Notes under the pieces: model-generated
Database searches by the model: none
Told to the model about the DNA's origin: nothing
The model's input: only the letters and a program-made list of their open reading frames with translations
Source: Gautieria morchelliformis
Lineage: Eukaryota > Basidiomycota > Agaricomycetes > Gomphales > Gomphaceae
Direction: 5' to 3'
Length of the DNA: 64,000 nt
Assembly (NCBI GenBank): GCA_015179125.1
Contig: WHVA01000024.1
Span: 1-64,000 of the forward strand
Shown here: one piece after another, positions 1-64,000 of the stretch
Numbering within the stretch: the stretch's first letter is position 1
Layout: each line of letters opens with the position of its first letter
Made by a program: the position numbers and the translations under genes

Positions 1-396
1 AATTGCGGACAAGCTGTAGGAGGGTCATTAGAGACATCACGTATTTGTTGGCCAACTGGGAATATATCAACCCGTTCTGGATAGGGCCCATAATTCCGAG
101 AAGGCTGGCCTATTTATAAGGTGAATTTCGTTATTGAAGCAAGTTGTTATTCTTCGCGTAGTACTTACTCTCACTGTCTAGAATAAGACAAAGAAACTCA
201 GTGACTGATCGGACGTTGTTACAAATTTCAGGTCGCAATACCTTGTCTACGATAGTAAGAGTCAAAGTAACGGAAAGCACAAATCTGGATAATAATCAGA
301 TGCACGTGGAATCGCAGGAGCAGTGATTGTGTCACCCGTATCTGAGAAGACCTTTTTGTATATCAATAATCAGAAGGATTTAGCTAAGAAAGGGCA

Positions 397-1426
397 CACC
401 GTGTTGAACAAGCAAACTGGAGAAGGATTGCTTCTGCCAAGCCGCAGATTTTTTTTGAAATGCGAAGATGCTAATAATGTTCTGAATCGTCACTGCAACA
501 ACTATAGACTCAAATAGTATTGTGTCAACCCCACTAAGGGTTGCAACTTCACGGAGTGCTTCAGCAATAAAATAAAGCAGCATGCAGTATTATCTTACAC
601 CTGAACGCTGAGGTAAGGTACTTCTGTGCGTCACATAATAGCACTTACAGGGTAACTTTTTTCTGTTGTGAGCGGGTAGGCCTGCAACTGCCATTGATGG
701 CTAGAAGCTATGACACATTGTCATTGATATGTTTCACTCTGCCAAATATTGACGGGACATACCAAAATTATGATAAGATTTCCGAGAAGCAGAATACTAA
801 GGGCTACAAGGATGGTTCGACTCCGTCCAGAGATTGCGTATGCTCTTGACAGCAGAAGGCCTAGAGGTACACTTAGCATTGATGTCTTTGTCATGGAGTC
901 AATTATAGTGGTACCGTCTATGCCTATTGCAACCAAGGGGACTAGCCCTTCTGAAAGGCGAAGCAAAGTATTACAGGTCCTTCTTTGAGGTCAGTTCTCT
1001 TGTCCTCTTCCAAAGATGGTAATCCGTACTAAATATTCAAGTTAGTGCGCACATAATTCCGGAACCAGTTTTACATACCTGAAGTGGGCCTTCAAAGAAA
1101 GATACATATAACTCCAAGGTAAAGACAACCAGCGTCGCGTATCGGGTCAGGATGTAGAGTACGGTGCCTAGTCTGACCTTCCTGCACCAAATGTACATAC
1201 TCTCCGAGGGCAGAGTTAAGAGTGTGTCGAACACGAGTAGCGCTATTGAAGGTCTTAAAACGTTCGTTTTATAGGACTGGGTCGTGACTTCTTACTGATG
1301 GTAGCGACAAGTGCGTATTTTGCTGCTATGCTGGAGCGGATGGTAAGGTTGCGACTCTTGCTCAGCGGGAATGACTGACCTATCCGATATGGCCTGGATG
1401 ATAGCCTGAGTCTGCTGAGACGACAT
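397..1426 (-). pseudogene. DUF6533-like multi-pass membrane protein, probable remnant
   Basis: Three exons can be followed on the minus strand: 1426-1380 (ATG at 1426), 1330-1296 and 1242-1079, separated by introns of 49 and 53 bp with GT-AG borders. Spliced, they give a hydrophobic N-terminus containing LLVFDTLLTLPSES and then MYIW, the pattern seen in the fungal DUF6533 family of predicted membrane proteins of unknown function. Further exon-like pieces in the expected order lie at about 966-770 (contains RAYAISGRSR, like the family's conserved YAIYGR region, followed by a hydrophobic helix) and 583-397 (another hydrophobic helix). I could not join these last pieces into one clean frame, and no clear C-terminus or stop is visible before the window edge, so the copy may be decayed or my exon borders may be wrong. 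The family call rests on pattern recognition; the function is unknown. Confidence 0.5.
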
Positions 1427-2852
1427 GATCAGATGAATACGGCGATCGATGAACAACTGTAGATTGAGTAGTTTGGGATGATGGCAGACAACAACCACGA
1501 CGTAAGTATATATATATACTACCCTGGATACATACTGCCACGAATGCTTCCGCCATCTAATGATTACCGAGGTGGCTAGAAGCGCACTAATGGATTGTGG
1601 CCGTCCTTGTCCTAAAGCATGAGTAACTGAGGTAAGACTCAGTGGCGGATATCATTGACGAGCTCTAGGTAAGGGTGTATTTGCGAAGAATTCCCATGAT
1701 AGCAAATTGTTTCTTCCTAGGACAATGAGAGTGGTTTGCGGCACCGTTACTGTAACAGGCGCAGCGCCGCGGCGCTAAATTCGGTGGCCATATCGGTCCG
1801 CGTGCCATCATATGATGAATCTGTTTCGAGGACTGATTATTTATCCCCATGTGTATTTCAAACAATTGAGTATAGTAAGGCCCGCAGGCAGCGCTTTTCG
1901 GCGGCTTTTCAAAGCTCTCCCAAAATAACATTGGCGGGGGCAACGGTTGCATCTACTTCCATAAGGCAGTGTCAGGGCGTACATAGAACGTCACAACCAA
2001 CCAGAAACGTTGGTACGCGACCGCAGGCCCTGGCCATGCTAATTGGAGAGCTCGATGTGGACTCCGCGAGATATGGGCTCACGATATAACGATCGACCAT
2101 CTTGATGATGCCGGTGAGCGATTCAGACCAGTTGAAGGCCCTCTACTCTCTGCCTTGACTGGTACACGGTGTTCAGTGACAGGTGAGTATTTATGAGTCC
2201 ATCCCCCATGCTCAATCCATCGCTAATACCCGCGCTACGAGTACATAGTGCCAAGTACACGTATCGAGAATCGAGATGAGAACGTCTCGTCTATGCCTCT
2301 AGTTGCCCACTGATGTTTCGGGAAACCTTTGGAGAGCCAAATCGTAAGTAGCCAAAGTCATTAGCATGATTCCTGAGAGAGGTTCACCATTAGAGTTTCC
2401 TGGTTTAGCATCTGCATCCGGTAGTATAATAGAACGCCTTTTATTAGTTGAATCCAGAAACGATAGGCTGACAAGTAACAAGTTGAAGTTGAACAATCTT
2501 CAACCCGGGGGAAGAGAAGGCACCTATGGTAGACGAGGACTGAGACTGGTAATCGATTATAATCACTTGGACAGACATCCAACAAACGCACAAGCTTCGC
2601 GTTGCCCGCCATGTCGGTCGTCAGTGCGGGCTAGCGATAACAGCGGCAGCGAGAGGCGCAACCCCGCGCATCCATAGTCGTCTGGAAGTGGGGGAGCAAG
2701 GCGGGAAGATATGGATGCTAGGCCAGGGCCAAACCTCCTCCGAGCTTTGACCCGCTTTGCAGTCGTGGGCGACTGTAGTCTGTGCCTGACCTCCCTTTTC
2801 AGGTCCCGCCCTTTACCGGGCCCTTCCTCTCCCCCTTTTCCGGCTAATTAAT
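1427..2852. other. No gene recognised
   Basis: Open frames occur on both strands (for example 1736-2089 on plus; 1665-1952 and 2299-2612 on minus), but none shows a recognisable domain, consistent frame after splicing or secretion signal. A TA microsatellite of about 14 bp lies near 1507-1520. The end of this stretch leads into the promoter repeat of the next gene. Confidence 0.4.
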
Positions 2853-3026
2853 TGATTCCGCGACGTGACCGCGCCGGTACTCAGTCTATGACATCATGCC
2901 AACGCGTGGTTTACGCGGACCTTTACCAACTAAGTTTATCTCCAGTTGACTCCGCGATGTCGAGTGGCCGCGCCGGTACGCCAGTCTATGACGTCATGCC
3001 AACGCGTGGTTTTGGGCCGCCTTTAC
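2853..3026 (+). promoter_or_regulatory. Duplicated promoter unit with CRE-like sites
   Basis: Two imperfect direct copies of about 75-82 bp start near 2853 and 2945 and sit immediately upstream of the ATG at 3053. Both contain CGCGCCGGTAC, then CAGTCTATGAC, then ATGCCAACGCGTGGTTT. The central octamer is TGACATCA at 2889-2896 and the perfect palindrome TGACGTCA at 2989-2996, exactly 100 bp apart. TGACGTCA is the consensus CRE/ATF bZIP site. That a bZIP factor acts here is inference. Confidence 0.55.
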
Positions 3027-3052
3027 GCTGACTTCTTCCGCAACAACAGTCC

Positions 3053-4113
3053 ATGGCTCAAGAGCATTACCAATTTCTTGTCCCCCTCATAGGTGCTGGT
3101 GTCTGGCTTGGTACGTCGCAATCCCTAGTTCACTCAAAGCACGTGGCTGACTAGGGCGGAGGCGGATTATTGGCGATGATGATCACATGGGCAGCCCAAG
3201 GAAAACCGCACTATATATCCCAGGACGACAGTATTCCATGTATGAATCCGTCTCACCTGCGCTTCGGCACTATTCGAACACTCATCATGTCCTAGTCATA
3301 TCAGACATCGCTGCAGATATCCTAAAGCCGCTCTTCATCGCCGTCTGTGTGATTACGGCTTCGAGCTTCGTCCTCTCCCTCGCTATAGAGCGATGGCTGC
3401 GTCACGTCGGCAGGATGCCACGTGATATGCGTAGACGAGGGAAGGTATTCGCTTGGCTTGCAATATGTGGCGCTTTACTTGGAGGGGTGGGATTGATCCT
3501 CCTATCAATATTCGATACCAAGAGGCACTATAAACTCCATCGTGTGTTTTGGTACGTGGTCAACGCTCGCTCCGTGTGTTCACCCCTTTGTAGCATGCTA
3601 TCTTGATACAACTGTGCATAGTTAATCTTTGTCCTTGGAGTTGCCTTATCGGCAATATTTACGGTACTTGAAGTGCGTGTTCCTAATGCATACTACTTTT
3701 CTGTCCATCATCGTATGGTTACCATTTCAGTTTCGCTGGCTTAATAAACATTACACGTACTTCCCTCGACTCCGACGCTCATACATCGCAAAGGCAATCA
3801 TCGTGCTCATTTTGATCATACTGGCCATTGCGTTTGGGGTGACACTTGGTACCAAGAACAACGCTGCAGGTGAGTTGCATAGAAAGTTACAATCGCATCC
3901 ATCCTTTTGTGCTATGTCATGTTTATCCTCCATTGGCTGATTGCTTCATCTCTCCCTTCCTATGTAGCTGTTCTGGAATGGGTGGTCGCATTTGGATTTA
4001 CATTCTACCTTCTCACTTTCGTATACGACCTGCGCTTGGTCCGGTCATGGGTTGATAAGGACAGTAAGAGTGGGAGCCATGAATTAGTTCCGCGGCCAGA
4101 AGTTCGATATTGA
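3053..4113 (+). CDS. Frag1/DRAM/Sfk1 family membrane protein (six exons)
   Basis: Splicing exons 3053-3110, 3162-3239, 3296-3555, 3622-3672, 3731-3869 and 3968-4113 gives an uninterrupted 243-residue protein ending in TGA. Introns are 51-98 bp with GT-AG borders. The product has about six hydrophobic segments. Family hallmarks are visible: an N-terminal helix followed by HYISQDD, then ISDIAADILKPLFIA, then a second region with LLSIFDTKRH, then LGVALSAIFTVLEFRWL, and a C-terminal helix containing AFGFTFYLLTFVYDLR. Proteins of the Frag1/DRAM/Sfk1 family are multi-pass membrane proteins; yeast Sfk1 works at the plasma membrane with the phosphoinositide kinase Stt4, and animal DRAM is lysosomal. 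The start was chosen because it gives the usual short N-terminus directly before the first helix. The exon 3/4 junction (3555/3622) is the least certain border. This is the best-preserved host gene in the window. Confidence 0.82.
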
Positions 4114-4588
4114 TCATGTAGACGGACTTGTCGTGACAAAGGCTGCTGGTGTTGATGGGAGTGACGGTGGCTCTCGTACGCGACGCCTAGACGATGAAAA
4201 TTCGTCCCTATATCCATCATGTTCTCGTGTTCGAAGTGCATATACTTTGATGTCCGCTACCAGTTGAGATTTAAGGCTACAACCGTAAATCTTGGTTTAC
4301 AGGATTTCTAAGGGGGGTTGGTGTACATCCCGAGACGCCATCAATCAGTGACTCCTGAATGAAGGTAACACGCCAAGTCAGCTTTACGGGCCACCATCCT
4401 GAACGGGCCCTGCTGAAGAGCGCATACTTATGGTTTGGACGAAATGGGTAGAAGACCCAATACCGATTCAAGGAGGTGAGCGTTAATGGGTTGAGGCAGA
4501 GGGACTGTCAAGGCGAGGATGGCAGGTGGATGTTAAGATTCAAGAACGGCTCTCCCAATGAATTTTGCTCGACTTACCTCAGTGGCCA

Positions 4589-4978
4589 ATGCAGAATCTC
4601 TTACGATTCTGCATCCTCCTCATGATTGGTGCGTCTGTCACCACATACCCAGCCCCATATTTCCAACTTCCTTGGGGCGACAATCCATCCTACCACCCTA
4701 CTTCGTCATTCGCCCGTTCGATAAGACCCCCTTCAAAGAGGATATCCTGGCCGTCGTCGCCACTGTCTCCTCTTTTCGCTTTGAAAAGAGGTGAAAACCG
4801 TTGCTTTCTCGGATATGGACACATGGGTATGAGTATCGGCATGGGCATGGGCACGACGCCTAGGCTGAAAATGAGGTTTTATTTGTTAATCGCAAGCGCA
4901 AAGAGCATCAATGCTGCCAGTTGCACCCGCAACAATACACTCGGCAGCCAAGCCGACGAGATTACTAATATTCCTTAG
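4589..4978 (+). CDS. Hypothetical small, possibly secreted protein
   Basis: An open frame of 129 codons starts with ATG at 4589. The first 20 residues form a hydrophobic core after a short basic start (MQNLLRFCILLMIGASV), compatible with a signal peptide, followed by TYPAPYFQLPWGD. The rest has proline/serine-rich and GMG-repeat character with a second hydrophobic patch, and could be read-through of introns. No family is recognised. It may be the first exon of a spliced gene or a chance frame. Confidence 0.25.
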   Translation: MQNLLRFCILLMIGASVTTYPAPYFQLPWGDNPSYHPTSSFARSIRPPSKRISWPSSPLSPLFALKRGENRCFLGYGHMGMSIGMGMGTTPRLKMRFYLLIASAKSINAASCTRNNTLGSQADEITNIP

Positions 4979-6152
4979 AAAGGGAGACCCAAACATCTCC
5001 CGTGAGAGATGAACGATAAGAATCCGATACCGATAAATTCAGGCGAGCCCCGTGGCAGCAGCCGCGGTACAAGCGTGGTGGGACATCTGAAATAGTCCGC
5101 TGGTGGGGCACAATTGGCGGCCATTTGCTCTGCCGCCAGAGTTAAGTGTGCCCGAGGCACCGACGAGAGAGCTGCCGATCAGAAGGACCAGCATACATGT
5201 AACGTATACGCCCCGTAAGCAATATTGTGATTTGGTGGATGGAAGGTATTGTATTCTACCTGTGATCATTGGGGGGAACAGTCTTTTCAGAGTTTGTGAC
5301 CGAAAAAAGGATAAAAAGATTTCTAGGAAGGAAAAAACAACAGCGGTACCTGCCGTAGAAGGATCAGCTCATTAGTTGGTCCGGAGTGCCAGAGCATATC
5401 TTACGGAGAAGTTTGCCATAGGCTTCAGGGCATGCGTGACGAACGACAGTGCCGTCGGACAACGTAGTGGACAAGCATCTGCCATCGCTACACATAGCGC
5501 CAAAGATCTGCGCGGCGACCAAAACGCTATAATCACCGCGTTTTAGGGGTTGGTACTCGTGGTCGGAATACGTAGGCTAGTCTGATATAGAAGCGCCAAC
5601 TCCTAGACATTAGTGGGTACTCGTGATCTACGATGATGTCGGCACCGCGGACGTCCAAATACCTGGGGCTGGGTTCAATCTTCTGCAACCCCATGTCCTC
5701 GATCTTCAACATAGGATCACGAGTACCCAGGGTAACCCCACATCGTCGATTGTCGGATTCTGTCATAGTACTGCTAAATCAGTCCGACGCTTGATCCCGA
5801 TCAGACTTCGGCCATGTGTGGCCACGCGGTAACACATGCAAGGGCATATGATTGCTCGTTCCCGGGCAGGACTTGGGAAATTTTGGAGAGCGCGACTAGT
5901 CTCACTAGGCTAAGTATGTAACATATTAGTCACTGTACTAGTACTAGTACTACTACATATGCATAAATATTAATGATCTCGAGTCAGCGTTCTGCATTCT
6001 TCTACCGCCCCGACCCACCCAGCTGCATGCCACAGACACTTTCGGCTCACAGTCATGCCGAGGCACACAGAGCTGTAAGTCAACTTGTATCTGCCAATTA
6101 AACTGCTGACAATATACTCCCATTAAATAAGAGACAGTCAGACCAAAGGACT
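4979..6152. other. No gene recognised; short inverted repeat and Cys-containing ORF
   Basis: A perfect 14-bp inverted repeat (GGGTACTCGTGATC at 5615-5628 and its complement at 5715-5728) is separated by 86 bp. On the minus strand about 5520-5373 there is a short frame with four cysteines (CSDGRC, then HACPEAYGKLLRKICSG) that looks exon-like but cannot be extended. A CTAGTA microsatellite lies at about 5936-5952. The 5' end of the neighbouring Helitron must lie somewhere in this stretch, but I cannot place it. Confidence 0.35.
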
Positions 6153-9100
6153 GTGCTCTGCGCGTGTCGGAAATGCCGCTTGCTTCCCGATAGAGGGCTT
6201 GAGGGTCGTATGATCACCATGCGTTTGAAACGAGCCCACGAGAAAAGGGATACGCCCACTCCCTGCACCTCCTCAGCCTCCTCAGCCACTCCCTATACCT
6301 CGGCAGCGTCCTCAGCGACCTCCTCCTCCTATTCCACTTGGTCGCTCTAGAATAATTGAGGCAGATGTGCAGCATCATGATCTGGGTCGCATGGTTATTC
6401 CCTGCCCTGACTGTGGAGCATTACACTGGATGGCAGAACGCCTGCAGAAATCCTCAAATGTGCGGCCCAGGTTTGGTGATTGCTGTATGGAAGGAAAGGT
6501 GCAGCTGGAAGACCTGCCACAGCCCCTCAGCCATTGAAACAGCTCTTAGAAGGCCAGGACCCTGAGGCAAAAGGATTTCGCCAGAATATCAGGCAGTATA
6601 ATGCTGCGTTTGCATTCACTTCTGTGGGGGCCAACTTTGACCAAGATTTGCTTCAGGAGGGTCGTGGTCCATATGTGCTCAATCTACAGGGCGAACTGTA
6701 TCATCTCCATGGCTCTCTCCTCCCTGACAATGAAGATGATCCAAAGTATGCCCAGCTTTACATATATGATCCTGCACTGGCTTTGGCAAAGAGAAAAAAT
6801 CGTAATGAGTGTCTGTCTCCAACTATCATGGGAGACTTGCAGGAAATGCTCCTGCTGTGCAATCCTCATGTGCGCACATATAAACAAGCAGCTGAGAGGC
6901 TCAGAGCTCAAGAACAGAATGGTGACATCCAGGCAAGGCTCACATACAGGGCACACAGGGATCCTAGGAGATATAATGTCCCAACTGCAGATGAGATTGC
7001 AGTCGTTCTTCCTGGAGATGGCATCGACCCTGAACCTAGGGATATTATTGTCCAGCTCAGAGGTGGACCTTTCAGAAGGGTATTGGATACCAATGCAAAC
7101 TATGCCTCTCTGCACTATGTCTTGCTCTTTCCCAAGGGAGAGTTGGGATGGGAACCAGGTATTCCTTATTGTGAGACAGAGCGTGCTCGGCAGGCCAATC
7201 CCAATCCAAACAGATGGACACAGGTCACCCAAATACAGAACCATGCGTATCGTCTGTTCCAGAGAGCAAGAGAACCTACAACACTCCTGCGTGGTGGCAA
7301 ATTGTTCCAGCAGTACATTGTAGACTCCTGGGCTGCTGCAGAGCAAAGCAGAATGAGGTGGATCAGGGCCAATCAACACATTCTGCGTGCTGAGCAGTAT
7401 AACCAGATGGTAGATTCATATGGAGGCTTGGACAATGACATTGGAGATGCAAACAGCTTGGGCATAAAAGTCATTCTGCCTGCGACATTTCAAGGAAGTA
7501 CACGGGACATGAATCAAAACTGCCAGAACTCCCTGGCCATTACAACAAAGAAGGGTCCCCCTGATTTATTTATTACCATGACTGCCAATCCAAAGTGGGA
7601 TGAGATAGTGGCCGAGTTGCTCCCTGGACAAACTGCTGAGGACAGACCTGACCTGGTGTCGCGGGTGTTTCACCTCAAAAAGAAATACCTCATTGATTTG
7701 ATCGTCAAGGACAAGATCTTTGGAGAAACTGTCGCTTGCGTTCACACTATTGAATTCCAGAAGAGGGGGCTCCCACACATGCACCTGCTTATCTGGTTTG
7801 ATAGGGAGTCCAAGGTCAAACATCCACATGAGGTGGATTCTATGATTTCAGCAGAGTTCCCTGATCCAGAGACACATCCTGTCCTCTACCAGTTGGTCTG
7901 TGAGCTGATGACACATGGTCCCTGTGGACAAATGAATCCAAACGCACCCTGCATGGAAAATGGCAAGTGCAAGAAACACTTCCCAAAGCCATTCTGTGAG
8001 GAGACCATTGTGAATGTAGATGGATATCCAAAATATCGTCGTCGCAATGATGGAAGGCTGCACAATGTCAGAGGTGACATGCTGGACAACATATGGGTTG
8101 TGCCATACTCTCCTCTGCTCTTGCTCAAACTCCGGTGTCACATCAACCTTGAATTCACCTTCAGTGTGAGGTGTGTCAAGTATATCCACAAGTATCTCTA
8201 CAAGGGGCATGATCGGACCACGATGGAGTTTGGTGTCAACCATGATGAGATAAAGAAGTACCTGGACGCTCGCTATGTCAGTGCTCATGAGGCCTGTTGG
8301 AGGTTGCTGGAGTGGGAAATCCACACCCAGGTGCCTGCAGTCATGGCACTGCCAGTCCATGAAAAAGACCAGCAATCAGTCGTTTTCAATCCTGATGCTG
8401 ATCCGCTCACCATCATGAACAGGGTCGAGGGGTCAAAGACAGCGCTCATGGCTTACTTTGAGGCCAATGCTGCCTACCCTCATGCACGCGATGTGCCCTA
8501 TGTGGATTTTCCTGACCATTTTACCTGGCAAAAAGAGGAAAGGGTATGGACACCACGTCGAAGGGGATATAGCATTGGACACCTTCACTTTGCAAGCCCA
8601 AAATCAGGAGAGAGATTTTATTTGCGCACTCTCCTCACGGTGGTCAAGGGGGCCAGATCCTTTGAGGAGCTTAGGACAGTGGATGGCATACAATGTGCTA
8701 CTTACAAGGAGGCCTGTCTTGCCAGGGGACTTCTGGAGGATGATCAGGAGTGGATGTTGTGTCTCCAGGAAGCCAGTGGCATGAAAACAGGTGCTCAGCT
8801 CAGACATCTCTTTGCCACCATCCTTGGTCATTGCATTCCCTCACAACCTGACAGACTATGGGACGGCTTCAAGGAGCACATATGTGATGATCTCAGACAT
8901 CGGCTCCAAATCAGGCACAATATCCAGGAGCCACGGGATGATCAGGTCTATGATTTTGGCCTCTTTCTCTTGGATAAACTCCTTCAGTGTAATGGAATGT
9001 CCTTGAGCAGCTTTAAAGATATGCCTCGGGTGGTAGGTGAGTGGGAGGTCCTGATTGGAAACAGGTTCATCGCTGGGCAGAGGGACTATGACCCTGTTCA

Positions 9101-10525
9101 AGAGAGGCAGATGGCTGATGAGGAGGTTCCCAAGCTGAATGAGGGGCAAAGGTCTGCGCATGATCAGACATTACGGTCGGCACTGGACATAGATGCTCAG
9201 GGGAAACCTAACGGACAAATGTTTTTCATCGCTGGCTCAGGAGGCGCTGGGAAATCATTCACATGGAACACCCTAATCCACTCCTGTAGAGCGGAGAGTC
9301 TCATTGTGCTTGCTGTAGCCTCATCTGCAATGGCTGCACTTATCCTCACTAATGGGACAACCTCTCACAGCATGCTTGGAATTCCAATTCCTGTCCATGA
9401 GGGCTCTCTCTCCTCCATCAAAAAGAACTCTGACCAGGCTGGTATGCTGAGACTGGCCAGGCTCATCGTTTGGGATGAGGCTGCAATGCAGCATCGCCAT
9501 GCCATAGAGGCCATTGACAGGACACTGAGGGATTTCCTTGACCAGCCTGACAGACCCTTTGGTGGCATCACAGTCGCCTTTGGAGGTGACTTTCAGCAGA
9601 ATCTCCCAATTGTCCCCAAAGGCTCCAAGGAGGATATTGTGGGAGCTACCCTTCAGAAGTCATATCTGTGGCCAAAGATCAAGGTCCTCCATCTGACAGA
9701 GAACATGCGGGTGAGAAATGACCCTGACAGAGCCAGGTTTGCAGAATGGCTGCAGAATGTGGGTCAGGGAAAGGATCTCCCACTAGATCATACGTTCTCA
9801 CTCCCTCCTCACATGGTTTGTGGCCCTGGAATTGCAGAGCTGATCCAGGAAATATACCCTGGCATTGGCAATGCAATCCCTGCCCAGGACAATTATTTTT
9901 TAGAGCGGGCCATCCTCTGTCCCAGAAATATTGAGGTCAATGAGATCAATTCCATGGTGTTGAGGCAGTTTCCAGGTGATGCTCAGGTCTTCCACTGTGC
10001 AGATTCTGTCAAGGAAACCGACTTTGCAGAGAAGTATCCTGTGGAGTATCTGAATTCCATAGAGATGGGCAGTCTTCCTCCTGCTCACTTGGAAGTCAAG
10101 CCTGGAGTGCCTCTGATGATGTTGCGCAATTTGGATAAGAAGCAAGGACTATGCAATGGGACAAGGTTGCGGTTGGTGAGGATGAGGAATAGAGTGTTGG
10201 AGGTCAGCATCATCTCAGGTCCACGTGCAGGAAATACGCTTTCATCCCCAGGATCACCATTTCACCATCAGAAGGGGAATTACCATTTGTGCTGCAGAGG
10301 AGACAGTTTCCAGTGCGTGTGGCATTTGCAATGACCATCAACAAGTCTCAGGGACAGTCTTTGGGTACGGTTGGGCTGGACCTGAGATATCCAGTGTTTG
10401 GACATGGTCAGTTGTATGTTGGTGTTTAAAGGGGAACAAGCTGGAACAAAGTGAAGGTCTTGCTTGAGGAGGGTTTGAACACAACCAACATTGTATATAA
10501 AGATGTATTACTTAGAGCTCCTTGA
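6153..10525 (+). pseudogene. Helitron Rep-helicase (RepHel), recently inactivated
   Basis: The main uninterrupted frame runs 6480-10334 (1,284 codons). It holds a Helitron_like_N region, the HUH nuclease motif in GLPHMHLLIW (about 7770-7800), the tyrosine segment YIHKYLYKG (about 8180-8206), and a PIF1-type SF1B helicase: Walker A GGAGKS (about 9240-9257), Walker B IVWDEAAM (about 9468-9488), GGDFQQNLP (about 9586-9610) and TENMRV. The N-terminal part sits in another frame: an upstream exon-like stretch near 6153-6250 containing CACRKCRLLP, then a proline-rich linker and CPDCGALHWMAE. It is separated from the main frame by a one-base loss in the C run at 6523-6526. Near 10225-10235 a second one-base shift moves the frame to one encoding IPRI, then [18 protein letters not shown] at 10427-10429 replaces the conserved serine of helicase motif VI (YVGV*R). 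The frame would end at 10523-10525. So few lesions imply recent death. Confidence 0.9.
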
Positions 10526-10577
10526 TTTCTGATATCTACTTGATGCAAATTGATTACTTTAATTTTCCCCACTGCAC

Positions 10578-10656
10578 TTGACCTTACTGATATGTTAGAC
10601 TTACCGATTTGTTAGACTTACTGATGCGTTTGACCTTACCGAGGTGTTTGACTTGC
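10578..10656 (+). repeat. Degenerate 17-18 bp tandem repeats at Helitron 3' subterminus
   Basis: Four to five consecutive units of the form TTRGACTTACYGATNTG follow each other (TTGACCTTACTGATATG, TTAGACTTACCGATTTG, TTAGACTTACTGATGCG, TTTGACCTTACCGAGGTG, then a partial unit). They sit between the end of the helicase gene and the GC-rich hairpin, where Helitrons often carry subterminal repeats. Confidence 0.6.
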
Positions 10657-10700
10657 ACCCCCGCGCGAAGCGTGGGTATCCACCTATATATATGTACTGG
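10656..10700 (+). mobile_element. Probable Helitron 3' terminus (hairpin plus CTRR)
   Basis: An imperfect 8-bp stem ACCCCCGC / GCGTGGGT encloses a 5-nt loop GCGAA at about 10657-10677. About 20 bp further comes CTGG (10697-10700) followed by T, matching the Helitron rule of a GC-rich hairpin shortly before a CTRR end inserted at A|T. The exact last base is inference; the distance is somewhat longer than the usual 10-12 bp. Confidence 0.45.
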
Positions 10701-10744
10701 TATTCCATGCATGAATGTGAGCGCACTTTCCATGCCTGTGGAAG

Positions 10745-11052
10745 TGGCTGGATTTGGTTTGTGCAAACGCCCGTCAAGACAGCGGCTTGTGGGGTCATAG
10801 AGGGGCACGTTGGCGGGGAACGAAGGGTGAACCATTTAGGGGCAGTTTGGTACTGGACGATTCGGAAGTGAATGCCGTTGGACGCTGTCAGCGCTTGACA
10901 AGATTTGGAGAAGGAGTCCCAAGGGACTGTATGGTCGCTGTCCGCTGAGGGAGTACTGGTGAAATGGGACGTGGGGGATTGGAGGGTCTAGGCAAGCTTG
11001 CAAGGTTGGGAGGGAAGATGGACTGGAGGGGCAAGTGCCGCATTTGGAGATC
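10745..11052 (+). repeat. Dispersed repeat R1, inverted partner at 57343-57658
   Basis: About 300 bp matches the reverse complement of 57343-57658 with clear but imperfect identity over the whole length (for example CAGCGGCTTG, GGGGTCATAGAGG, TTGGTACTGGACG, GGGGGATTGGAGG). On the strand opposite to this copy, both encode a similar peptide (IHFR, VQYQ, TLRSP, SMTPQAAV), so it may derive from an old gene or element. I do not recognise the family. Confidence 0.6.
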
Positions 11053-11324
11053 TGGCAGTGCTGCTTTGGGAATGGGGACAAGGCTGCAGGTGTGACCATG
11101 TGACCTCGTATGAGAGCGGGAGAGACCCCGATGCACATGTTATGGGCAACAACGGGTCCACGTGCCCAGGCATGCATGGAGCTCACTCACTGCAAGGCAC
11201 GACACGATATGCACGGTTGTCTCAGAGACACAGACCAGCTGTACTTACGAAGATGGCCGAGTACTTACCTACGGAGACGAGCCACATCGACTGCATCTGG
11301 GCGCCAGGAACACGTGGGAGATGC

Positions 11325-12025
11325 AGACAGGTCCGAAGTCGGAGTACCGTGTGGCTCCTCTCGTCATCTTTTTCTGTCTACCACCCACCTCGAACACTCT
11401 GCATGATGAACAACGTTGAGGGCACTGTGACACCACCGCAAGCCCACGATCACTTCTCTAGAGCCAACTGTTCACTCCACCCCGAAGTATTCCTGCCGCA
11501 ATCAAAGTTGCTGGAAAGGCTCTTTTGTTTGCGCTATCTATTGTATACTGACTCTTGGCCATCGACAACAGGCCTGAAATGCGATCACCTTCCCAATGTC
11601 TCACTGGTCGGCATGCGTCGGAGTCGGTTCTTCCTGAAACTCGTCGTCGATAAGGAACACCCCCAGAATACTACATTTTCTGCGAGAGGCAATGCTTCCT
11701 CGTGGAATGAGCCATTCTATTTGTGCATTGAATTCCAGTGTTATTGTCTCAATGTGATCTTAAATCCATCCACAGCTTCAACTTGACTCGGTCTTCTGTG
11801 TTGGAAATTGAAGTATACGCGCATCATAGTGACCAAGCGACCTGATGATTTTATAGGCGGTACAAAGGAAAGCATTGAGTTTCTGCTTGCACAAGGAGCA
11901 ACCAGAGGTCAGTCCTTTTCGCTCATCGACGGAATGCATGCGTAATCATTGAACACAGCAGCCGTTGCTCACAAACTGCCCAAATCAGATAAGGCAGGGA
12001 ACATGGATGATGTTCAGACTGTCCT
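11325..12025 (+). pseudogene. C2/NACHT gene 1, N-terminal half (C2-like domain)
   Basis: Coding-like pieces on the plus strand include RFFLKLVVDKE, SSWNEPFY, then DDFIGGTKESIEFLLAQGA and QSFSLIDGMHA, a pattern typical of C2 domains, followed after a short gap by TAAVAHKLPKSDKAGNMDDVQTVL. The sequence stops abruptly after TGTCCT at 12025, where LINE-A begins. The missing continuation (KFTITSFTTFDEAW and onward to NACHT) is found on the minus strand from 42515 downward. The 5' part (about 11325-11420) is similar to 40830-40945 on the minus strand, at the far end of the other half. A closely similar half gene lies at 20223-20660. Frames are broken by probable introns and small shifts. The NLR-like role (nucleotide-binding sensor) is known for NACHT proteins in general; function here is lost. 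Confidence 0.6.
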
Positions 12026-12486
12026 GGGGAACCCTTTTGCACTCCGACCACCACCACCCACGGACCGCAACTTAGAGTTCCTACTTTTATACCATAATTA
12101 CCACCCTAGCTACGCTCAAAAAACACTCTTTACATACATAACACCTACCGACCCTCGCACTGACGTCGAATGACGCGTCAACGAGCGCTGCGAGGGGCAG
12201 AAATACACCCACTCGGCGGGCACCGGCGCCTACGACCATGGCACAGGCGAAGCTAGACACCCAAGGCCGGATCCAGCCCAGGACAACAGCTAGCACAGCG
12301 AAGGAGAAACAGCCAGAGCAGACGAAGCGGATCGAAGCCCTGGGAGAGAAGAGGGTGCAGGTGGGATGACCGGCCACAAGAGGCGCAGCACAGGACCCGG
12401 AGTGCCTCACTAGGGGAGAGATAAGAGATTTACCGGGACAGGAGATTAGGGACTCTGATGAAGGTAAGATTTACCTTGGATGTACC

Positions 12487-14122
12487 TTGCTGACAGTCCT
12501 GGGCGCAGCTTGGACGACCAACACGCTGTCCACCGCCATACTGCAAGTGACACAATACAAAGGAGTACCGCGGCAGGCTGTCAATGTGCTGCGGTCCATC
12601 GCGTTCATGATGGAAAGCATTGAGGACGACACGAGATACGAGAGAGTCATGTGCCGAGTAAAAGAGAGTCTTGCGGCAGAAGGAAACACCCTCTCAATCA
12701 AAGTGGCGGAGGCCACAGAAATGCTCGACAAGGCCATGGCAGCTGCGGATGCCATGGCCAAGCTATCCTGCCAGATCGCCGAGGACGCGGCGGCGGCGGT
12801 GAAGACAATGTAGATGGCGTCGAACACGGTCACCACCTCAGCAACTCAGATCAACGAAACCAGTACCTCCTACCGAGACGCGTGGTGAAGGCGGCGGACA
12901 TCACGCAGCGGGCACCGGCCAGCGCACCCACCCTCGATGCCAGAGTCCAGGCGAGGGAATGAATAAAGCAGAGACAAGTCCTGGTGGATGCCACGGCCCT
13001 GGGGGAGCGCATACTGGCAGATATGGACAATGTCAGCCTGATGACCCGGGCGAACGAAATAATCAGCGCTATGGACATGGAAGGGGCCCACACTGTTATC
13101 AGCACAAGGAGACTCATGAACGGAGGGGTGCTCTTCGGGCTCAATGACAAGCCAGCGGCGAGGTGGCTCAACGGAGCTGAGCGCAGAGTACTATTCACAG
13201 AGGCACTCACGCCAGACGCGAGGATGAAGGGACGACTATTCTCACTGGTACTACAATTCGTCCCACTCCACTTCATGCCGGAGCGGGAGGGGGAGCTGAG
13301 GGAGATGGAGAAAGTCAACTGCCTGTCGCACAGCGCGATCGATAAGGCAAGATGCATCAAGCCCAGGCAGCGCAGGGCGGCGAACCAGACCTGCGGCCAC
13401 GCCCTCATCAACTTCACCACGCCCGAGGTAGCCAACAAGATACTAACAGATGGGCTGATCATGTGTCAGAAGCGCGTCTATGCCGAGAAGTGCAAGAAGG
13501 AGCCCACCTGCTGTCTTAAATGCCAGGGATGGAACCATATGTCCTACGCCTTCCTGCAAGGACATGACATGTGCGGCACCTGCGGGGGATGCCACAGGAC
13601 GTCTGCCTGTGACAAACCAGGCTATACTGCATCTCGTGCAAATCTGCGGAGCACGCAAGCTGGGCCAGAACATGCCCGGTATTTCAGGGTAAGTGCGTCG
13701 AGCTGGACACTAGACTTCTCAAGAACCAGATGCCCTATTTCCCAACCGAGGAGGCATGGACCCACGTCTCTCAACCGCCTAAGGTGCCCCCCCCGATCCC
13801 GGCGCCCACCTTTCCGACATACGCACCACAGCAGGATACAGGATGGGAGACAGTAACACGCCGGAGGGGCAAGTACAGACAGACGACGCTCCTGTACGGG
13901 CAAGGCCCGACGGGACGGCAGTTGCGGCCAGCGCCCCAGAAAGCTCCTGTCAGCGAGGGTGCCCCACCCCCCCCCCCCCCTGATGATCTCAACCAGGGCC
14001 CCACCGTGCGGTGGGGCGACACAGGCAGAGAAGGTGAGCCACCCCCTGTAAGGGCAACCCTGGCTGGTCGTGGAGATCACACTACCACACAACTGACAAG
14101 GGGAAATCCAAAGTATGTATAA
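12487..14122 (+). pseudogene. LINE-A ORF1 (gag-like, zinc knuckles), broken
   Basis: The first part (12487-12813) is an alanine-rich helical region ending in a stop at 12811-12813. A second frame from about 12962 carries the conserved middle domain (STRRLMNGGVLFGL, then LQFVPLHFMPE) and cysteine motifs resembling CCHC zinc knuckles (CCLKCQGWNHM, then CGTCGGCHRTSAC). A frameshift near 13620 moves the third knuckle and a proline-rich tail into the frame that ends with TAA at 14120-14122. LINE-B ORF1 (45772-48044) is the better-preserved homologue. Such ORF1 proteins bind element RNA. A direct repeat CTGACAAGGGGAAATCCAAAG-like block occurs at about 14093 and 14156 just after the frame. Confidence 0.75.
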
Positions 14123-14370
14123 ATGAACAGAGTATACAAGAGAGGGGATTCTCACCTGACAAGGGGAAATCCAAAGAGAAAAGTCTAAGGACTCCCAATG
14201 TCAGCGAGCCCGTATTATACTACGCTGCGCAGCCAGGGACAACACTAGGCACCCACCATCAACCCTGCATCCTCCTGACCTCCCTGACCCTTGATTGACC
14301 CTTGATGCCACCTATTACGCGAGTCGCTTGATTTCCGACACTGTTCCGAGAGTGGAAGTCGGAAATTGGA

Positions 14371-16598
14371 GTGGAACTGGCAAGGCGAACAGAACTGGTG
14401 GAAGTTCTCCCAGAAGCGGAATCATTTCCGAAAGCGGAGGCGGAGATGGAATCGGAACCTGAAGCGGAGTTGGAAATGGAGTTGGAACTGGGTGTGGTGT
14501 CGGAACTGGAAATGGAAAACAGGGTGTCCCCTGACACCCCCACCAGAGCAGTGCTGATGTCCTACACAACAGGACCAACACCACCGAGACTGAGAATATT
14601 TCAACAAAATCTTAATAAATCGGACAAGGTGCAGTACGACCTCATCAACTCCGCGATTCACAAAGAGTGGGACCTAATATTACTACAAGAGCTGTACATT
14701 GACACGCTGGGGAATACGAAGGCTAACCATAACTGGCGCATCCTATACCCCACCTCTCATTTGACTAACACCATTGCGAGAGAACAGTTGTCTTAGTCAA
14801 CGCTACGATGGATACCAACACGTGGTCGCAGATGTCGCTCCAGGGGACGAACGACATGGTGGTAGTGCAGCTCAAGCACCCCCAGGGAAAGACTACGATC
14901 TTCAATGTTTATAACGACTGCGAACATTTGGAGTCACTGCAGGCCATCGAGAACTTCATAGAACTAGAGCGGGGCAATATCATCCAGCAGGAAACAGATT
15001 CCATGGTCTGGTGCGGCGATTTTAATCGCCACCACCCTATCAACATGGTAATGGCTCTCCAGAAGAGAACACCTACTCTGCAATCAATGTCGACCAAGAA
15101 CTGGACTAGGGTCGACAATGTGTTCTGCACGGACAACGTCGCTGGCTCCATCATCACCTGCGACACTGACCTGAGAAGGCATGGCACAGGGACCGACCAC
15201 GTCCCTCTCCTCACAACACTGGATATTAGGGTGGAGGTTAAAGAGCCGGAGCCATTCCGAAACTTCAGAATGGTCGACTGGGACCACTTTCGGGAGCAGC
15301 TGGCAGAACAGCTGGAGGAGGTGCCGGATGCGAGGGAGCTCGACACTGAGGCCGAGTTCATCAGAGCAGTCAATGCACTGATGAGCGCCATCCAAGACAC
15401 CATCGACATTTTGGTGCCACTGTCCAAGCCGGTCCTGCACTCGCGCAGATGGTGGACCAGGGAGTTATCGGAGCTCAAGAAAACAAAGAATAGGCTGAAC
15501 CACAGATCTTACCTCCGCCGCGCTGTAGCTGACCACCACTCCCACGCAGAACTCAAGGATGTCAACGAAAAGTATAGCAAAGCGATCGGCAGGGCAAAGG
15601 TGCAGCACTGGGCCGATTACCTGGAGGATCTCAACGAAGGGCTCCTGTGGTCAGCAAACAAGTATCTGTCCAATCCGGCCTCGGACAGCGGTAAGTCTCG
15701 AATCCCATTGCTACAGGTAGCAGCGCCCAGCGGCGCTGTGCAAACGGCAGAAACCAACGAAGAGAAAAGCCAAGCCCTAGCAGCGGCCTTTTTCCCACCC
15801 AGGCCCGTCAAATCGCAGGTACCGACAGACTATCGTTACCCAAAGCACGGCCGCCACAGCTTCCAGCTTCACGAGGACCAGATCAGACGTCAGATCAATA
15901 AACTGAAACCGCATAAGGTCCCAGTTGACGACGGGATCCCAAACATAGTACTGAAGGAAGCGATAGACCTGATCGCTGAGCACCTCCTCTACATCTTTCG
16001 TGCCACTTTCATGCTGAAAATGTACAGTGATAACTGGAGATCTTGGATTACAGTAGTACTACGGAAACCGGGCAAGGCCCGCTACGATGTTCCAAAATCC
16101 TACCGCCCCATAGCCCTGCTCAACACTATAGGGAAGCTGCTAACGGCCATAGTCGTGGAGGACCTGGTCTACCTGACCGAGAAGCACAACCTCCTGCCGG
16201 CCAATCACTTCGGCAGGAGGCCCGGCAGGACAACCACAGACTCCCTCCACCTCGTAGTCAACAGGATCAAAGGAGCGTGGAGAAGGAAGAAGGTAGCGGT
16301 AATGTTATTCCTCGACATTGAGGGAGCGTTCCCGAACACGGTAACGGATCGGCTCCTTCACAACATGAGGAAGAGAAGGGTGCCAGAAGAATTCGTGAGC
16401 TTTGTGGGTCGGATGCTGGCAGGCCGACGCACCAGGATTAAGTGCGACGATCACCTCTCGGACTGGGTGCACATAGACAACGGGATTGTGCAGGGGGACC
16501 CGCTCTCCATGATCCTCTACCTCTACTATAACGCTGACTTCATAGATATCGCTAACGGGAAGGGGCAGGCCACGGTGGCTTACAGAGGGAGATGTTGA
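14371..16598 (+). pseudogene. LINE-A ORF2: endonuclease and reverse transcriptase, broken
   Basis: The frame opens with an acidic low-complexity stretch (EVLPEAESFPKAEAEME) encoded by GGAAST/GGAAATGGA repeats at about 14340-14520. Then comes an APE-type endonuclease start (RIFQQNLNKS, LLQELYID), a frameshift near 14790, and the rest of EN (WCGDFNRHHP, STKNWTRVDNVF, TDHVPLL) in the long frame 14808-16598. RT motifs follow: KSYRPIALLNTIGK, LFLDIEGAFPN (catalytic Asp), NGIVQGDPLSMI. The expected next motif with the two catalytic aspartates (F/YVDD) is missing: the text jumps from TVAY to a frame-shifted tail and stops at 16598. The lost piece would be about 23 codons by comparison with LINE-B. 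Confidence 0.85.
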
Positions 16599-16785
16599 GG
16601 GAGCGTTCCTGAACGCGGTAACGGATCGGCTCCTTCACAACATGAGGAAGAGAAGGGTGCCAGAAGAATTCGTGAGCTTTGTGGGGCGGATGCTGGCCGG
16701 CTGACGCACCAGGATTAAGTTCGACGATCACCTCTCGGACTGGGTGCACATAGACAACAGGATTGCGCAGGGGGACCCGCTCACC
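16318..16785 (+). repeat. 277-bp tandem duplication inside LINE-A RT
   Basis: Bases 16318-16508 recur at 16595-16785 with about 4% difference (TTGAGGGAGCGTTCC start; QGDP-coding end). The unit offset is 277 bp. The second unit is cut at GACCCGCTCACC by LINE-B; its continuation (CCGCTCTCCATGATCC and on) begins at 45600 on the minus strand and again reads to GCTTACAGAGGGAGATG. Confidence 0.75.
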
Positions 16786-19700
16786 TTTTTTTTTTTTTTT
16801 TTTTCCAATTTATCGTCTTTTGGGGCCTCGCCCTATGTAAGACGGTAAGTACATTTTCGGCTCTAATTTGCTTCCTTCTCTCCTTTCGACCTCTTTCTCT
16901 GCTTGTACTCTGCGGGCGTGGCCCCGAGTATGTCCGTGCCTGGGTGGGCGGGGATGTTTGTTTCTCTGCGTTCTTTGTCTTCTTGTCCTTCCCTTTATCC
17001 TTTTTCTCCTCTTTGCTTTCCTGCTGGGAGCGTCAGGTCTCCATATGGCTTTTCGAAGTGTTGCGTTTCATGTATGTATCTGAATAGATATTCCACGGCC
17101 TTGTGTCCTCCTAATAGCGTTTTGATGGACTTCGCTCCTCTCTTCAGTTTTCCCTCTAACCTTTTCCTCTGCTGGCCGTACGCTGGACATCTAAATAGAT
17201 AATGGTGGACAGATTCTTGCGTGCTTTTGCAAGCAGGGCATAGCGGTGAGTCTATTTTCCCTATCCTGTATAAATGTTTGCTGAGCGCTATGTGTCCCGT
17301 CCTGAGCTGTACGAGTAGACTCGCGTGTCTGCGCGGCATGCTCTTTGTGATTTTGGAGAATGTCGCTGATGGCATGGTGGGATCGACTTCGAGGGTGAGC
17401 TGTGCTCTGGGGGACTTGGCAAACGCTGCCCGTGCTTCTCGTTTAAGTTTCGCGTTGTGCCTCTGGATCTCTGCCACCCTGCTTATCGGTAGCATCCCAC
17501 GCAGCTTAATCGGTATGTCTATCTCTTCGCTGGATTCTCCCTTCACCGCCTTTTTTGCTTCCTGATCTTCTCTCTCGTTTCCTTCTATCCCCTCGTGTCC
17601 ATGCACCCATCTCATGATGACCTTCACTCCCGGCTGCTGGTCGACTACTCCTTGCACCTGTCTATGCAGCGCGTTGATGATGTACTGTCCTGGGATTGCT
17701 TTCTCCCTCCGGGTCGTTTTGATCGCGGCCTGGTTGTCCAGCATTATCACATACTTCCTGCCCCTCTCTCTGTTTAGCATCTTCGCGCCTATAGCTGCCG
17801 TGGCTACCTCTGCTTCGAACACCGTGTGTTTGTCTTCCGGTCCCATGTATAACTTGACTGCTTTCTGTTCTCTCCCGTCTTTATACAACACGGCTGCCGC
17901 GCCCACTTCCCCATCGATGCATGATCCGTCTGTATATACTACTACCTCTGCGTTCTCTGAGGTAGCTTCCTCAAGTGCTTGCTCCTTGCTCTGCGGGATG
18001 CGTATGGCGAATGCTGGGGTCCACTTTGGCCCTAGCACAACAGTCTGGAGTTTCTCCATTCTGTCAGGCTTCAACTCGTAAGCATGCATGATTTCATGTA
18101 AGGGTGAATGGTGCCATTTGACATATCTTTTTGCAGCCTTATTTACTCCGTCTGCTAGTGGGTGACTCTTTGGCAAGCACGCGAGTCGTACCGCGGCCCT
18201 GTGCACCAGTTTCGAGACTAACATTGGGAATGGCAGTAAGTTGGCGTGCGCGTCCAGCGTGTCCGTAGCTGTGGTTTTGAAAGCTCCGGTGATGTCCAGT
18301 GCCGCTTGCCTTTGTATGCGTGCTAATTTGTTGATGTAGCCCTTGGTGCCTTTGCTTTTCTCCGTTGCTGGCACTAGAAATACGTCAGCTGCGTAGAGCA
18401 TTCTCGGTACTGCTACCATTAGATAGAATGTTCTCATGTGCTTACCTGTGATTCCTCCCGTCGGTTTCGCAAGTCATCTATACTGTGTTAAGTACGCTTC
18501 CCCTTTTCTTAACGCATAATTGACGTGCTCCTTGAACCTAAGTTCTTGGTCCATTATCACCCCTAAAAACTTGTGTGTCACCGTTGGTTTGACGACGTGC
18601 TGGCCGATCGATATCGACGGTCTTGCCGTCGGCCTGGTCTTATTCGGCTTCATAGGATCCCTCTCCCTGCGTCTGGTAAGTCCCATCAGCCCGAATTTCT
18701 CCACTGCGAATTGACAGTGGTGTTTTGCGGCCCAGTTGTACGCTTCATCGGGTCTAACCATGATGTCAGTTAGCTTTTCGAAGGCTTCCTGAAGCGTTGA
18801 TCCTTCAGCTATGACTGTTGTATCGTCCACGAATCCGACGCCACCATCCCCTTTTCTGCTCTGCGCTATGTCGATCAGGTCTCCACTATAGAATTGATAT
18901 GCGATGGCGGATAGCGGGCAGCCCTGATCCATTCCCCGTTCTATCAGCCTGGACTCCGAGGCGTAGTCGTCAAATCTGACTGTGGTTCGTCTGTCTCTGA
19001 CTTTCCTTGTTATCCAGTCTGTGTACTCCTGCGGTACCCCACGCTTGCACATATTGTGAGCCAGCCTGTCAAGAACAATACTCGGGAAAGCTACCTTGAT
19101 GTCCAGGTATAGCACTCCCATGACTTTTCCTCGTCTCCATGCATCCTTCGCTTTCCCAGTCACGTAATGTATGGCGTCAGTCGTTGTGTGCCCTGGCCTG
19201 CATCTGAACTGATTGTCTGGTAGTAGGCGGTATCTCTCTGCTGCTTTTACTAAATCCTCCGCAACACAGGCAGAGAGGACCTTGCCTATCGTATCTAATA
19301 GGGCGATAGGTCTGTACGCGCCTGGTACCATGTAGTCGGCTTTGCCTGGCTTGCGGAGGACTTTCGTGATTGAGTCTCTCCATTCCGAAGGGTATGTCCT
19401 GAGCTCGAAGGTGGCGTGGAATAATGGTCCTATGTATTGTAGAAGCATGTCAATACATTGTCTGATTAACTCGTTCAGTATACCGTTCTCCCCCGGGGCT
19501 TTAAATGGATTGAGCCTCCCAACTGCTCTGCGTATCTGCTCATTTGAGATAGGGTGGTAGTCGAACGCTGGGGGAGGGTAGTCATAGCTCGTTGGTGCTG
19601 GCTCGTTCGGATCTATCTTTGGGAAAAATGTATCGAAGAGCATGTTTGTCTTCTGTTCGTTTGTTTCTGGCAATTGCCTCGTGCCGTTCGTTCTCTTGAC

Positions 19701-20222
19701 TATCAGCGTTGGCACTCGTGCATGCCCGCCATCGCCCGCATCTGATGAAGCATATCTGTGCGCCACCCATATCGTTTTTTGGTCGATGGTGTCCAAAAAA
19801 TCCTTCCAGTGGTCCTTCTTCAATTTTTCGATGGCTTCTGCGTATCAATTCCTGGCTGTTCTGTATTCTTCGTGCACTGCGTCTGCTAAATCATTCCGTC
19901 TCGTGTATGACCTCCTTCCCAATCGCCTCGTCTCTGTTCTAATGTGTGTTAGCTGTAGGGACCACCAACGTTTCACGTACATGGACGGTTTGCTTTTGGG
20001 TACTAGCTCCTCGGTGGTTTCGTGTATGGCCGTTACTAGTGCGTGCAGATGGTGTTGGAGCTGCTGTGGAAGGGACGGCGTTGGTTCGCTAATCTTGTCC
20101 TCGAGCCTCGCCTTGAGCTGTATGTTGTAGCTCTTCCAATCTACTTGTCTGTAGTTTGGTCTCGAGGCTTGGTTGCTAGCTTTGACTGTTACATCTAGTA
20201 CGGTATCTACGGGGAAGTGATC
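16786..20222 (-). mobile_element. LINE-B, 3' segment with poly(A) tail
   Basis: A run of 19 T at 16786-16804 is the poly(A) tail of a minus-strand LINE. Reading away from it there is a 3' UTR of about 190 bp, RNase H, RT and then only the very end of the endonuclease domain (DHFPVDTVLDV) at 20222, where the element abruptly meets C2/NACHT gene 2. The missing 5' part, ending just before this same endonuclease motif, is at 45601-48764 on the plus strand. Confidence 0.8.
16995..20222 (-). pseudogene. LINE-B ORF2 3' part: reverse transcriptase and RNase H
   Basis: One reading frame runs from 20222 down to 16995 and is broken by two in-frame TGA codons (19845-19847 and 18474-18476), both at positions where CGA (Arg) would fit (RN*YAEAIEK, TQYR*LAKP). 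RT motifs: AYRPIALLDTIGK, LYLDIKVAFPS, QGCPLSAIAYQF and the catalytic GFVDDTTVI (about 18815-18845). RNase H follows with VVYTDGSC, FEAEVATA, MLDNQAA and EGNEREDQEA supplying the acidic residues. A C-terminal CCHC-like cluster CPACKSTQESVHHYLFRC closes it (about 17185-17240). The order EN-RT-RNH with multi-knuckle ORF1 fits Tad-type fungal LINEs. The last 480 codons are open, so the element is only lightly decayed. Confidence 0.88.
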
Positions 20223-20660
20223 GTGCATTCCATCAATGATCGAAAAGGCCTGACCTCCAGTTTCTCCTCCCGCAAGTAGCAACTCAATCCTTTCCTTCAT
20301 ACCACCTATGTAGTCATCATGTCAGATGCCATGACACCCATATACTTCAATTTCCAATACAGAAGACCAATTCAAGTGGAAGCTGTGGATGGATTTAAGA
20401 TCACATTGAAAGACTAACACTGGAATTGACGCACAAATAGAATGGCTCATTCCAGGAGGCAGTATTGCCTCTCGCAGAGACGCAGTCTTCTAGGGGGTGT
20501 CCGGATCGACGATGAGTTTCATGAAGCAGTGACTAGGAGGCTTGCTGGACAGTGTGACATTGGGAAGATGGTTGCATCTCAAGTCTGTTGCCATCGCCAA
20601 GAGTCAGTATACAATAGATAGTGCAAATGAAAGAACCCTTCCTGCGACTTTGATTGCTGC
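20223..20660 (-). pseudogene. C2/NACHT gene 2, N-terminal half (C2-like domain)
   Basis: On the minus strand this matches 11480-11935 almost base by base (SHSICASIPVLVFQCDLKSIHSF-like region, then GGMKERIELLLAGG and QAFSIIDGMH). It is the paralog of gene 1. It ends after GGAATGCAC at 20223, where LINE-B endonuclease sequence (GATCACTTCCC) takes over without any target duplication or poly(A), so the junction is a rearrangement, not an insertion. Its continuation is at 48765-49662 on the plus strand. Confidence 0.6.
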
Positions 20661-20693
20661 ATCAGGAAAAAAGAGGGTGTTACTTAGCTTGAC

Positions 20694-20970
20694 GTAGCGC
20701 ATGTAGCCCGTTTAGTGTCGTAGCAACCCCCCCTGTCATGTAGCCTTCCGTAGCCGACCGCCTGCCATTGTAGCGCGACGTAGTTCACTGTAGCACGCCA
20801 CCAAGCTCCGTAGGGATGTGTAGTCCTCTGAGGCCAGCGCCTATGGGGCAGCAGAGAGGCGACGTAGGAGGCAGTAGCATTTGCCCATGGCTGCGTATTG
20901 TGTGTAGCTAAGCCCATACGGCGTGTATAGTTGCGTAGAACGGCAGCGCAGCCTTTGGATTCTGGTGTAG
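20694..20970. repeat. GTAG-punctuated spacer with 10-bp phasing
   Basis: GTAG occurs 15 times in 277 bp: 20694, 20703, 20720, 20740, 20750, 20770, 20780, 20790, 20810, 20820, 20864, 20874, 20904, 20935, 20967. From 20720 to 20820 every start is at an exact multiple of 10 bp. The bases between are not repeated. No gene is recognised here. See findings. Confidence 0.7.
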
Positions 20971-21073
20971 GCACGCAGATAGGGTATAATACAGTCATTG
21001 GGATTGGGCAAATGGATGAATTACATATATTTATATGTGCTCTACACAGGAACGAGGATGCAGCTAGTGCCCT

Positions 21074-24000
21074 CTAACTATCCGAGTGCTCATCTTCATC
21101 GAGTGCCTGGGCGGCGCGAGCGAATTTGGCAGCATTGAATGCTGGCTTTTGAGGGTTTGTGACGATGTTCGGGAATCCAGCATGCGCAACAAGATACAGG
21201 AAGTAAGACCATGGTTCAGATATAAACAGGTGGAAAAAAACGCACTGTCCGTGATCATGCAGACGCTGCTGGTGTCGCGCCAGGGCCTGGCCAGACCTTT
21301 CGCTGTACGTGCGCCACGCCTCAAGGCCGCTGAGGTGTTGTCGATAAACCTCGGCATAACCGACCTCGGTAAAGTTGCTGCCCTTGACGTGGATGCCAGA
21401 CAGCCACTGGGATACAGCATACTCAACCTGGTCGAGGACATCGTTGCGGCAATCATATGACACATGGGTTTAGGACGTACCGCGGTGAAAACCAGTGCGA
21501 TGGTGGGCTCGGGTATTGGGTGGAAAGAAGTGCTATATATAATGCCATCGGCTCTCTTTTTCTTGGGGAACCACTGCTCGAGCACGATGTCTTCAAGGAT
21601 CGGATGCTGATATATTCCAGTAGATTCCTCAAAATCCTAGTGCATGGATCAGTGAGAGCCCGTGTGTGTAGTAGAACGCACCTCGTAAACATATCCATCA
21701 TCCTCTAGGAGTTGGGCCGCTAATACTTTGTTGTGATCAATTTGCCTCGGCTGCTGGCCATGTTTGAAGTTGTAATGCGATACAACTTTGGTCACAGCCT
21801 TGTCCTTGACCCGCCCTCGAATGGTCGATGCTCTCGCTGTTATCTACAGAACATAGTTGTCAGGGTTCACGCGTTTCCTTCCACAAGTTTCTATTTCCTT
21901 CCATGAGTTTCCGTCACCTTCCGTCAGTTTCCATAACCTTCTGTCACCTTCTGTCACATGTCACCTTCCATCACATGTCACTTTCCGTCACTTTCCGTAA
22001 CCTTCTACAAGTTTCCATCTCCCCTATTATGTAAGCCTTGCCAGCGCTATAAGACTGTAGCCCATGTGGTGGCGTTTGCTCAGCTTGATCTCTGAGGATA
22101 CCCACTACACAGGCAAGTCCCCATGTATCTATCGTTGGTAGAGTTATAAACTGAGGATACCCACTACACAGTTGGTCATTGTCCTAGTATCGGCTCTTAT
22201 CTCCTTGAGTATCTTTGGTTGTGGCTTCGTCATTAGTGTTGCCCTCACAGAAAATCAAGCTCATAGGACGACCCCACACACTTTTCTTAACCAGCCTTCA
22301 TCTCAGCCTATGGCAGACCAACTCCCAGACACATACTGGGACGCCCTGGGTGACCATGGGCCATTTCTTCGAGGCCTCCTTTCCAGCCAAGCACAGCAGC
22401 TGCAGCAACTTCAACTGCAGAATCAGGAACTGCACAATCAGATTGCTAACATTCACGACCACTTAGCCAATGCTGCCACCAACGCTGCTGTTGCTGCTGC
22501 TCAAGCCCTTGCGCCCTCAGTACCTCACAGTGTCCCTCCATCTACTCGCTCTATCAAAGCAGCAGAACCGGAGAAGTTCAATGGAGACCATGCAGAGACT
22601 GAAGGGTTTATCAGGTCTATCAAGTTGTCCATCGCTGTCCAGCCAGCATCCTTCCCAGATGAACGCACAAAGATCCTATACGCTCTTTCCTTCATGACGG
22701 GAGGCTCTGCAGAGATATGGGCACACAACGAGACACAGGCTGTCATTGATGGCACCTCCTCTATATCCACTCTGGAGGGGTTTATTAAACATGTGGAGGA
22801 GGCCTTTGGTGACCCAGATCGTGCCAGAACGGCTCGCACTACGCTGCATGACCTTAGGATGGCGTCAGGAATGTCGGCAGATGAATACACGGCTCAATTT
22901 GAGATCCTGGCAGGCAGGACAGGCTTTAATGATGAGGCACTCGAGGATGCCTATGCTCGTGGCCTTCCAGCGGGTATCCTTGACAAGATCCACGCCCAGC
23001 CCTTTCTTCCATCCAACCTCAAAGCCTGGAAGGAAGCAGCCTGTCAGATTGACTGCAATCATCGCCGTCTGTTAGAGGTCAGGAAGGCACAGACACCTCA
23101 TGTCCCTAATCGCCCTCCTCCTGCCCGACCACTCCACACTCCTGCTATGGCTCCTGTTGCCACAGCATCACCCAGTAACGCGACACCTATGGACATTGAC
23201 TCATCCCGCCGCCGCACCAAAACATGAACCTGCTACAACTGTAAGAGACCTGGTCACATTTCACCAGACTGTCCTGAACCTCGCAAGCCACGAATCCGTG
23301 CCAACCTCACAGAGGCAGACTTGCAGCAATTGTCTCGTAAATCTGTACCAGCGGCGATAGAGGAACGCAAAGAGAAGGTGGAAGCCCCTGTCCAAGAGGA
23401 AGGAAAGGGTTTTTAGGCCAGTCAGTGGTGAAAGACATGCCCTGCTTGACGAATCGGTTTTCAGTTCTCGAAACATGTACAATAGGGATCACAGGCGATA
23501 TGATGCATCCTTCTCCTATCCCTGATCGAATGAAACCAAACCAGCCATGCCGAAAACCCAACCCATCGCTCCAGTTGCTAATGCAAACCTTCCAGTCCCT
23601 CTATATGTCCGTACTGCTGACCTCCGCTGATGCACCAAAGTACCTCGCAAGGTCCACTCTGTTGACACAGGGCATCCACTTGCAATTGACTCCCTCCTTG
23701 ACAGTGGTGCTACAGGGATGTTCATCGATGTGGAGTTTGTAAGGGAACACAGACTTCGGACCCGTCCCCTACCCCATGCCATCCCCGTCTACAATATTGA
23801 TGGTACCCCAAATGAGGCTGGCTCAATCAAGGAAGAGGTCGACCTCATTTGCACCTTTGGGGATCATACGGAACGTGCCACATTCTCTGTCACGAGCCTT
23901 GGACAACTTGCCATCATTCTTGGTCACACATGGCTTGTTGAACACAACCCAGAAGTTGACTGGCGTACAGGAGATGTGAAGATGACACGCTGTCCCAAGT

Positions 24001-27000
24001 CATGTGGGGGCAGACCTGTTGTCAGAGGGCCCACAGTCGAAACTGTTACAGAAGAGAGTGTAGATCAAGAGGAGGTTCCCATACAGCACACCCGCTCCCT
24101 ACTTGGAGAAGGAGACAGGACCTTTGTCATCTTTGTGAATGAGAGTCTTGAAATGATTGGCGCAGGCCGGACTGTCTCCCAACAGCTTGCTGAACGGGCC
24201 TGCAAGTCTTCACCAGTCAGATCCTTCGAGGACCTTGTCCCTAAACCATACCAGGAGTTCAAGGATGTGTTTTCTAAGGAGTCATTTGACCAACTGCCTC
24301 CTCGAAATCCCTGGGACCATGCAATTGAGCTCACTCCAGGTGCACAACCCTTTAGCACAAAGGTTTACCCAATGTCACCGGTTGAGCAAAGGGAACTGGA
24401 TAACCTCCTTGAGGAGAACCTGAAGAGCCATAGTATCCGTCCTTCCAAGTCACCTATGGCATCTCCAGTCTTCTTTGTGAAGAAAAAGGACGGCAGTCTT
24501 AGATTTGTGCAAGACTACCGGAAGCTCAATGATATAACAATCAAGAATGCCTATCCTTTGCCCCTTGTTCCAGACATCATGAATAAGATTGCTGCTGGAA
24601 GGGCTAAATACTTCACAAAGCTTGACATTCGCTGGGGATATAATAATGTACGCATAAAAGAGGGAGATGAGTGGAATGCAGCCTTTCGGACAAATAGGGG
24701 CCTGTATGAACCTCTAGTCATGTTCTTTGGACTCACGAACAGCCCAGCAACCTTCCAGATGATGATAAATGACATCTTCAAGAGTCTCATCGATGAAGGG
24801 GTTGTGGTGGTGTTCATGGACGACATTCTCGTCTTCACAGAGTCGCTTGAAGAACATCGTAGGATTGTACGACGTGTCCTTGAAATCCTCCGGGCCAACA
24901 ACCTGTACCTCAAACCTGAAAAATGCCTATTTGAGCAACTAGAGGTGGAGTATCTCGGGCTCATCCTCTCTCAAGGACAGGTTGCCATGGACCCAGTCAA
25001 GGTTGCAGGGGTGCAGGACTGGCCAATACCACGTAACGTCACTGAAGTCAAATCATTCCTTGATTTCATCAACTTCTACCGTAGATTTGTGGAAGACTTC
25101 TCACACATTGCAAAGCCCCTCAACCAGTTGACAAAACAGGATGTGCAATGGTCTTGGGATCCAAAGGGCCCAGAGCAAGCGTCCTTTGACAAGCTCAAAC
25201 TCCTCATCACCTCAACACCGATCCTTGTCCTCCCTGATCAAGACAAACATTTCCGTCTTGAAACAGATGCCTCAGCCTATGCCACAGGAGCAGTACTGTC
25301 CCAGCTATGTGATGATGGAAAATGGCGGCCTGTGGGGTTTGTCTCCAAAAGCCTCAATGATGCTGAACGCAACTATGCCATCCATGACAAGGAGCTTCTT
25401 TCTGTCATTCGGGGATTAGAGGAATGGCGCCACATCTTAGAGGGAACAAAGCACAAGATTGAGATTCTCAATGACCATGATCCATCGTCCTGGTTGTCAT
25501 TCAGCCAAGCCTGATGCACTCTCACGACGCATGGATCATAAGCGGGGGGAGGAAGACAACAAAAATCAAGTCTTACTTACCCCTGACCTGTTCCACATCA
25601 AGGCGAATCCTCCAGAGGCTGGCGCGCAGTTAGTCCCAGGTGAAGGTGATGCTTTCCTCAATTGAGTAAGGAACTGTGTAGACCGGGATGAAAAGGTTGT
25701 CAAGGCTCTCAAAGAACTGGGCTCCTCCGGCAATTTACGAGGAGAAGAGTGGTCTGAACAGGATGGGCTTGTCCTCTATCATAACAAAGTGTACGTGCCG
25801 CTTGATGCAAAACTACGACATGACATAGTGAAGGCGCACCATGACATGCCTCTCACCGGTCACCCTGGTCGTTGGAGAACCACTGAACTAGTTGCTCGGA
25901 GTTACTGTTGGCCTGGGATGTGACGTTACATTGCAAAATACGTGAAGGCCTGTGACCTGTGCAACCGGACAAAAACCTTCCCTGCTTCTCCCATTGGAAA
26001 GCTTCTACCAAACCGTATCCCAGACCGTAGGTGGCAGGTTATGTCTGTTGACTTGATTGTAGAACTGCCTACCAGTCATGGCTATGATGCTCTCCTTGTT
26101 GTCGTCGATCGCCTCTCAAAGCGTGCACATGTCATTCCCACTACTTCAGATGTAACTTCAGTGGGAGTTGCCCGACTCTTCCGTGATCATGTTTGGAAAC
26201 TTCATGGGCTCCCTGAAGAAATCATCAGTGATCGAGGCACACAGTTCATCTCCCAGTTCATGCGTGAACTGAACAAACTTCTTGGTGTCAAAGTCGCTGC
26301 CTCTACTGCTTATCACCCCCAAACTGATGGACAGACTGAAAGGGTTAATCAGGAGATTGAGCAATACCTTCGACTATTCATCAACCAGCGTCAGGATGAT
26401 TGGTTCGAATGGATATCCTTGGCCGAGTTTGCCTATAACAACCGAATCCATGCCTCAACCCAGACTACACCCTTCATGTTGGACAGTGGCCAACATCCAA
26501 GGCTGGGACTGGAACCAGTCCGGGAAACTCAACTCGAGGCCCTGGATGAGTTCACAACGCGGATGGAAGTGGCCACGAGAGAAGCTCGTTCAGCCCTGTC
26601 CAAGGCAGCAGAGGACATGGCATGCTTCTATGACGTGCACCATAAAGCAGCCCCAGTTTATAAGCTTGGTGACAAGGTCTGGCTCAATGCACAAAACATC
26701 ACAACCACTCGCCCAATGAAGAAGCTAGACCACAAGTGGCTAGGTCCCTGCACAGTTAATAAGGTGGTCTCACGAAATGCCTATGGTCTAAATCTTCCTG
26801 CATCCTTTGGTCGCACACATCCAGTGTTCTCTGTCGTCCTGCTTCGGCCATATGAAGATGACCCAATTCTTGAACGTCATGCCCCTCCACCCCCCCCTGT
26901 CATACGGGATGGGGCCGAAGAATATGAAGTTGAAAGGATTCTAGACAGCAGGATGTTCCGTGGAAGGTTGGAGTATCTTGTGCGCTGGAAGGGCTATGGA

Positions 27001-29568
27001 GCTGCCGACGATCTCTGGCTACCAGCAAAAGATGTCTCTGGGGCAAAGCGACTCATTAAGGAATTTCACCAGCAGAACCCAGAGGCACCTCAGCGTATCT
27101 CAGCAGCCACATACATGTCCCTCCCTTTCCAGAGATTTCAGAACTTCACAGAACCTTCCAGGCAAACTCTCTTCGACTGGACAGCAGGCAGGGCTTCTAC
27201 TCATAATGTCAAGGGTCCAGGACCCCAAAGATAAGTGATATCGGCCTCCGCCTAACCAATTCATTCCGATAAGCTATATATCCCCTCTCCACCTGTGACC
27301 ACTCGCTTCCACTGCATCGACCCCACCACATCCATCAACCATGTCCTCGCCCGCCATTGAGCTTGTTGCCCTCCCCAGCTTCACCCAAAACCTCTCCGAC
27401 CTGCCAAACATGTCACGTGTCGATCCCACCCTCCTGCACTTCTCCGGCTTCTCGTCATCCAGAGCAGCCAGTGAAGCCAAGCTACAAAGGATGCTTGACT
27501 GCCGTGATCTCGACGTCGCATGGTCTTCAAAGTGGTCCGTCAGCTCTGAGGACCTCACACCAGCGAAGAGTCAGGCGCCCACTCGCCCTGCACTCGCACT
27601 CCTCAGACCCCGACACAGACGAGAGAACACGTACTACATCGGCGACCCTGTCTTCCTCAACGATGGAACCCCCCCGTGTGGAACCCCCTACACTTTCGAA
27701 GGCTGGGTGGGGCGACGTTTCCGTAACATGGCAGGAGAGCGAATACGTCGAGCAAGGTTCCGAGGGCCGCACTTGCCCATGGACCCCAATCCCCCTGAGC
27801 TCATCATTGACCTGCGTTACCAGGAAGGGAAGGGTCAGGAGAGATGGTGGTCCCACCTGTGGCATACTTGGAAACGATGTCTCGGTGGATGTTGGGGGCT
27901 AGGTGGCAGCTGTGCTTGTCGGGACGACAAGCATTGAGAGGGGGGTGATGTCAGGGTTCACGTGTTTCCTTCCACAAGTTTCTATTTCCTTCCATGAGTT
28001 TCCGTCACCTTCCGTCAGTTTCCATAACCTTCCATCACCTTCTGTCACATGTCACCTTCTGTCACTTTCCGTAACCTTCTACAAGTTTCCATCTCCCCTA
28101 TTATGTAAGCCTTGCCAGCGCTATAAGACTGTAGCCCGTGTGGTGGCGTTTGCTCAGCTTGATCTCTGAGGATACCCACTACACAGGCAAGTCCCCATGT
28201 ATCTATCGTTGGTAGAGTTATAAACTGAGGATACCCACTACACAGTTGGTCATTGTCCTAGTATCGGCTCTTATCTCCTTGAGTATCTTTGGTTGTGGCT
28301 TCGTCATTAGTGTTGCCCTCACAATAGTGGTCAATGTTAATGTGAGGGAGTTCGATAATCGTAAGCTTCACACCAGCGTAGTCAGACGCGGGGTCAGTGA
28401 GTGTGTCTCCCCCTTGCGGTCACAGGCGTTCCTCCAACACTCTTCGGCCCATTCTTCGCACACATCTGTGTCTGGGAACGCATTCTTCGTACAAATACGA
28501 ACCTGAAACTCAGTCATAGCCATTGTCAACAGGCTATTTGCTAGTCCCTCGTAATCCGCAGCTTTCGGCTTTTGTTTATGAAATTTCCTGAGTTTTTCTG
28601 GCCGTTCTTGGGTAGAGTCAACGTCAGTGTCGCTGTGGGTAGCATGTGTGCCGTCATGGGTTGCGGCGTGCGTGCATTTGCGTCCACTCGTCATCCCCTT
28701 GACTGAGAATGAGTGGGGGTCATTGAAGCAAAGGGAGGGCTCACCGCTGGGTCCATCGCGCCCACCAGGCCCTGTTCTTCGTGGGTCCGGTCCATGTGAC
28801 CGTTGTCAGGGTGTGGAACGGGAGAGGAGGCATATGGACGTTGTGGTGGGACTGCAGACCAGAGGGGTATGGGTGAGCTTGCGGTCTGGCACCGAACGGC
28901 CTTGGACACCGAAGGCCTAGAGGCGGCTGTGACAACTGCCGTTGTGCCCTTGAACGCAAACTAGAAGAAATGTGAGTGCAATACCATATAAAATAATAAA
29001 AATAAAAAAGGATTATGTGGAAGACGGACCTCGTTCGCCTGGATCCTTCCGGGACCTAACCGAAGGAAGAAAATGAGGAGATATTTGCAGCCACGGGCAC
29101 ACTTACAGGGCTGGGGCTCAGGGTCGTCTGCAGAATCATTGGTGTTCGGGTCATTCAGGAACTCTGCGATTTCCTCATCCCCTAGGCCTTCATCCCATAG
29201 AGCAGCGACCTCCACTTTCCAGGCTTCTTCAGCTCGCACTTGCACCTCACGTGCACGGTGACGTTCCCGTTGACGGGCAAGTCGTTGCTTGTCGGCCTCT
29301 ACCTGGATTTCTGGAACATAGGCTCATCGTAGATTACCCAAATAGCTCAAGGTAGATGGTACGTATGATACTCGAGTCCTTTTTCAGTCAGGCGAGTGCG
29401 TGAACTGGGATTGGTAGTGATGGTTTCGGTTGGTGCAGGGCCCACCAAAGGATGGGTCCTCGAGCTCGATTCATCATGAGTTGAGGCTTTCTTTGGCACA
29501 GTGGAACGGGTGGGGAGTTGGGTCAGGTTGATCTCCTGTAGAGCATTCCGTTTAGGCACTGGAGCCAT
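21074..29568 (-). CDS. DUF6532-like gene with a Gypsy element inside one intron
   Basis: The gene starts at ATG 29568 (MAPVPKRNALQEINLTQLP), continues through a charged coiled-coil-like exon (REVQVRAEEAWKVE; about 29325-29100), a low-complexity region (28960-28690) and an exon containing KPKAADYEGLANSLLTMAM and CEEWAEECWRNAC, ending at 28374. After an intron it resumes at 21843 with ITARASTIRGRVKDKA, then DFEESTGIYQHP (from 21636), FHPIPEPTIALVFTA (ends 21481) and VEYAVSQWLSGIHVKG (from 21427), stopping at 21074. The pattern KWS/EW acidic start, HPILEDIV, PIPEPTIALVFTA fits the agaricomycete DUF6532 family (function unknown, often TE-associated). Introns 21681-21637 and 21480-21428 are 45 and 53 bp. 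The junction near 28690 needs an intron or one frameshift. Splicing across the enlarged intron is untested. Confidence 0.6.
21858..22249 (+). repeat. Gypsy 5' LTR
   Basis: 392 bp, TG...CA ended. Its U3 contains a run of about ten variants of CCTTCYGTCAC / TTTCCGTCAC / CACAAGTTTC in 130 bp, a degenerate 10-11 bp repeat that differs in copy number from the 3' LTR. Confidence 0.95.
22310..23410 (+). pseudogene. Gypsy gag with CCHC zinc knuckle, one nonsense codon
   Basis: ATG at 22310 begins MADQLPDTYWDALGDHG, followed by a glutamine-rich coiled coil (LQQLQLQNQELHNQIANI), a retrotransposon gag capsid-like domain (PEKFNGD, LSFMTGGSAEIWA, LHDLRMASGMSADEY) and a proline-rich linker. A TGA at 23225-23227 precedes an in-frame zinc knuckle CYNCKRPGHISPDC. 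The frame then slips at the GGGTTTTT run near 23408-23415 into the pol frame. Gag packages element RNA into virus-like particles. Confidence 0.88.
23411..27234 (+). pseudogene. Gypsy pol: protease, RT, RNase H, integrase, chromodomain (broken)
   Basis: Protease active site LLDSGATGMF lies near 23695-23728, after two in-frame TGA codons (23523-23525, 23628-23630). RT: FTKLDIRWGYNN and VVVFMDDILVF (about 24805-24842). RNase H: LETDASAYATGAVL and HDKELLSVIRG. The C-terminal part of RNase H is deleted: NDH joins MIHRPGCHSAKPDALSRR out of frame at about 25475. Integrase: H/H and C/C zinc fingers (KAHHDMPLTGHPGR, CDLCNRTK) with in-frame stops near 25665 and 25921, then catalytic SVDLIV, ISDRGTQF and QTDGQTERVNQEIEQ. 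Near 26920-27080 EVERILDSRM, then EYLVRWKGY and DLWLPAKDV form a chromodomain, which in chromoviruses directs insertion to modified chromatin. Stops at 27232-27234. Confidence 0.93.
27274..27282 (+). promoter_or_regulatory. TATA-like box upstream of the Gypsy accessory ORF
   Basis: CTATATATC at about 27274-27282 follows a CCAAT (27254-27258) and precedes the ATG at 27341 by about 60 bp, with CATCAACCATGTC as start context. This is a plausible internal Pol II promoter between pol and the 3' LTR; activity is inference. Confidence 0.4.
27341..27937 (+). CDS. Accessory ORF downstream of Gypsy pol, unknown function
   Basis: A 198-codon frame (MSSPAIELVALPSFTQNLS...) lies in sense between integrase and the 3' LTR, where env-like or accessory genes sit in some LTR elements. 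No transmembrane helix or signal peptide is visible, so it is not env-like. The sequence has a serine-rich start, a basic middle (RPRHRRENTYYIGDPVF), a segment GWVGRRFRNMAGERIRRARF and a Gly/Cys-rich tail. A second frame (27357-27902) is also open for 181 codons, so which frame is used, if any, is unsettled. Its end overlaps the polypurine tract. Confidence 0.4.
   Translation: MSSPAIELVALPSFTQNLSDLPNMSRVDPTLLHFSGFSSSRAASEAKLQRMLDCRDLDVAWSSKWSVSSEDLTPAKSQAPTRPALALLRPRHRRENTYYIGDPVFLNDGTPPCGTPYTFEGWVGRRFRNMAGERIRRARFRGPHLPMDPNPPELIIDLRYQEGKGQERWWSHLWHTWKRCLGGCWGLGGSCACRDDKH
27936..27945 (+). other. Gypsy polypurine tract
   Basis: GAGAGGGGGG lies 3 bp before the 3' LTR start (27949), the usual place for plus-strand DNA priming in LTR retrotransposons. 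Confidence 0.75.
27949..28323 (+). repeat. Gypsy 3' LTR
   Basis: 375 bp; same ends as the 5' LTR, shorter by 17 bp in the degenerate CCTTCYGTCAC array. It is followed directly by the target duplication ATAGT. Confidence 0.95.
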
Positions 29569-29695
29569 TGAGGTCAGTATGCTCGAACAGGTGTGCAGTC
29601 GTGGTGGTCAGGAAGAAGAAATGACGCAGCTTAGGGGTAACCAGTCACATGACTGTTAGAGTGGAGCACGATCCAAGACCGTGGTCCCTGCAGCG

Positions 29696-32600
29696 ATGCC
29701 TCCTCCTCAAGGGCGTCAGATATACTTGTGCCATGCTTGCCATAGAGCATGCACATCGAAGAAAGCACTGCGGTTGCACATTCTGAATAAGAAAGCATGT
29801 CGGATGGCTATAGCAGCCAAAAAGAAGTGAATCGATAAAAAGAAAAAGGCACCTACCGATGCTGCTGAACCGGCGGACCACCTTGAGGATGATCCACCAA
29901 TGGCCTGGGCTGAAGAAGGCTCACAGGATGCTTTAGAAGAGGTGACATGGGCTTTCCGAGAGGGAAGGCAAAGGGACAGTGATGTTGGCGGCCAACCTCA
30001 CATTGGTCAGGGGTCACACAGCCCTGACCACCCACCACCCGACAACACCTCTGATGATGATGTCATGCATGTAAAGCATTTCCCAAGTCCTGCAGGAGTC
30101 CCTTATGGGGAGCAGAAGACCAGCTTTGAGCTTTTGCATGAAGAGCAGCGCAAAGGCACCCTGGGAACATTTGGGCCCTTCGAAGACCTGGCCGAGTGGG
30201 AACTGGCAGAATGGTTAATCAAGAGTGGTGCCAGCCAGAGTGAGATTGACAAGTTCCTCAAATTAGACATTGTGAGTTGGATTTAATACACAGTAGCCGT
30301 GTACGTGCAACATGCTAACTCACCTGCAGACTGGCACTCGCACCGGCCCTTCCTACATGGATAAGCGTGGTCTACTCAAAAAGATTGACTCCTTACCACC
30401 TGCTCCCTCCTGGCAATGTCACACAGTGCAAGGAAATGGTGACGTGCCTGATTACAATGGTGAATGCCAGATGGAAGAATTATTCGTATGGTGTCGCAAC
30501 CCGGTGGATTGTGTCAAGGAGTTGATTGGTAATCCGGCTTTCAAAGAGGCTATGAATTATGCACCTGAAAAGGTCTTTACCGACTCCAGTGAGGCAGATC
30601 AAGTGTTTAATGAGATGTGGACAGGCGAGTGGTGGTGGGACCTACAAGTTAGTATTCCAGCTTTCACAGTATGGCCCTCCGTTCACCCGTTTCCCAACCA
30701 GGAAAAATTACCCGAAGGGGCTACGATTGCTCCAATAATCCTAGCATCAGACAAAACACAACTCTCCCAATTCAGTGGCAACAAGCAAGTGTGGCCAGTG
30801 TATCTCACCATCGGAAACATTGACAAGGCCATCCGTCGTCAGTGTCATGACGCGTTTATCTCTCATACTCAGAAGCTTAATTTTCCTATTTTCTCACACC
30901 ACCTTCGTGTTCGTTCTGATCACCATTGTTATTTTCGGTAACCAACTCTCGCTGTTCGCGCCAACTACCATAGCCGCGCCGCCAAATGCACGATCGACGT
31001 CCTGGGACTGATTCGGCAGTCAGCACTGGGCCTACCACCTCCTCTACTCAACCCTCTTCCGATGGTGTTCGAATAGTTAGATTGCCATGACCTGTGCATT
31101 TCCAGCACCTTGGTACCCCCATTTTCCCTTTCGCTACTCCTCCTCAGTGTTCGCTCGGTTTCTCCCTCCATCTCGACCTCTCCTCCCCTATGTCACCCCT
31201 TTTTTGCCTTTCCTTGCATTTCGCCGAACGGATATTCGCTGCTTGCATCATTCGCCGGCAGGCACACCATCAAAAACACGATCGATACCGTTCACTCGGC
31301 ATGATGGTTCATCATTAACCCCATCGCCTTCTTAATCCAACCCCATTGGGCATTCGTATGGTCGAAGCATGTTCGCAGGACACACCCTCCATAGGCCATG
31401 CAGAATCAACCCAGTAGACCAAGGGTCCGTGCAGGGTAGCATATATGCGGGTCCCAAGGCATGGTTTTGTCCATAAGTGCTTTCGCTACCTTTACTCTCC
31501 ATCATTTCATATTTTCCCTCTTCCCGGACTCTATTGTATGTTTATTTCATCTATGTTGTATCATGGCTGCGCACCCCTATCCAACCCCGACTTGTGATGG
31601 CCTCTTTCCTATTCGCTGTTACCTTACGAGCATTCGATATAAGTAGTTTACATTTGCATGTATATTCCCCAGTTCAATTATCATACGTCATCCATCTTGT
31701 GAAACCTTGACCTCGCTGTGATCATCATCTTGAGCCTCTCCTCGAAGATGTCTATCTTCGACCAGCCAAGGACTTAGGCATCACTGGTGAGTTCTCATAC
31801 TTCGTCTTTGTTACCTTAGCCTTCGAACTACTTCCTGTGCTGTTGGCGAAGGGCTCTGAAGGAGCACCTTCGCCAGCGAAGGGACTGTCGAAACTTAGAC
31901 AGCCCTTCCACGATATCTTGCATGTTATGTCGTCAAGTGCTGCGAGCTGTTTCGTTACGACTGTAGACAGGGCGAGCCCCGTTCGGGCAACCCCTTTGTT
32001 TCGTGAACATTCATCAGTTCACACCGAACGGCATACTTATTCGCACAAGTTATTCGGGCATTCGTTGTGTTCACTAATACACGATATTAACGCCTAAAAA
32101 CCAATCTTGACAGTCAGCCTTCCAAACAAGCCATGGTCCTCCTAGGGTATCTGCCAGTAACCAAGCTCGAATGCCTGTCTCCTGAATCTCGCAAAGAGCG
32201 AGCATACCGTCTCTTCCACTATTGCATGTCCCTGATTGTTGAACCTCTGATTGCCACCGGCAAAGATGGGGTTTATATGACATGTTCCGACTCTCAAATA
32301 CACCTTGTCTTCGCCATTTTGGCAGCATACATTGCCGACTACCCAGAGCAATGTTCAGTGGCAGCCATCTGTGAAAATTTATGCCCGATCTGCACCGTCC
32401 TCCCAGATGACCGTTGAAATCCAGGGTATGCACCCACTCGCAATCCTAGCACCATTCTCAAGGCCTTGAGAAGCTCGGAGACGGGGATGCCATTGCCGGC
32501 ATTTAAGAATCTGCATCTCCGTCCCATTCCCCAGCCATTTTGGGCCACCCTCCCACACACGAATATATTTGAATGTTTCACACCTGATTTGCTCCATCAA

Positions 32601-34013
32601 CTACACAAGGGTGTCTTCAAGGACCATATGGTGAATTGGTGTGTCAAGATGGCTGGGAAAGGGGGTGCGCAGGAGGTGGACGAGCGATTCAAATGTCTGC
32701 CAGACCATCCAGCTCTAGGCCACTTCAAAAAGGGAATCTCTACAATATCTCAGTGGACTGGGCGCAAGCACAAGGAGATGGAGCACGTATTTGCCAGCCT
32801 TATTTTTGGTGCTGTCCTACCTGATGTGGCTGCTGTGGCACGAGCAACCATTGATTTCATATACTATGCATCTTTCCCATCCCACCCCACAGAAACTCTC
32901 CGACGCCTCCAGGATTCACTGCAGACATTCCATGAGCACAAGGCTGTCTTCATCAAAGCGGGCATCAGAAAGCACTTCCGAATTCCAAAAATCCACATTA
33001 TGGAGCATTATGCACACCTCATCCAAGCAAAGGGTTCTGCAGATGGCTTCAACACAGAAATGTCAGAACGACTTCATATTGACTGCGCGAAGGAAGGGTA
33101 CCGTGCAAGCAACAAGAAGAACTATATGCAGCAAATGATCCAGTACCTCTGGCGCCAAGAATCCATCCACAAATTCACTGCATTCCTGGCATGGACAAAT
33201 GCCACCCGCCCCGTTATCAACAGGAGCGATGATGAGGATAGTGATTCATCCACTGAGAGCGAGACCTCAGGCATGGAAGAACCTGTTGAACCAATCTCTT
33301 GCGTACCTGGCACCCGCTGGCATATTCCCAAGCAAGCTCCAATGCCTGGGACATCCCTCCAGGACCTCATCGAAAACCATGGCGCCCTGGACATTGTAGC
33401 AGCTCTAGGCATGTATCTTCACCAATACGTGCCCCATTGCCAAATCACACCTTCCAAATTTGACCGCATTGACGTATACACTCGCCTCTACATCGACCTT
33501 CAATCCCCCCAATGCCTTGATGATGATATCCAAAAAGATATCATACGAGCATGCCCAGCAAGCCATTCTCCCTGGAAGAAGTATTTGGTCCCTGCACACT
33601 TTGACACTGCATTAATACATGACACACGGGATGCGGAGGATATCGGACTTAAAGGTACGAGTGGCAACCCTGCCGTCCACCTCTCCTCACCATGATGTAT
33701 AGGGTACCGAGCTGCTCGCATACGCGCCATTTTATGTTTGCCACACTGGTTTGAATGCTCAGACACATTGGCTTATATTGAAAGGTTCACCAACTTTACC
33801 TTGCCTGTAGAGCCACTCCGGATGTCCCAAGTCTCATATTCCATGCGTCATAACCGGAAATATGGAGAGATAGTCCGCATGAACTCAATCACGCGCAGCT
33901 GCCATCTCACCCCAAAGTTTGGCAGTGCCAAACACCGCAACCAGACCTGGACATCAGAAAATGTCCTAGATGAATGCCCCACTTTCTTTTTGAACTCACA
34001 GCTTAGTTACTAA
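29696..34013 (+). pseudogene. Plavaka-type (CACTA superfamily) transposase
   Basis: ATG at 29696 gives MPPPQGRQIYLCHACHRAC, an N-terminal C2H2-like finger, interrupted by an in-frame TGA at 29828-29830 (KKK*IDKKKK). Exon 1 ends at 30271, exon 2 is 30330-30647, exon 3 resumes at 30702; introns are 58 and 54 bp. Plavaka hallmarks follow: EELFVWCRNPVDCVKELIGNPAF, LASDKTQLSQFSGNKQ (first catalytic Asp), after the solo LTR VLLGYLPVTKLECL, then ECFTPDLLHQLHKGVFKDH (second Asp), and TEMSERLHIDCAKEGYR (Glu). A second in-frame TGA is at 32415-32417. A final intron (33655-33702) leads to the last exon ending at 34013. Both stops fit CGA to TGA. Terminal inverted repeats were not found. The 5' end must be close to 29570, where the DUF6532 gene starts divergently. 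Confidence 0.88.
30843..32112. repeat. Solo LTR (1,270 bp) inside the Plavaka transposase
   Basis: The sequence begins TGTCATGACGCG and ends ATCTTGACA, with TGTCA/TGACA inverted ends. It is flanked by a perfect 5-bp duplication GTCAG (30838-30842 and 32113-32117). Deleting it with one duplication joins AIRRQ to PSKQAMVLLGYLP in frame, which is the expected family text. No internal coding region is visible. Orientation is undetermined. Confidence 0.88.
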
Positions 34014-34454
34014 TCTATATGTTTCAGATGTGTGACGGTGATTATGTAGTAGAGAAAAATATTCATACCTAATAACACTATAGTAGGATTGGCCAAGCAG
34101 ACGGATATGCGAAGCATACGGGTGCGAGTTAGACTCAAATGAAGCACATGCAATTGAAAGCCATACCTGAGGATCGGCAGGAACCTTACGTTCTTGTAAA
34201 CGATCAGGTGCGGCCCAGGTCTGTGTAACTTCTAATGCGTGCTTTGACCCGCGGGGAGTCAAGTGAGAACCTGCTTCCGACCCGGGCCCAAGAATGCTGG
34301 TGCAATGAACATGAAAGGGTACAGCGCTTTGAGGGATGGCAGCGCTGAGGAAGAGCATGCCCGACGAACGAGTTGCTAGATACCACGACGTCACTTTATA
34401 GTCCACCAAATCACTCGCGTCACTCAGGCAAGAAGGTGGTCAGAGGGCGAACCA
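34014..34454. other. No gene recognised
   Basis: Plavaka 3' flank. Frames on the minus strand (33996-34409) show no domain. The Plavaka 3' terminus must lie here, but no inverted repeat partner to the left flank was found. Confidence 0.4.
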
Positions 34455-35190
34455 GTGGGACAGACACGAACATCGCGCGGAGCGTATACGGTGTGCCGGC
34501 GACTGGTCTGCTCCACCGGCAAGTGTATTTGCTGCGTAGGTCCGCGCACGAAAGGAACCGCTCGATCGTCGACACTGCGAACCACGCAAATCCAAACATC
34601 GACTGAGCTTGACTTTGTGACATCTAGTAGTACGCTTACAATCACCAACTCCTCTGGCCAGTTTGGCAATCAGGTAGCAGGGCACATCGTTGATGCCACG
34701 GGGCACCCTGTGCGAGGAGACGTGGGGGAGCTCGTAACAGGAGAGGTCGTCAAAGCGTCACAGGGAGTCACTGATTCATCAACACTACAAATCACACAGT
34801 CCTTCTCCAAATTAGATGTCGCGACATCAACAGATAGCGGGGTATATACCGAATCCTCTAGCAATGGAGGTCAGAAGGCAGGGAAGTCGAAGTTGATACT
34901 ACGGTGCTCCCCGAGACATGTGTTCAGGAATACTTCACAGGCGAGATCGTGCAGGACACTGGCAGGCAAGGGATCACTGAAACATCAACACTGGAAACCA
35001 CGCAAGGCTCACCCGATATTGTTAACGCCTCCTGTTACGACCTCCTGGGAGTGATGGCGTCCGCAAGGTCGTAACAGGAGGCGTTGCCAACTTAGTTGTG
35101 CGGAAATCCCCGTCCGCAGCGGGAATTATTCAATCCGCCGAACTAGTGACCACTCAAATATCCACTGATATCGCGACATCGAGCCTTGTG
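34455..35190 (+). pseudogene. Broken Ser/Thr-rich repeat protein gene, unknown
   Basis: Three frame pieces encode related modules of roughly 80 residues: LVTGEVVKASQGVTDSSTLQ, FTGEIVQDTGRQGITETSTLE and VVTGGVAN, each followed by threonine/serine-rich text (TQ..S..D). Frameshifts occur near 34870 and in the 35024-35085 palindrome region. Such repeats suggest a cell-surface or filament-like protein, but no known family is recognised and no start or signal peptide could be assigned. Confidence 0.4.
35024..35085. repeat. Perfect 20-bp inverted repeat
   Basis: The arm at 35024-35043 (AACGCCTCC then TGTTACGACCT) is the exact reverse complement of 35066-35085; the spacer is 22 nt. A related GTAACAGGAGAGGTCGT occurs at about 34734, so the palindrome seems to come from an inverted copy of the protein-repeat sequence. 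Confidence 0.85.
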
Positions 35191-35236
35191 TAGCTGGGCG
35201 GTGCATTAGTATGTAGATAAGTGGGCGAGAGGAAGC

Positions 35237-35724
35237 TGTTAGCAACTAGGGGCTATGGCAGGGAAGGTTCGGTAGAGTTCTTAGAAAGCTAGAATCAAAT
35301 ATACTCTCTCAGTGAATTTATTGTCACTGATGTATTAATACAATACCTAGAATCAAATATACTACATGATTTTCAGTCAACATGCTATGTAAATATGAAG
35401 AATACTACTCGCCTCTCTCAGTGAATTTATTGTCACTGAGAGAGGAGTGTAATCCTGTCTCAGAAGGCATATACTTGCACCCGGCCCTTTAGCGCCCAAG
35501 GGCTCGCGCGTCGAAGTCATTTCAAACTCCGCTGGGTGCAGCCGCCTATGAAAATAGAAATAACAGAATGGAATGGAGAGATAGGGAGTGACTAGAAAAT
35601 TTCGAAAATAAGCAGAGAAGTGGATGCATAGTACAAGAACAGTATGAGAAAATATTGAAACACCACACAATAAATTGAATATATTATGCTTGATTTTGGT
35701 GCAGGAGCATAAATGCACCCAACA
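35237..35724 (-). repeat. Copia-1 3' LTR
   Basis: 488 bp. In element sense it starts TGTTGGGTGCATTTATGC. It is preceded, in element sense, by the purine-rich CTTGAGGGGCG that serves as polypurine tract. A motif CTCTCTCAGTGAATTTA occurs repeatedly in the LTR. Confidence 0.95.
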
Positions 35725-35736
35725 CGCCCCTCAAGC

Positions 35737-38700
35737 TTAATATATTCCGATTTTCTCGTTGAGGATTCTCACTCTAGGACTAGGAAGTCCTTTAGTGAGA
35801 AGATCGGCTAGCATGTGTTCCGTTGGTAGGTACACAAGCTTAATTTCTTCATCTTCCACTATATCTCGGATGAAATATAATCTAATGTCGAAATGCTTGG
35901 TCCTCGTGTGTTGTTGAGTGCCATAGACGATGGCAATGGCTGATTGATTGTCTGAATAAAGTTTGATGGGACAATTCAGCGGTTGGAATACTTCAGAAAT
36001 AAAGTGGCGCATCCATAAGGCTTCTTTGCTCGCATGAGTCAGAGCAACGAATTCGGCTTCAGTTGATGATAGGGCTACTATGGATTGTTTTTGACAACTC
36101 CATGATACTGTCCCTCCATCAATCTGAAAAATATAAGCCGAGTATGAGTGCCTGTGCTCTTGAGAAGCCCAATCCGCATCTGAATACCCAATGAGGCCGT
36201 CTCGATTTTTCCCAAGTGTCAATTTGTAGTCCATCATGCCTTTTAGATATTTAAAGACACGTTTGACTGCATGCCAATGTGTTGGACCTGGGGTTTCGAG
36301 GAATTGAGAAAGTAATGACACTGCGAACGCAATGTCCGGTCGAGTGGCTACTGCTGCCCACATCAATGATCCTATCGCTTGTCTGTATGGAATTCTTGAC
36401 ATCTTCTGTTTGTCTTCATCTGTAGAAGGGCATTGGTCTCTGGATAATTTAACGGCTGGGTCGAGAGGCGTAGAAAATGTTTTGGCATCATCCAGATTGA
36501 ATTTTTTGATGATTTTGTGGATGTATGCAGCTTGTGATATTGCAATCGACTTGTTATTCCAATCTCTTTCGATTTTGAGGTTCAAAAGCCAATGAATCTC
36601 GCCTAGATCTTTCATACTGAAGATCTGGGCAAGATCATGCTTTACCCCATCGAGGATTGGTTGACTCTCAGCTGTGATAGTGAGGTCGTCTACTGCCGTC
36701 GCAATAATCGCATGCCCTCTCGGTCCACGTCTGCAAAATACAGCTCCATCCGAAGCTGATTTAGTGAATCCTAACTTGAGAAATTCACCACTCAGACGTT
36801 TGTACCATTCCCTTCCAGATTGTTTGAGGCCGTAAAGTGCTTTCTTCAGCAGGAGGACATCATCTTTGTCTCCGGTCTCATATCCATATGGCTGTCTCAT
36901 GTAAATAGGTTCTGGCAGTGTAGCATTCAAATACGCACTGTCCACATCCATTTGGTGAATAGGCCAGTTGTTCCTGGCAGCAATGGCACATATAATCCGT
37001 AAGGAAGTCATCCGAGCAACAGGTGCATAGGTTTCATTGTAGTCGACTCCAAAACTTTGTGTAAAGCCTTGGGCGACCATCCTCGATCTAGGTGTGATGG
37101 GTTCACCTTCTGGATTGCGTTTCCAGAGGAATACCCATCTATTTCCGACAATATTTGCCCCAGGAGGTGGTTTAACCACTTCCCATACACCTTTGTCGAG
37201 TAGCACCTTGTACTCTTTATCCATCGATGCTTTCCATATAGGATCATTTAAGGCTTCATCTGCATTGCTAGGCTCAGTCTGATTCAAATCCGGCAGCACC
37301 TTATCTTTGTTTTGATCAGAGGTCGAAAGTGTACTGATGGCAAGGTTATAATCACTGATGCCGTCAGTGACAGAGGATAAATCTTGTTCGAATAATTTGT
37401 CTTGATGGTCCTCAATGTCCTCGTAAGCTAGTGTAGTGATATCTGCACCAGCATGTCTCTTAGTTTGAGATCTTGTTACGGGACCACTTGGGGCCGGCTG
37501 CACCTGTTGCTGACGGATCCTTTCACTTCTCCTTATTGGAGCAGCTTCTTTAGGTCTGACATCAACAGTCTGACTGGGTTGCAGCTCTTTCAGACGTTCC
37601 TCTGGTTCATCATCATCAATTTCCTCGATGCCTCCTCGCTGACTAAGCGACTAGGCATAGGTGCTGGCGCCGAGATGGCCTGTATCATTTTTCTGGACGT
37701 AGGTAGCTGTGACTCTTCAATAGAAATGATTGGAGCTTTGCCCCCCTTCATCTCTGAGTCAAATATAACATTCCGCTCGACAGAAACCTTCTGAGAGTCA
37801 GGCCAGTAGATGCAGTGACCATGGCTCTGTCCAGAGATTCCTATCCATCGAGCTCTTTTGGCACGGGCTGCTAGTTTGTTTCCCTCTTTGACTTTAACGT
37901 AGACTTCAATTCCCCACACGTGTATGTCCTTCAGGTTCGGTTTCTCGTGATGGATCATTTCAAAAGGGGTTTTGTCTGGCAAAGCTCTTGTGTGTGTCCG
38001 ATTCCTAAGATAGTTGGCATGCAAAATTGCATGCCCCCATAGAGTCTTAGGAAGACTTGATTCCAATAGCATGGCACGAGCTCTTTCAACTAGAGTTCGG
38101 TTTAAACGTTCAGCAACACCATTTGACTCTGGGGTGTCGTGCACGGTTAACCGATGCTTCGTGCCTTGCTTGGCTAAATGCTGTTCAAATTCCGAGCTTG
38201 TATATTCGCCCCCTCTGTCGGAAACAAGTGCTTTGATGTGCACGTTCCTCTGTCGAAGCATCAAGGCCTCGTAGAGTTTATATTTTGAAAATGCTTCCGA
38301 TTTGTTTGCCATCAAATAGATAACCGATTCTCTTGAGTAGTCGTCGATGAAAGACACATAATAGGATTTCTTGTCAATTGTGGAGTGTCTCGCTGGTCCC
38401 CAGACATCAGAATAAATTCTGTCACCGAATTTTGATGATCGGCTTCTGGGTTCCTGAGGAAGTGATTTGCGTGCAATCTTCGCCTGAATGCACGCATCGC
38501 AAACAACCTTGTCACCTTTTGAGCTCAATTCAATGCCTAATATCATGCCACGGTTGAGCAAATGCTGTAGGGACTTTTGTGAAATATGCCCCATTTTTTG
38601 ATGTATTTCCATGGCTGATGCGCATACATGCGCTTCGGCACTTGTGTGTTGTAAATCAAATCGATATAAGCCATTCAGCTTCGGTGCTTGCATCAATATC

Positions 38701-39983
38701 CTGCCTTTACGATTGGATATTGTGCATTTCTGATCAGCTATTTGTGTGTTATAGCCTGCATCATCGCACCGGCCGATCGAGATGAGGGTAACAGCCATTT
38801 TTGGCGCGTAGAACGTATCCTTCAATGTAATGTTCACAGTCTTATCTCCAACCTTGTTAGATAGCACGAGTGAGCCTGAACCGAAGGCATCAAAAGTGCC
38901 TTTGTTGGCTGCACGAATTGTGCGCGGCTGTGAGAATGGACTGTAATCCCTCAATAAATTCTTGTGAGGGGTCATATGTGCGGTCGTTCCAGTGTCGAGA
39001 ATAACAACAGTGTCCAGAGATAAACTACTCAAATTAGAGCAGTCGAAGTTGGCGAAAGCGGCTGGACTGCCACTCTCATCCTCCTCAGAGGACACTTCTT
39101 CGGCAACATTCGCCTTGGCTTTGCCCTTCTTCTTTTTGGCTTTCGCTTTCTTCTTCTGACGTGGCCCCTGGCCTTCTTTACCACCTCCTTTAGCCCAGCA
39201 ACTCTCTATAGCATGTCCAGGCTTGTGGCAATTAGTGCATGTAGACACCTTCGGGTCTTTCCGGCCCTTCTGCCCTTTCGTAGATGAACCAATAAATGCC
39301 TGCTCTTCTTGTGAAATATTGAGAGTCTTTCTCCTGTCGTATTGAGCCTTTAGTACTCTGATAATATCATCAGGCACTAAGGGCATTCCACATTCTTCGA
39401 GCGACGTGGTAAGGGCATTCATAACTGCCTCATAGGAGGGTGGAAGTGATGCAAGGATGATGTCGGTGAACTCTCCTTCAGAAATTCTGGCTCCCATCTC
39501 ATTGAGACGAGCATAGAGGTCTTGGGCCTTGTCCAAGTGATCTCTCAAGTCTCCATCCTCAGGACACCTCATACTGCGAAGCTGTCTCTGTAGGTTGGTG
39601 AGGACCATATTGGGCTTTTTGGTCATCTCATTGACCAATGCATCCCAGACTTCTTTTGCTGTATGTCTCTTCTGTAGCATCAGAGCTAGTGACTCTGACA
39701 CTGAGACGATTATTTGGGTTTTGGCCTGTCCTTCTCTGGCAAGATACTTTTCCAGCTTCTCCTCAGCCTTCTCAATCTGAGTTTCCTCAGCTTCTGTGAG
39801 AATATGGCCTGGGGGCATGACTGGAGGATCAGGAGGTCGAATGGCTCTCCCTTCTATATGCCTGAGTAGATTTTTGGACTCAAAATAACTTGTGAGAGTA
39901 GCTCGCCACAGAGGCCAATTACTTCCATCTGTTGCAAGCTTCTCCACACCCAAAAGCTTCTGCGAAGTGTCTGCGGGGCCCAT
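35737..39983 (-). pseudogene. Copia-1 gag-pol polyprotein, one frameshift
   Basis: ATG at 39983 (MGPADTSQKLLG) starts a polyprotein of about 1,400 residues. In order: UBN2-type gag; CCHC knuckle CTNCHKPGHAIESC (about 39195-39240); protease ILDTGTTAHM; GAG-pre-integrase H/H and CDAC; integrase core with YSDVWGP, LVSDRGGEY and ESNGVAERLN; RT (QMDVDSAYLNA, catalytic TAVDDLTI near 36690); RNase H (YSDADW, STEAEF, YSDNQSA). A small deletion near 37630 (SEEA then out of frame; Copia-2 has SEEAKIEEID here) shifts the frame between integrase and RT, so the frame is split at 37590/37503. Everything else is open. It ends at 35737. Confidence 0.95.
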
Positions 39984-39988
39984 AACCC
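39976..39988 (-). other. Copia-1 primer-binding site for half-tRNA iMet
   Basis: In element sense GGGTTATGGGCCC lies 2 nt after the 5' LTR. It is complementary to GGGCCCATAACCC, the anticodon-arm sequence of eukaryotic initiator tRNA-Met, the primer mode known for Drosophila copia. The element's own start ATG (39983-39981) is inside this site. The tRNA match is from general knowledge; the host tRNA is not in the window. Confidence 0.6.
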
Positions 39989-39989
39989 T

Positions 39990-40474
39990 TGTTAGCAACT
40001 AGGGGCTATGGCAGGGAAGGTTCGGTAGAGTTCTTAGAAAGCTAGAATCAAATATACTCTCTCAGTGAATTTATCACTGATGGATTAATACAATACCTAG
40101 AATCAAATATACTACATGATTTTCAGTCAACATGCTATGTAAATATGAAGAATACTACTCGCCTCTCTCAGTGAATTTATTGTCACTGAGAGAGGAGTGT
40201 AATCCTGTCTCAGAAGGCATATACTTGCACCCGGCCCTTTAGCGCCCAAGGGCTCGCGCGTCGAAGTCATTTCAAACTCCGCTGGGTGCAGCCGCCTATG
40301 AAAATAGAAATAACAGAATGGAATGGAGAGATAGGGAGTGACTAGAAAATTTCGAAAATAAGCAGAGAAGTGGATGCATAGTACAAGAACAGTATGAGAA
40401 AATATTGAAACACCACACAATAAATTGAATATATTATGCTTGATTTTGGTGCAGGAGCATAAATGCACCCAACA
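39990..40474 (-). repeat. Copia-1 5' LTR
   Basis: 485 bp, nearly identical to 35237-35724 (missing TTG in TTATTGTCACTG, and G for T nearby). Ends adjoin the GAAGC target duplication. Confidence 0.95.
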
Positions 40475-40829
40475 GAAGCTTGCTTCCCTGCGAAGGTGTA
40501 CCTGCGCCATGTATTTATACTGTAGATAAGCGCTTGCACTCTAGCCGACCATAGAAAGGGGATGTTTATGGTACAAAGGGCCCGGATATGTATCTTACAT
40601 ATGATACATAAGCACGTTTGAGCACGGAGGACTATGCAGACTTACTCAGCCACGCGCACGACTATGTGGGCTACGGTAGACCACATGACGCGACGTGCTG
40701 GTAGGCGCCGCTACCAGAATTTCGGGTTTTTCCTGATGTGCGGGAATACTTCGGGGTGGAGAGTGAACCTGGCAGTTGGCTCACTGGAGAAGTGGACTTA
40801 CGCTACCATGCCTTTATCGTTGCGCTAAA
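40475..40829. other. No gene recognised
   Basis: Flank between Copia-1 and the C2/NACHT gene remnant. Contains a near-palindromic TATGTATCTTACATATGATACATA at about 40588-40611. No domain is seen. Confidence 0.4.
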
Positions 40830-42505
40830 CGTTGTTCATTGTTGGCAGTGTTCAAGATGGCTGGTACGTGGAAAACGATGACGAGAGGCGCCGCACGGCA
40901 CTCCGTACTTCGGACCTGTCATCGCAGACATCGACACTCCCATGTTCCCGGTAGTGTTGCCGGCAGCTCCGCTTGGTTCGGCTTAAGCCGGCAGCCGAGC
41001 TCCTTTTTAGGGATATAGACCGCACGTGCTCCTTCCCATCAAGGGTACCCATGATGTCTTCTTCGGCATGGGAGGTGATCAGAACGCGGAAGTTAGGCGG
41101 CAGTTCTCCAGCTTCGTTGCCAAGGACAGACAATAGCCCCTCGCAAGATTTCTGGTCTCCACTCTCATCCAATGCATCAATAACAATCACCGTTGGTCCG
41201 ACAGACGTTAGCCCATGGGCGGCATCTAGAATGAACTTCTGGAACTGCTGATGAGGTATGCGTGCGGTCTGAAGTGTTCTCTTCCCTCCGGCCACTTTCA
41301 ACAACGATGCTTTGCGTTGTCAGTCCAGATCAGCCAGATCACGCGCAATCGTGCTGAAGATGTTGGCGGGGGATCGCTCTGCCAGATGAGTGCAGTCAAA
41401 ACAGTACGATGATCCAAGACGGTTGAGTTTATCAAATCGTCGTGCGACCTTGTGAGCAATCACTGACTTTCCCGAACCCGCAACATCATTCAAGAAAAAT
41501 ATCCATGGGGTGTCGTCCCTATCCTGGTTGACCCAATTGCAGATATTCCCAACAACTTGCTCGCAAGTATCCGGCAGGCAGCCTTTTTGAGGATCGCAAC
41601 CAGCTCCTGGTGCGTAGGGCATGTCATTAAGCTGAACTTCCCCGGCTGATTGCAAGGGGTATTAGGCTCGGGAAAGGCCCAAAGTCAGAAAACTCACAGA
41701 GCTCGCCGACGGCATCCAGAACACATAGTACTTTGATTTTGATGACGGCGTGTTCCTGTAATGCCGACTTGAGATTCATGAACGCTTCCCGGTATTGGGC
41801 GACCTTGCTGTCGACATCCAACCATAGATTTTTCATGGTTCTTTCCCCTGAACAAAGATCGTGAGGTATGACCACCTAACAGTGGGTTCAACATACCGAA
41901 TCCCTTGTTTTTTTTTGCGTAGGCACGGACAAAGTAGCTGCACTCTAACGTCTGTTGCATCAAGGCTAAGATAATTGGCTTTTGCAATTCAATTTCCTTC
42001 AACGGCTCTGCTAAGTGGACGAACGCATAGGTGTCTCCAATGAGTTTCGCCAGTTCATTGATGCTATTATCCCGGTCTCTCTTAGCAATGATCGTCTGAG
42101 CCAGATGTCAGATATGTCAACTCAGCGGGTGCATGGGATAGGTCTACCTTTGGTACACTAGACAGGATAGACCATGCCATTTTCGTGTAAGGATGGACCT
42201 AGAATAAAGCAAATCATGTACATGAGATGATCTGGGAGACTGCCAACATTTGAACACACTTCGGAGATCCCATCCACGATCTCGGTAAACAGCCTGATAT
42301 TGTCCAGGAGCAGATCCCAGGCCACCATTGTTGGGATGACAGAATTATTGGTGGTGGAAATGATGCCATCGACCACATTCCCTGCTTCAATAATTGCGGA
42401 CGGCGCTGGGTTCATACTATCGACCACTTTCACATCACTGACTGCTTCACTCAACAGGGCCTTCCACGCCTCGTCGAACGTCGTGAAAGACGTGATGGTA
42501 AACTT
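40830..42505 (-). pseudogene. C2/NACHT gene 1, C-terminal half (NACHT ATPase), decayed
   Basis: From 42505 downward the exons read FTITSFTTFDEAWKALLSE, VHPYTKMAWSIL, INELAKLIGDTYAFVH, YREAFMNLKSALQEHAVI, then the NACHT entry DMPYAPGAGCDPQKGCLP, Walker A region FFLNDVAGSGKS and Walker B TVIVIDALDES. Introns are 45-60 bp with GT-AG borders (for example 53 bp between ELS and GEVQLNDMP). Lesions: the first glycine of the P-loop is Asp (codon at 41485-41487), and TGG has become TGA at 41320-41322. After ISLK (about 40990) the match ends and the sequence turns into a copy of the region that lies 5' of gene 1 (11325-11420), as expected if tandem paralogs had recombined. NACHT proteins are NLR-like nucleotide-binding switches; this one should be non-functional. 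Confidence 0.8.
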
Positions 42506-43034
42506 TAGGACAGTCTTTTTTTTTATTATTTTTTTTATTTTATTATTTTTTTTATGTCATTTTATTCGACCCCAGGCTAGGCCTATGTTGGTCGCTACAC
42601 GCATTGTACTACAATTGGGTGGGCCTTCCCTCTCGCTCCCTAGGGCTCCCATCCCACTGAGTCCTCGAGCGGGCGAGTGCACTGAGGACGAGCTCCCTGC
42701 CCCCCACCAGCCCGGCTCCTTGAGCCGTTTCTCACCCCACTCACTTGAGATAAGTACTCCCATTCCCCTGTTGGTTGTTCTAGTGTGTGGGTGGTCTGGC
42801 TTTCTAAGTGCTCGGCCGCCGAGGTGGGCTGGCACGACGTGTGGGAGCACCGCAATCGAAGGTAGAAAGGGGGTCCACGGACTTCTTCTTGGTCTTGCTG
42901 CGACGAGTCAGTACGCGTTGCTGCGCGAGCAGTGTGGGGAGATGTTTATGAGGGTTTTGGTCGCACAATGGCGTGGTGGTGTTGTCCTCCGGCTTGTATT
43001 CTAGCGTCCCTGTCAAGCTAGTTATCTTATGCTT

Positions 43035-45600
43035 TTAAGTCGGTGACGGGGAAACGTCACCAAATGCCGCTTTCAGCCTGCCCATCGCCGCTACATATCT
43101 TAGTAACATCTCCATTGAGCCCTTTTCACCCAGCAGCTCCTTGATGGACCCTGACTTTCTGCCCAACTTCTGTCTCACCCTGTGACGTGCGTGCTCGTGC
43201 GCTCTGCAATCGAAGAGGAAATGATGGACCGTCTCGTCGGCCCCATGGCACACCGGGCACAGCGGGGACGGCACCTGCTTGACCCGATGGAGGTGCTTGT
43301 TGAGTGGGGCATGGCCTGTGCGCAGCTGCATGATCAGGCTGTTCTGCGCTCGAGTGAGGCCCGCCATGTCTCTGAGGTAGGTGCGCGAGGGTAGGCTGTC
43401 GTCGATCTTCGCCATCCTCCCGTAGCGGGGCGACGCTTTCCATGCTCTCTCCAACTGTGCCTGTTGCCTGTCTTGAACTCCTACCTCGCAGCGGCCAAAC
43501 TGCGTGGGAGCGCGTCAGCCACTAGGAAGGGTGGGAGCCTACTTATCTGGCTGCTCTCTCCAGCTGCTGCCTCCTTTGCTGCTGTGTCTGCGGCCTCATT
43601 TCCTTCCACATCGTCGTGACCCGAGATCCACGTGATCTTGAGGCGCACGTTGCGTCTCCTCAAGGGCGTCGCCATCCTGTTGGCCATGTCGTGGATGTGT
43701 CCCAGGATATGCTGCGCCGGCTTGGGCTTGACGTTACCCACCGCCAGTATGACCCTCTGGTTATCTAGGAGTATGGACGCCGTTCTGACACCCTTTTCCC
43801 GACTTAGTAGCTCCAGCGCCAGAATGACGCCCACCGCCTCCGCCTCATACGTGGTGTGGTCCGCGAGTGGGCCCAGGTGGTACTGTAATCTCGCCCTGTA
43901 TAGTACCGCCGCCGCCCCCGCGTTGCCTTCTAGTCCCGACCCATCGGCGTATACTTTGGCATCCGCTATGTTTTGAGCGTCCACTTCCTTAGATTCCTCC
44001 CTCGACTCCACTATCTCGGTGACAAACAGCCTGGGAGCGTCGGGAGTATGGACAAAGGGCTGGATGACCTCGAGGGAGTCCGGGTTGAGGCTGAAGTGGT
44101 GGAGGATCCTGTGCAGCGGTGCCGGGTGCTTCTTTACCAGGCGGGGGCGCAGGAACGATCTGGATGGTGCAGTGGGTGGGGCTTGGGGAGGGTTGCGATA
44201 CAGCTGGCGGCCTTGTAGCAGATGCCTAGGAGGAGGAGCTCTACCGGCTGGATGTTGGCGAGGACCTCCAAGATGTCGCTGGTGGTTGTGCACATCACTC
44301 CAGTGATAGCAATGGTAGCCATACGCTGCACAGATGTTAGCTTACGCACCACTCCCACAGACCCTGTCGCTCTCCCCTCCCCTCGATTCTTCTGCACCGG
44401 CGTGTACCAGACATCCGCAGCGTACATGAATTTGGGTATTGCCACTGCGCTGTATAGCTGCCTCATGTATGTTGCGCGTGATAAGAGTTGCTACAAATGT
44501 ATTTGGATTTTATTCAAGCTTCAAGTCAAGCTGAATCGAGTAGAGGTCTGAATTCTGAGAGGACTGCTTGTACTACGGGAACTATTTCGATCAGGAATCT
44601 TGAGACGGTGGAGAGGTAAAACTATTGTTATTCTTGTTCGACAGTTACATTCTTTTGTACTATTTAACTACTGGAAAGGACTCGGCGTCTATACGATACG
44701 TACGGTATGTGATGTAGAGATATAGGGGGGTGTGGAGTATAGTCTGGAGTGAACTCTCGAATGAATATTACAAGGGAATGCTAAGGATTCGTTGTACATA
44801 AGACGATGGTGTGGAAGGACATGTGCGTGATGTATAGGGGAAATCATGGAGCTGTGGCTAGAGCCGCTCAGGGACGATCAGATGCATATCGTGTCTCGGT
44901 CCCAATTGAATTGGTGCCTAAGCAGAGATTTGTGTCCCGGGTCGGTCTCTCGATCGAGATTGATGGGATCGACATATGTAATATGATGCTGATTGACTTG
45001 GCGTGCCCTGTGCGCGTGCGTGATAATGTATTGGTCCGGCGTCGCGTATATGCGAGTCAGGGGATTCGGGGATATTTCTGTGTATTGGCGTATGGGCGCA
45101 GGCAAGGATTATGGGGATTGTTTGGTTCGGTGACGTCAGTGTATTTTTTAGGGTCAGATCTGAGTGATATCATTAACGTCGTTACTTGAATATCATAACA
45201 GCGCATACCCCTGTGGAGGGTTTAGTTAGTCTGCGAGCCAGTAACGTCCACTTAGCCGCTTTCGCCACTGCCTTCTCAGCTTGATCAACTCCTCGTCCAA
45301 GAAGACTCATAGGAACTTGTGTGCTGATGTTGGCTGGACGACAGCATCCTCGTACGTGAAGTGGGGTCTTATGTCACGCTTGGTTTTGCCTGGCCTCGCA
45401 GGGTCTCCCATTCGGCGTCTTGAACACTCTACTATCGCGAATTTGGACTTTTCGAATCTGGAGTGGTGGGTCAGCGTCCACTCTTTCACCCCCCCCTCCT
45501 TGAGCAGCATCTCCCTCTGTAAGCCACCGCGGCCTGCCCCTTCCCGTTAGCGATATCTATGATGTCAGCGTTATAGTAGAGGTAGAGGATCATGGAGAGC
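43035..45600 (-). pseudogene. LINE-A ORF2 3' part: RT thumb and RNase H
   Basis: Starts at LSMILYLYYNAD and NGKGQAAVAY, then jumps (GCTTACAGAGGGAG) to MLLKEGGVKEWTLTHHSRFEKSKF without the F/YVDD motif, as in the other tandem unit at 16580-16598. After the solo LTR it continues with MRQLYSAVAIPKFMYAADVW, RNase H AKVYADGSG, TTYEAEAVG, ILLDNQRV and EGNEAADTAAKEA, and the cysteine/histidine cluster CPVCHGADETVHHFLFDC. Frameshifts are seen near 45265, 44160 and 43465. It ends at 43035. Confidence 0.85.
44479..45200 (-). repeat. Solo LTR (722 bp) inside LINE-A
   Basis: On the minus strand it begins TGTTATGATATTC and ends AACTCTTATCA. Plus-strand flanks GCGCG (44474-44478) and GCGCA (45201-45205) are a 4/5 match. 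Removing it with one flank joins STGVCA to TYMRQLYSAVAIPKF in frame, the expected LINE text. No internal genes are present; orientation follows TG...CA and is otherwise arbitrary. Confidence 0.82.
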
Positions 45601-45771
45601 GGGGAACTCTTTTGCACTCCAACCACCACCGTAGTCCGGGCGCTTAAGAATCCCTACAATACCAAAGCCGTTTTTCCAACCCACACACTAAACATAACAC
45701 ACTATAGTGGATCGCTGGCCACAGTCAGCGATACCACTAAGCTTCTACCAAAAAGAAGCCACCAAAAGACG

Positions 45772-48044
45772 ATGCCGACGCACATAGACCCCCAGCCACC
45801 TGCCACATCACAAAGTCGCACAAGGGCAACCTGTTGGGTGCATTTATGCTCCTGCACCAAAATCAAGCATAATATATTCGATTTGCTGTATGGTGTTTCA
45901 ATCTCTTCTCGCATTGTTCTTGTACCATGCACCCATTTCTCTGATTATTTTCGAAATTTTCCAGTCACTCCTTACCTCTCCATTTCATCTTGTTATTTCT
46001 ATTTTCACAAGCGGCTGCACCCAGCGGAGTCTGAAATGACTTCGACGCGCGAGCTCTTGGGCGCTAAAGGGCCGGGTAGTAGTACATGCACAGTGAGACA
46101 GATTTCCCCCTCTCTCAGTAACAACTAAATTCACTGAGAGAGGCAAGTAAATTAGTCTAGTGTTCTTTCGATTTATTGACCTAGAAATCCTCTGTAGTGA
46201 ATTAATTTCTAGGTAGTGTATAATATACTTACAGTGACAACTAAATTCACTGAGAGAGTGAATTAATTTCTAGTCTATTCTTTTGAGCAAGCAGTCCATA
46301 CCTACTGCCTATAATTCCTGTCCTCTACACAACCACCGCTCAGCAATCCACAAGTAAGACTAGAGCCGACCTGTTAGCAGACCCGAGCGCGACAGTGCGC
46401 AGCAGGGAACAAGCTAGGGGCTTCCTCGACAGATACGGCTACCTAGCAAAAGACGACCTGTTGTCAACGGAACAGCTGAGAAATACGCTGCTGTCATTAG
46501 TTCACAACGTCAGTGGAAAGACCCTACAAGAAGGGCTCAGAGCCGTAGCAATCCTGATGATGGAAGAGGCGGCGAGGACGGTAGGAGCGGCGGTGAAGCG
46601 GCACGTAGAAAGAGGACTGGAACCGGTCCTCACAAAGATCGAGAAGGTAATAGAAGACGCGAAGGAAGCTGCAGAGATGGCGAAGACGAATACAGAAGGA
46701 GCCTGCAATGTAATAGAACATTTGGGCAACATATGCAAGCAGAGAGAGCAGGAGCGGGAAAACGGAGCAGGGAATGCAACATACGCAGCCGCAGTAAGAA
46801 GTAACGTACCGCTCTCACACCGCAATAACCTGGTGAAAGCGAAAGCGAAAGCCAGGCAGATACTGATCGACAGAGACCCGCAAGGAGAGCAAGACACCCT
46901 AGCAAACCTAACAGAACAAGAGTTGGTCGCGAAAGCAAACGAAGCTATCAGCAACCTAGAGGAAGATATCGAGCAAGACAACGTAGTTTTCATCGCCGCC
47001 AAAAAACTCGCCAACGGAGGGATAGTATTCAACCTAGAAACGGAACAGGCGGAAAAATGGATACAGATGAACAAAAGAACGTTTCTAAGCAAATTCGGCG
47101 GCACGGCCCCTATAAAAGACAAGGCGCTATCAGTAATAATCGAGTACGTACCCCTAAGTCACTCACCGGATGCCCTAGCGGAGATGAGGAAGATCAAAAG
47201 AGAATCGAGACTACCTGAAGGTTCACTGCTATCAACACGATGGATAAAACCAATACATAGGAGATCACCGGGTCAAAGGTCCGCTCATGTTATTGCAAAG
47301 TTCGCCACCACCGAAGCTGCAAATCGGAGCATAAGGGACGGTATAATAGTGGCTGGAAAACACATGTGGGTGAGGAGGATGAAAAGAGAACCACGTCGAT
47401 GCTTGAAGTGCCAAAAGTATAACGCCCGCCACATCGCTGCAGATTGCAACAGCCAGGACACATGTGGAACATGCGGAGACGAGCACAGAACCGCCGACTG
47501 CGAAGAAAATGACCCGGGTAAATATTACTGCGCAAACTGTGACACCCATGGGCATGCCTCATGGGACAGAACATGCCCCGTGTTCAGAGAAGTGTGCACC
47601 GCAGCAGAAAGAAGCGACCCAAAACATACCTATAAATACTTCCCGGACGAGAGCCCGTGGACATGGGAGCAACAAGGTGACACGGCGGACGCAGTAGACG
47701 CAGGGGAACTTTTAAAGAAGCTGAGCGCCCGGGAGGACAGAAGGTGGAGAGCAACGCAAGAGATGCACCGAAACGGAGAGTGGACAGATAGTGGGGACCA
47801 ACAAGAACCACAAGGGAGACATGACATACCACGGCTGCGAGCGAGGATGGAAGGCAGAGAAGCAGCCGGGGGAGAAAGAAGGGGCGCGAATCCACGAATC
47901 GGCAACAGAGACCAGGGATGGGAGAGGCTAGAGCAGGGAGAAATCAGGCAGAGCCGACTAGATGACTACGGAATCGGCGGCAACAACGACCAGACACGAG
48001 CAAGACGGCAAAGTGGCAGCGAAAATGACATACACCGAGAATGA
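45772..48044 (+). pseudogene. LINE-B ORF1 (RNA-binding, three zinc knuckles), split by solo LTR
   Basis: ATG at 45772 opens MPTHIDPQPPATSQSRTRAT, which is cut by the solo LTR at 45831. After the LTR and duplication the same frame continues TAQQSTSKTRADLLADPS and runs open to 48044; the joined product would be 589 residues. It has a long helical, lysine/alanine-rich region (about 46550-46860), a conserved middle domain (KKLANGGIVFNLET, VIIEYVPLSHSPDAL), three CCHC-type knuckles (CLKCQKYNARHIAADC, CGTCGDEHRTADC, CANCDTHGHASWDRTC near 47400-47580) and an acidic/arginine-rich tail. It is the best-preserved non-LTR ORF1 here. Confidence 0.85.
45832..46329 (+). repeat. Solo Copia LTR (498 bp) inside LINE-B ORF1
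   Basis: Starts TGTTGGGTGCATTTATGC, ends CCTCTACA, and is flanked by perfect CAACC duplications (45827-45831 and 46330-46334). It is closest to the Copia-2 LTR (shares GGCACCTACTGCCTATAATTC-like 3' end and CTAGAAATCAATTC blocks), less close to Copia-1. Insertion restored in silico keeps the ORF1 frame. Confidence 0.93.
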
Positions 48045-48059
48045 ACGATGAAACCTCAC

Positions 48060-48764
48060 AGATCAAAACGTTAAGAATCAGGCAACAGAACTAAATAAAT
48101 CGCTAACAGCAACGGCAGAAATACTAGCTAAGTGCCCGCACGACCAATATGACATTCCGCGATACAGGAACCGTATATTGACTTTTTGGGAAACGCCAAG
48201 GCCACACCTAGATGCTACACGGTGTACCCGAAGACCCACTACATACATAAAGGTGAAAGAACGAGATCCATGATGTTAATAAGCAAGAGACTCGCCACAA
48301 ACGGATGGAGCGCGGTAGACATAGGCTCGCCGGATGTCTGGGCGGTACGGGTGAAAACCAGCAACGGTGACGTGCTAATAATTAACATCTACTTGGACTG
48401 TGCAAGGTCTGACAGCATCAGAGCTATTCAGCGACACCTGCGAGAAAAAGCAGCAGAAAGGGGATCGAGGGAACTAGAAGTAGAAGGGATGATATGGCTG
48501 GGGTATTTCAATAGACATCACCCGATGTGGGATGAACTACGAAATTCGCACCTATTCACTAGGGCCAACCTAGACGAAGCACAAATGTTGTTGGATGCCA
48601 TAGCAGAGCATGGGATGCACATGGCGCTTCCAAAAGAGATTCCAACGCTCAGGGCCATGTCCACAGGAAATCACACGCGCACAGATAACATCTTTATATC
48701 ACCCTCGCTAGTAGAAAATCTGATCAGTTGCACAGCAGAGCCGGTAGATCAACCTCCAAAAAAC
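48060..48764 (+). pseudogene. LINE-B ORF2 N-terminus: APE-like endonuclease, broken
   Basis: The start (IRQQN, then LNKSLTATAEIL) is split by a one-base loss near 48088, and another shift occurs near 48160. The main frame 48186-48764 reads FLGNAKATPRCYTVYP, VINIYLDCARS-like text, WLGYFNRHHPMW, LPKEIPTLRAMSTGNHTRTDNIF. The catalytic GDFNRHHP is GYFNRHHP here: Asp is replaced by Tyr, which should abolish nicking. The frame ends at DQPPK; the next residues TDHFPVDT are at 20222 on the minus strand. Confidence 0.8.
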
Positions 48765-49662
48765 ATAATCATGAGACACAGCAGCCATTGCTTGCAACCT
48801 GCAAAAATCAGATAAGGCTGGGAATATGCATGAGGTTCCGACCGTCCTAGAGTTCACCCTCACGTCTTTCGCGATGTCCGACAAGGCACTGGAAGCTCAG
48901 TTCAGCGAAACACACAGCGGACGAAAGTGATCGATGACATGAACCCGACACCGTCCCTAATTGTTGATGCAGTGGCTGGGGTCAATGTTGCCACTTCTGA
49001 CATCGATATTTTCATTACAGTATGGGCGACTTGGCGCCCCCTCTTGGACAAGGTCAAGCGGTTTGCCGACATTGTGGATAAGGCCTCAGAGGTATAGTTC
49101 AAATGCCGGGGGTCTCCCAGGTCATCTCATGGGCATGGTTTGCTTTATTATAGGTCAACCCTTATGCAAACATGCATGGTCTATCCTGTCTATTGCGCAC
49201 AAGGTAAGCATATCGCATGCACCAGCTAGATATATATATCTGACGTCTGGCCAGACGCTCATTGCTCAGAAGGACCGAGACGATAGCATCAATGAGCTTG
49301 CGAAAACCATTGGAGACACCTATATGTTCGTCCACTCGGCAGAGGCGTTGAAGATAATTGATTCGCAAAAGCAAATTATCATGTCTTTGACAACTGGCAC
49401 GATGCAGTGTAGTTACTTTATCCGCGACTATGCCAAACACAAGGACTTCTGTATGTTTGTTCCCACTTTGTCAGGTGGGGATAGCGTTGACCATCATTCA
49501 GGGAAAAGAACCGTGAAAAATCTAGTGTCAGAGGATGACAGAAAGGTCAATCAATACCATGAATCTTTCAGAAAACTCTTACAACAGCATGCCGTGATTC
49601 TTACTGAAATCACTGTACTACGTGTTCTGAATGTTGTGGGCGACGTCAGTGAGTTTTGCTGA
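48765..49662 (+). pseudogene. C2/NACHT gene 2, middle part, truncated before NACHT
   Basis: Plus-strand exons parallel gene 1: AIACNLQKSDKAGNMHEVPTVLEFTLTSF (uninterrupted at the site where gene 1 carries LINE-A), a frameshift near 48925, VIDDMNPTPSLIVDAVAGV, then NPYANMHGLSCL, INELAKTIGDTYMFVH, CSYFIRDYAKHKDF, and YHESFRKLLQQHAVILTEI ending at VVGDVSEF. Introns with GT-AG borders fall at the same positions as in gene 1. The match stops at about 49660, before the P-loop domain. This half gene continues the C2 part found at 20223-20660. Confidence 0.72.
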
Positions 49663-51569
49663 TTTGGGACCTTGATTGGATTTACAAAGAGGGATGCTGT
49701 CGTGATAGTGTCATTGTGAAATCTGCAATAGAGTGATGCAAGACCAAGTGAGGTGTCGTGATCTGCATCGATGCTGACTTCGAGGCGAAGCGACTCCTGA
49801 AACGCAAATTGAATGGAGAAGCAATCACTGTTGTAAACTGGCATATATTGCTTCTCTATTTACTATGTCAGCGCCGCCTGTGCTGTGAACCGGCATGTTC
49901 CCAGGCCTATCCACATTAGGATACTCCTATTTAGGTCCCACTCCACTGTCCCCTGACCGAGCACTCACATATGCATCTGTATGCATAAGTAGCTAGCTCA
50001 GTAGCTACAATGAATCGATCGGTTTCAGCCCATCCACTCACATAGCTTGAGTCCGGTTGAGTGAGTTAACAGCGTCCTCACTAGTGTTTCGTCTCTTGCG
50101 CATAGTGCGCATCGTGTCTTGTTCTGGCCTTCGTCTCTCCCCGCCTCCCTCCTCGCATTCTAACAACAATCACGTCCACATAGACCCGTCACCCATTACA
50201 TAAAGTGTGATCATCAGGTACCACACGTGGCAACACATCACATCCCTGAACCGCTTCAAGTAAATATGGTGCGTGTCTGTCAATGTCTCTGTCACGGAAA
50301 GTCAGCACCATGAACGTTCTTCGTAAACCATCACTATCCCTCACAGACCAAGCAAGGCTCACTTCAGTATACTGACAATTACACCACCACGTGCGATGGG
50401 TCCAACCGAATGAGATGAGTGAGGGTATTGCGGCACCGCGCGCTGCCGGGAGCTGAGAATAGAAACAGGCGGTTGGATTCGAAGATCGAATCAGGCGCGC
50501 GCGCTTCTGGCGATTGGTTGATTGACAGGAGGCAGGCTTCTGGGCTTCTGCTTCCTAAGCTGATGCATGCCTTGTGGCGTGGCGAAAGTGGTCTGCGCGC
50601 CTGACGTGAATCACGCGCAAATGGGTATAACGTCAATACACTGATCCCCGATCGTGATATACACTGCCATGTGATGTTGATCGAACGGGGAAGCGCTCTC
50701 CTGGGTAAATGAGCCTGGGGAAGCAGCCGCGTGTTGGACACGTGCCAGGAGGTGCCACGGTACGAGTGTCCAGGGACACGCATTCGCTCGCAGACTCCCA
50801 GGGAGAAAGTACAATGGCGTGCTTGTTGGGGACGCGAGAAGGGTATAAATGTGAGTATCGTGCTCAGAGGAGGACCGAGGCCGCCAGGAGTGGAGCAGAC
50901 ATGGAATGTTCGGAGTTAGCCTCGGGATCGATCTCCATGGAGGTGGAGATCGATTTCCATGGAGGAGGAGACTTTTCTGTTCTAGATTGTTCTTGCCATC
51001 TTCCCTCCTTTGTTATTGTTAGTTTTAATTCCTGTTCCTTTCCACGTACACTAGATAGTTGCTGACAGCTACTTACAGCGGAGATGAGGATGCCCTTCGA
51101 GTTTACAAAGTGTCTTTCACGGCTCGAGCCCCCTCCGTTGAGAAGTGGAGTAGTGTCTTCCGGGCTTGGGCTCAAGCAGCCACTGAAAGCCGAGTCGAGC
51201 CTGGCCTAGGACCCAGAAGCAACCTTACATTGCTGCGGGACATGCGGCGGCTGATGCCGGCCTACGGCGCGTAGCGACTAAGCGCTGTCGGCTGTGGGAA
51301 GCAGTGACGCAATGTGGACACATGTCAGGAGCAGGAGGTGTCCACGGCTCCGGCAGAGTGGTCTGAGAAAGTATTTATGCAGTGTATCCATGGGGGTGCT
51401 GCTGTGATACGGTTATACATTGAGAAGCAGCCTCTTCGCTGTCACCTCGCAACCCTCGCTCTTCTCTCACCTCGCAACTCTTCCCTCGCTATGCCCCCTG
51501 CCGAATGATGCACTATAATTGAATTGGTAATCACACGTGCTACGTATATCCCCGACTCCGACTGAAAAA
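49663..51569. other. No gene recognised; promoter-like stretches
   Basis: No domain is seen on either strand. GGGTATAAATG at about 50841-50851 is a good TATA-like box but leads only to a short frame at 50901. A 10-bp inverted repeat ATCGATCTCC / GGAGATCGAT lies at about 50930-50957. Frames at 50379-50783 (minus) and 50709-51065 (plus) look random. Confidence 0.4.
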
Positions 51570-52669
51570 TAGTGTTCTCCGGGCTCGGGCCGGGCTCGAA
51601 AGCCCGGGTCAGGGCCGGGCTTTGGAGGGCTCGGGCCTCCCAAAATTGAAGCCCGGTCCAGGACGAGGGCTCGGGCTCGGCCGGGCTAAAGCCCGGGCCT
51701 GTGGGTGGGACTCGCTGTGGTGAATTTGGACCGTACTGGGAGGCGGTGGACTGTGCATCCACACCGTAAGTTGAGGTGGGATTATGTACTTGTGCACCAT
51801 ACTTGTGCAAGGGGGGGTGGAGGGTGCGTAGACACCATACAGAGAGGAGGCGTACATCGCGCGCCTATGGACCGTTCTGGGTGCCTGTGGACCATAGTGG
51901 GAGGGGCCTCTAAGCAAGGTCTCGCTTCTCGAACGGGGTATATCTTCCGTCCTGATTCCTTGCGCGCAGCTCACTCACGCGCGTGCTGATCGCAGCCACC
52001 AGCTACATCGCCAACCTCAATCAGTCGAGCAAGATTCTCCCCGCGCGCGCTGGAGGCGCAGGTCACGCGCCTGAGCGAGATCAATGAGACTCTCACTCAC
52101 TGTTGCGCACCACACAGGCCACATGTCTACTGACCTCGACCTCGGCTTCACGCCCCCAAGGGCATTTTGATGAGCACCAGACCGAGCCTGACGTCGAGCA
52201 GTGTCTCGAGTAACGCACGCTCTCACCGCCGGCGGATGTGCACCCCTCGCTGATGTAACAGCAGCACCAGGGGCACCCGCAACACCACCACCCACAGGAC
52301 ACGCTGTACCACCGCCACAGTGACGGGTGCGGGCGCATGAAAATAGGGGGAAGTATGTGACCGCATGGATCCCAGGTGGGCTGCATGTGGTGGAGGATGA
52401 AAGCAAAGGTATAACAAATTCAGTGCATTTGGGTATACATATAGTATATATGTGTGTGTATTTGCTGGTGTCAAACGACAATCCTTGATGGCGGCAACAA
52501 TGGAGGTTCCCACCAAAAGCCTCAGGCTTAAGGGCCGGGCTCGGGCTTCCCAGATCTCAAGCCCGGCCCTTCCAGCGGGCTTTCTGAGGCTTGGGCCGGG
52601 CTCGGCTCGGGCTTTGCAGGGCCGGGCTCGGGCTCAGCCCGGGCTTACGCCCGACCCGGGAGACCACTA
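51570..52669. mobile_element. Non-autonomous hAT element (1,100 bp) with 8-bp target duplication
   Basis: Left end TAGTGTTCTCCGGGC and right end (complement) TAGTGGTCTCCCGGG form terminal inverted repeats of the hAT TAGNG type. The flanking 8-bp duplication is CTGAAAAA at 51562-51569 and 52670-52677, perfect, and 8 bp is diagnostic for hAT. About 140 bp at each end is packed with CCGGGCTCGGGC-type words in both orientations. The middle has no transposase; it contains a 154-codon minus frame (52017-52481) without recognisable domain, so it may be filler or captured DNA. Confidence 0.9.
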
Positions 52670-52677
52670 CTGAAAAA

Positions 52678-53016
52678 GCAGGGAGAGTTCTCAGGTTCTG
52701 TCGCAGAGCCACATCATGGGGTCGGATGACCGACAATCGAGACTCTGGAGCATGCTGGTCAAACGAGCCATGTGTGACAAGGTCACACCACCAGCGCGCG
52801 GCTTTAGTGATGATGCGTTCTTTACAGACGTCCAACCGTCATAGCCAACAATCAAGGTACTTCTGACAGAAGTCCTATGCCAGAACTCATGTTGGTCAAG
52901 CTCCTGGAACTCTCACTTTAACCAATCAGAATAAAATGCATAGTGGTCGTACCAGATAGAGGGAGAGGGTACACTTCTAATTATGTTGCATGTACAGGTG
53001 TCCCTAACGGATCATT
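52678..53016. other. No gene recognised
   Basis: Short spacer between the hAT element and the amidase remnant. No structure seen. Confidence 0.4.
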
Positions 53017-53830
53017 TCAGTCTTCGTTCGACCCAAGAATATCCTTCAATTGAGTCTTTGGGATGGCCGCCGGGGAAGCTAATCGCTTGAGCCGTTTGTG
53101 CCTCTCCTGCTCGTACGCGAATGCGTAACTGATCAAGTTAAATTCTGAAAATGCCGTTCTCAATAAATGATATTCCGCACGGAATGCCAGGCACAGTAGT
53201 GATTGCAGGGTTGGCTGGCGTTGGCACAACGCTGTCTGGTTGAAACCCGAGTGGAACTACACAACATAGTGAGGTGCACTGAAACACTATATAGCTATTA
53301 GAAGCCTCAAGCTCAACTTACCCGTAACGATGGGGTATCCTGTGATCGCTCCTGGTTTAGAGGTGAAACCTGAGAGATCGTCAAATTGGTGATATAATAT
53401 GTTTATCAAGTGCAGAAAGACATGCTACTGGTGGGTAACAGAAGGGCGTCCAGTTTAAACTTTTGAAGAGTACCGTCGATGTTGCGAGTGCGACCCATGT
53501 CGGCCGCTGCCAGAGGCTGGAAAAATGAGGCATGGACTTCGGTTGCTTCCGAAGTGATAAATCTGACGTTCTATGAGTACCATATTTCCGAATCCGTGAG
53601 TTCACTTACTCAGATTGAGAAGTGTAGAACGGCGGTATCAGTTCTAAATTAGCGTGTTCAGTGTTGAATGTAATGAGATCGGCCATGTTCTTCACCCCGG
53701 TTGGTACTTCGACAAGACCAGCGATGTATTTGTTGACATCCACCGAGAATAACTCACCCGCATGTCTTAAAGATGATATGTTACTGTCAGTCACGCTGGA
53801 CACCTTGAAATCCACGCTGAGCACAGTTCA
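53017..53830 (-). pseudogene. Amidase-family protein, C-terminal part only
   Basis: Exons on the minus strand read FSVDVNKYIAGLVEVPTGVK and FNTEHANLELIPPFYTSQS, then FITSEATEVHASF and LQKFKLDALLLPTS, then FTSKPGAITGYPIVT, then VPLGFQPDSVVPTPAN with PGIPCGISFI, joined by introns of 45-65 bp with GT-AG borders. The order and the text LDALLLPT, GYPIVTVPLGF and PxGISFI are those of the C-terminal third of amidase-signature enzymes (amide hydrolysis with a Ser-Ser-Lys triad). The catalytic N-terminal part is absent, and a one-base shift near 53155 separates the last segment AFSEFNLISYAFAYEQ. So this is a truncated, inactive copy. Confidence 0.7.
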
Positions 53831-54054
53831 TTTTGAAGGTATGAGCTCTTGTGCATCTGGGTGTGCTCGCTGTGTATCTTAGATTATGGACATCATTGAA
53901 GCATTTGGCAACATTTATCTTTCACCCCCGCAACTGCTTCTATCTACCCTATTGTTGTAGGTTCTGAGTCACTGCACACGTGTCCTCGGCTGTTCAAACG
54001 CTCTCATTGTCTCAAGATATGACATCGGATATAAAGGACCCTATTCTCAAGGCT

Positions 54055-54345
54055 CTACATAGCATACTGTACTTGGTCAAGATTTTTCTCCTTCCAAGAT
54101 GATAATTTGAGTTCGCGTGTCTTATTATGTGTGACAAATTGATCTATGGCCCATTCCTTGACGAACAGTTCTTCTTCTATGATGATGTGCGGACTTTTCT
54201 CGAGTAGACTGTCAAGATATTTGACATGGATCGGGGTTTCGTTGGGTTGGATGATCTGGATAAAATACATCATCAGGGGAGGGACGGGAGCTTTTATAGG
54301 GTTATGTTTTCGGGTGTGGCGACACTCAAGAAGGTGAGCGTCAAG
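54055..54345 (-). CDS. Hypothetical ORF fragment
   Basis: A minus-strand frame open from about 54345 to a stop at 54055 reads HNPIKAPVPPLMMYFIQIIQ, then PIHVKYLDSLLEKSPHIIIE and LKLSSWKEKNLDQVQYAM. The composition is protein-like (amphipathic, no low complexity) and it looks like the last exon of a gene. No family is recognised and the upstream exons are not found. Confidence 0.35.
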   Translation of the reverse strand, partial: LDAHLLECRHTRKHNPIKAPVPPLMMYFIQIIQPNETPIHVKYLDSLLEKSPHIIIEEELFVKEWAIDQFVTHNKTRELKLSSWKEKNLDQVQYAM

Positions 54346-54546
54346 GTCCGTTCAAGAGACTGCGAAGTTGGGTTGGGGCATTCGGTTTGGTGTCGTACGT
54401 CCAGCCCTCAGCAAACACATCGCATGCCACATAGTCAGGCTACTCACTTATAAACACAACGATAGTCTTTTCGAGCTCAAACTATGCCCCAAAGTGAATC
54501 GTGTTCCCCCACGCATCAAACCCGCTCAAGTCAGCAGCAGCAGCAA

Positions 54547-54850
54547 TCTGCATTTTTTCGAGGATTATTCATCCATTGGTAGTGTCTGTCCGATTAATCG
54601 GGTTACTTGCACCCACCGTTGTACGGTATTATCCCATGAACCTCGCATGGACATCGTTGTGACTAATCTCTCCGTTTAATCAGACTCCACCAACCGGAGG
54701 GTTTTTTTTTTCGGGGATTACACATGCATTCATAGCCTCTCTCCGAATAATTGGCCTCCTTGCACCAACCTTGGGGTTTCTTTTTTCGAGGATTACACAT
54801 CTCCGATACATCGGGATCATTGTAGCAGCTGTTGTGACCAATCAGCTTCC
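54547..54850. repeat. Three diverged copies of a T-run/GGATTACACAT repeat
   Basis: TTTTTTCGAGGATTATTCAT (about 54550), TTTTTCGGGGATTACACAT (about 54708) and TTTTTTCGAGGATTACACAT (about 54781) each are followed by CTCCGA/GTCCGA, then TTGCACC. In the minus strand two of them encode the peptide CNPRKKKPxGW twice in one frame. Confidence 0.5.
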
Positions 54851-55198
54851 TGTATGACTCCATTGTCATTATTCCGCTCTGTCCATTTCATGTTTATTTA
54901 ATTTTTCTGTTACTGTTAAAAAGCCCTTGGCTTATGTTGCCTCTTGCCTTTCCCTGTTATTCACGTCCTTTCTTCTCATTCTCACCCCCACACTTTCAAG
55001 TTTGATTCACTCTCATCCTTTGACTCATCAACAAATCCACGAGTCATTCCCCGGTCACCTTTCCATTGCTTTAAATTTCTGTGGTTACTGGAGCATACTT
55101 TCTTTCAAATATCATACATGGCCCTTACATATTATGTACATGGATACTCAGGACTCAGTGCCGACTTGTGCATGAGCTGCGTTGGGATCCTGGTGCGT

Positions 55199-55792
55199 TG
55201 GTCTCCATGCAGCATCCCATCACAGAAACAGAGCTTGAGATCACTATTAAGAGAAGATTCACATACTATGCCAACCCCAGGCATGCAGAGGGTTTCTCGG
55301 GTCCACTTCAGGAACTTTGCCTGTTCTTTAGTGATGCTATGATGCATGATTCATTGTTTTTGTTACATCACTCCTAGCCATCCCTTACGTTCATTCTTCC
55401 ATTGTCCGTGCATGTTGACTCATTGACACACACAGGAACTCCTCAGAGAAGTGTTGAGCAGCAATCCATGATGACTTTGACACACCAACAAGTCCGATCT
55501 ATAAAGACCTTGCGGGCTTGGATCTCAACTTACTAGGGACTGACACAGGCCGCCCAGACTGCCTGGATCACCACCCTCGCTGTTCTCTCATCACAGCCAT
55601 CATCTGTGCCATCACTGGGTTGCTCCATCAGCAGCTCATGGAACCAGAGCTTGAGATCACTATTAAGAGAAGATTCGCATACTATGCCAACCCCAAGCAT
55701 GCAGAGATATTCTTGGTGAGTGGTGGTTCCTCTTCAGGAACTTTGCCTGTTCTTTAGTGATTCTATGATGCACGATTCATTGTTTCATCCTT
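55199..55792 (+). repeat. Direct duplication of about 165 bp
   Basis: Bases 55199-55365 recur at 55618-55792 with about 90% identity (CAGAGCTTGAGATCACTATT, GCCAACCCC, CAGGAACTTTGCCTGTTC), with a 15-20 bp indel after the CATGCAGAG block. Both could encode ELEITIKRRF and YYANPxHAE. The 253 bp between show no structure. Confidence 0.7.
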
Positions 55793-56571
55793 TTCATGTG
55801 TGTTCCATCTGCAGTGTTGGAAACTAGCGCCATTCTCACATCTGTTGTGCACAGGATACTGACTGGTGGATGGTCAGGTCCGGTGGCAGGTCATCAAAAT
55901 TCAACAATGAATCCAAGCACAAGAGTGAATTCTGAACACCTAATAAGACTAGGTTGAAACAGTTGTTGAGGGACTCTGATGATGGATGGGCACATGGATT
56001 GACAACATGTCTCAGCAGAGATGATGCCAAAACAGATGGTAATAAGCCAACAGTCATGACATACAAAGCTAAATGGTGCTAATCTTCTGTAAATACTTGC
56101 TCTACTCACTACGCGACACTTCTCACATTTCTCACACCATACAGCCGGGGAGTTACTATAGGGTAAAATTTAGACAATGTAATCCTGTTTTGACACCCAT
56201 GTCGTGCGGCTTCCTCCCTGTTGAGACATGCAGGAGGCGTGCGACGCTCAGGGATGCCCTGGGCCAGCAGGGGCAGGGGTGGACTGGGGTTGGGGTTGGG
56301 GTTGGTGGCTGTGGAGGATGGTGGGGGACATGGGGTTTCAGCCAGCTGGTGATGCCATGGGCCTAAGGGCTTCTCTCAAGAAATAGATATCAACACCCTT
56401 TCCATTAGACAATCACCTAATGGAAAACATTCTATATGATGGAATTATTCTATGATATACACCTCCTCCTTGCCTGAAATCCTGGCCGGAGCGAAGCGCA
56501 GGCCAGGCTTGTATATGTTTAAGCATATACTCAAAAGTATTACAGACCCTGATAATGAAATTTCAATTAAC
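55793..56571. other. No gene recognised; G-rich tract and hairpin
   Basis: A G-rich tract of GGGGTTGGGGTT type lies at about 56265-56325. At about 56480-56510 a GC-rich hairpin CCTGGCC / GGCCAGG with GCGAAGCGC in its loop stands out in AT-rich DNA, followed by the SINE-like unit. Confidence 0.4.
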
Positions 56572-56640
56572 CAGACTAGGGTTCGAACCTGGGACCCCAT
56601 TAGTATATAGTGTGCTTTACCAACTAAGCTATTTGGTCTA
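56572..56640 (-). ncRNA. tRNA-like unit, probable SINE head remnant
   Basis: On the minus strand TAGCTTAGTTGGTAAAGC matches the Pol III A box and D arm (GCTT/AAGC stem), and about 30 nt later GGTTCGAACCC matches the B box and T arm. The acceptor ends do not pair and the anticodon stem is imperfect, so it is not a working tRNA. A tRNA-derived SINE or tRNA pseudogene is likely; its body would run toward 56450. Confidence 0.55.
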
Positions 56641-57342
56641 TTACATTGTACAACTTGGTGAGGTTCATAAAGTGTAATATAGTACATAGTCTGACCAAGG
56701 ATAAGGCTATTTAAAAGCTTAATTTCTGCACCTAAATATATATCTAACAATAAGAATATTATTATCAATAATTTGCTGATATGAATATCACAGAATCTAA
56801 ATTGCATAATTTTACCACAAAAAGTGGGTTGGGATCCCAAACAGTCACATGGCTAACCGCTTAGGGGGTTCCCACGTGGTAAAACTCACAACTTCAGCAT
56901 CACATTTTTACCACTATATTTGATAACATATAGATCAACATATCTTCTCATTAATTATATATTAAAATATCACTGTTTTGACATATTTATACTGTTCCCA
57001 GGTTATACACAGGGTTGGTTAATAATATAGGGTCAAACCAGTGATATTTTAACATTCATATATAATTAATGAGAAGACTAGGTGGGTTGCTTCACATAGA
57101 GGTGTAGGTCAAATGCATTGGTGCGCAAAACTACGCACTTGTTACTGGAGTGGATGGCGAGGGGGCCACTATAGCATTGTGCGAGGAGAGGATTGTCGCG
57201 CCCACAACATGTGCATCACCGCAAGTAAGCATTTCACCCACACGGTTTATCCCGAACTTATAGATATGAGGTCGCGCGTGCAGCTTTGTTGGCTAGTTAA
57301 CATCGTGCCCAGGTACCATCCACAAGCAGTCCGCTACCAGAC
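56641..57342. other. AT-rich stretch without genes
   Basis: Apart from the foldback at 56944-57076, this AT-rich stretch shows only short frames without domains. Confidence 0.4.
56944..57076. mobile_element. Small foldback/MITE-like element (133 bp)
   Basis: CTTCTCATTAATTATATATT and onward (56944-56975) is the reverse complement of 57039-57076 apart from a 6-bp indel. The 63-bp centre is unrelated. No convincing target duplication was found. Confidence 0.6.
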
Positions 57343-57658
57343 CTCCAAACGCGACACTTGTCCCTCCGGTCCGTCTCCCCTCCTAACCTTTCCAGCCAGC
57401 CTAGATCCTCCAATCCCCCACCTCGTGCTTTATCAGTAATCCCTTAACGGAAAGAAACAGTACGGTTCCCGGGGAGTCCTCCTCCAAATTTTATCAAGCC
57501 CCGAGAGCGTCCATGGCCATCCACTTCCGAACCGTCCAGTACCAATCCGCCCGCAAATGGCTCACCCTCCGTTCCCCGGCAGCGTCTCCCTCTATGACCC
57601 CGCAAGCCGCTGTCTTTTACAGGCGGCTCACCACCCCCGTCATCCAAAGCCAAATCTA
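57343..57658 (-). repeat. Dispersed repeat R1, inverted partner of 10745-11052
   Basis: The reverse complement aligns end to end with 10745-11052. On the plus strand a frame starting at ATG 57513 reads MAIHFRTVQYQSARKWLTL and TPQAAV, similar to the opposite strand of the other copy (IHFRIVQYQTAPKWFTL). Shared coding-like text in the same frame suggests a former gene. Confidence 0.6.
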
Positions 57659-60225
57659 GCCACATCCAACCCCCCAGCACAATCCCCAAACCTCCAGCGA
57701 CTTCACCAACTGCGCCTGATGGCCCCCTCACACAACATAGCTTTACCCTCATTATTGCTCCAAAAATCCCTCGTCCAATCATCCGTGGCGGTATATTCGA
57801 TTTGATTCATCAGACTCGTCTCCTGTGCGTCTGGCAGTTCCGCGCTAACCACGCACCTTCCAGCGCCCTATTCTCCGTCGGCTTCTCAGCCGACGGGTGG
57901 GTTCCTACGAGGCTCGGTGCAGATACTTAAACGGCACGGTCACCGGGGAAAGCCCTGTACACGCGCGGCACGAAACGGCGCAAAAAATGGAACACAACCC
58001 CCGCCACGTCCAATCCGAAACCGTCCTTTACCAAAAACAAATACAAAACACAAAAAATAACAACACAACGAAACGCGACTCACAAGCCACCGTGCCCATG
58101 ACCCCCGCCGCAGCCAACAACGCAATATCCATGCGCGCGGTCTCGGATTCGCCGCGGAGGGTAAGGCCGAGAACGTACGCATGTTGTGGCATCTGGGGAT
58201 GCGAAACATCGAGTAATGGTGCACGAGAGATCGTCTAAGGGTGAGCCGATCCGTATATACATAGACAATCCCAGTCCGCCTCACCATCCAATTCATATCG
58301 ACACTTCCGTCAGACACGGGACCACCCCGTACGACAAGGCGCGGGCTGCTTGGGGCGGGTTATGGGTGGGGCATAGTGGAGTCGTCGAGTGTGCTGGCCA
58401 TCCATTGCCATGGCTTGGCATCGGGGCGACGAGGTCGAGTGCGCGGTCGTCCTCTGGGCGGAAGTTGGGCGGGAGGGGCGGTGTGCACCGTGCGGGTGCT
58501 GCTCGGGAGGGGGGGCGTGTCGTGCTGCTGTGCCTGTCACGTCACACGCACGTGCAGACATCCAGCTCTTTCCTTTGTCTCCGGCGTTGCCTCCAATCAT
58601 AAAGCACCGCGTAAGGGCACCCTTTCACCCCGTCTCACCCTCTGTCTCCTTATGAGCGAGGTGCGCTTGTCGGCACCGTCTCCCATCAGACGACCCTCCG
58701 GATCTCCTTCTCCCGCGCGGGCGGGGGGTCTATTTTGGTGGTACACTATACATTGTCAGAGTGTATTATTTTCATGCTGTTTCGGGATCCTGAAAACAAA
58801 GACAGACTCGCTGGAGCACGAGGTCCTTTCACCTTAGATGAGCTATACAGGGACATCATGGAGGAGATTTCCATAACGGCAGTCAGCTTACCTCAGTACA
58901 TTGGCAGGTGATGAACAGCTAATCCCGCTTGCATTTTCCAGCACTATTTCACTGCCTGATTAGGTGCACCCTGCCCCTGTCTTCTATTCAATCTACCTGT
59001 TCGTATATAGACTATGCTCATCCGGGTCGATGGTCGCTTCCTGAAACGCATTTTTGCAAATTGATTGTCTCGATTAGATTCGAGCAATTCAGGTGTACGT
59101 GCCAGGGCAAGCTTCGGTTCGTAGGCTACGCTCTTCGCTCTCGAGGACTGCAAGAGATGAAGTGCATACGTAGTGGCGATGACGAAATTTGCACACTAGG
59201 CTATATACGAGCATTCGCAAAGGAACTCAGGACGTACTGTGGGAGTGGTGAATAGCGAGAATTTACATACGGACATGCCCCTTCCCGCCTTAGCATGGTA
59301 TATGAGAAAATCCGGCATGTTGCCCTAAGTAATTTGACGTTATAGTGGACGATTTGTCTTCACAGGTAATCTACATTTCGCACAGCTCGCTTTCACATGC
59401 ACATATAGAGGTACTTGAGGCAAGTGCAAGTGCACCCCGTCACTTGTACATACATCGCAAAAAACCACCCGTTACACGAAACTCCGGCACAATGCGGCAC
59501 GAGTGCAAACGCCAACACAGAAAGCGATTCAAACGTCCCAAAGGAAATTGATGACCATCCAAGGAAGAGATGGACAAGGCCACGCAGCAAGATCCGCAAA
59601 TAGCGGATAAGGCGGCGGCGTAGAAAGGGTAGAATATAGGGAATCTTGCAACGTCTTACATCTGCATCCCTTCAGCCGAGGTCCTGAAACCCTCCCCGCA
59701 TAAATGGTCGCTCACCGCCGCACCGAAACCTATTAAAAGCCCGAACATCGTGAAGTGCCTTGCACGCCTCATAATGCGCCGGTCCATCGCTGCTCTAATT
59801 AACTCTGAGCCTAACCTATGGTAGGTGGAATCGTTGAGTACGGCATGCGAGTGTAATGTTCCCGCTCAACCGCCACCGGGATACGGGATAATTGGCAATA
59901 ATAACCCGATACACCGCGGCCTCACCTAGGGGGATTCCACCAGTCAAGTGTGTGTATGGCACCACAACCACGAAGAAATAATACGACTGACGCCGAGCTC
60001 AACCAGAGAAGAAGTGACATACCATTTGGGCTCGCATTTTCAGTCCCTTCCATGTGGGCATCTGTATCAGCCACCTTTGAACTCGGGCAGGGCCTCAATA
60101 TGAGTAGGAATCGAGACGCAAGCTGCCCAGGATCAGTGAAAAGCGTATCCATGGATGATGTGCCCTCTTGCGCGTCAGACTCCAAGTAGACGCAGACTCA
60201 GAACGGAGTCGGGTATGGCGCAAGC
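57659..60225. other. No gene recognised
   Basis: Frames exist on both strands (for example 58186-58602 plus, 57940-58317 minus, 58929-59255 plus), but none contains a recognisable domain or a consistent exon pattern. 58310-58560 is GC-rich. I see no repeat ends except at the right border. Confidence 0.4.
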
Positions 60226-60511
60226 TAGTGATGGGCATGGTCTGGCCCAGGCCGTGAGCCGAGCCGGGCCGAGCCGCCGATAGGCCGGGCCAAGCCAGGC
60301 CAAAGCCGTTCGCGCAGCCGGCTCCATGGCCCGGCTCAGGTTTTGCCAGGCCAAAGCCGAGCCAGGAAGCCGTGGCCTGGCCTCTGTGGCAATCACCAGG
60401 AATTGAATGCACAGGGGCATTACATAAGTGGCACCGAGTTCTCAAACATGTTGCTGCATGTTGTTGCTAGTCGACATCTTGATCGGTGTTGAATTGATTT
60501 GGTGTGGAGTG
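60226..60511. mobile_element. hAT-type terminus, cut by Copia-2
   Basis: TAGTGATGGGCATGG at 60226 is a hAT-like end, followed by about 140 bp of GGCCNGGCC/GAGCCGGGCC-type words like those in the 51570 element. The partner end is not in the window. The sequence is interrupted at 60512 by the Copia-2 LTR, so the other end may lie beyond the window. Confidence 0.55.
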
Positions 60512-61004
60512 TGTAGAGGACAGGAATTATAGGCAGTAGGTATGGACTTGTTATTCAAAAGAATAGACTAGAAATCAATTCACTCTCTCAGTGAATTTAG
60601 TGGTCACTGTAAATATACACTACCTAGAAATCAATTCACTACAGAGGATTTCTAGGTCAATAAATGTAAAGACTACTAGACTAATTTACTTGCCTCTCTC
60701 AGTGAATTTAGTGGTCACTGAGAGAGGGGGAAATGTGTTCCACTGCGCATGTACTACTACCCGGCCCTTTAGCGCCCAAGAGCTCGCGCGTCGAAGTCAT
60801 TTCAGACTCCGCTGGGTGCAGCCGCTTGTAAAAGTAGGAATAACAAGATGAAATAGAGAGATAAGGAATGAGTGGAAAATTTCGAAAATAACCAGAGAAA
60901 TGGATGCATAATACAAGAACAATGTGAGAAGAAATTGGAAGGCCACACAACAAATTGGATATATTATGCTTGATTTTGGTGCAGGAGCATAAATGCACCC
61001 AACA
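60512..61004 (-). repeat. Copia-2 3' LTR
   Basis: 493 bp; plus-strand ends TGTAGAGGACAGG and CACCCAACA. The right end is followed by the polypurine CTTGAGGGGGCG (element sense). The left flank GAGTG (60507-60511) should be one copy of the target duplication. Confidence 0.9.
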
Positions 61005-61017
61005 CGCCCCCTCAAGC

Positions 61018-64000
61018 TTAATATATTCCAATTTGCTCGTTGAGAATCTTCACTCTAGGACTAGGAAGTCCTTTAGTGAGGATATCTGCCAACATTTGTT
61101 CGGTTGGCAAATAAACGAGCTTGGCTTGTTGATTTTTGATTATATCTCGAAGGAAATATAATCGGATGTCGAAATGCTTGGTTCTCGTGTGTTGTTGGGT
61201 GCCATACGTGATGGCAATGGCTGATTGATTGTCTGAATAAACTTGGATGGGTCTATTCAGTGGTTGGAATATTTCAGAAATAAAATGGCGCATCCAAAGA
61301 GCCTCTTTGCCCGCATGGGTCAGGGCGACGAATTCGGCTTCAGTTGATGAGAGGGCTACTATCGACTGTTTCTGGCAACTCCATGAAACAGTGCCTCCAT
61401 CAATCTGAAATAAGTATGCCGAATACGAACGCCTATGACTCTGTGAACCCCAATCCGCATCTGAATACCCCATCAAGCCGTCTTGATTTCTTCCAAGTGT
61501 GAGCTTGTAATGCTTCGTGCCTTTCAAATATTTGAAGACACGTTTGACTGCATTCCAGTGTGTGCCACCTGGATTTTCAAGGAATTGCGAGAGTAATGAC
61601 ACCGCAAATGCAATGTCAGGTCGAGTGGCTACAGCCGCCCACATCAGTGATCCTATAGCTTGCCTGTATGGAAACTTCGACATGGCTTTCTTGCCTTTCT
61701 CTGTAGAAGGACATTGGTCTTTAGATAATTTTATGGCTGGATCAAGAGGCGTAGCATAAGTCTTTGCATCTTCGAGATTAAATTTTTTGATGATCTTCTC
61801 GATGTATGCAGGTTGTGAAATTGCAATGGTCTTCTTCTGCCAGTCTCTTTCGATTTTGAGATTCAATAGCCAATGAATCTCGCCTAGATCTTTCATACTG
61901 AAGACCTGAGCAAGATCTCGTTTGACTTCGTCCAGGACTGATTGATTCTCAGCTGTGATGGTAAGGTCGTCCACAGCTGTTGCAATGATCACATGCCCCT
62001 TTCCGCCACGTCTATAAAATACAGCCCCATCTGTGGCTGACGTAGTGAATCCTAACTTGTGGAATTCACCACTTAGACGTTTATACCATTCTCTTCCAGA
62101 TTGCTTAAGGCCGTAAAGTGCTTTCTTCAAAAGTAGCACTTCGCCTTTGTCTCCTGACTCATATCCATACGGCTGCTTCATGTAAATAGGTTCGGGCAAC
62201 GTAGCATTGAGGTATGCATAGTCCACGTCCATTTGATGAATAGGCCAGTCATTCCTAGCAGCAATGGCGCATATGATCCGTAGGGAGGATAACCGAGCAA
62301 CAGGTGAGTATGTCTCATCATAGTCGACTCCAAACTTCTGTGTGAAGCCTTGGGCGACCATTCTCGATTTAGGCATTATTGGTTTCCCTTCTGGATTACG
62401 CTTCCAAAGGTAGACCCATTTATTACCGACAATATTGGCTCCAGGAGGTGGTTTGGCTCGTTCCCACACTCCCTTGTCGATTAGGGCCTCATACTCTTTG
62501 TCCATTGATTTCTTCCATATAGGATTATTCAGAGCTTCGTCTGCATTGCTAGGTTCAATTTGACTCAAATCCGGCGCCTTGTTATTGTTTTGACCGTCGG
62601 TTAGAAACGCACTGATGGCACACTCATAGCTACTGATGCCATCAATCTCGGAGGATAATTCTTGGTCGAATAAAACTTCTTTATGGTCCTCAACGTCCTC
62701 GTAAGCTAGCGTAGTCATATGTGCGCCAGCTTGTCTCTGGGTTTGAGATCTTGTTACGGGACCTGATGGGGCCGGCTGCACTTGTTGTTGACGGATCCTT
62801 TCGCTTCTCCTTATCGGTTCAGCTTCTCTAGGTCTGTCATCAACTCCCTGAATAGGTTGCAGCTTTTCAAGATATTCCTCTGGTGCACTTTCATCAATTT
62901 CTTCGATCTTTGCCTCTTCGCTGACTAAGCGACCGGACACAGGCACTGATGCCGGAATGGCCTTCTTCTCCTCTCTAGACGTAGGTAGCTTGGGTTCCTC
63001 AATAGAAATGATTGGGACCTTTCCCTTCTTCATTTCTGAATCAAAGACAACGTTCCGCTCGACAGAAACTTTGTGCGAGTCAGGCCAATAAACATAATGA
63101 CCATGGCTCTGCGCAGAAATTCCTATCCACCGAGCTCTCTTGGCACGAGCTGCCAATTTATCTCCCTGAGTGACTTTGACATAGATTTCAGTTCCCCACA
63201 CGTGAATGTCTTTGAGATTCGGTTTTTCATGGTGAATCATCTCGTAGGGCGTTTTATCTGGTAGAGCTCTTGTATGCGTCCTGTTCCTAAGATAATTGGC
63301 ATGCTGTATCGCATAGCCCCATAATATCTTAGGAAGGCCTGATTCTAGCAGCATGGCACGAGTTCTCTCAGTGAGAGTTCGGTTCAGGCGTTCCGCAACA
63401 CCATTGGACTCTGGTGTGTCGTGTACCGTCAACTGATGCTTCGTGCCTTGTTTGGCTAGATGCTGTTCGAATTCAGAGCTCGTATACTCGCCCCCTCGAT
63501 CAGAAACAAGTGCCTTGATGTGCACATTTCTCTGTCGAAGCATTAAAGCCTCGTAGAGCTTGTACTTTGAGAATGCTTCTGATTTGTTCGCCATGAGATA
63601 GATCACCGATTCTCTTGAGTAGTCATCGATAAAGGAGACATAATATGACTTCTTATCGATCGTGAGGTGTCTTGCAGGTCCCCAGACATCAGAATAAATT
63701 CTGTCACCGAATTTTGATGTTCGGTCTCTGGGTTCTCGAGGAAGAGGTTTGCGCGCAATCTTGGCCTGAATACACGCATCACAGACAATTCTATCGCCTG
63801 TGGAGCTCAGTTCAATGCCCAATATCATGCCATGATTTAATAGATGTTGTAGGGACTTCTGCGAGATGTGCCCCATCTTTTGATGAATTTCCATGGCAGA
63901 TAAACATATATGGGCTTGAGCACTTGGTGACTGGAGGTCTAGTCGATATAAACCATTGACCTTCGGTGCTTGCATCAATACCTTTCCGGTAGCGTTAGAT
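61018..64000 (-). CDS. Copia-2 polyprotein, partial (5' end outside), intact
   Basis: Open from the window edge to the stop at 61018, about 990 residues. Visible in order: end of protease/linker (VLMQAPKVNGLYRLDL), GAG-pre-integrase (MGHISQKSLQHLL, CDACIQAKIA), integrase core with YSDVWGP, LVSDRGGEY and ESNGVAERLN, linker SEEAKIEEIDESAPEE where Copia-1 has its frameshift, RT with QMDVDYAYLNA and TAVDDLTI, and RNase H with YSDADW, STEAEF and YSDNQSA. No stop or frameshift, all catalytic acids present: a candidate active copy able to act for Copia-1 in trans. Confidence 0.95.
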   Translation of the reverse strand, partial: SNATGKVLMQAPKVNGLYRLDLQSPSAQAHICLSAMEIHQKMGHISQKSLQHLLNHGMILGIELSSTGDRIVCDACIQAKIARKPLPREPRDRTSKFGDRIYSDVWGPARHLTIDKKSYYVSFIDDYSRESVIYLMANKSEAFSKYKLYEALMLRQRNVHIKALVSDRGGEYTSSEFEQHLAKQGTKHQLTVHDTPESNGVAERLNRTLTERTRAMLLESGLPKILWGYAIQHANYLRNRTHTRALPDKTPYEMIHHEKPNLKDIHVWGTEIYVKVTQGDKLAARAKRARWIGISAQSHGHYVYWPDSHKVSVERNVVFDSEMKKGKVPIISIEEPKLPTSREEKKAIPASVPVSGRLVSEEAKIEEIDESAPEEYLEKLQPIQGVDDRPREAEPIRRSERIRQQQVQPAPSGPVTRSQTQRQAGAHMTTLAYEDVEDHKEVLFDQELSSEIDGISSYECAISAFLTDGQNNNKAPDLSQIEPSNADEALNNPIWKKSMDKEYEALIDKGVWERAKPPPGANIVGNKWVYLWKRNPEGKPIMPKSRMVAQGFTQKFGVDYDETYSPVARLSSLRIICAIAARNDWPIHQMDVDYAYLNATLPEPIYMKQPYGYESGDKGEVLLLKKALYGLKQSGREWYKRLSGEFHKLGFTTSATDGAVFYRRGGKGHVIIATAVDDLTITAENQSVLDEVKRDLAQVFSMKDLGEIHWLLNLKIERDWQKKTIAISQPAYIEKIIKKFNLEDAKTYATPLDPAIKLSKDQCPSTEKGKKAMSKFPYRQAIGSLMWAAVATRPDIAFAVSLLSQFLENPGGTHWNAVKRVFKYLKGTKHYKLTLGRNQDGLMGYSDADWGSQSHRRSYSAYLFQIDGGTVSWSCQKQSIVALSSTEAEFVALTHAGKEALWMRHFISEIFQPLNRPIQVYSDNQSAIAITYGTQQHTRTKHFDIRLYFLRDIIKNQQAKLVYLPTEQMLADILTKGLPSPRVKILNEQIGIY

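Follow-up and report, generated by a model that had tools for sequence, protein, structure and literature searches.

A probable two-break inversion of 28,540 bp in a transposon-rich, NLR-like gene locus of Gautieria morchelliformis

A segment of 28,540 bp, at positions 20223-48762 of the window (the whole 64,000-nucleotide stretch analysed, bases 1-64000 of contig C271), has very probably been turned around by an ordinary, balanced inversion with two breaks, as judged by comparison with related sequences. Four features are split by it, the two LINEs termed here LINE-A and LINE-B and the two C2/NACHT genes 1 and 2, and all four are confirmed as real. Both ancestral joins are present in intact relatives within the same genome, among LINE-B copies and C2/NACHT loci; the two joints in the window are reciprocal, each consisting of one half of parent A and one half of parent B; and each joint pattern occurs once in the 122-Mb assembly (1,113 contigs) with up to three mismatches allowed. 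Joints that are each unique in the genome, together with un-flipped joins that recur in relatives, amount to more than chance. Events of this kind are well known, and the value of the present case is that it is a very legible example.

The original prediction held that a single flip of 20223-48764 would explain the four splits. Alignment to intact LINE and C2/NACHT copies elsewhere in the genome recovers both un-flipped joins, and one flip restores the order found in intact LINE-B and C2/NACHT relatives as well as the register of both pairs of LINE target-site duplications (TSDs). The left joint (J1) lies where it had been placed, at 20222|20223, between minus-strand LINE-B (GATCAC...) and minus-strand gene 2 (...GGAATGCAC). 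The right joint (J2) is 2 bp further left than proposed, at 48762|48763 rather than 48764|48765, between LINE-B (...CCTCCAAAAA) and gene 2 (ACATAATC...), with a 1-bp ambiguity at a sixth A. The locus is not named in the titles and abstract openings of the papers listed by the literature searches.

Results

The relatives of LINE-B bear out the idea that this element is split between 16786-20222 (minus) and 45601-48764 (plus) at a point inside its endonuclease, with the end of the second part corrected to 48762. The 3' part (16786-20222, minus strand) holds the end of the endonuclease region, assigned by position, followed by RT, RNase H and poly(A), with domains called by Pfam and a zf-RVT match scoring under the Pfam cut-off; the 5' part (45601-48762, plus strand) holds the apparent 5' end, an ORF1 with no Pfam match and the start of the endonuclease. 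The LINE part of the query matched eight other places in the genome, six of which were fetched (L002-L007, leaving out C448 and C515). Five of these six are continuous across the join and read ...CCTCCAAAAA-GT-GATCACTTCC..., that is, the window up to 48762, 2 bp, and the window from 20222 on the opposite strand; two of the five are interrupted by other DNA further on (L007 ~25 bp and L004 ~236 bp past the join). A longer stretch of the L006 locus, L061, contains a whole, uninterrupted element. It aligns at 96-97% identity to each of 45658-45831, 46330-48762 and 20222-16786 in turn (96.5% for 16786-20222 against L061 3716-7155), with 2 bp separating the 48762 end from the 20222 start on the other strand. 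It is without the LTR-like insertion found in the window's 5' part at ~45832-46329. Twin-priming, which inverts only within a newly made LINE copy, was rejected as the source of the split, since LINE-B has an apparent 5' end and one copy of its TSD (45594-45603), and its two parts are separated by 25 kb of other DNA.

For gene 2, the predicted split into a minus-strand piece starting at 20223 and a plus-strand piece past J2 stands, with resumption at 48763 instead of 48765; a third piece, beyond a 20.1-kb transposon, had been overlooked. The piece between that transposon and J1 spans 20223-20659 (minus) by comparison with family loci, the 3' part past J2 spans 48763-49826 (plus), with homology picking up again at 50167-51191, and the 5'-most surviving piece is found at 40739-40931 (minus), its similarity possibly extending to ~40960. 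This last piece is contiguous with 20661-20222 in L008, L011, L057 and others. The parts running from 20657 to 20223 and from 48763 onward adjoin in 19 of 19 loci, with aligned ends 0-38 bp apart, the set being all loci that the four gene queries each matched over 80% or more of their length, apart from the window and L062 (a second cut of the L008 locus).

When the printed letters are counted, exactly 3 nt separate the two parts in 18 of 21 loci, where L059 departs and L016 and L054 are not evaluable. In each of the 18, these 3 nt lie between the CAC (or CAT/GAC) closing the window's left piece and the following TA, and the aligner output has the parts abutting in 10 and overlapping by a shared AC in 8. 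The window has ACA at the place of the spacer in its right joint. With the gene 2 letters at the break taken from paralogues, the simplest reading is that gene 2 would have been cut with nothing lost or gained, which would put the right joint at 48762|48763. Two of the related loci, L017 and L018, match almost identically and are possibly not independent. The C2/NACHT family is a mosaic, in that over the 19 loci the identity to the window in the 5' half is uncorrelated with that in the 3' half (gene 2, Spearman -0.28, p 0.25; gene 1, 0.39, p 0.10); nearest-relative pairing of gene halves therefore adds no support and was set aside as an uninformative test.

LINE-A also lies in two parts. The 5' part (12026-16785, plus) carries a 277-bp tandem duplication (16318-16594 / 16595-) and an insertion (14046-14536), and the 3' part with its A-rich tail (42516-45600, minus) carries an insertion relative to other copies at ~44479-45201. 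Its proposed position within gene 1 is confirmed by a 9-bp TSD, GACTGTCCT, whose outer copy (12017-12025, plus) and inner copy (42507-42515, minus, now reversed) are equal at 9/9 bases; the sequence is single-copy in the four family members compared. LINE-B in turn sits reversed in LINE-A (16785 to 45600), as had been suggested, and has a 10-bp TSD with outer copy CCCGCTCACC (16776-16785, plus) and inner copy CCCGCTCTCC (45594-45603, minus, now reversed), equal at nine of ten bases with one mismatch. In each pair one copy is outside the segment and its mate is inside and reversed; an inversion leaves pairs divided in this manner, with the two members in opposite orientation across a breakpoint. 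The TSDs of elements wholly within the segment are undisturbed (gypsy ATAGT, copia GAAGC, Plavaka 2 bp).

The 5' part of gene 1 (10765-12025, plus) closes in the LINE-A TSD, and its 3' part, with NPHP3_N, occupies 41006-42515 (minus) and is truncated at 41006. The split proposed for this gene, from 12025 to 42505, is real, with resumption at 42515. Genes 1 and 2 had further been described as standing in tandem on the plus strand; the order holds after un-flipping, but the pair is a truncated fusion that takes an extra rearrangement. The gene 1 family match stops at 41006 and the gene 2 match begins at ~40960, with ~47 bp of unmatched filler between them, so that gene 1 lacks its 3' end and gene 2 its 5' end. 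This fusion is an older or separate event, and the inversion does not explain it. It might be supposed that replication-based template switching, or another multi-break event, made the inversion and the fusion at 41006/~40960 together, given a third breakpoint in the same locus and its filler; but every misplaced piece that was followed is explained by the two inversion joints with no further break, these joints are without clear filler, and the fusion is enclosed by the segment and could be older. We consider such a combined origin unlikely.

As to the kind of gene involved, the NACHT-type NTPase matches NPHP3_N at 75 bits in the relative L060 (read with X at stops) and at 32.3 bits in window gene 1, and a C2 domain match in the relative L062 reaches 17.1 bits against a Pfam cut-off of 22. 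Basidiomycete NLR candidates with an N-terminal C2 domain are known (PMC4986451). The genes here resemble the candidates described there in having a putative C2-like stretch followed by an NPHP3_N/NACHT-type NTPase, and differ from them in that the C2 match is below the Pfam cut-off and both window genes are broken.

An error of assembly or library construction would place 20223-48762 in the wrong orientation while the fungus itself carried the un-flipped order, and the segment is indeed rich in repeats. Orientation errors, however, usually require long terminal inverted repeats, and between the breakpoint regions the strongest match is one of 20 bp at 90% (E 0.026); moreover, both false joints would have to hit the same two points in non-homologous sequence and be reciprocal to 2 bp. 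No un-flipped copy or second haplotype was found among the best 40 candidates scored per search, in searches that took in little of the segment's interior. Among the candidates scored, the 3' part of gene 2 reached at most 90% elsewhere, the left flank was matched only in part (over 1.2 kb at 88%, and by a repeat of 0.7 kb at 97-98%), and the right flank had a 2.6-kb, 95% match on C753. Match pairs of equal score (C683/C450; C482/C997) suggest that parts of the genome may be present twice; doubling of the window locus was not seen among the candidates scored. On this evidence we hold an artefact to be very unlikely.

Relatives have the pieces in the order that un-flipping gives, which on the plus strand is the 5' part of gene 1, LINE-A with LINE-B antisense inside it, the 3' part of gene 1, the 5' piece of gene 2 and the rest of gene 2. 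Two double-strand breaks, one within the LINE-B endonuclease region and one within gene 2, would have been repaired by end-joining without homology, a step that we infer, leaving the intervening piece reversed, with 2 bp (GT) lost from LINE-B and the letters and spacing of gene 2 apparently intact. End-joining of two breaks fits best because the breakpoints have no common homology. With parental letters taken from relatives, no bases are shared at the joints, and the loss is 2 bp in LINE-B and ~0 in gene 2; as is characteristic of end-joining, there is no long homology and at most a few bp are lost, gained or shared. Within 150 bp of the breaks, the intact parents are no more alike than shuffled sequence: the direct comparison scores 12, where shuffles average 11.5 and 214 of 500 do at least as well, and the inverted comparison scores 9, a value attained by 497 of 500.

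These comparisons do not support the proposal of GATCA/AATCA-type microhomology at the breakpoints. The motif (ATCA) lies beside both breaks but is common to the two sides of neither joint, and at both joints the new sequence has no base in common with the partner that it replaced. Microhomology-mediated joining was rejected on the lack of any shared base at either joint, with the gene 2 letters again those of relatives. Recombination between inverted repeats was rejected as well, since in a comparison covering 1,500 bp on each side of the breakpoints the best match was the 20-bp one cited above, which lies away from the joints.

Small inversions repaired by non-homologous end joining are a general known class, and the present case is like them in its two breaks, balanced flip, loss of a few bp and joints without homology. 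Nothing essential differs, and paralogues in the same genome make both cut parents legible. Rearranged, transposon-rich fungal DNA has also been described in Verticillium dahliae, with 6 inversions among 19 rearrangements, and is ascribed there to erroneous double-strand repair (PMC4971763). Twelve breakpoints were reconstructed in that report, 8 over similar transposons, 2 with a transposon in one strain only and 2 in other similar stretches, and its authors infer homology-based repair; unlike these, the breakpoints in the window are without homology.

The sixth fetched LINE-B locus, L002, is broken after AAAAAGTG, 1-3 bp from the break point in the window. As a check for an ordinary element insertion at that break, a further 2 kb of the contig was read; it matches the window over no more than 296 bp, at 71%, and a search for the next LINE letters found none in it. 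The inversion and the apparently separate disruption of L002 fall 1-3 bp apart, which a purely random break leaves unexplained, and this observation counts against the best explanation. It is nevertheless highly doubtful that breaks recur in this genome at GTGATCAC, an 8-bp palindrome in LINE-B; if they did, the inversion would be one result of a site made fragile or cleaved in a sequence-specific manner and not of a random break.

The transposon that cuts gene 2 is a PlavakaB-type DNA element of 20,079 bp (20660-40738, plus), with ends CATCAGGAAAAA on both sides, a 2-bp TSD and a transposase in pieces at ~30297-33692. PlavakaB elements have termini CATCA..TGATG, a TSD of 2-3 bp and a Plavaka transposase (PMC12730594), all of which 20660-40738 shares; it differs in carrying two nested elements, a Ty3/gypsy-type LTR element (21858-28323, plus, TSD ATAGT on both sides) and a Ty1/copia-type LTR element (35237-40474, minus, TSD GAAGC from its flanks). 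Among 11 related loci (L022-L032), six are short Plavaka versions whose left and right ends agree with those of the window element to within a few bases. In the few ORFs scanned there was no match to a TET/JBP domain. It is extremely improbable that a transposon caused the breaks, whether by a LINE endonuclease cut, aberrant Plavaka transposition or LTR recombination: elements crowd the locus and one joint half is in a LINE, but neither joint coincides with the end of an element, the cut in LINE-B is in mid-element, the ends and TSDs of Plavaka, gypsy and copia are intact, and no repeat spans the joints.

The order of events is LINE-A, then LINE-B, then the inversion. In 3,736 columns the window LINE-B has 63 private substitutions, compared with 44 in L006, 40 in L003 and 47 in L005. 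Between the two copia LTRs there is 1 substitution in 485, with 3 gap columns besides; between the two gypsy LTRs there are 5 in 375, with 17 gap columns besides. Given equal rates, the few differences between the copia LTRs, set against the private substitutions of LINE-B, make copia the younger of the two. Since gypsy and copia lie inside Plavaka and all three have their own TSDs, these insertions can be placed before or after the flip; if they came after it, the flipped piece was shorter than it is now.

Discussion

The inversion leaves both the LINE-B endonuclease and gene 2 broken. The locus offers a base-level example of the decay of a transposon-rich fungal cluster of NLR-like genes, through nested insertions and then an inversion that appears to be homology-free, in which paralogous copies reveal both original sequences and no sister genome is needed. 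There is a warning for annotation as well: the chimeric ORFs over the joints, 19845-20321 (minus) and 48153-48815 (plus), are by-products of the flip and not genes.

A second LINE-B break near the inversion point

One of the six LINE-B copies fetched from the assembly, L002 (contig C970, about 178998-179013), is broken after AAAAAGTG, only 1-3 bp from the breakpoint of the inversion in the window. Past this break, about 25 bp without a match are followed by similarity to the interior of the window's Ty1/copia-type element.

Duplication and insertions in the nested LINEs

LINE-A, the LINE inserted in C2/NACHT gene 1, contains a tandem duplication of 277 bp (16318-16785), the copies of which differ by 9 substitutions over 191 bp. 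At the related LINE-A loci L040-L049, both copies match a single stretch, and it is the second copy in the window that served as the insertion site of LINE-B. LINE-A also carries an insertion of about 490 bp (14046-14536) that, among the matches listed, is found at 96-98% at many sites in the genome, and that is perhaps a solo LTR. Close to the 5' end of LINE-B lies a copia-LTR-like insertion (45832-46329) without a counterpart in L061, another LINE-B copy.

C2/NACHT genes and reading frames

The truncated genes 1 and 2 are fused at 40931-41006, where filler of about 47 bp includes a repeated CTGCCGGC. The 5' part of a third gene of the C2/NACHT family lies at 57192-58208 on the minus strand, with 82% similarity to the related locus L062 that stops at 57192. 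An open frame of 158 codons (19845-20321, minus strand) crosses the left joint of the inversion, running from gene 2 sequence into LINE-B. The large Helitron reading frame (6480-10334), with Helitron_like_N and PIF1 helicase domains, is open over 1,284 codons.
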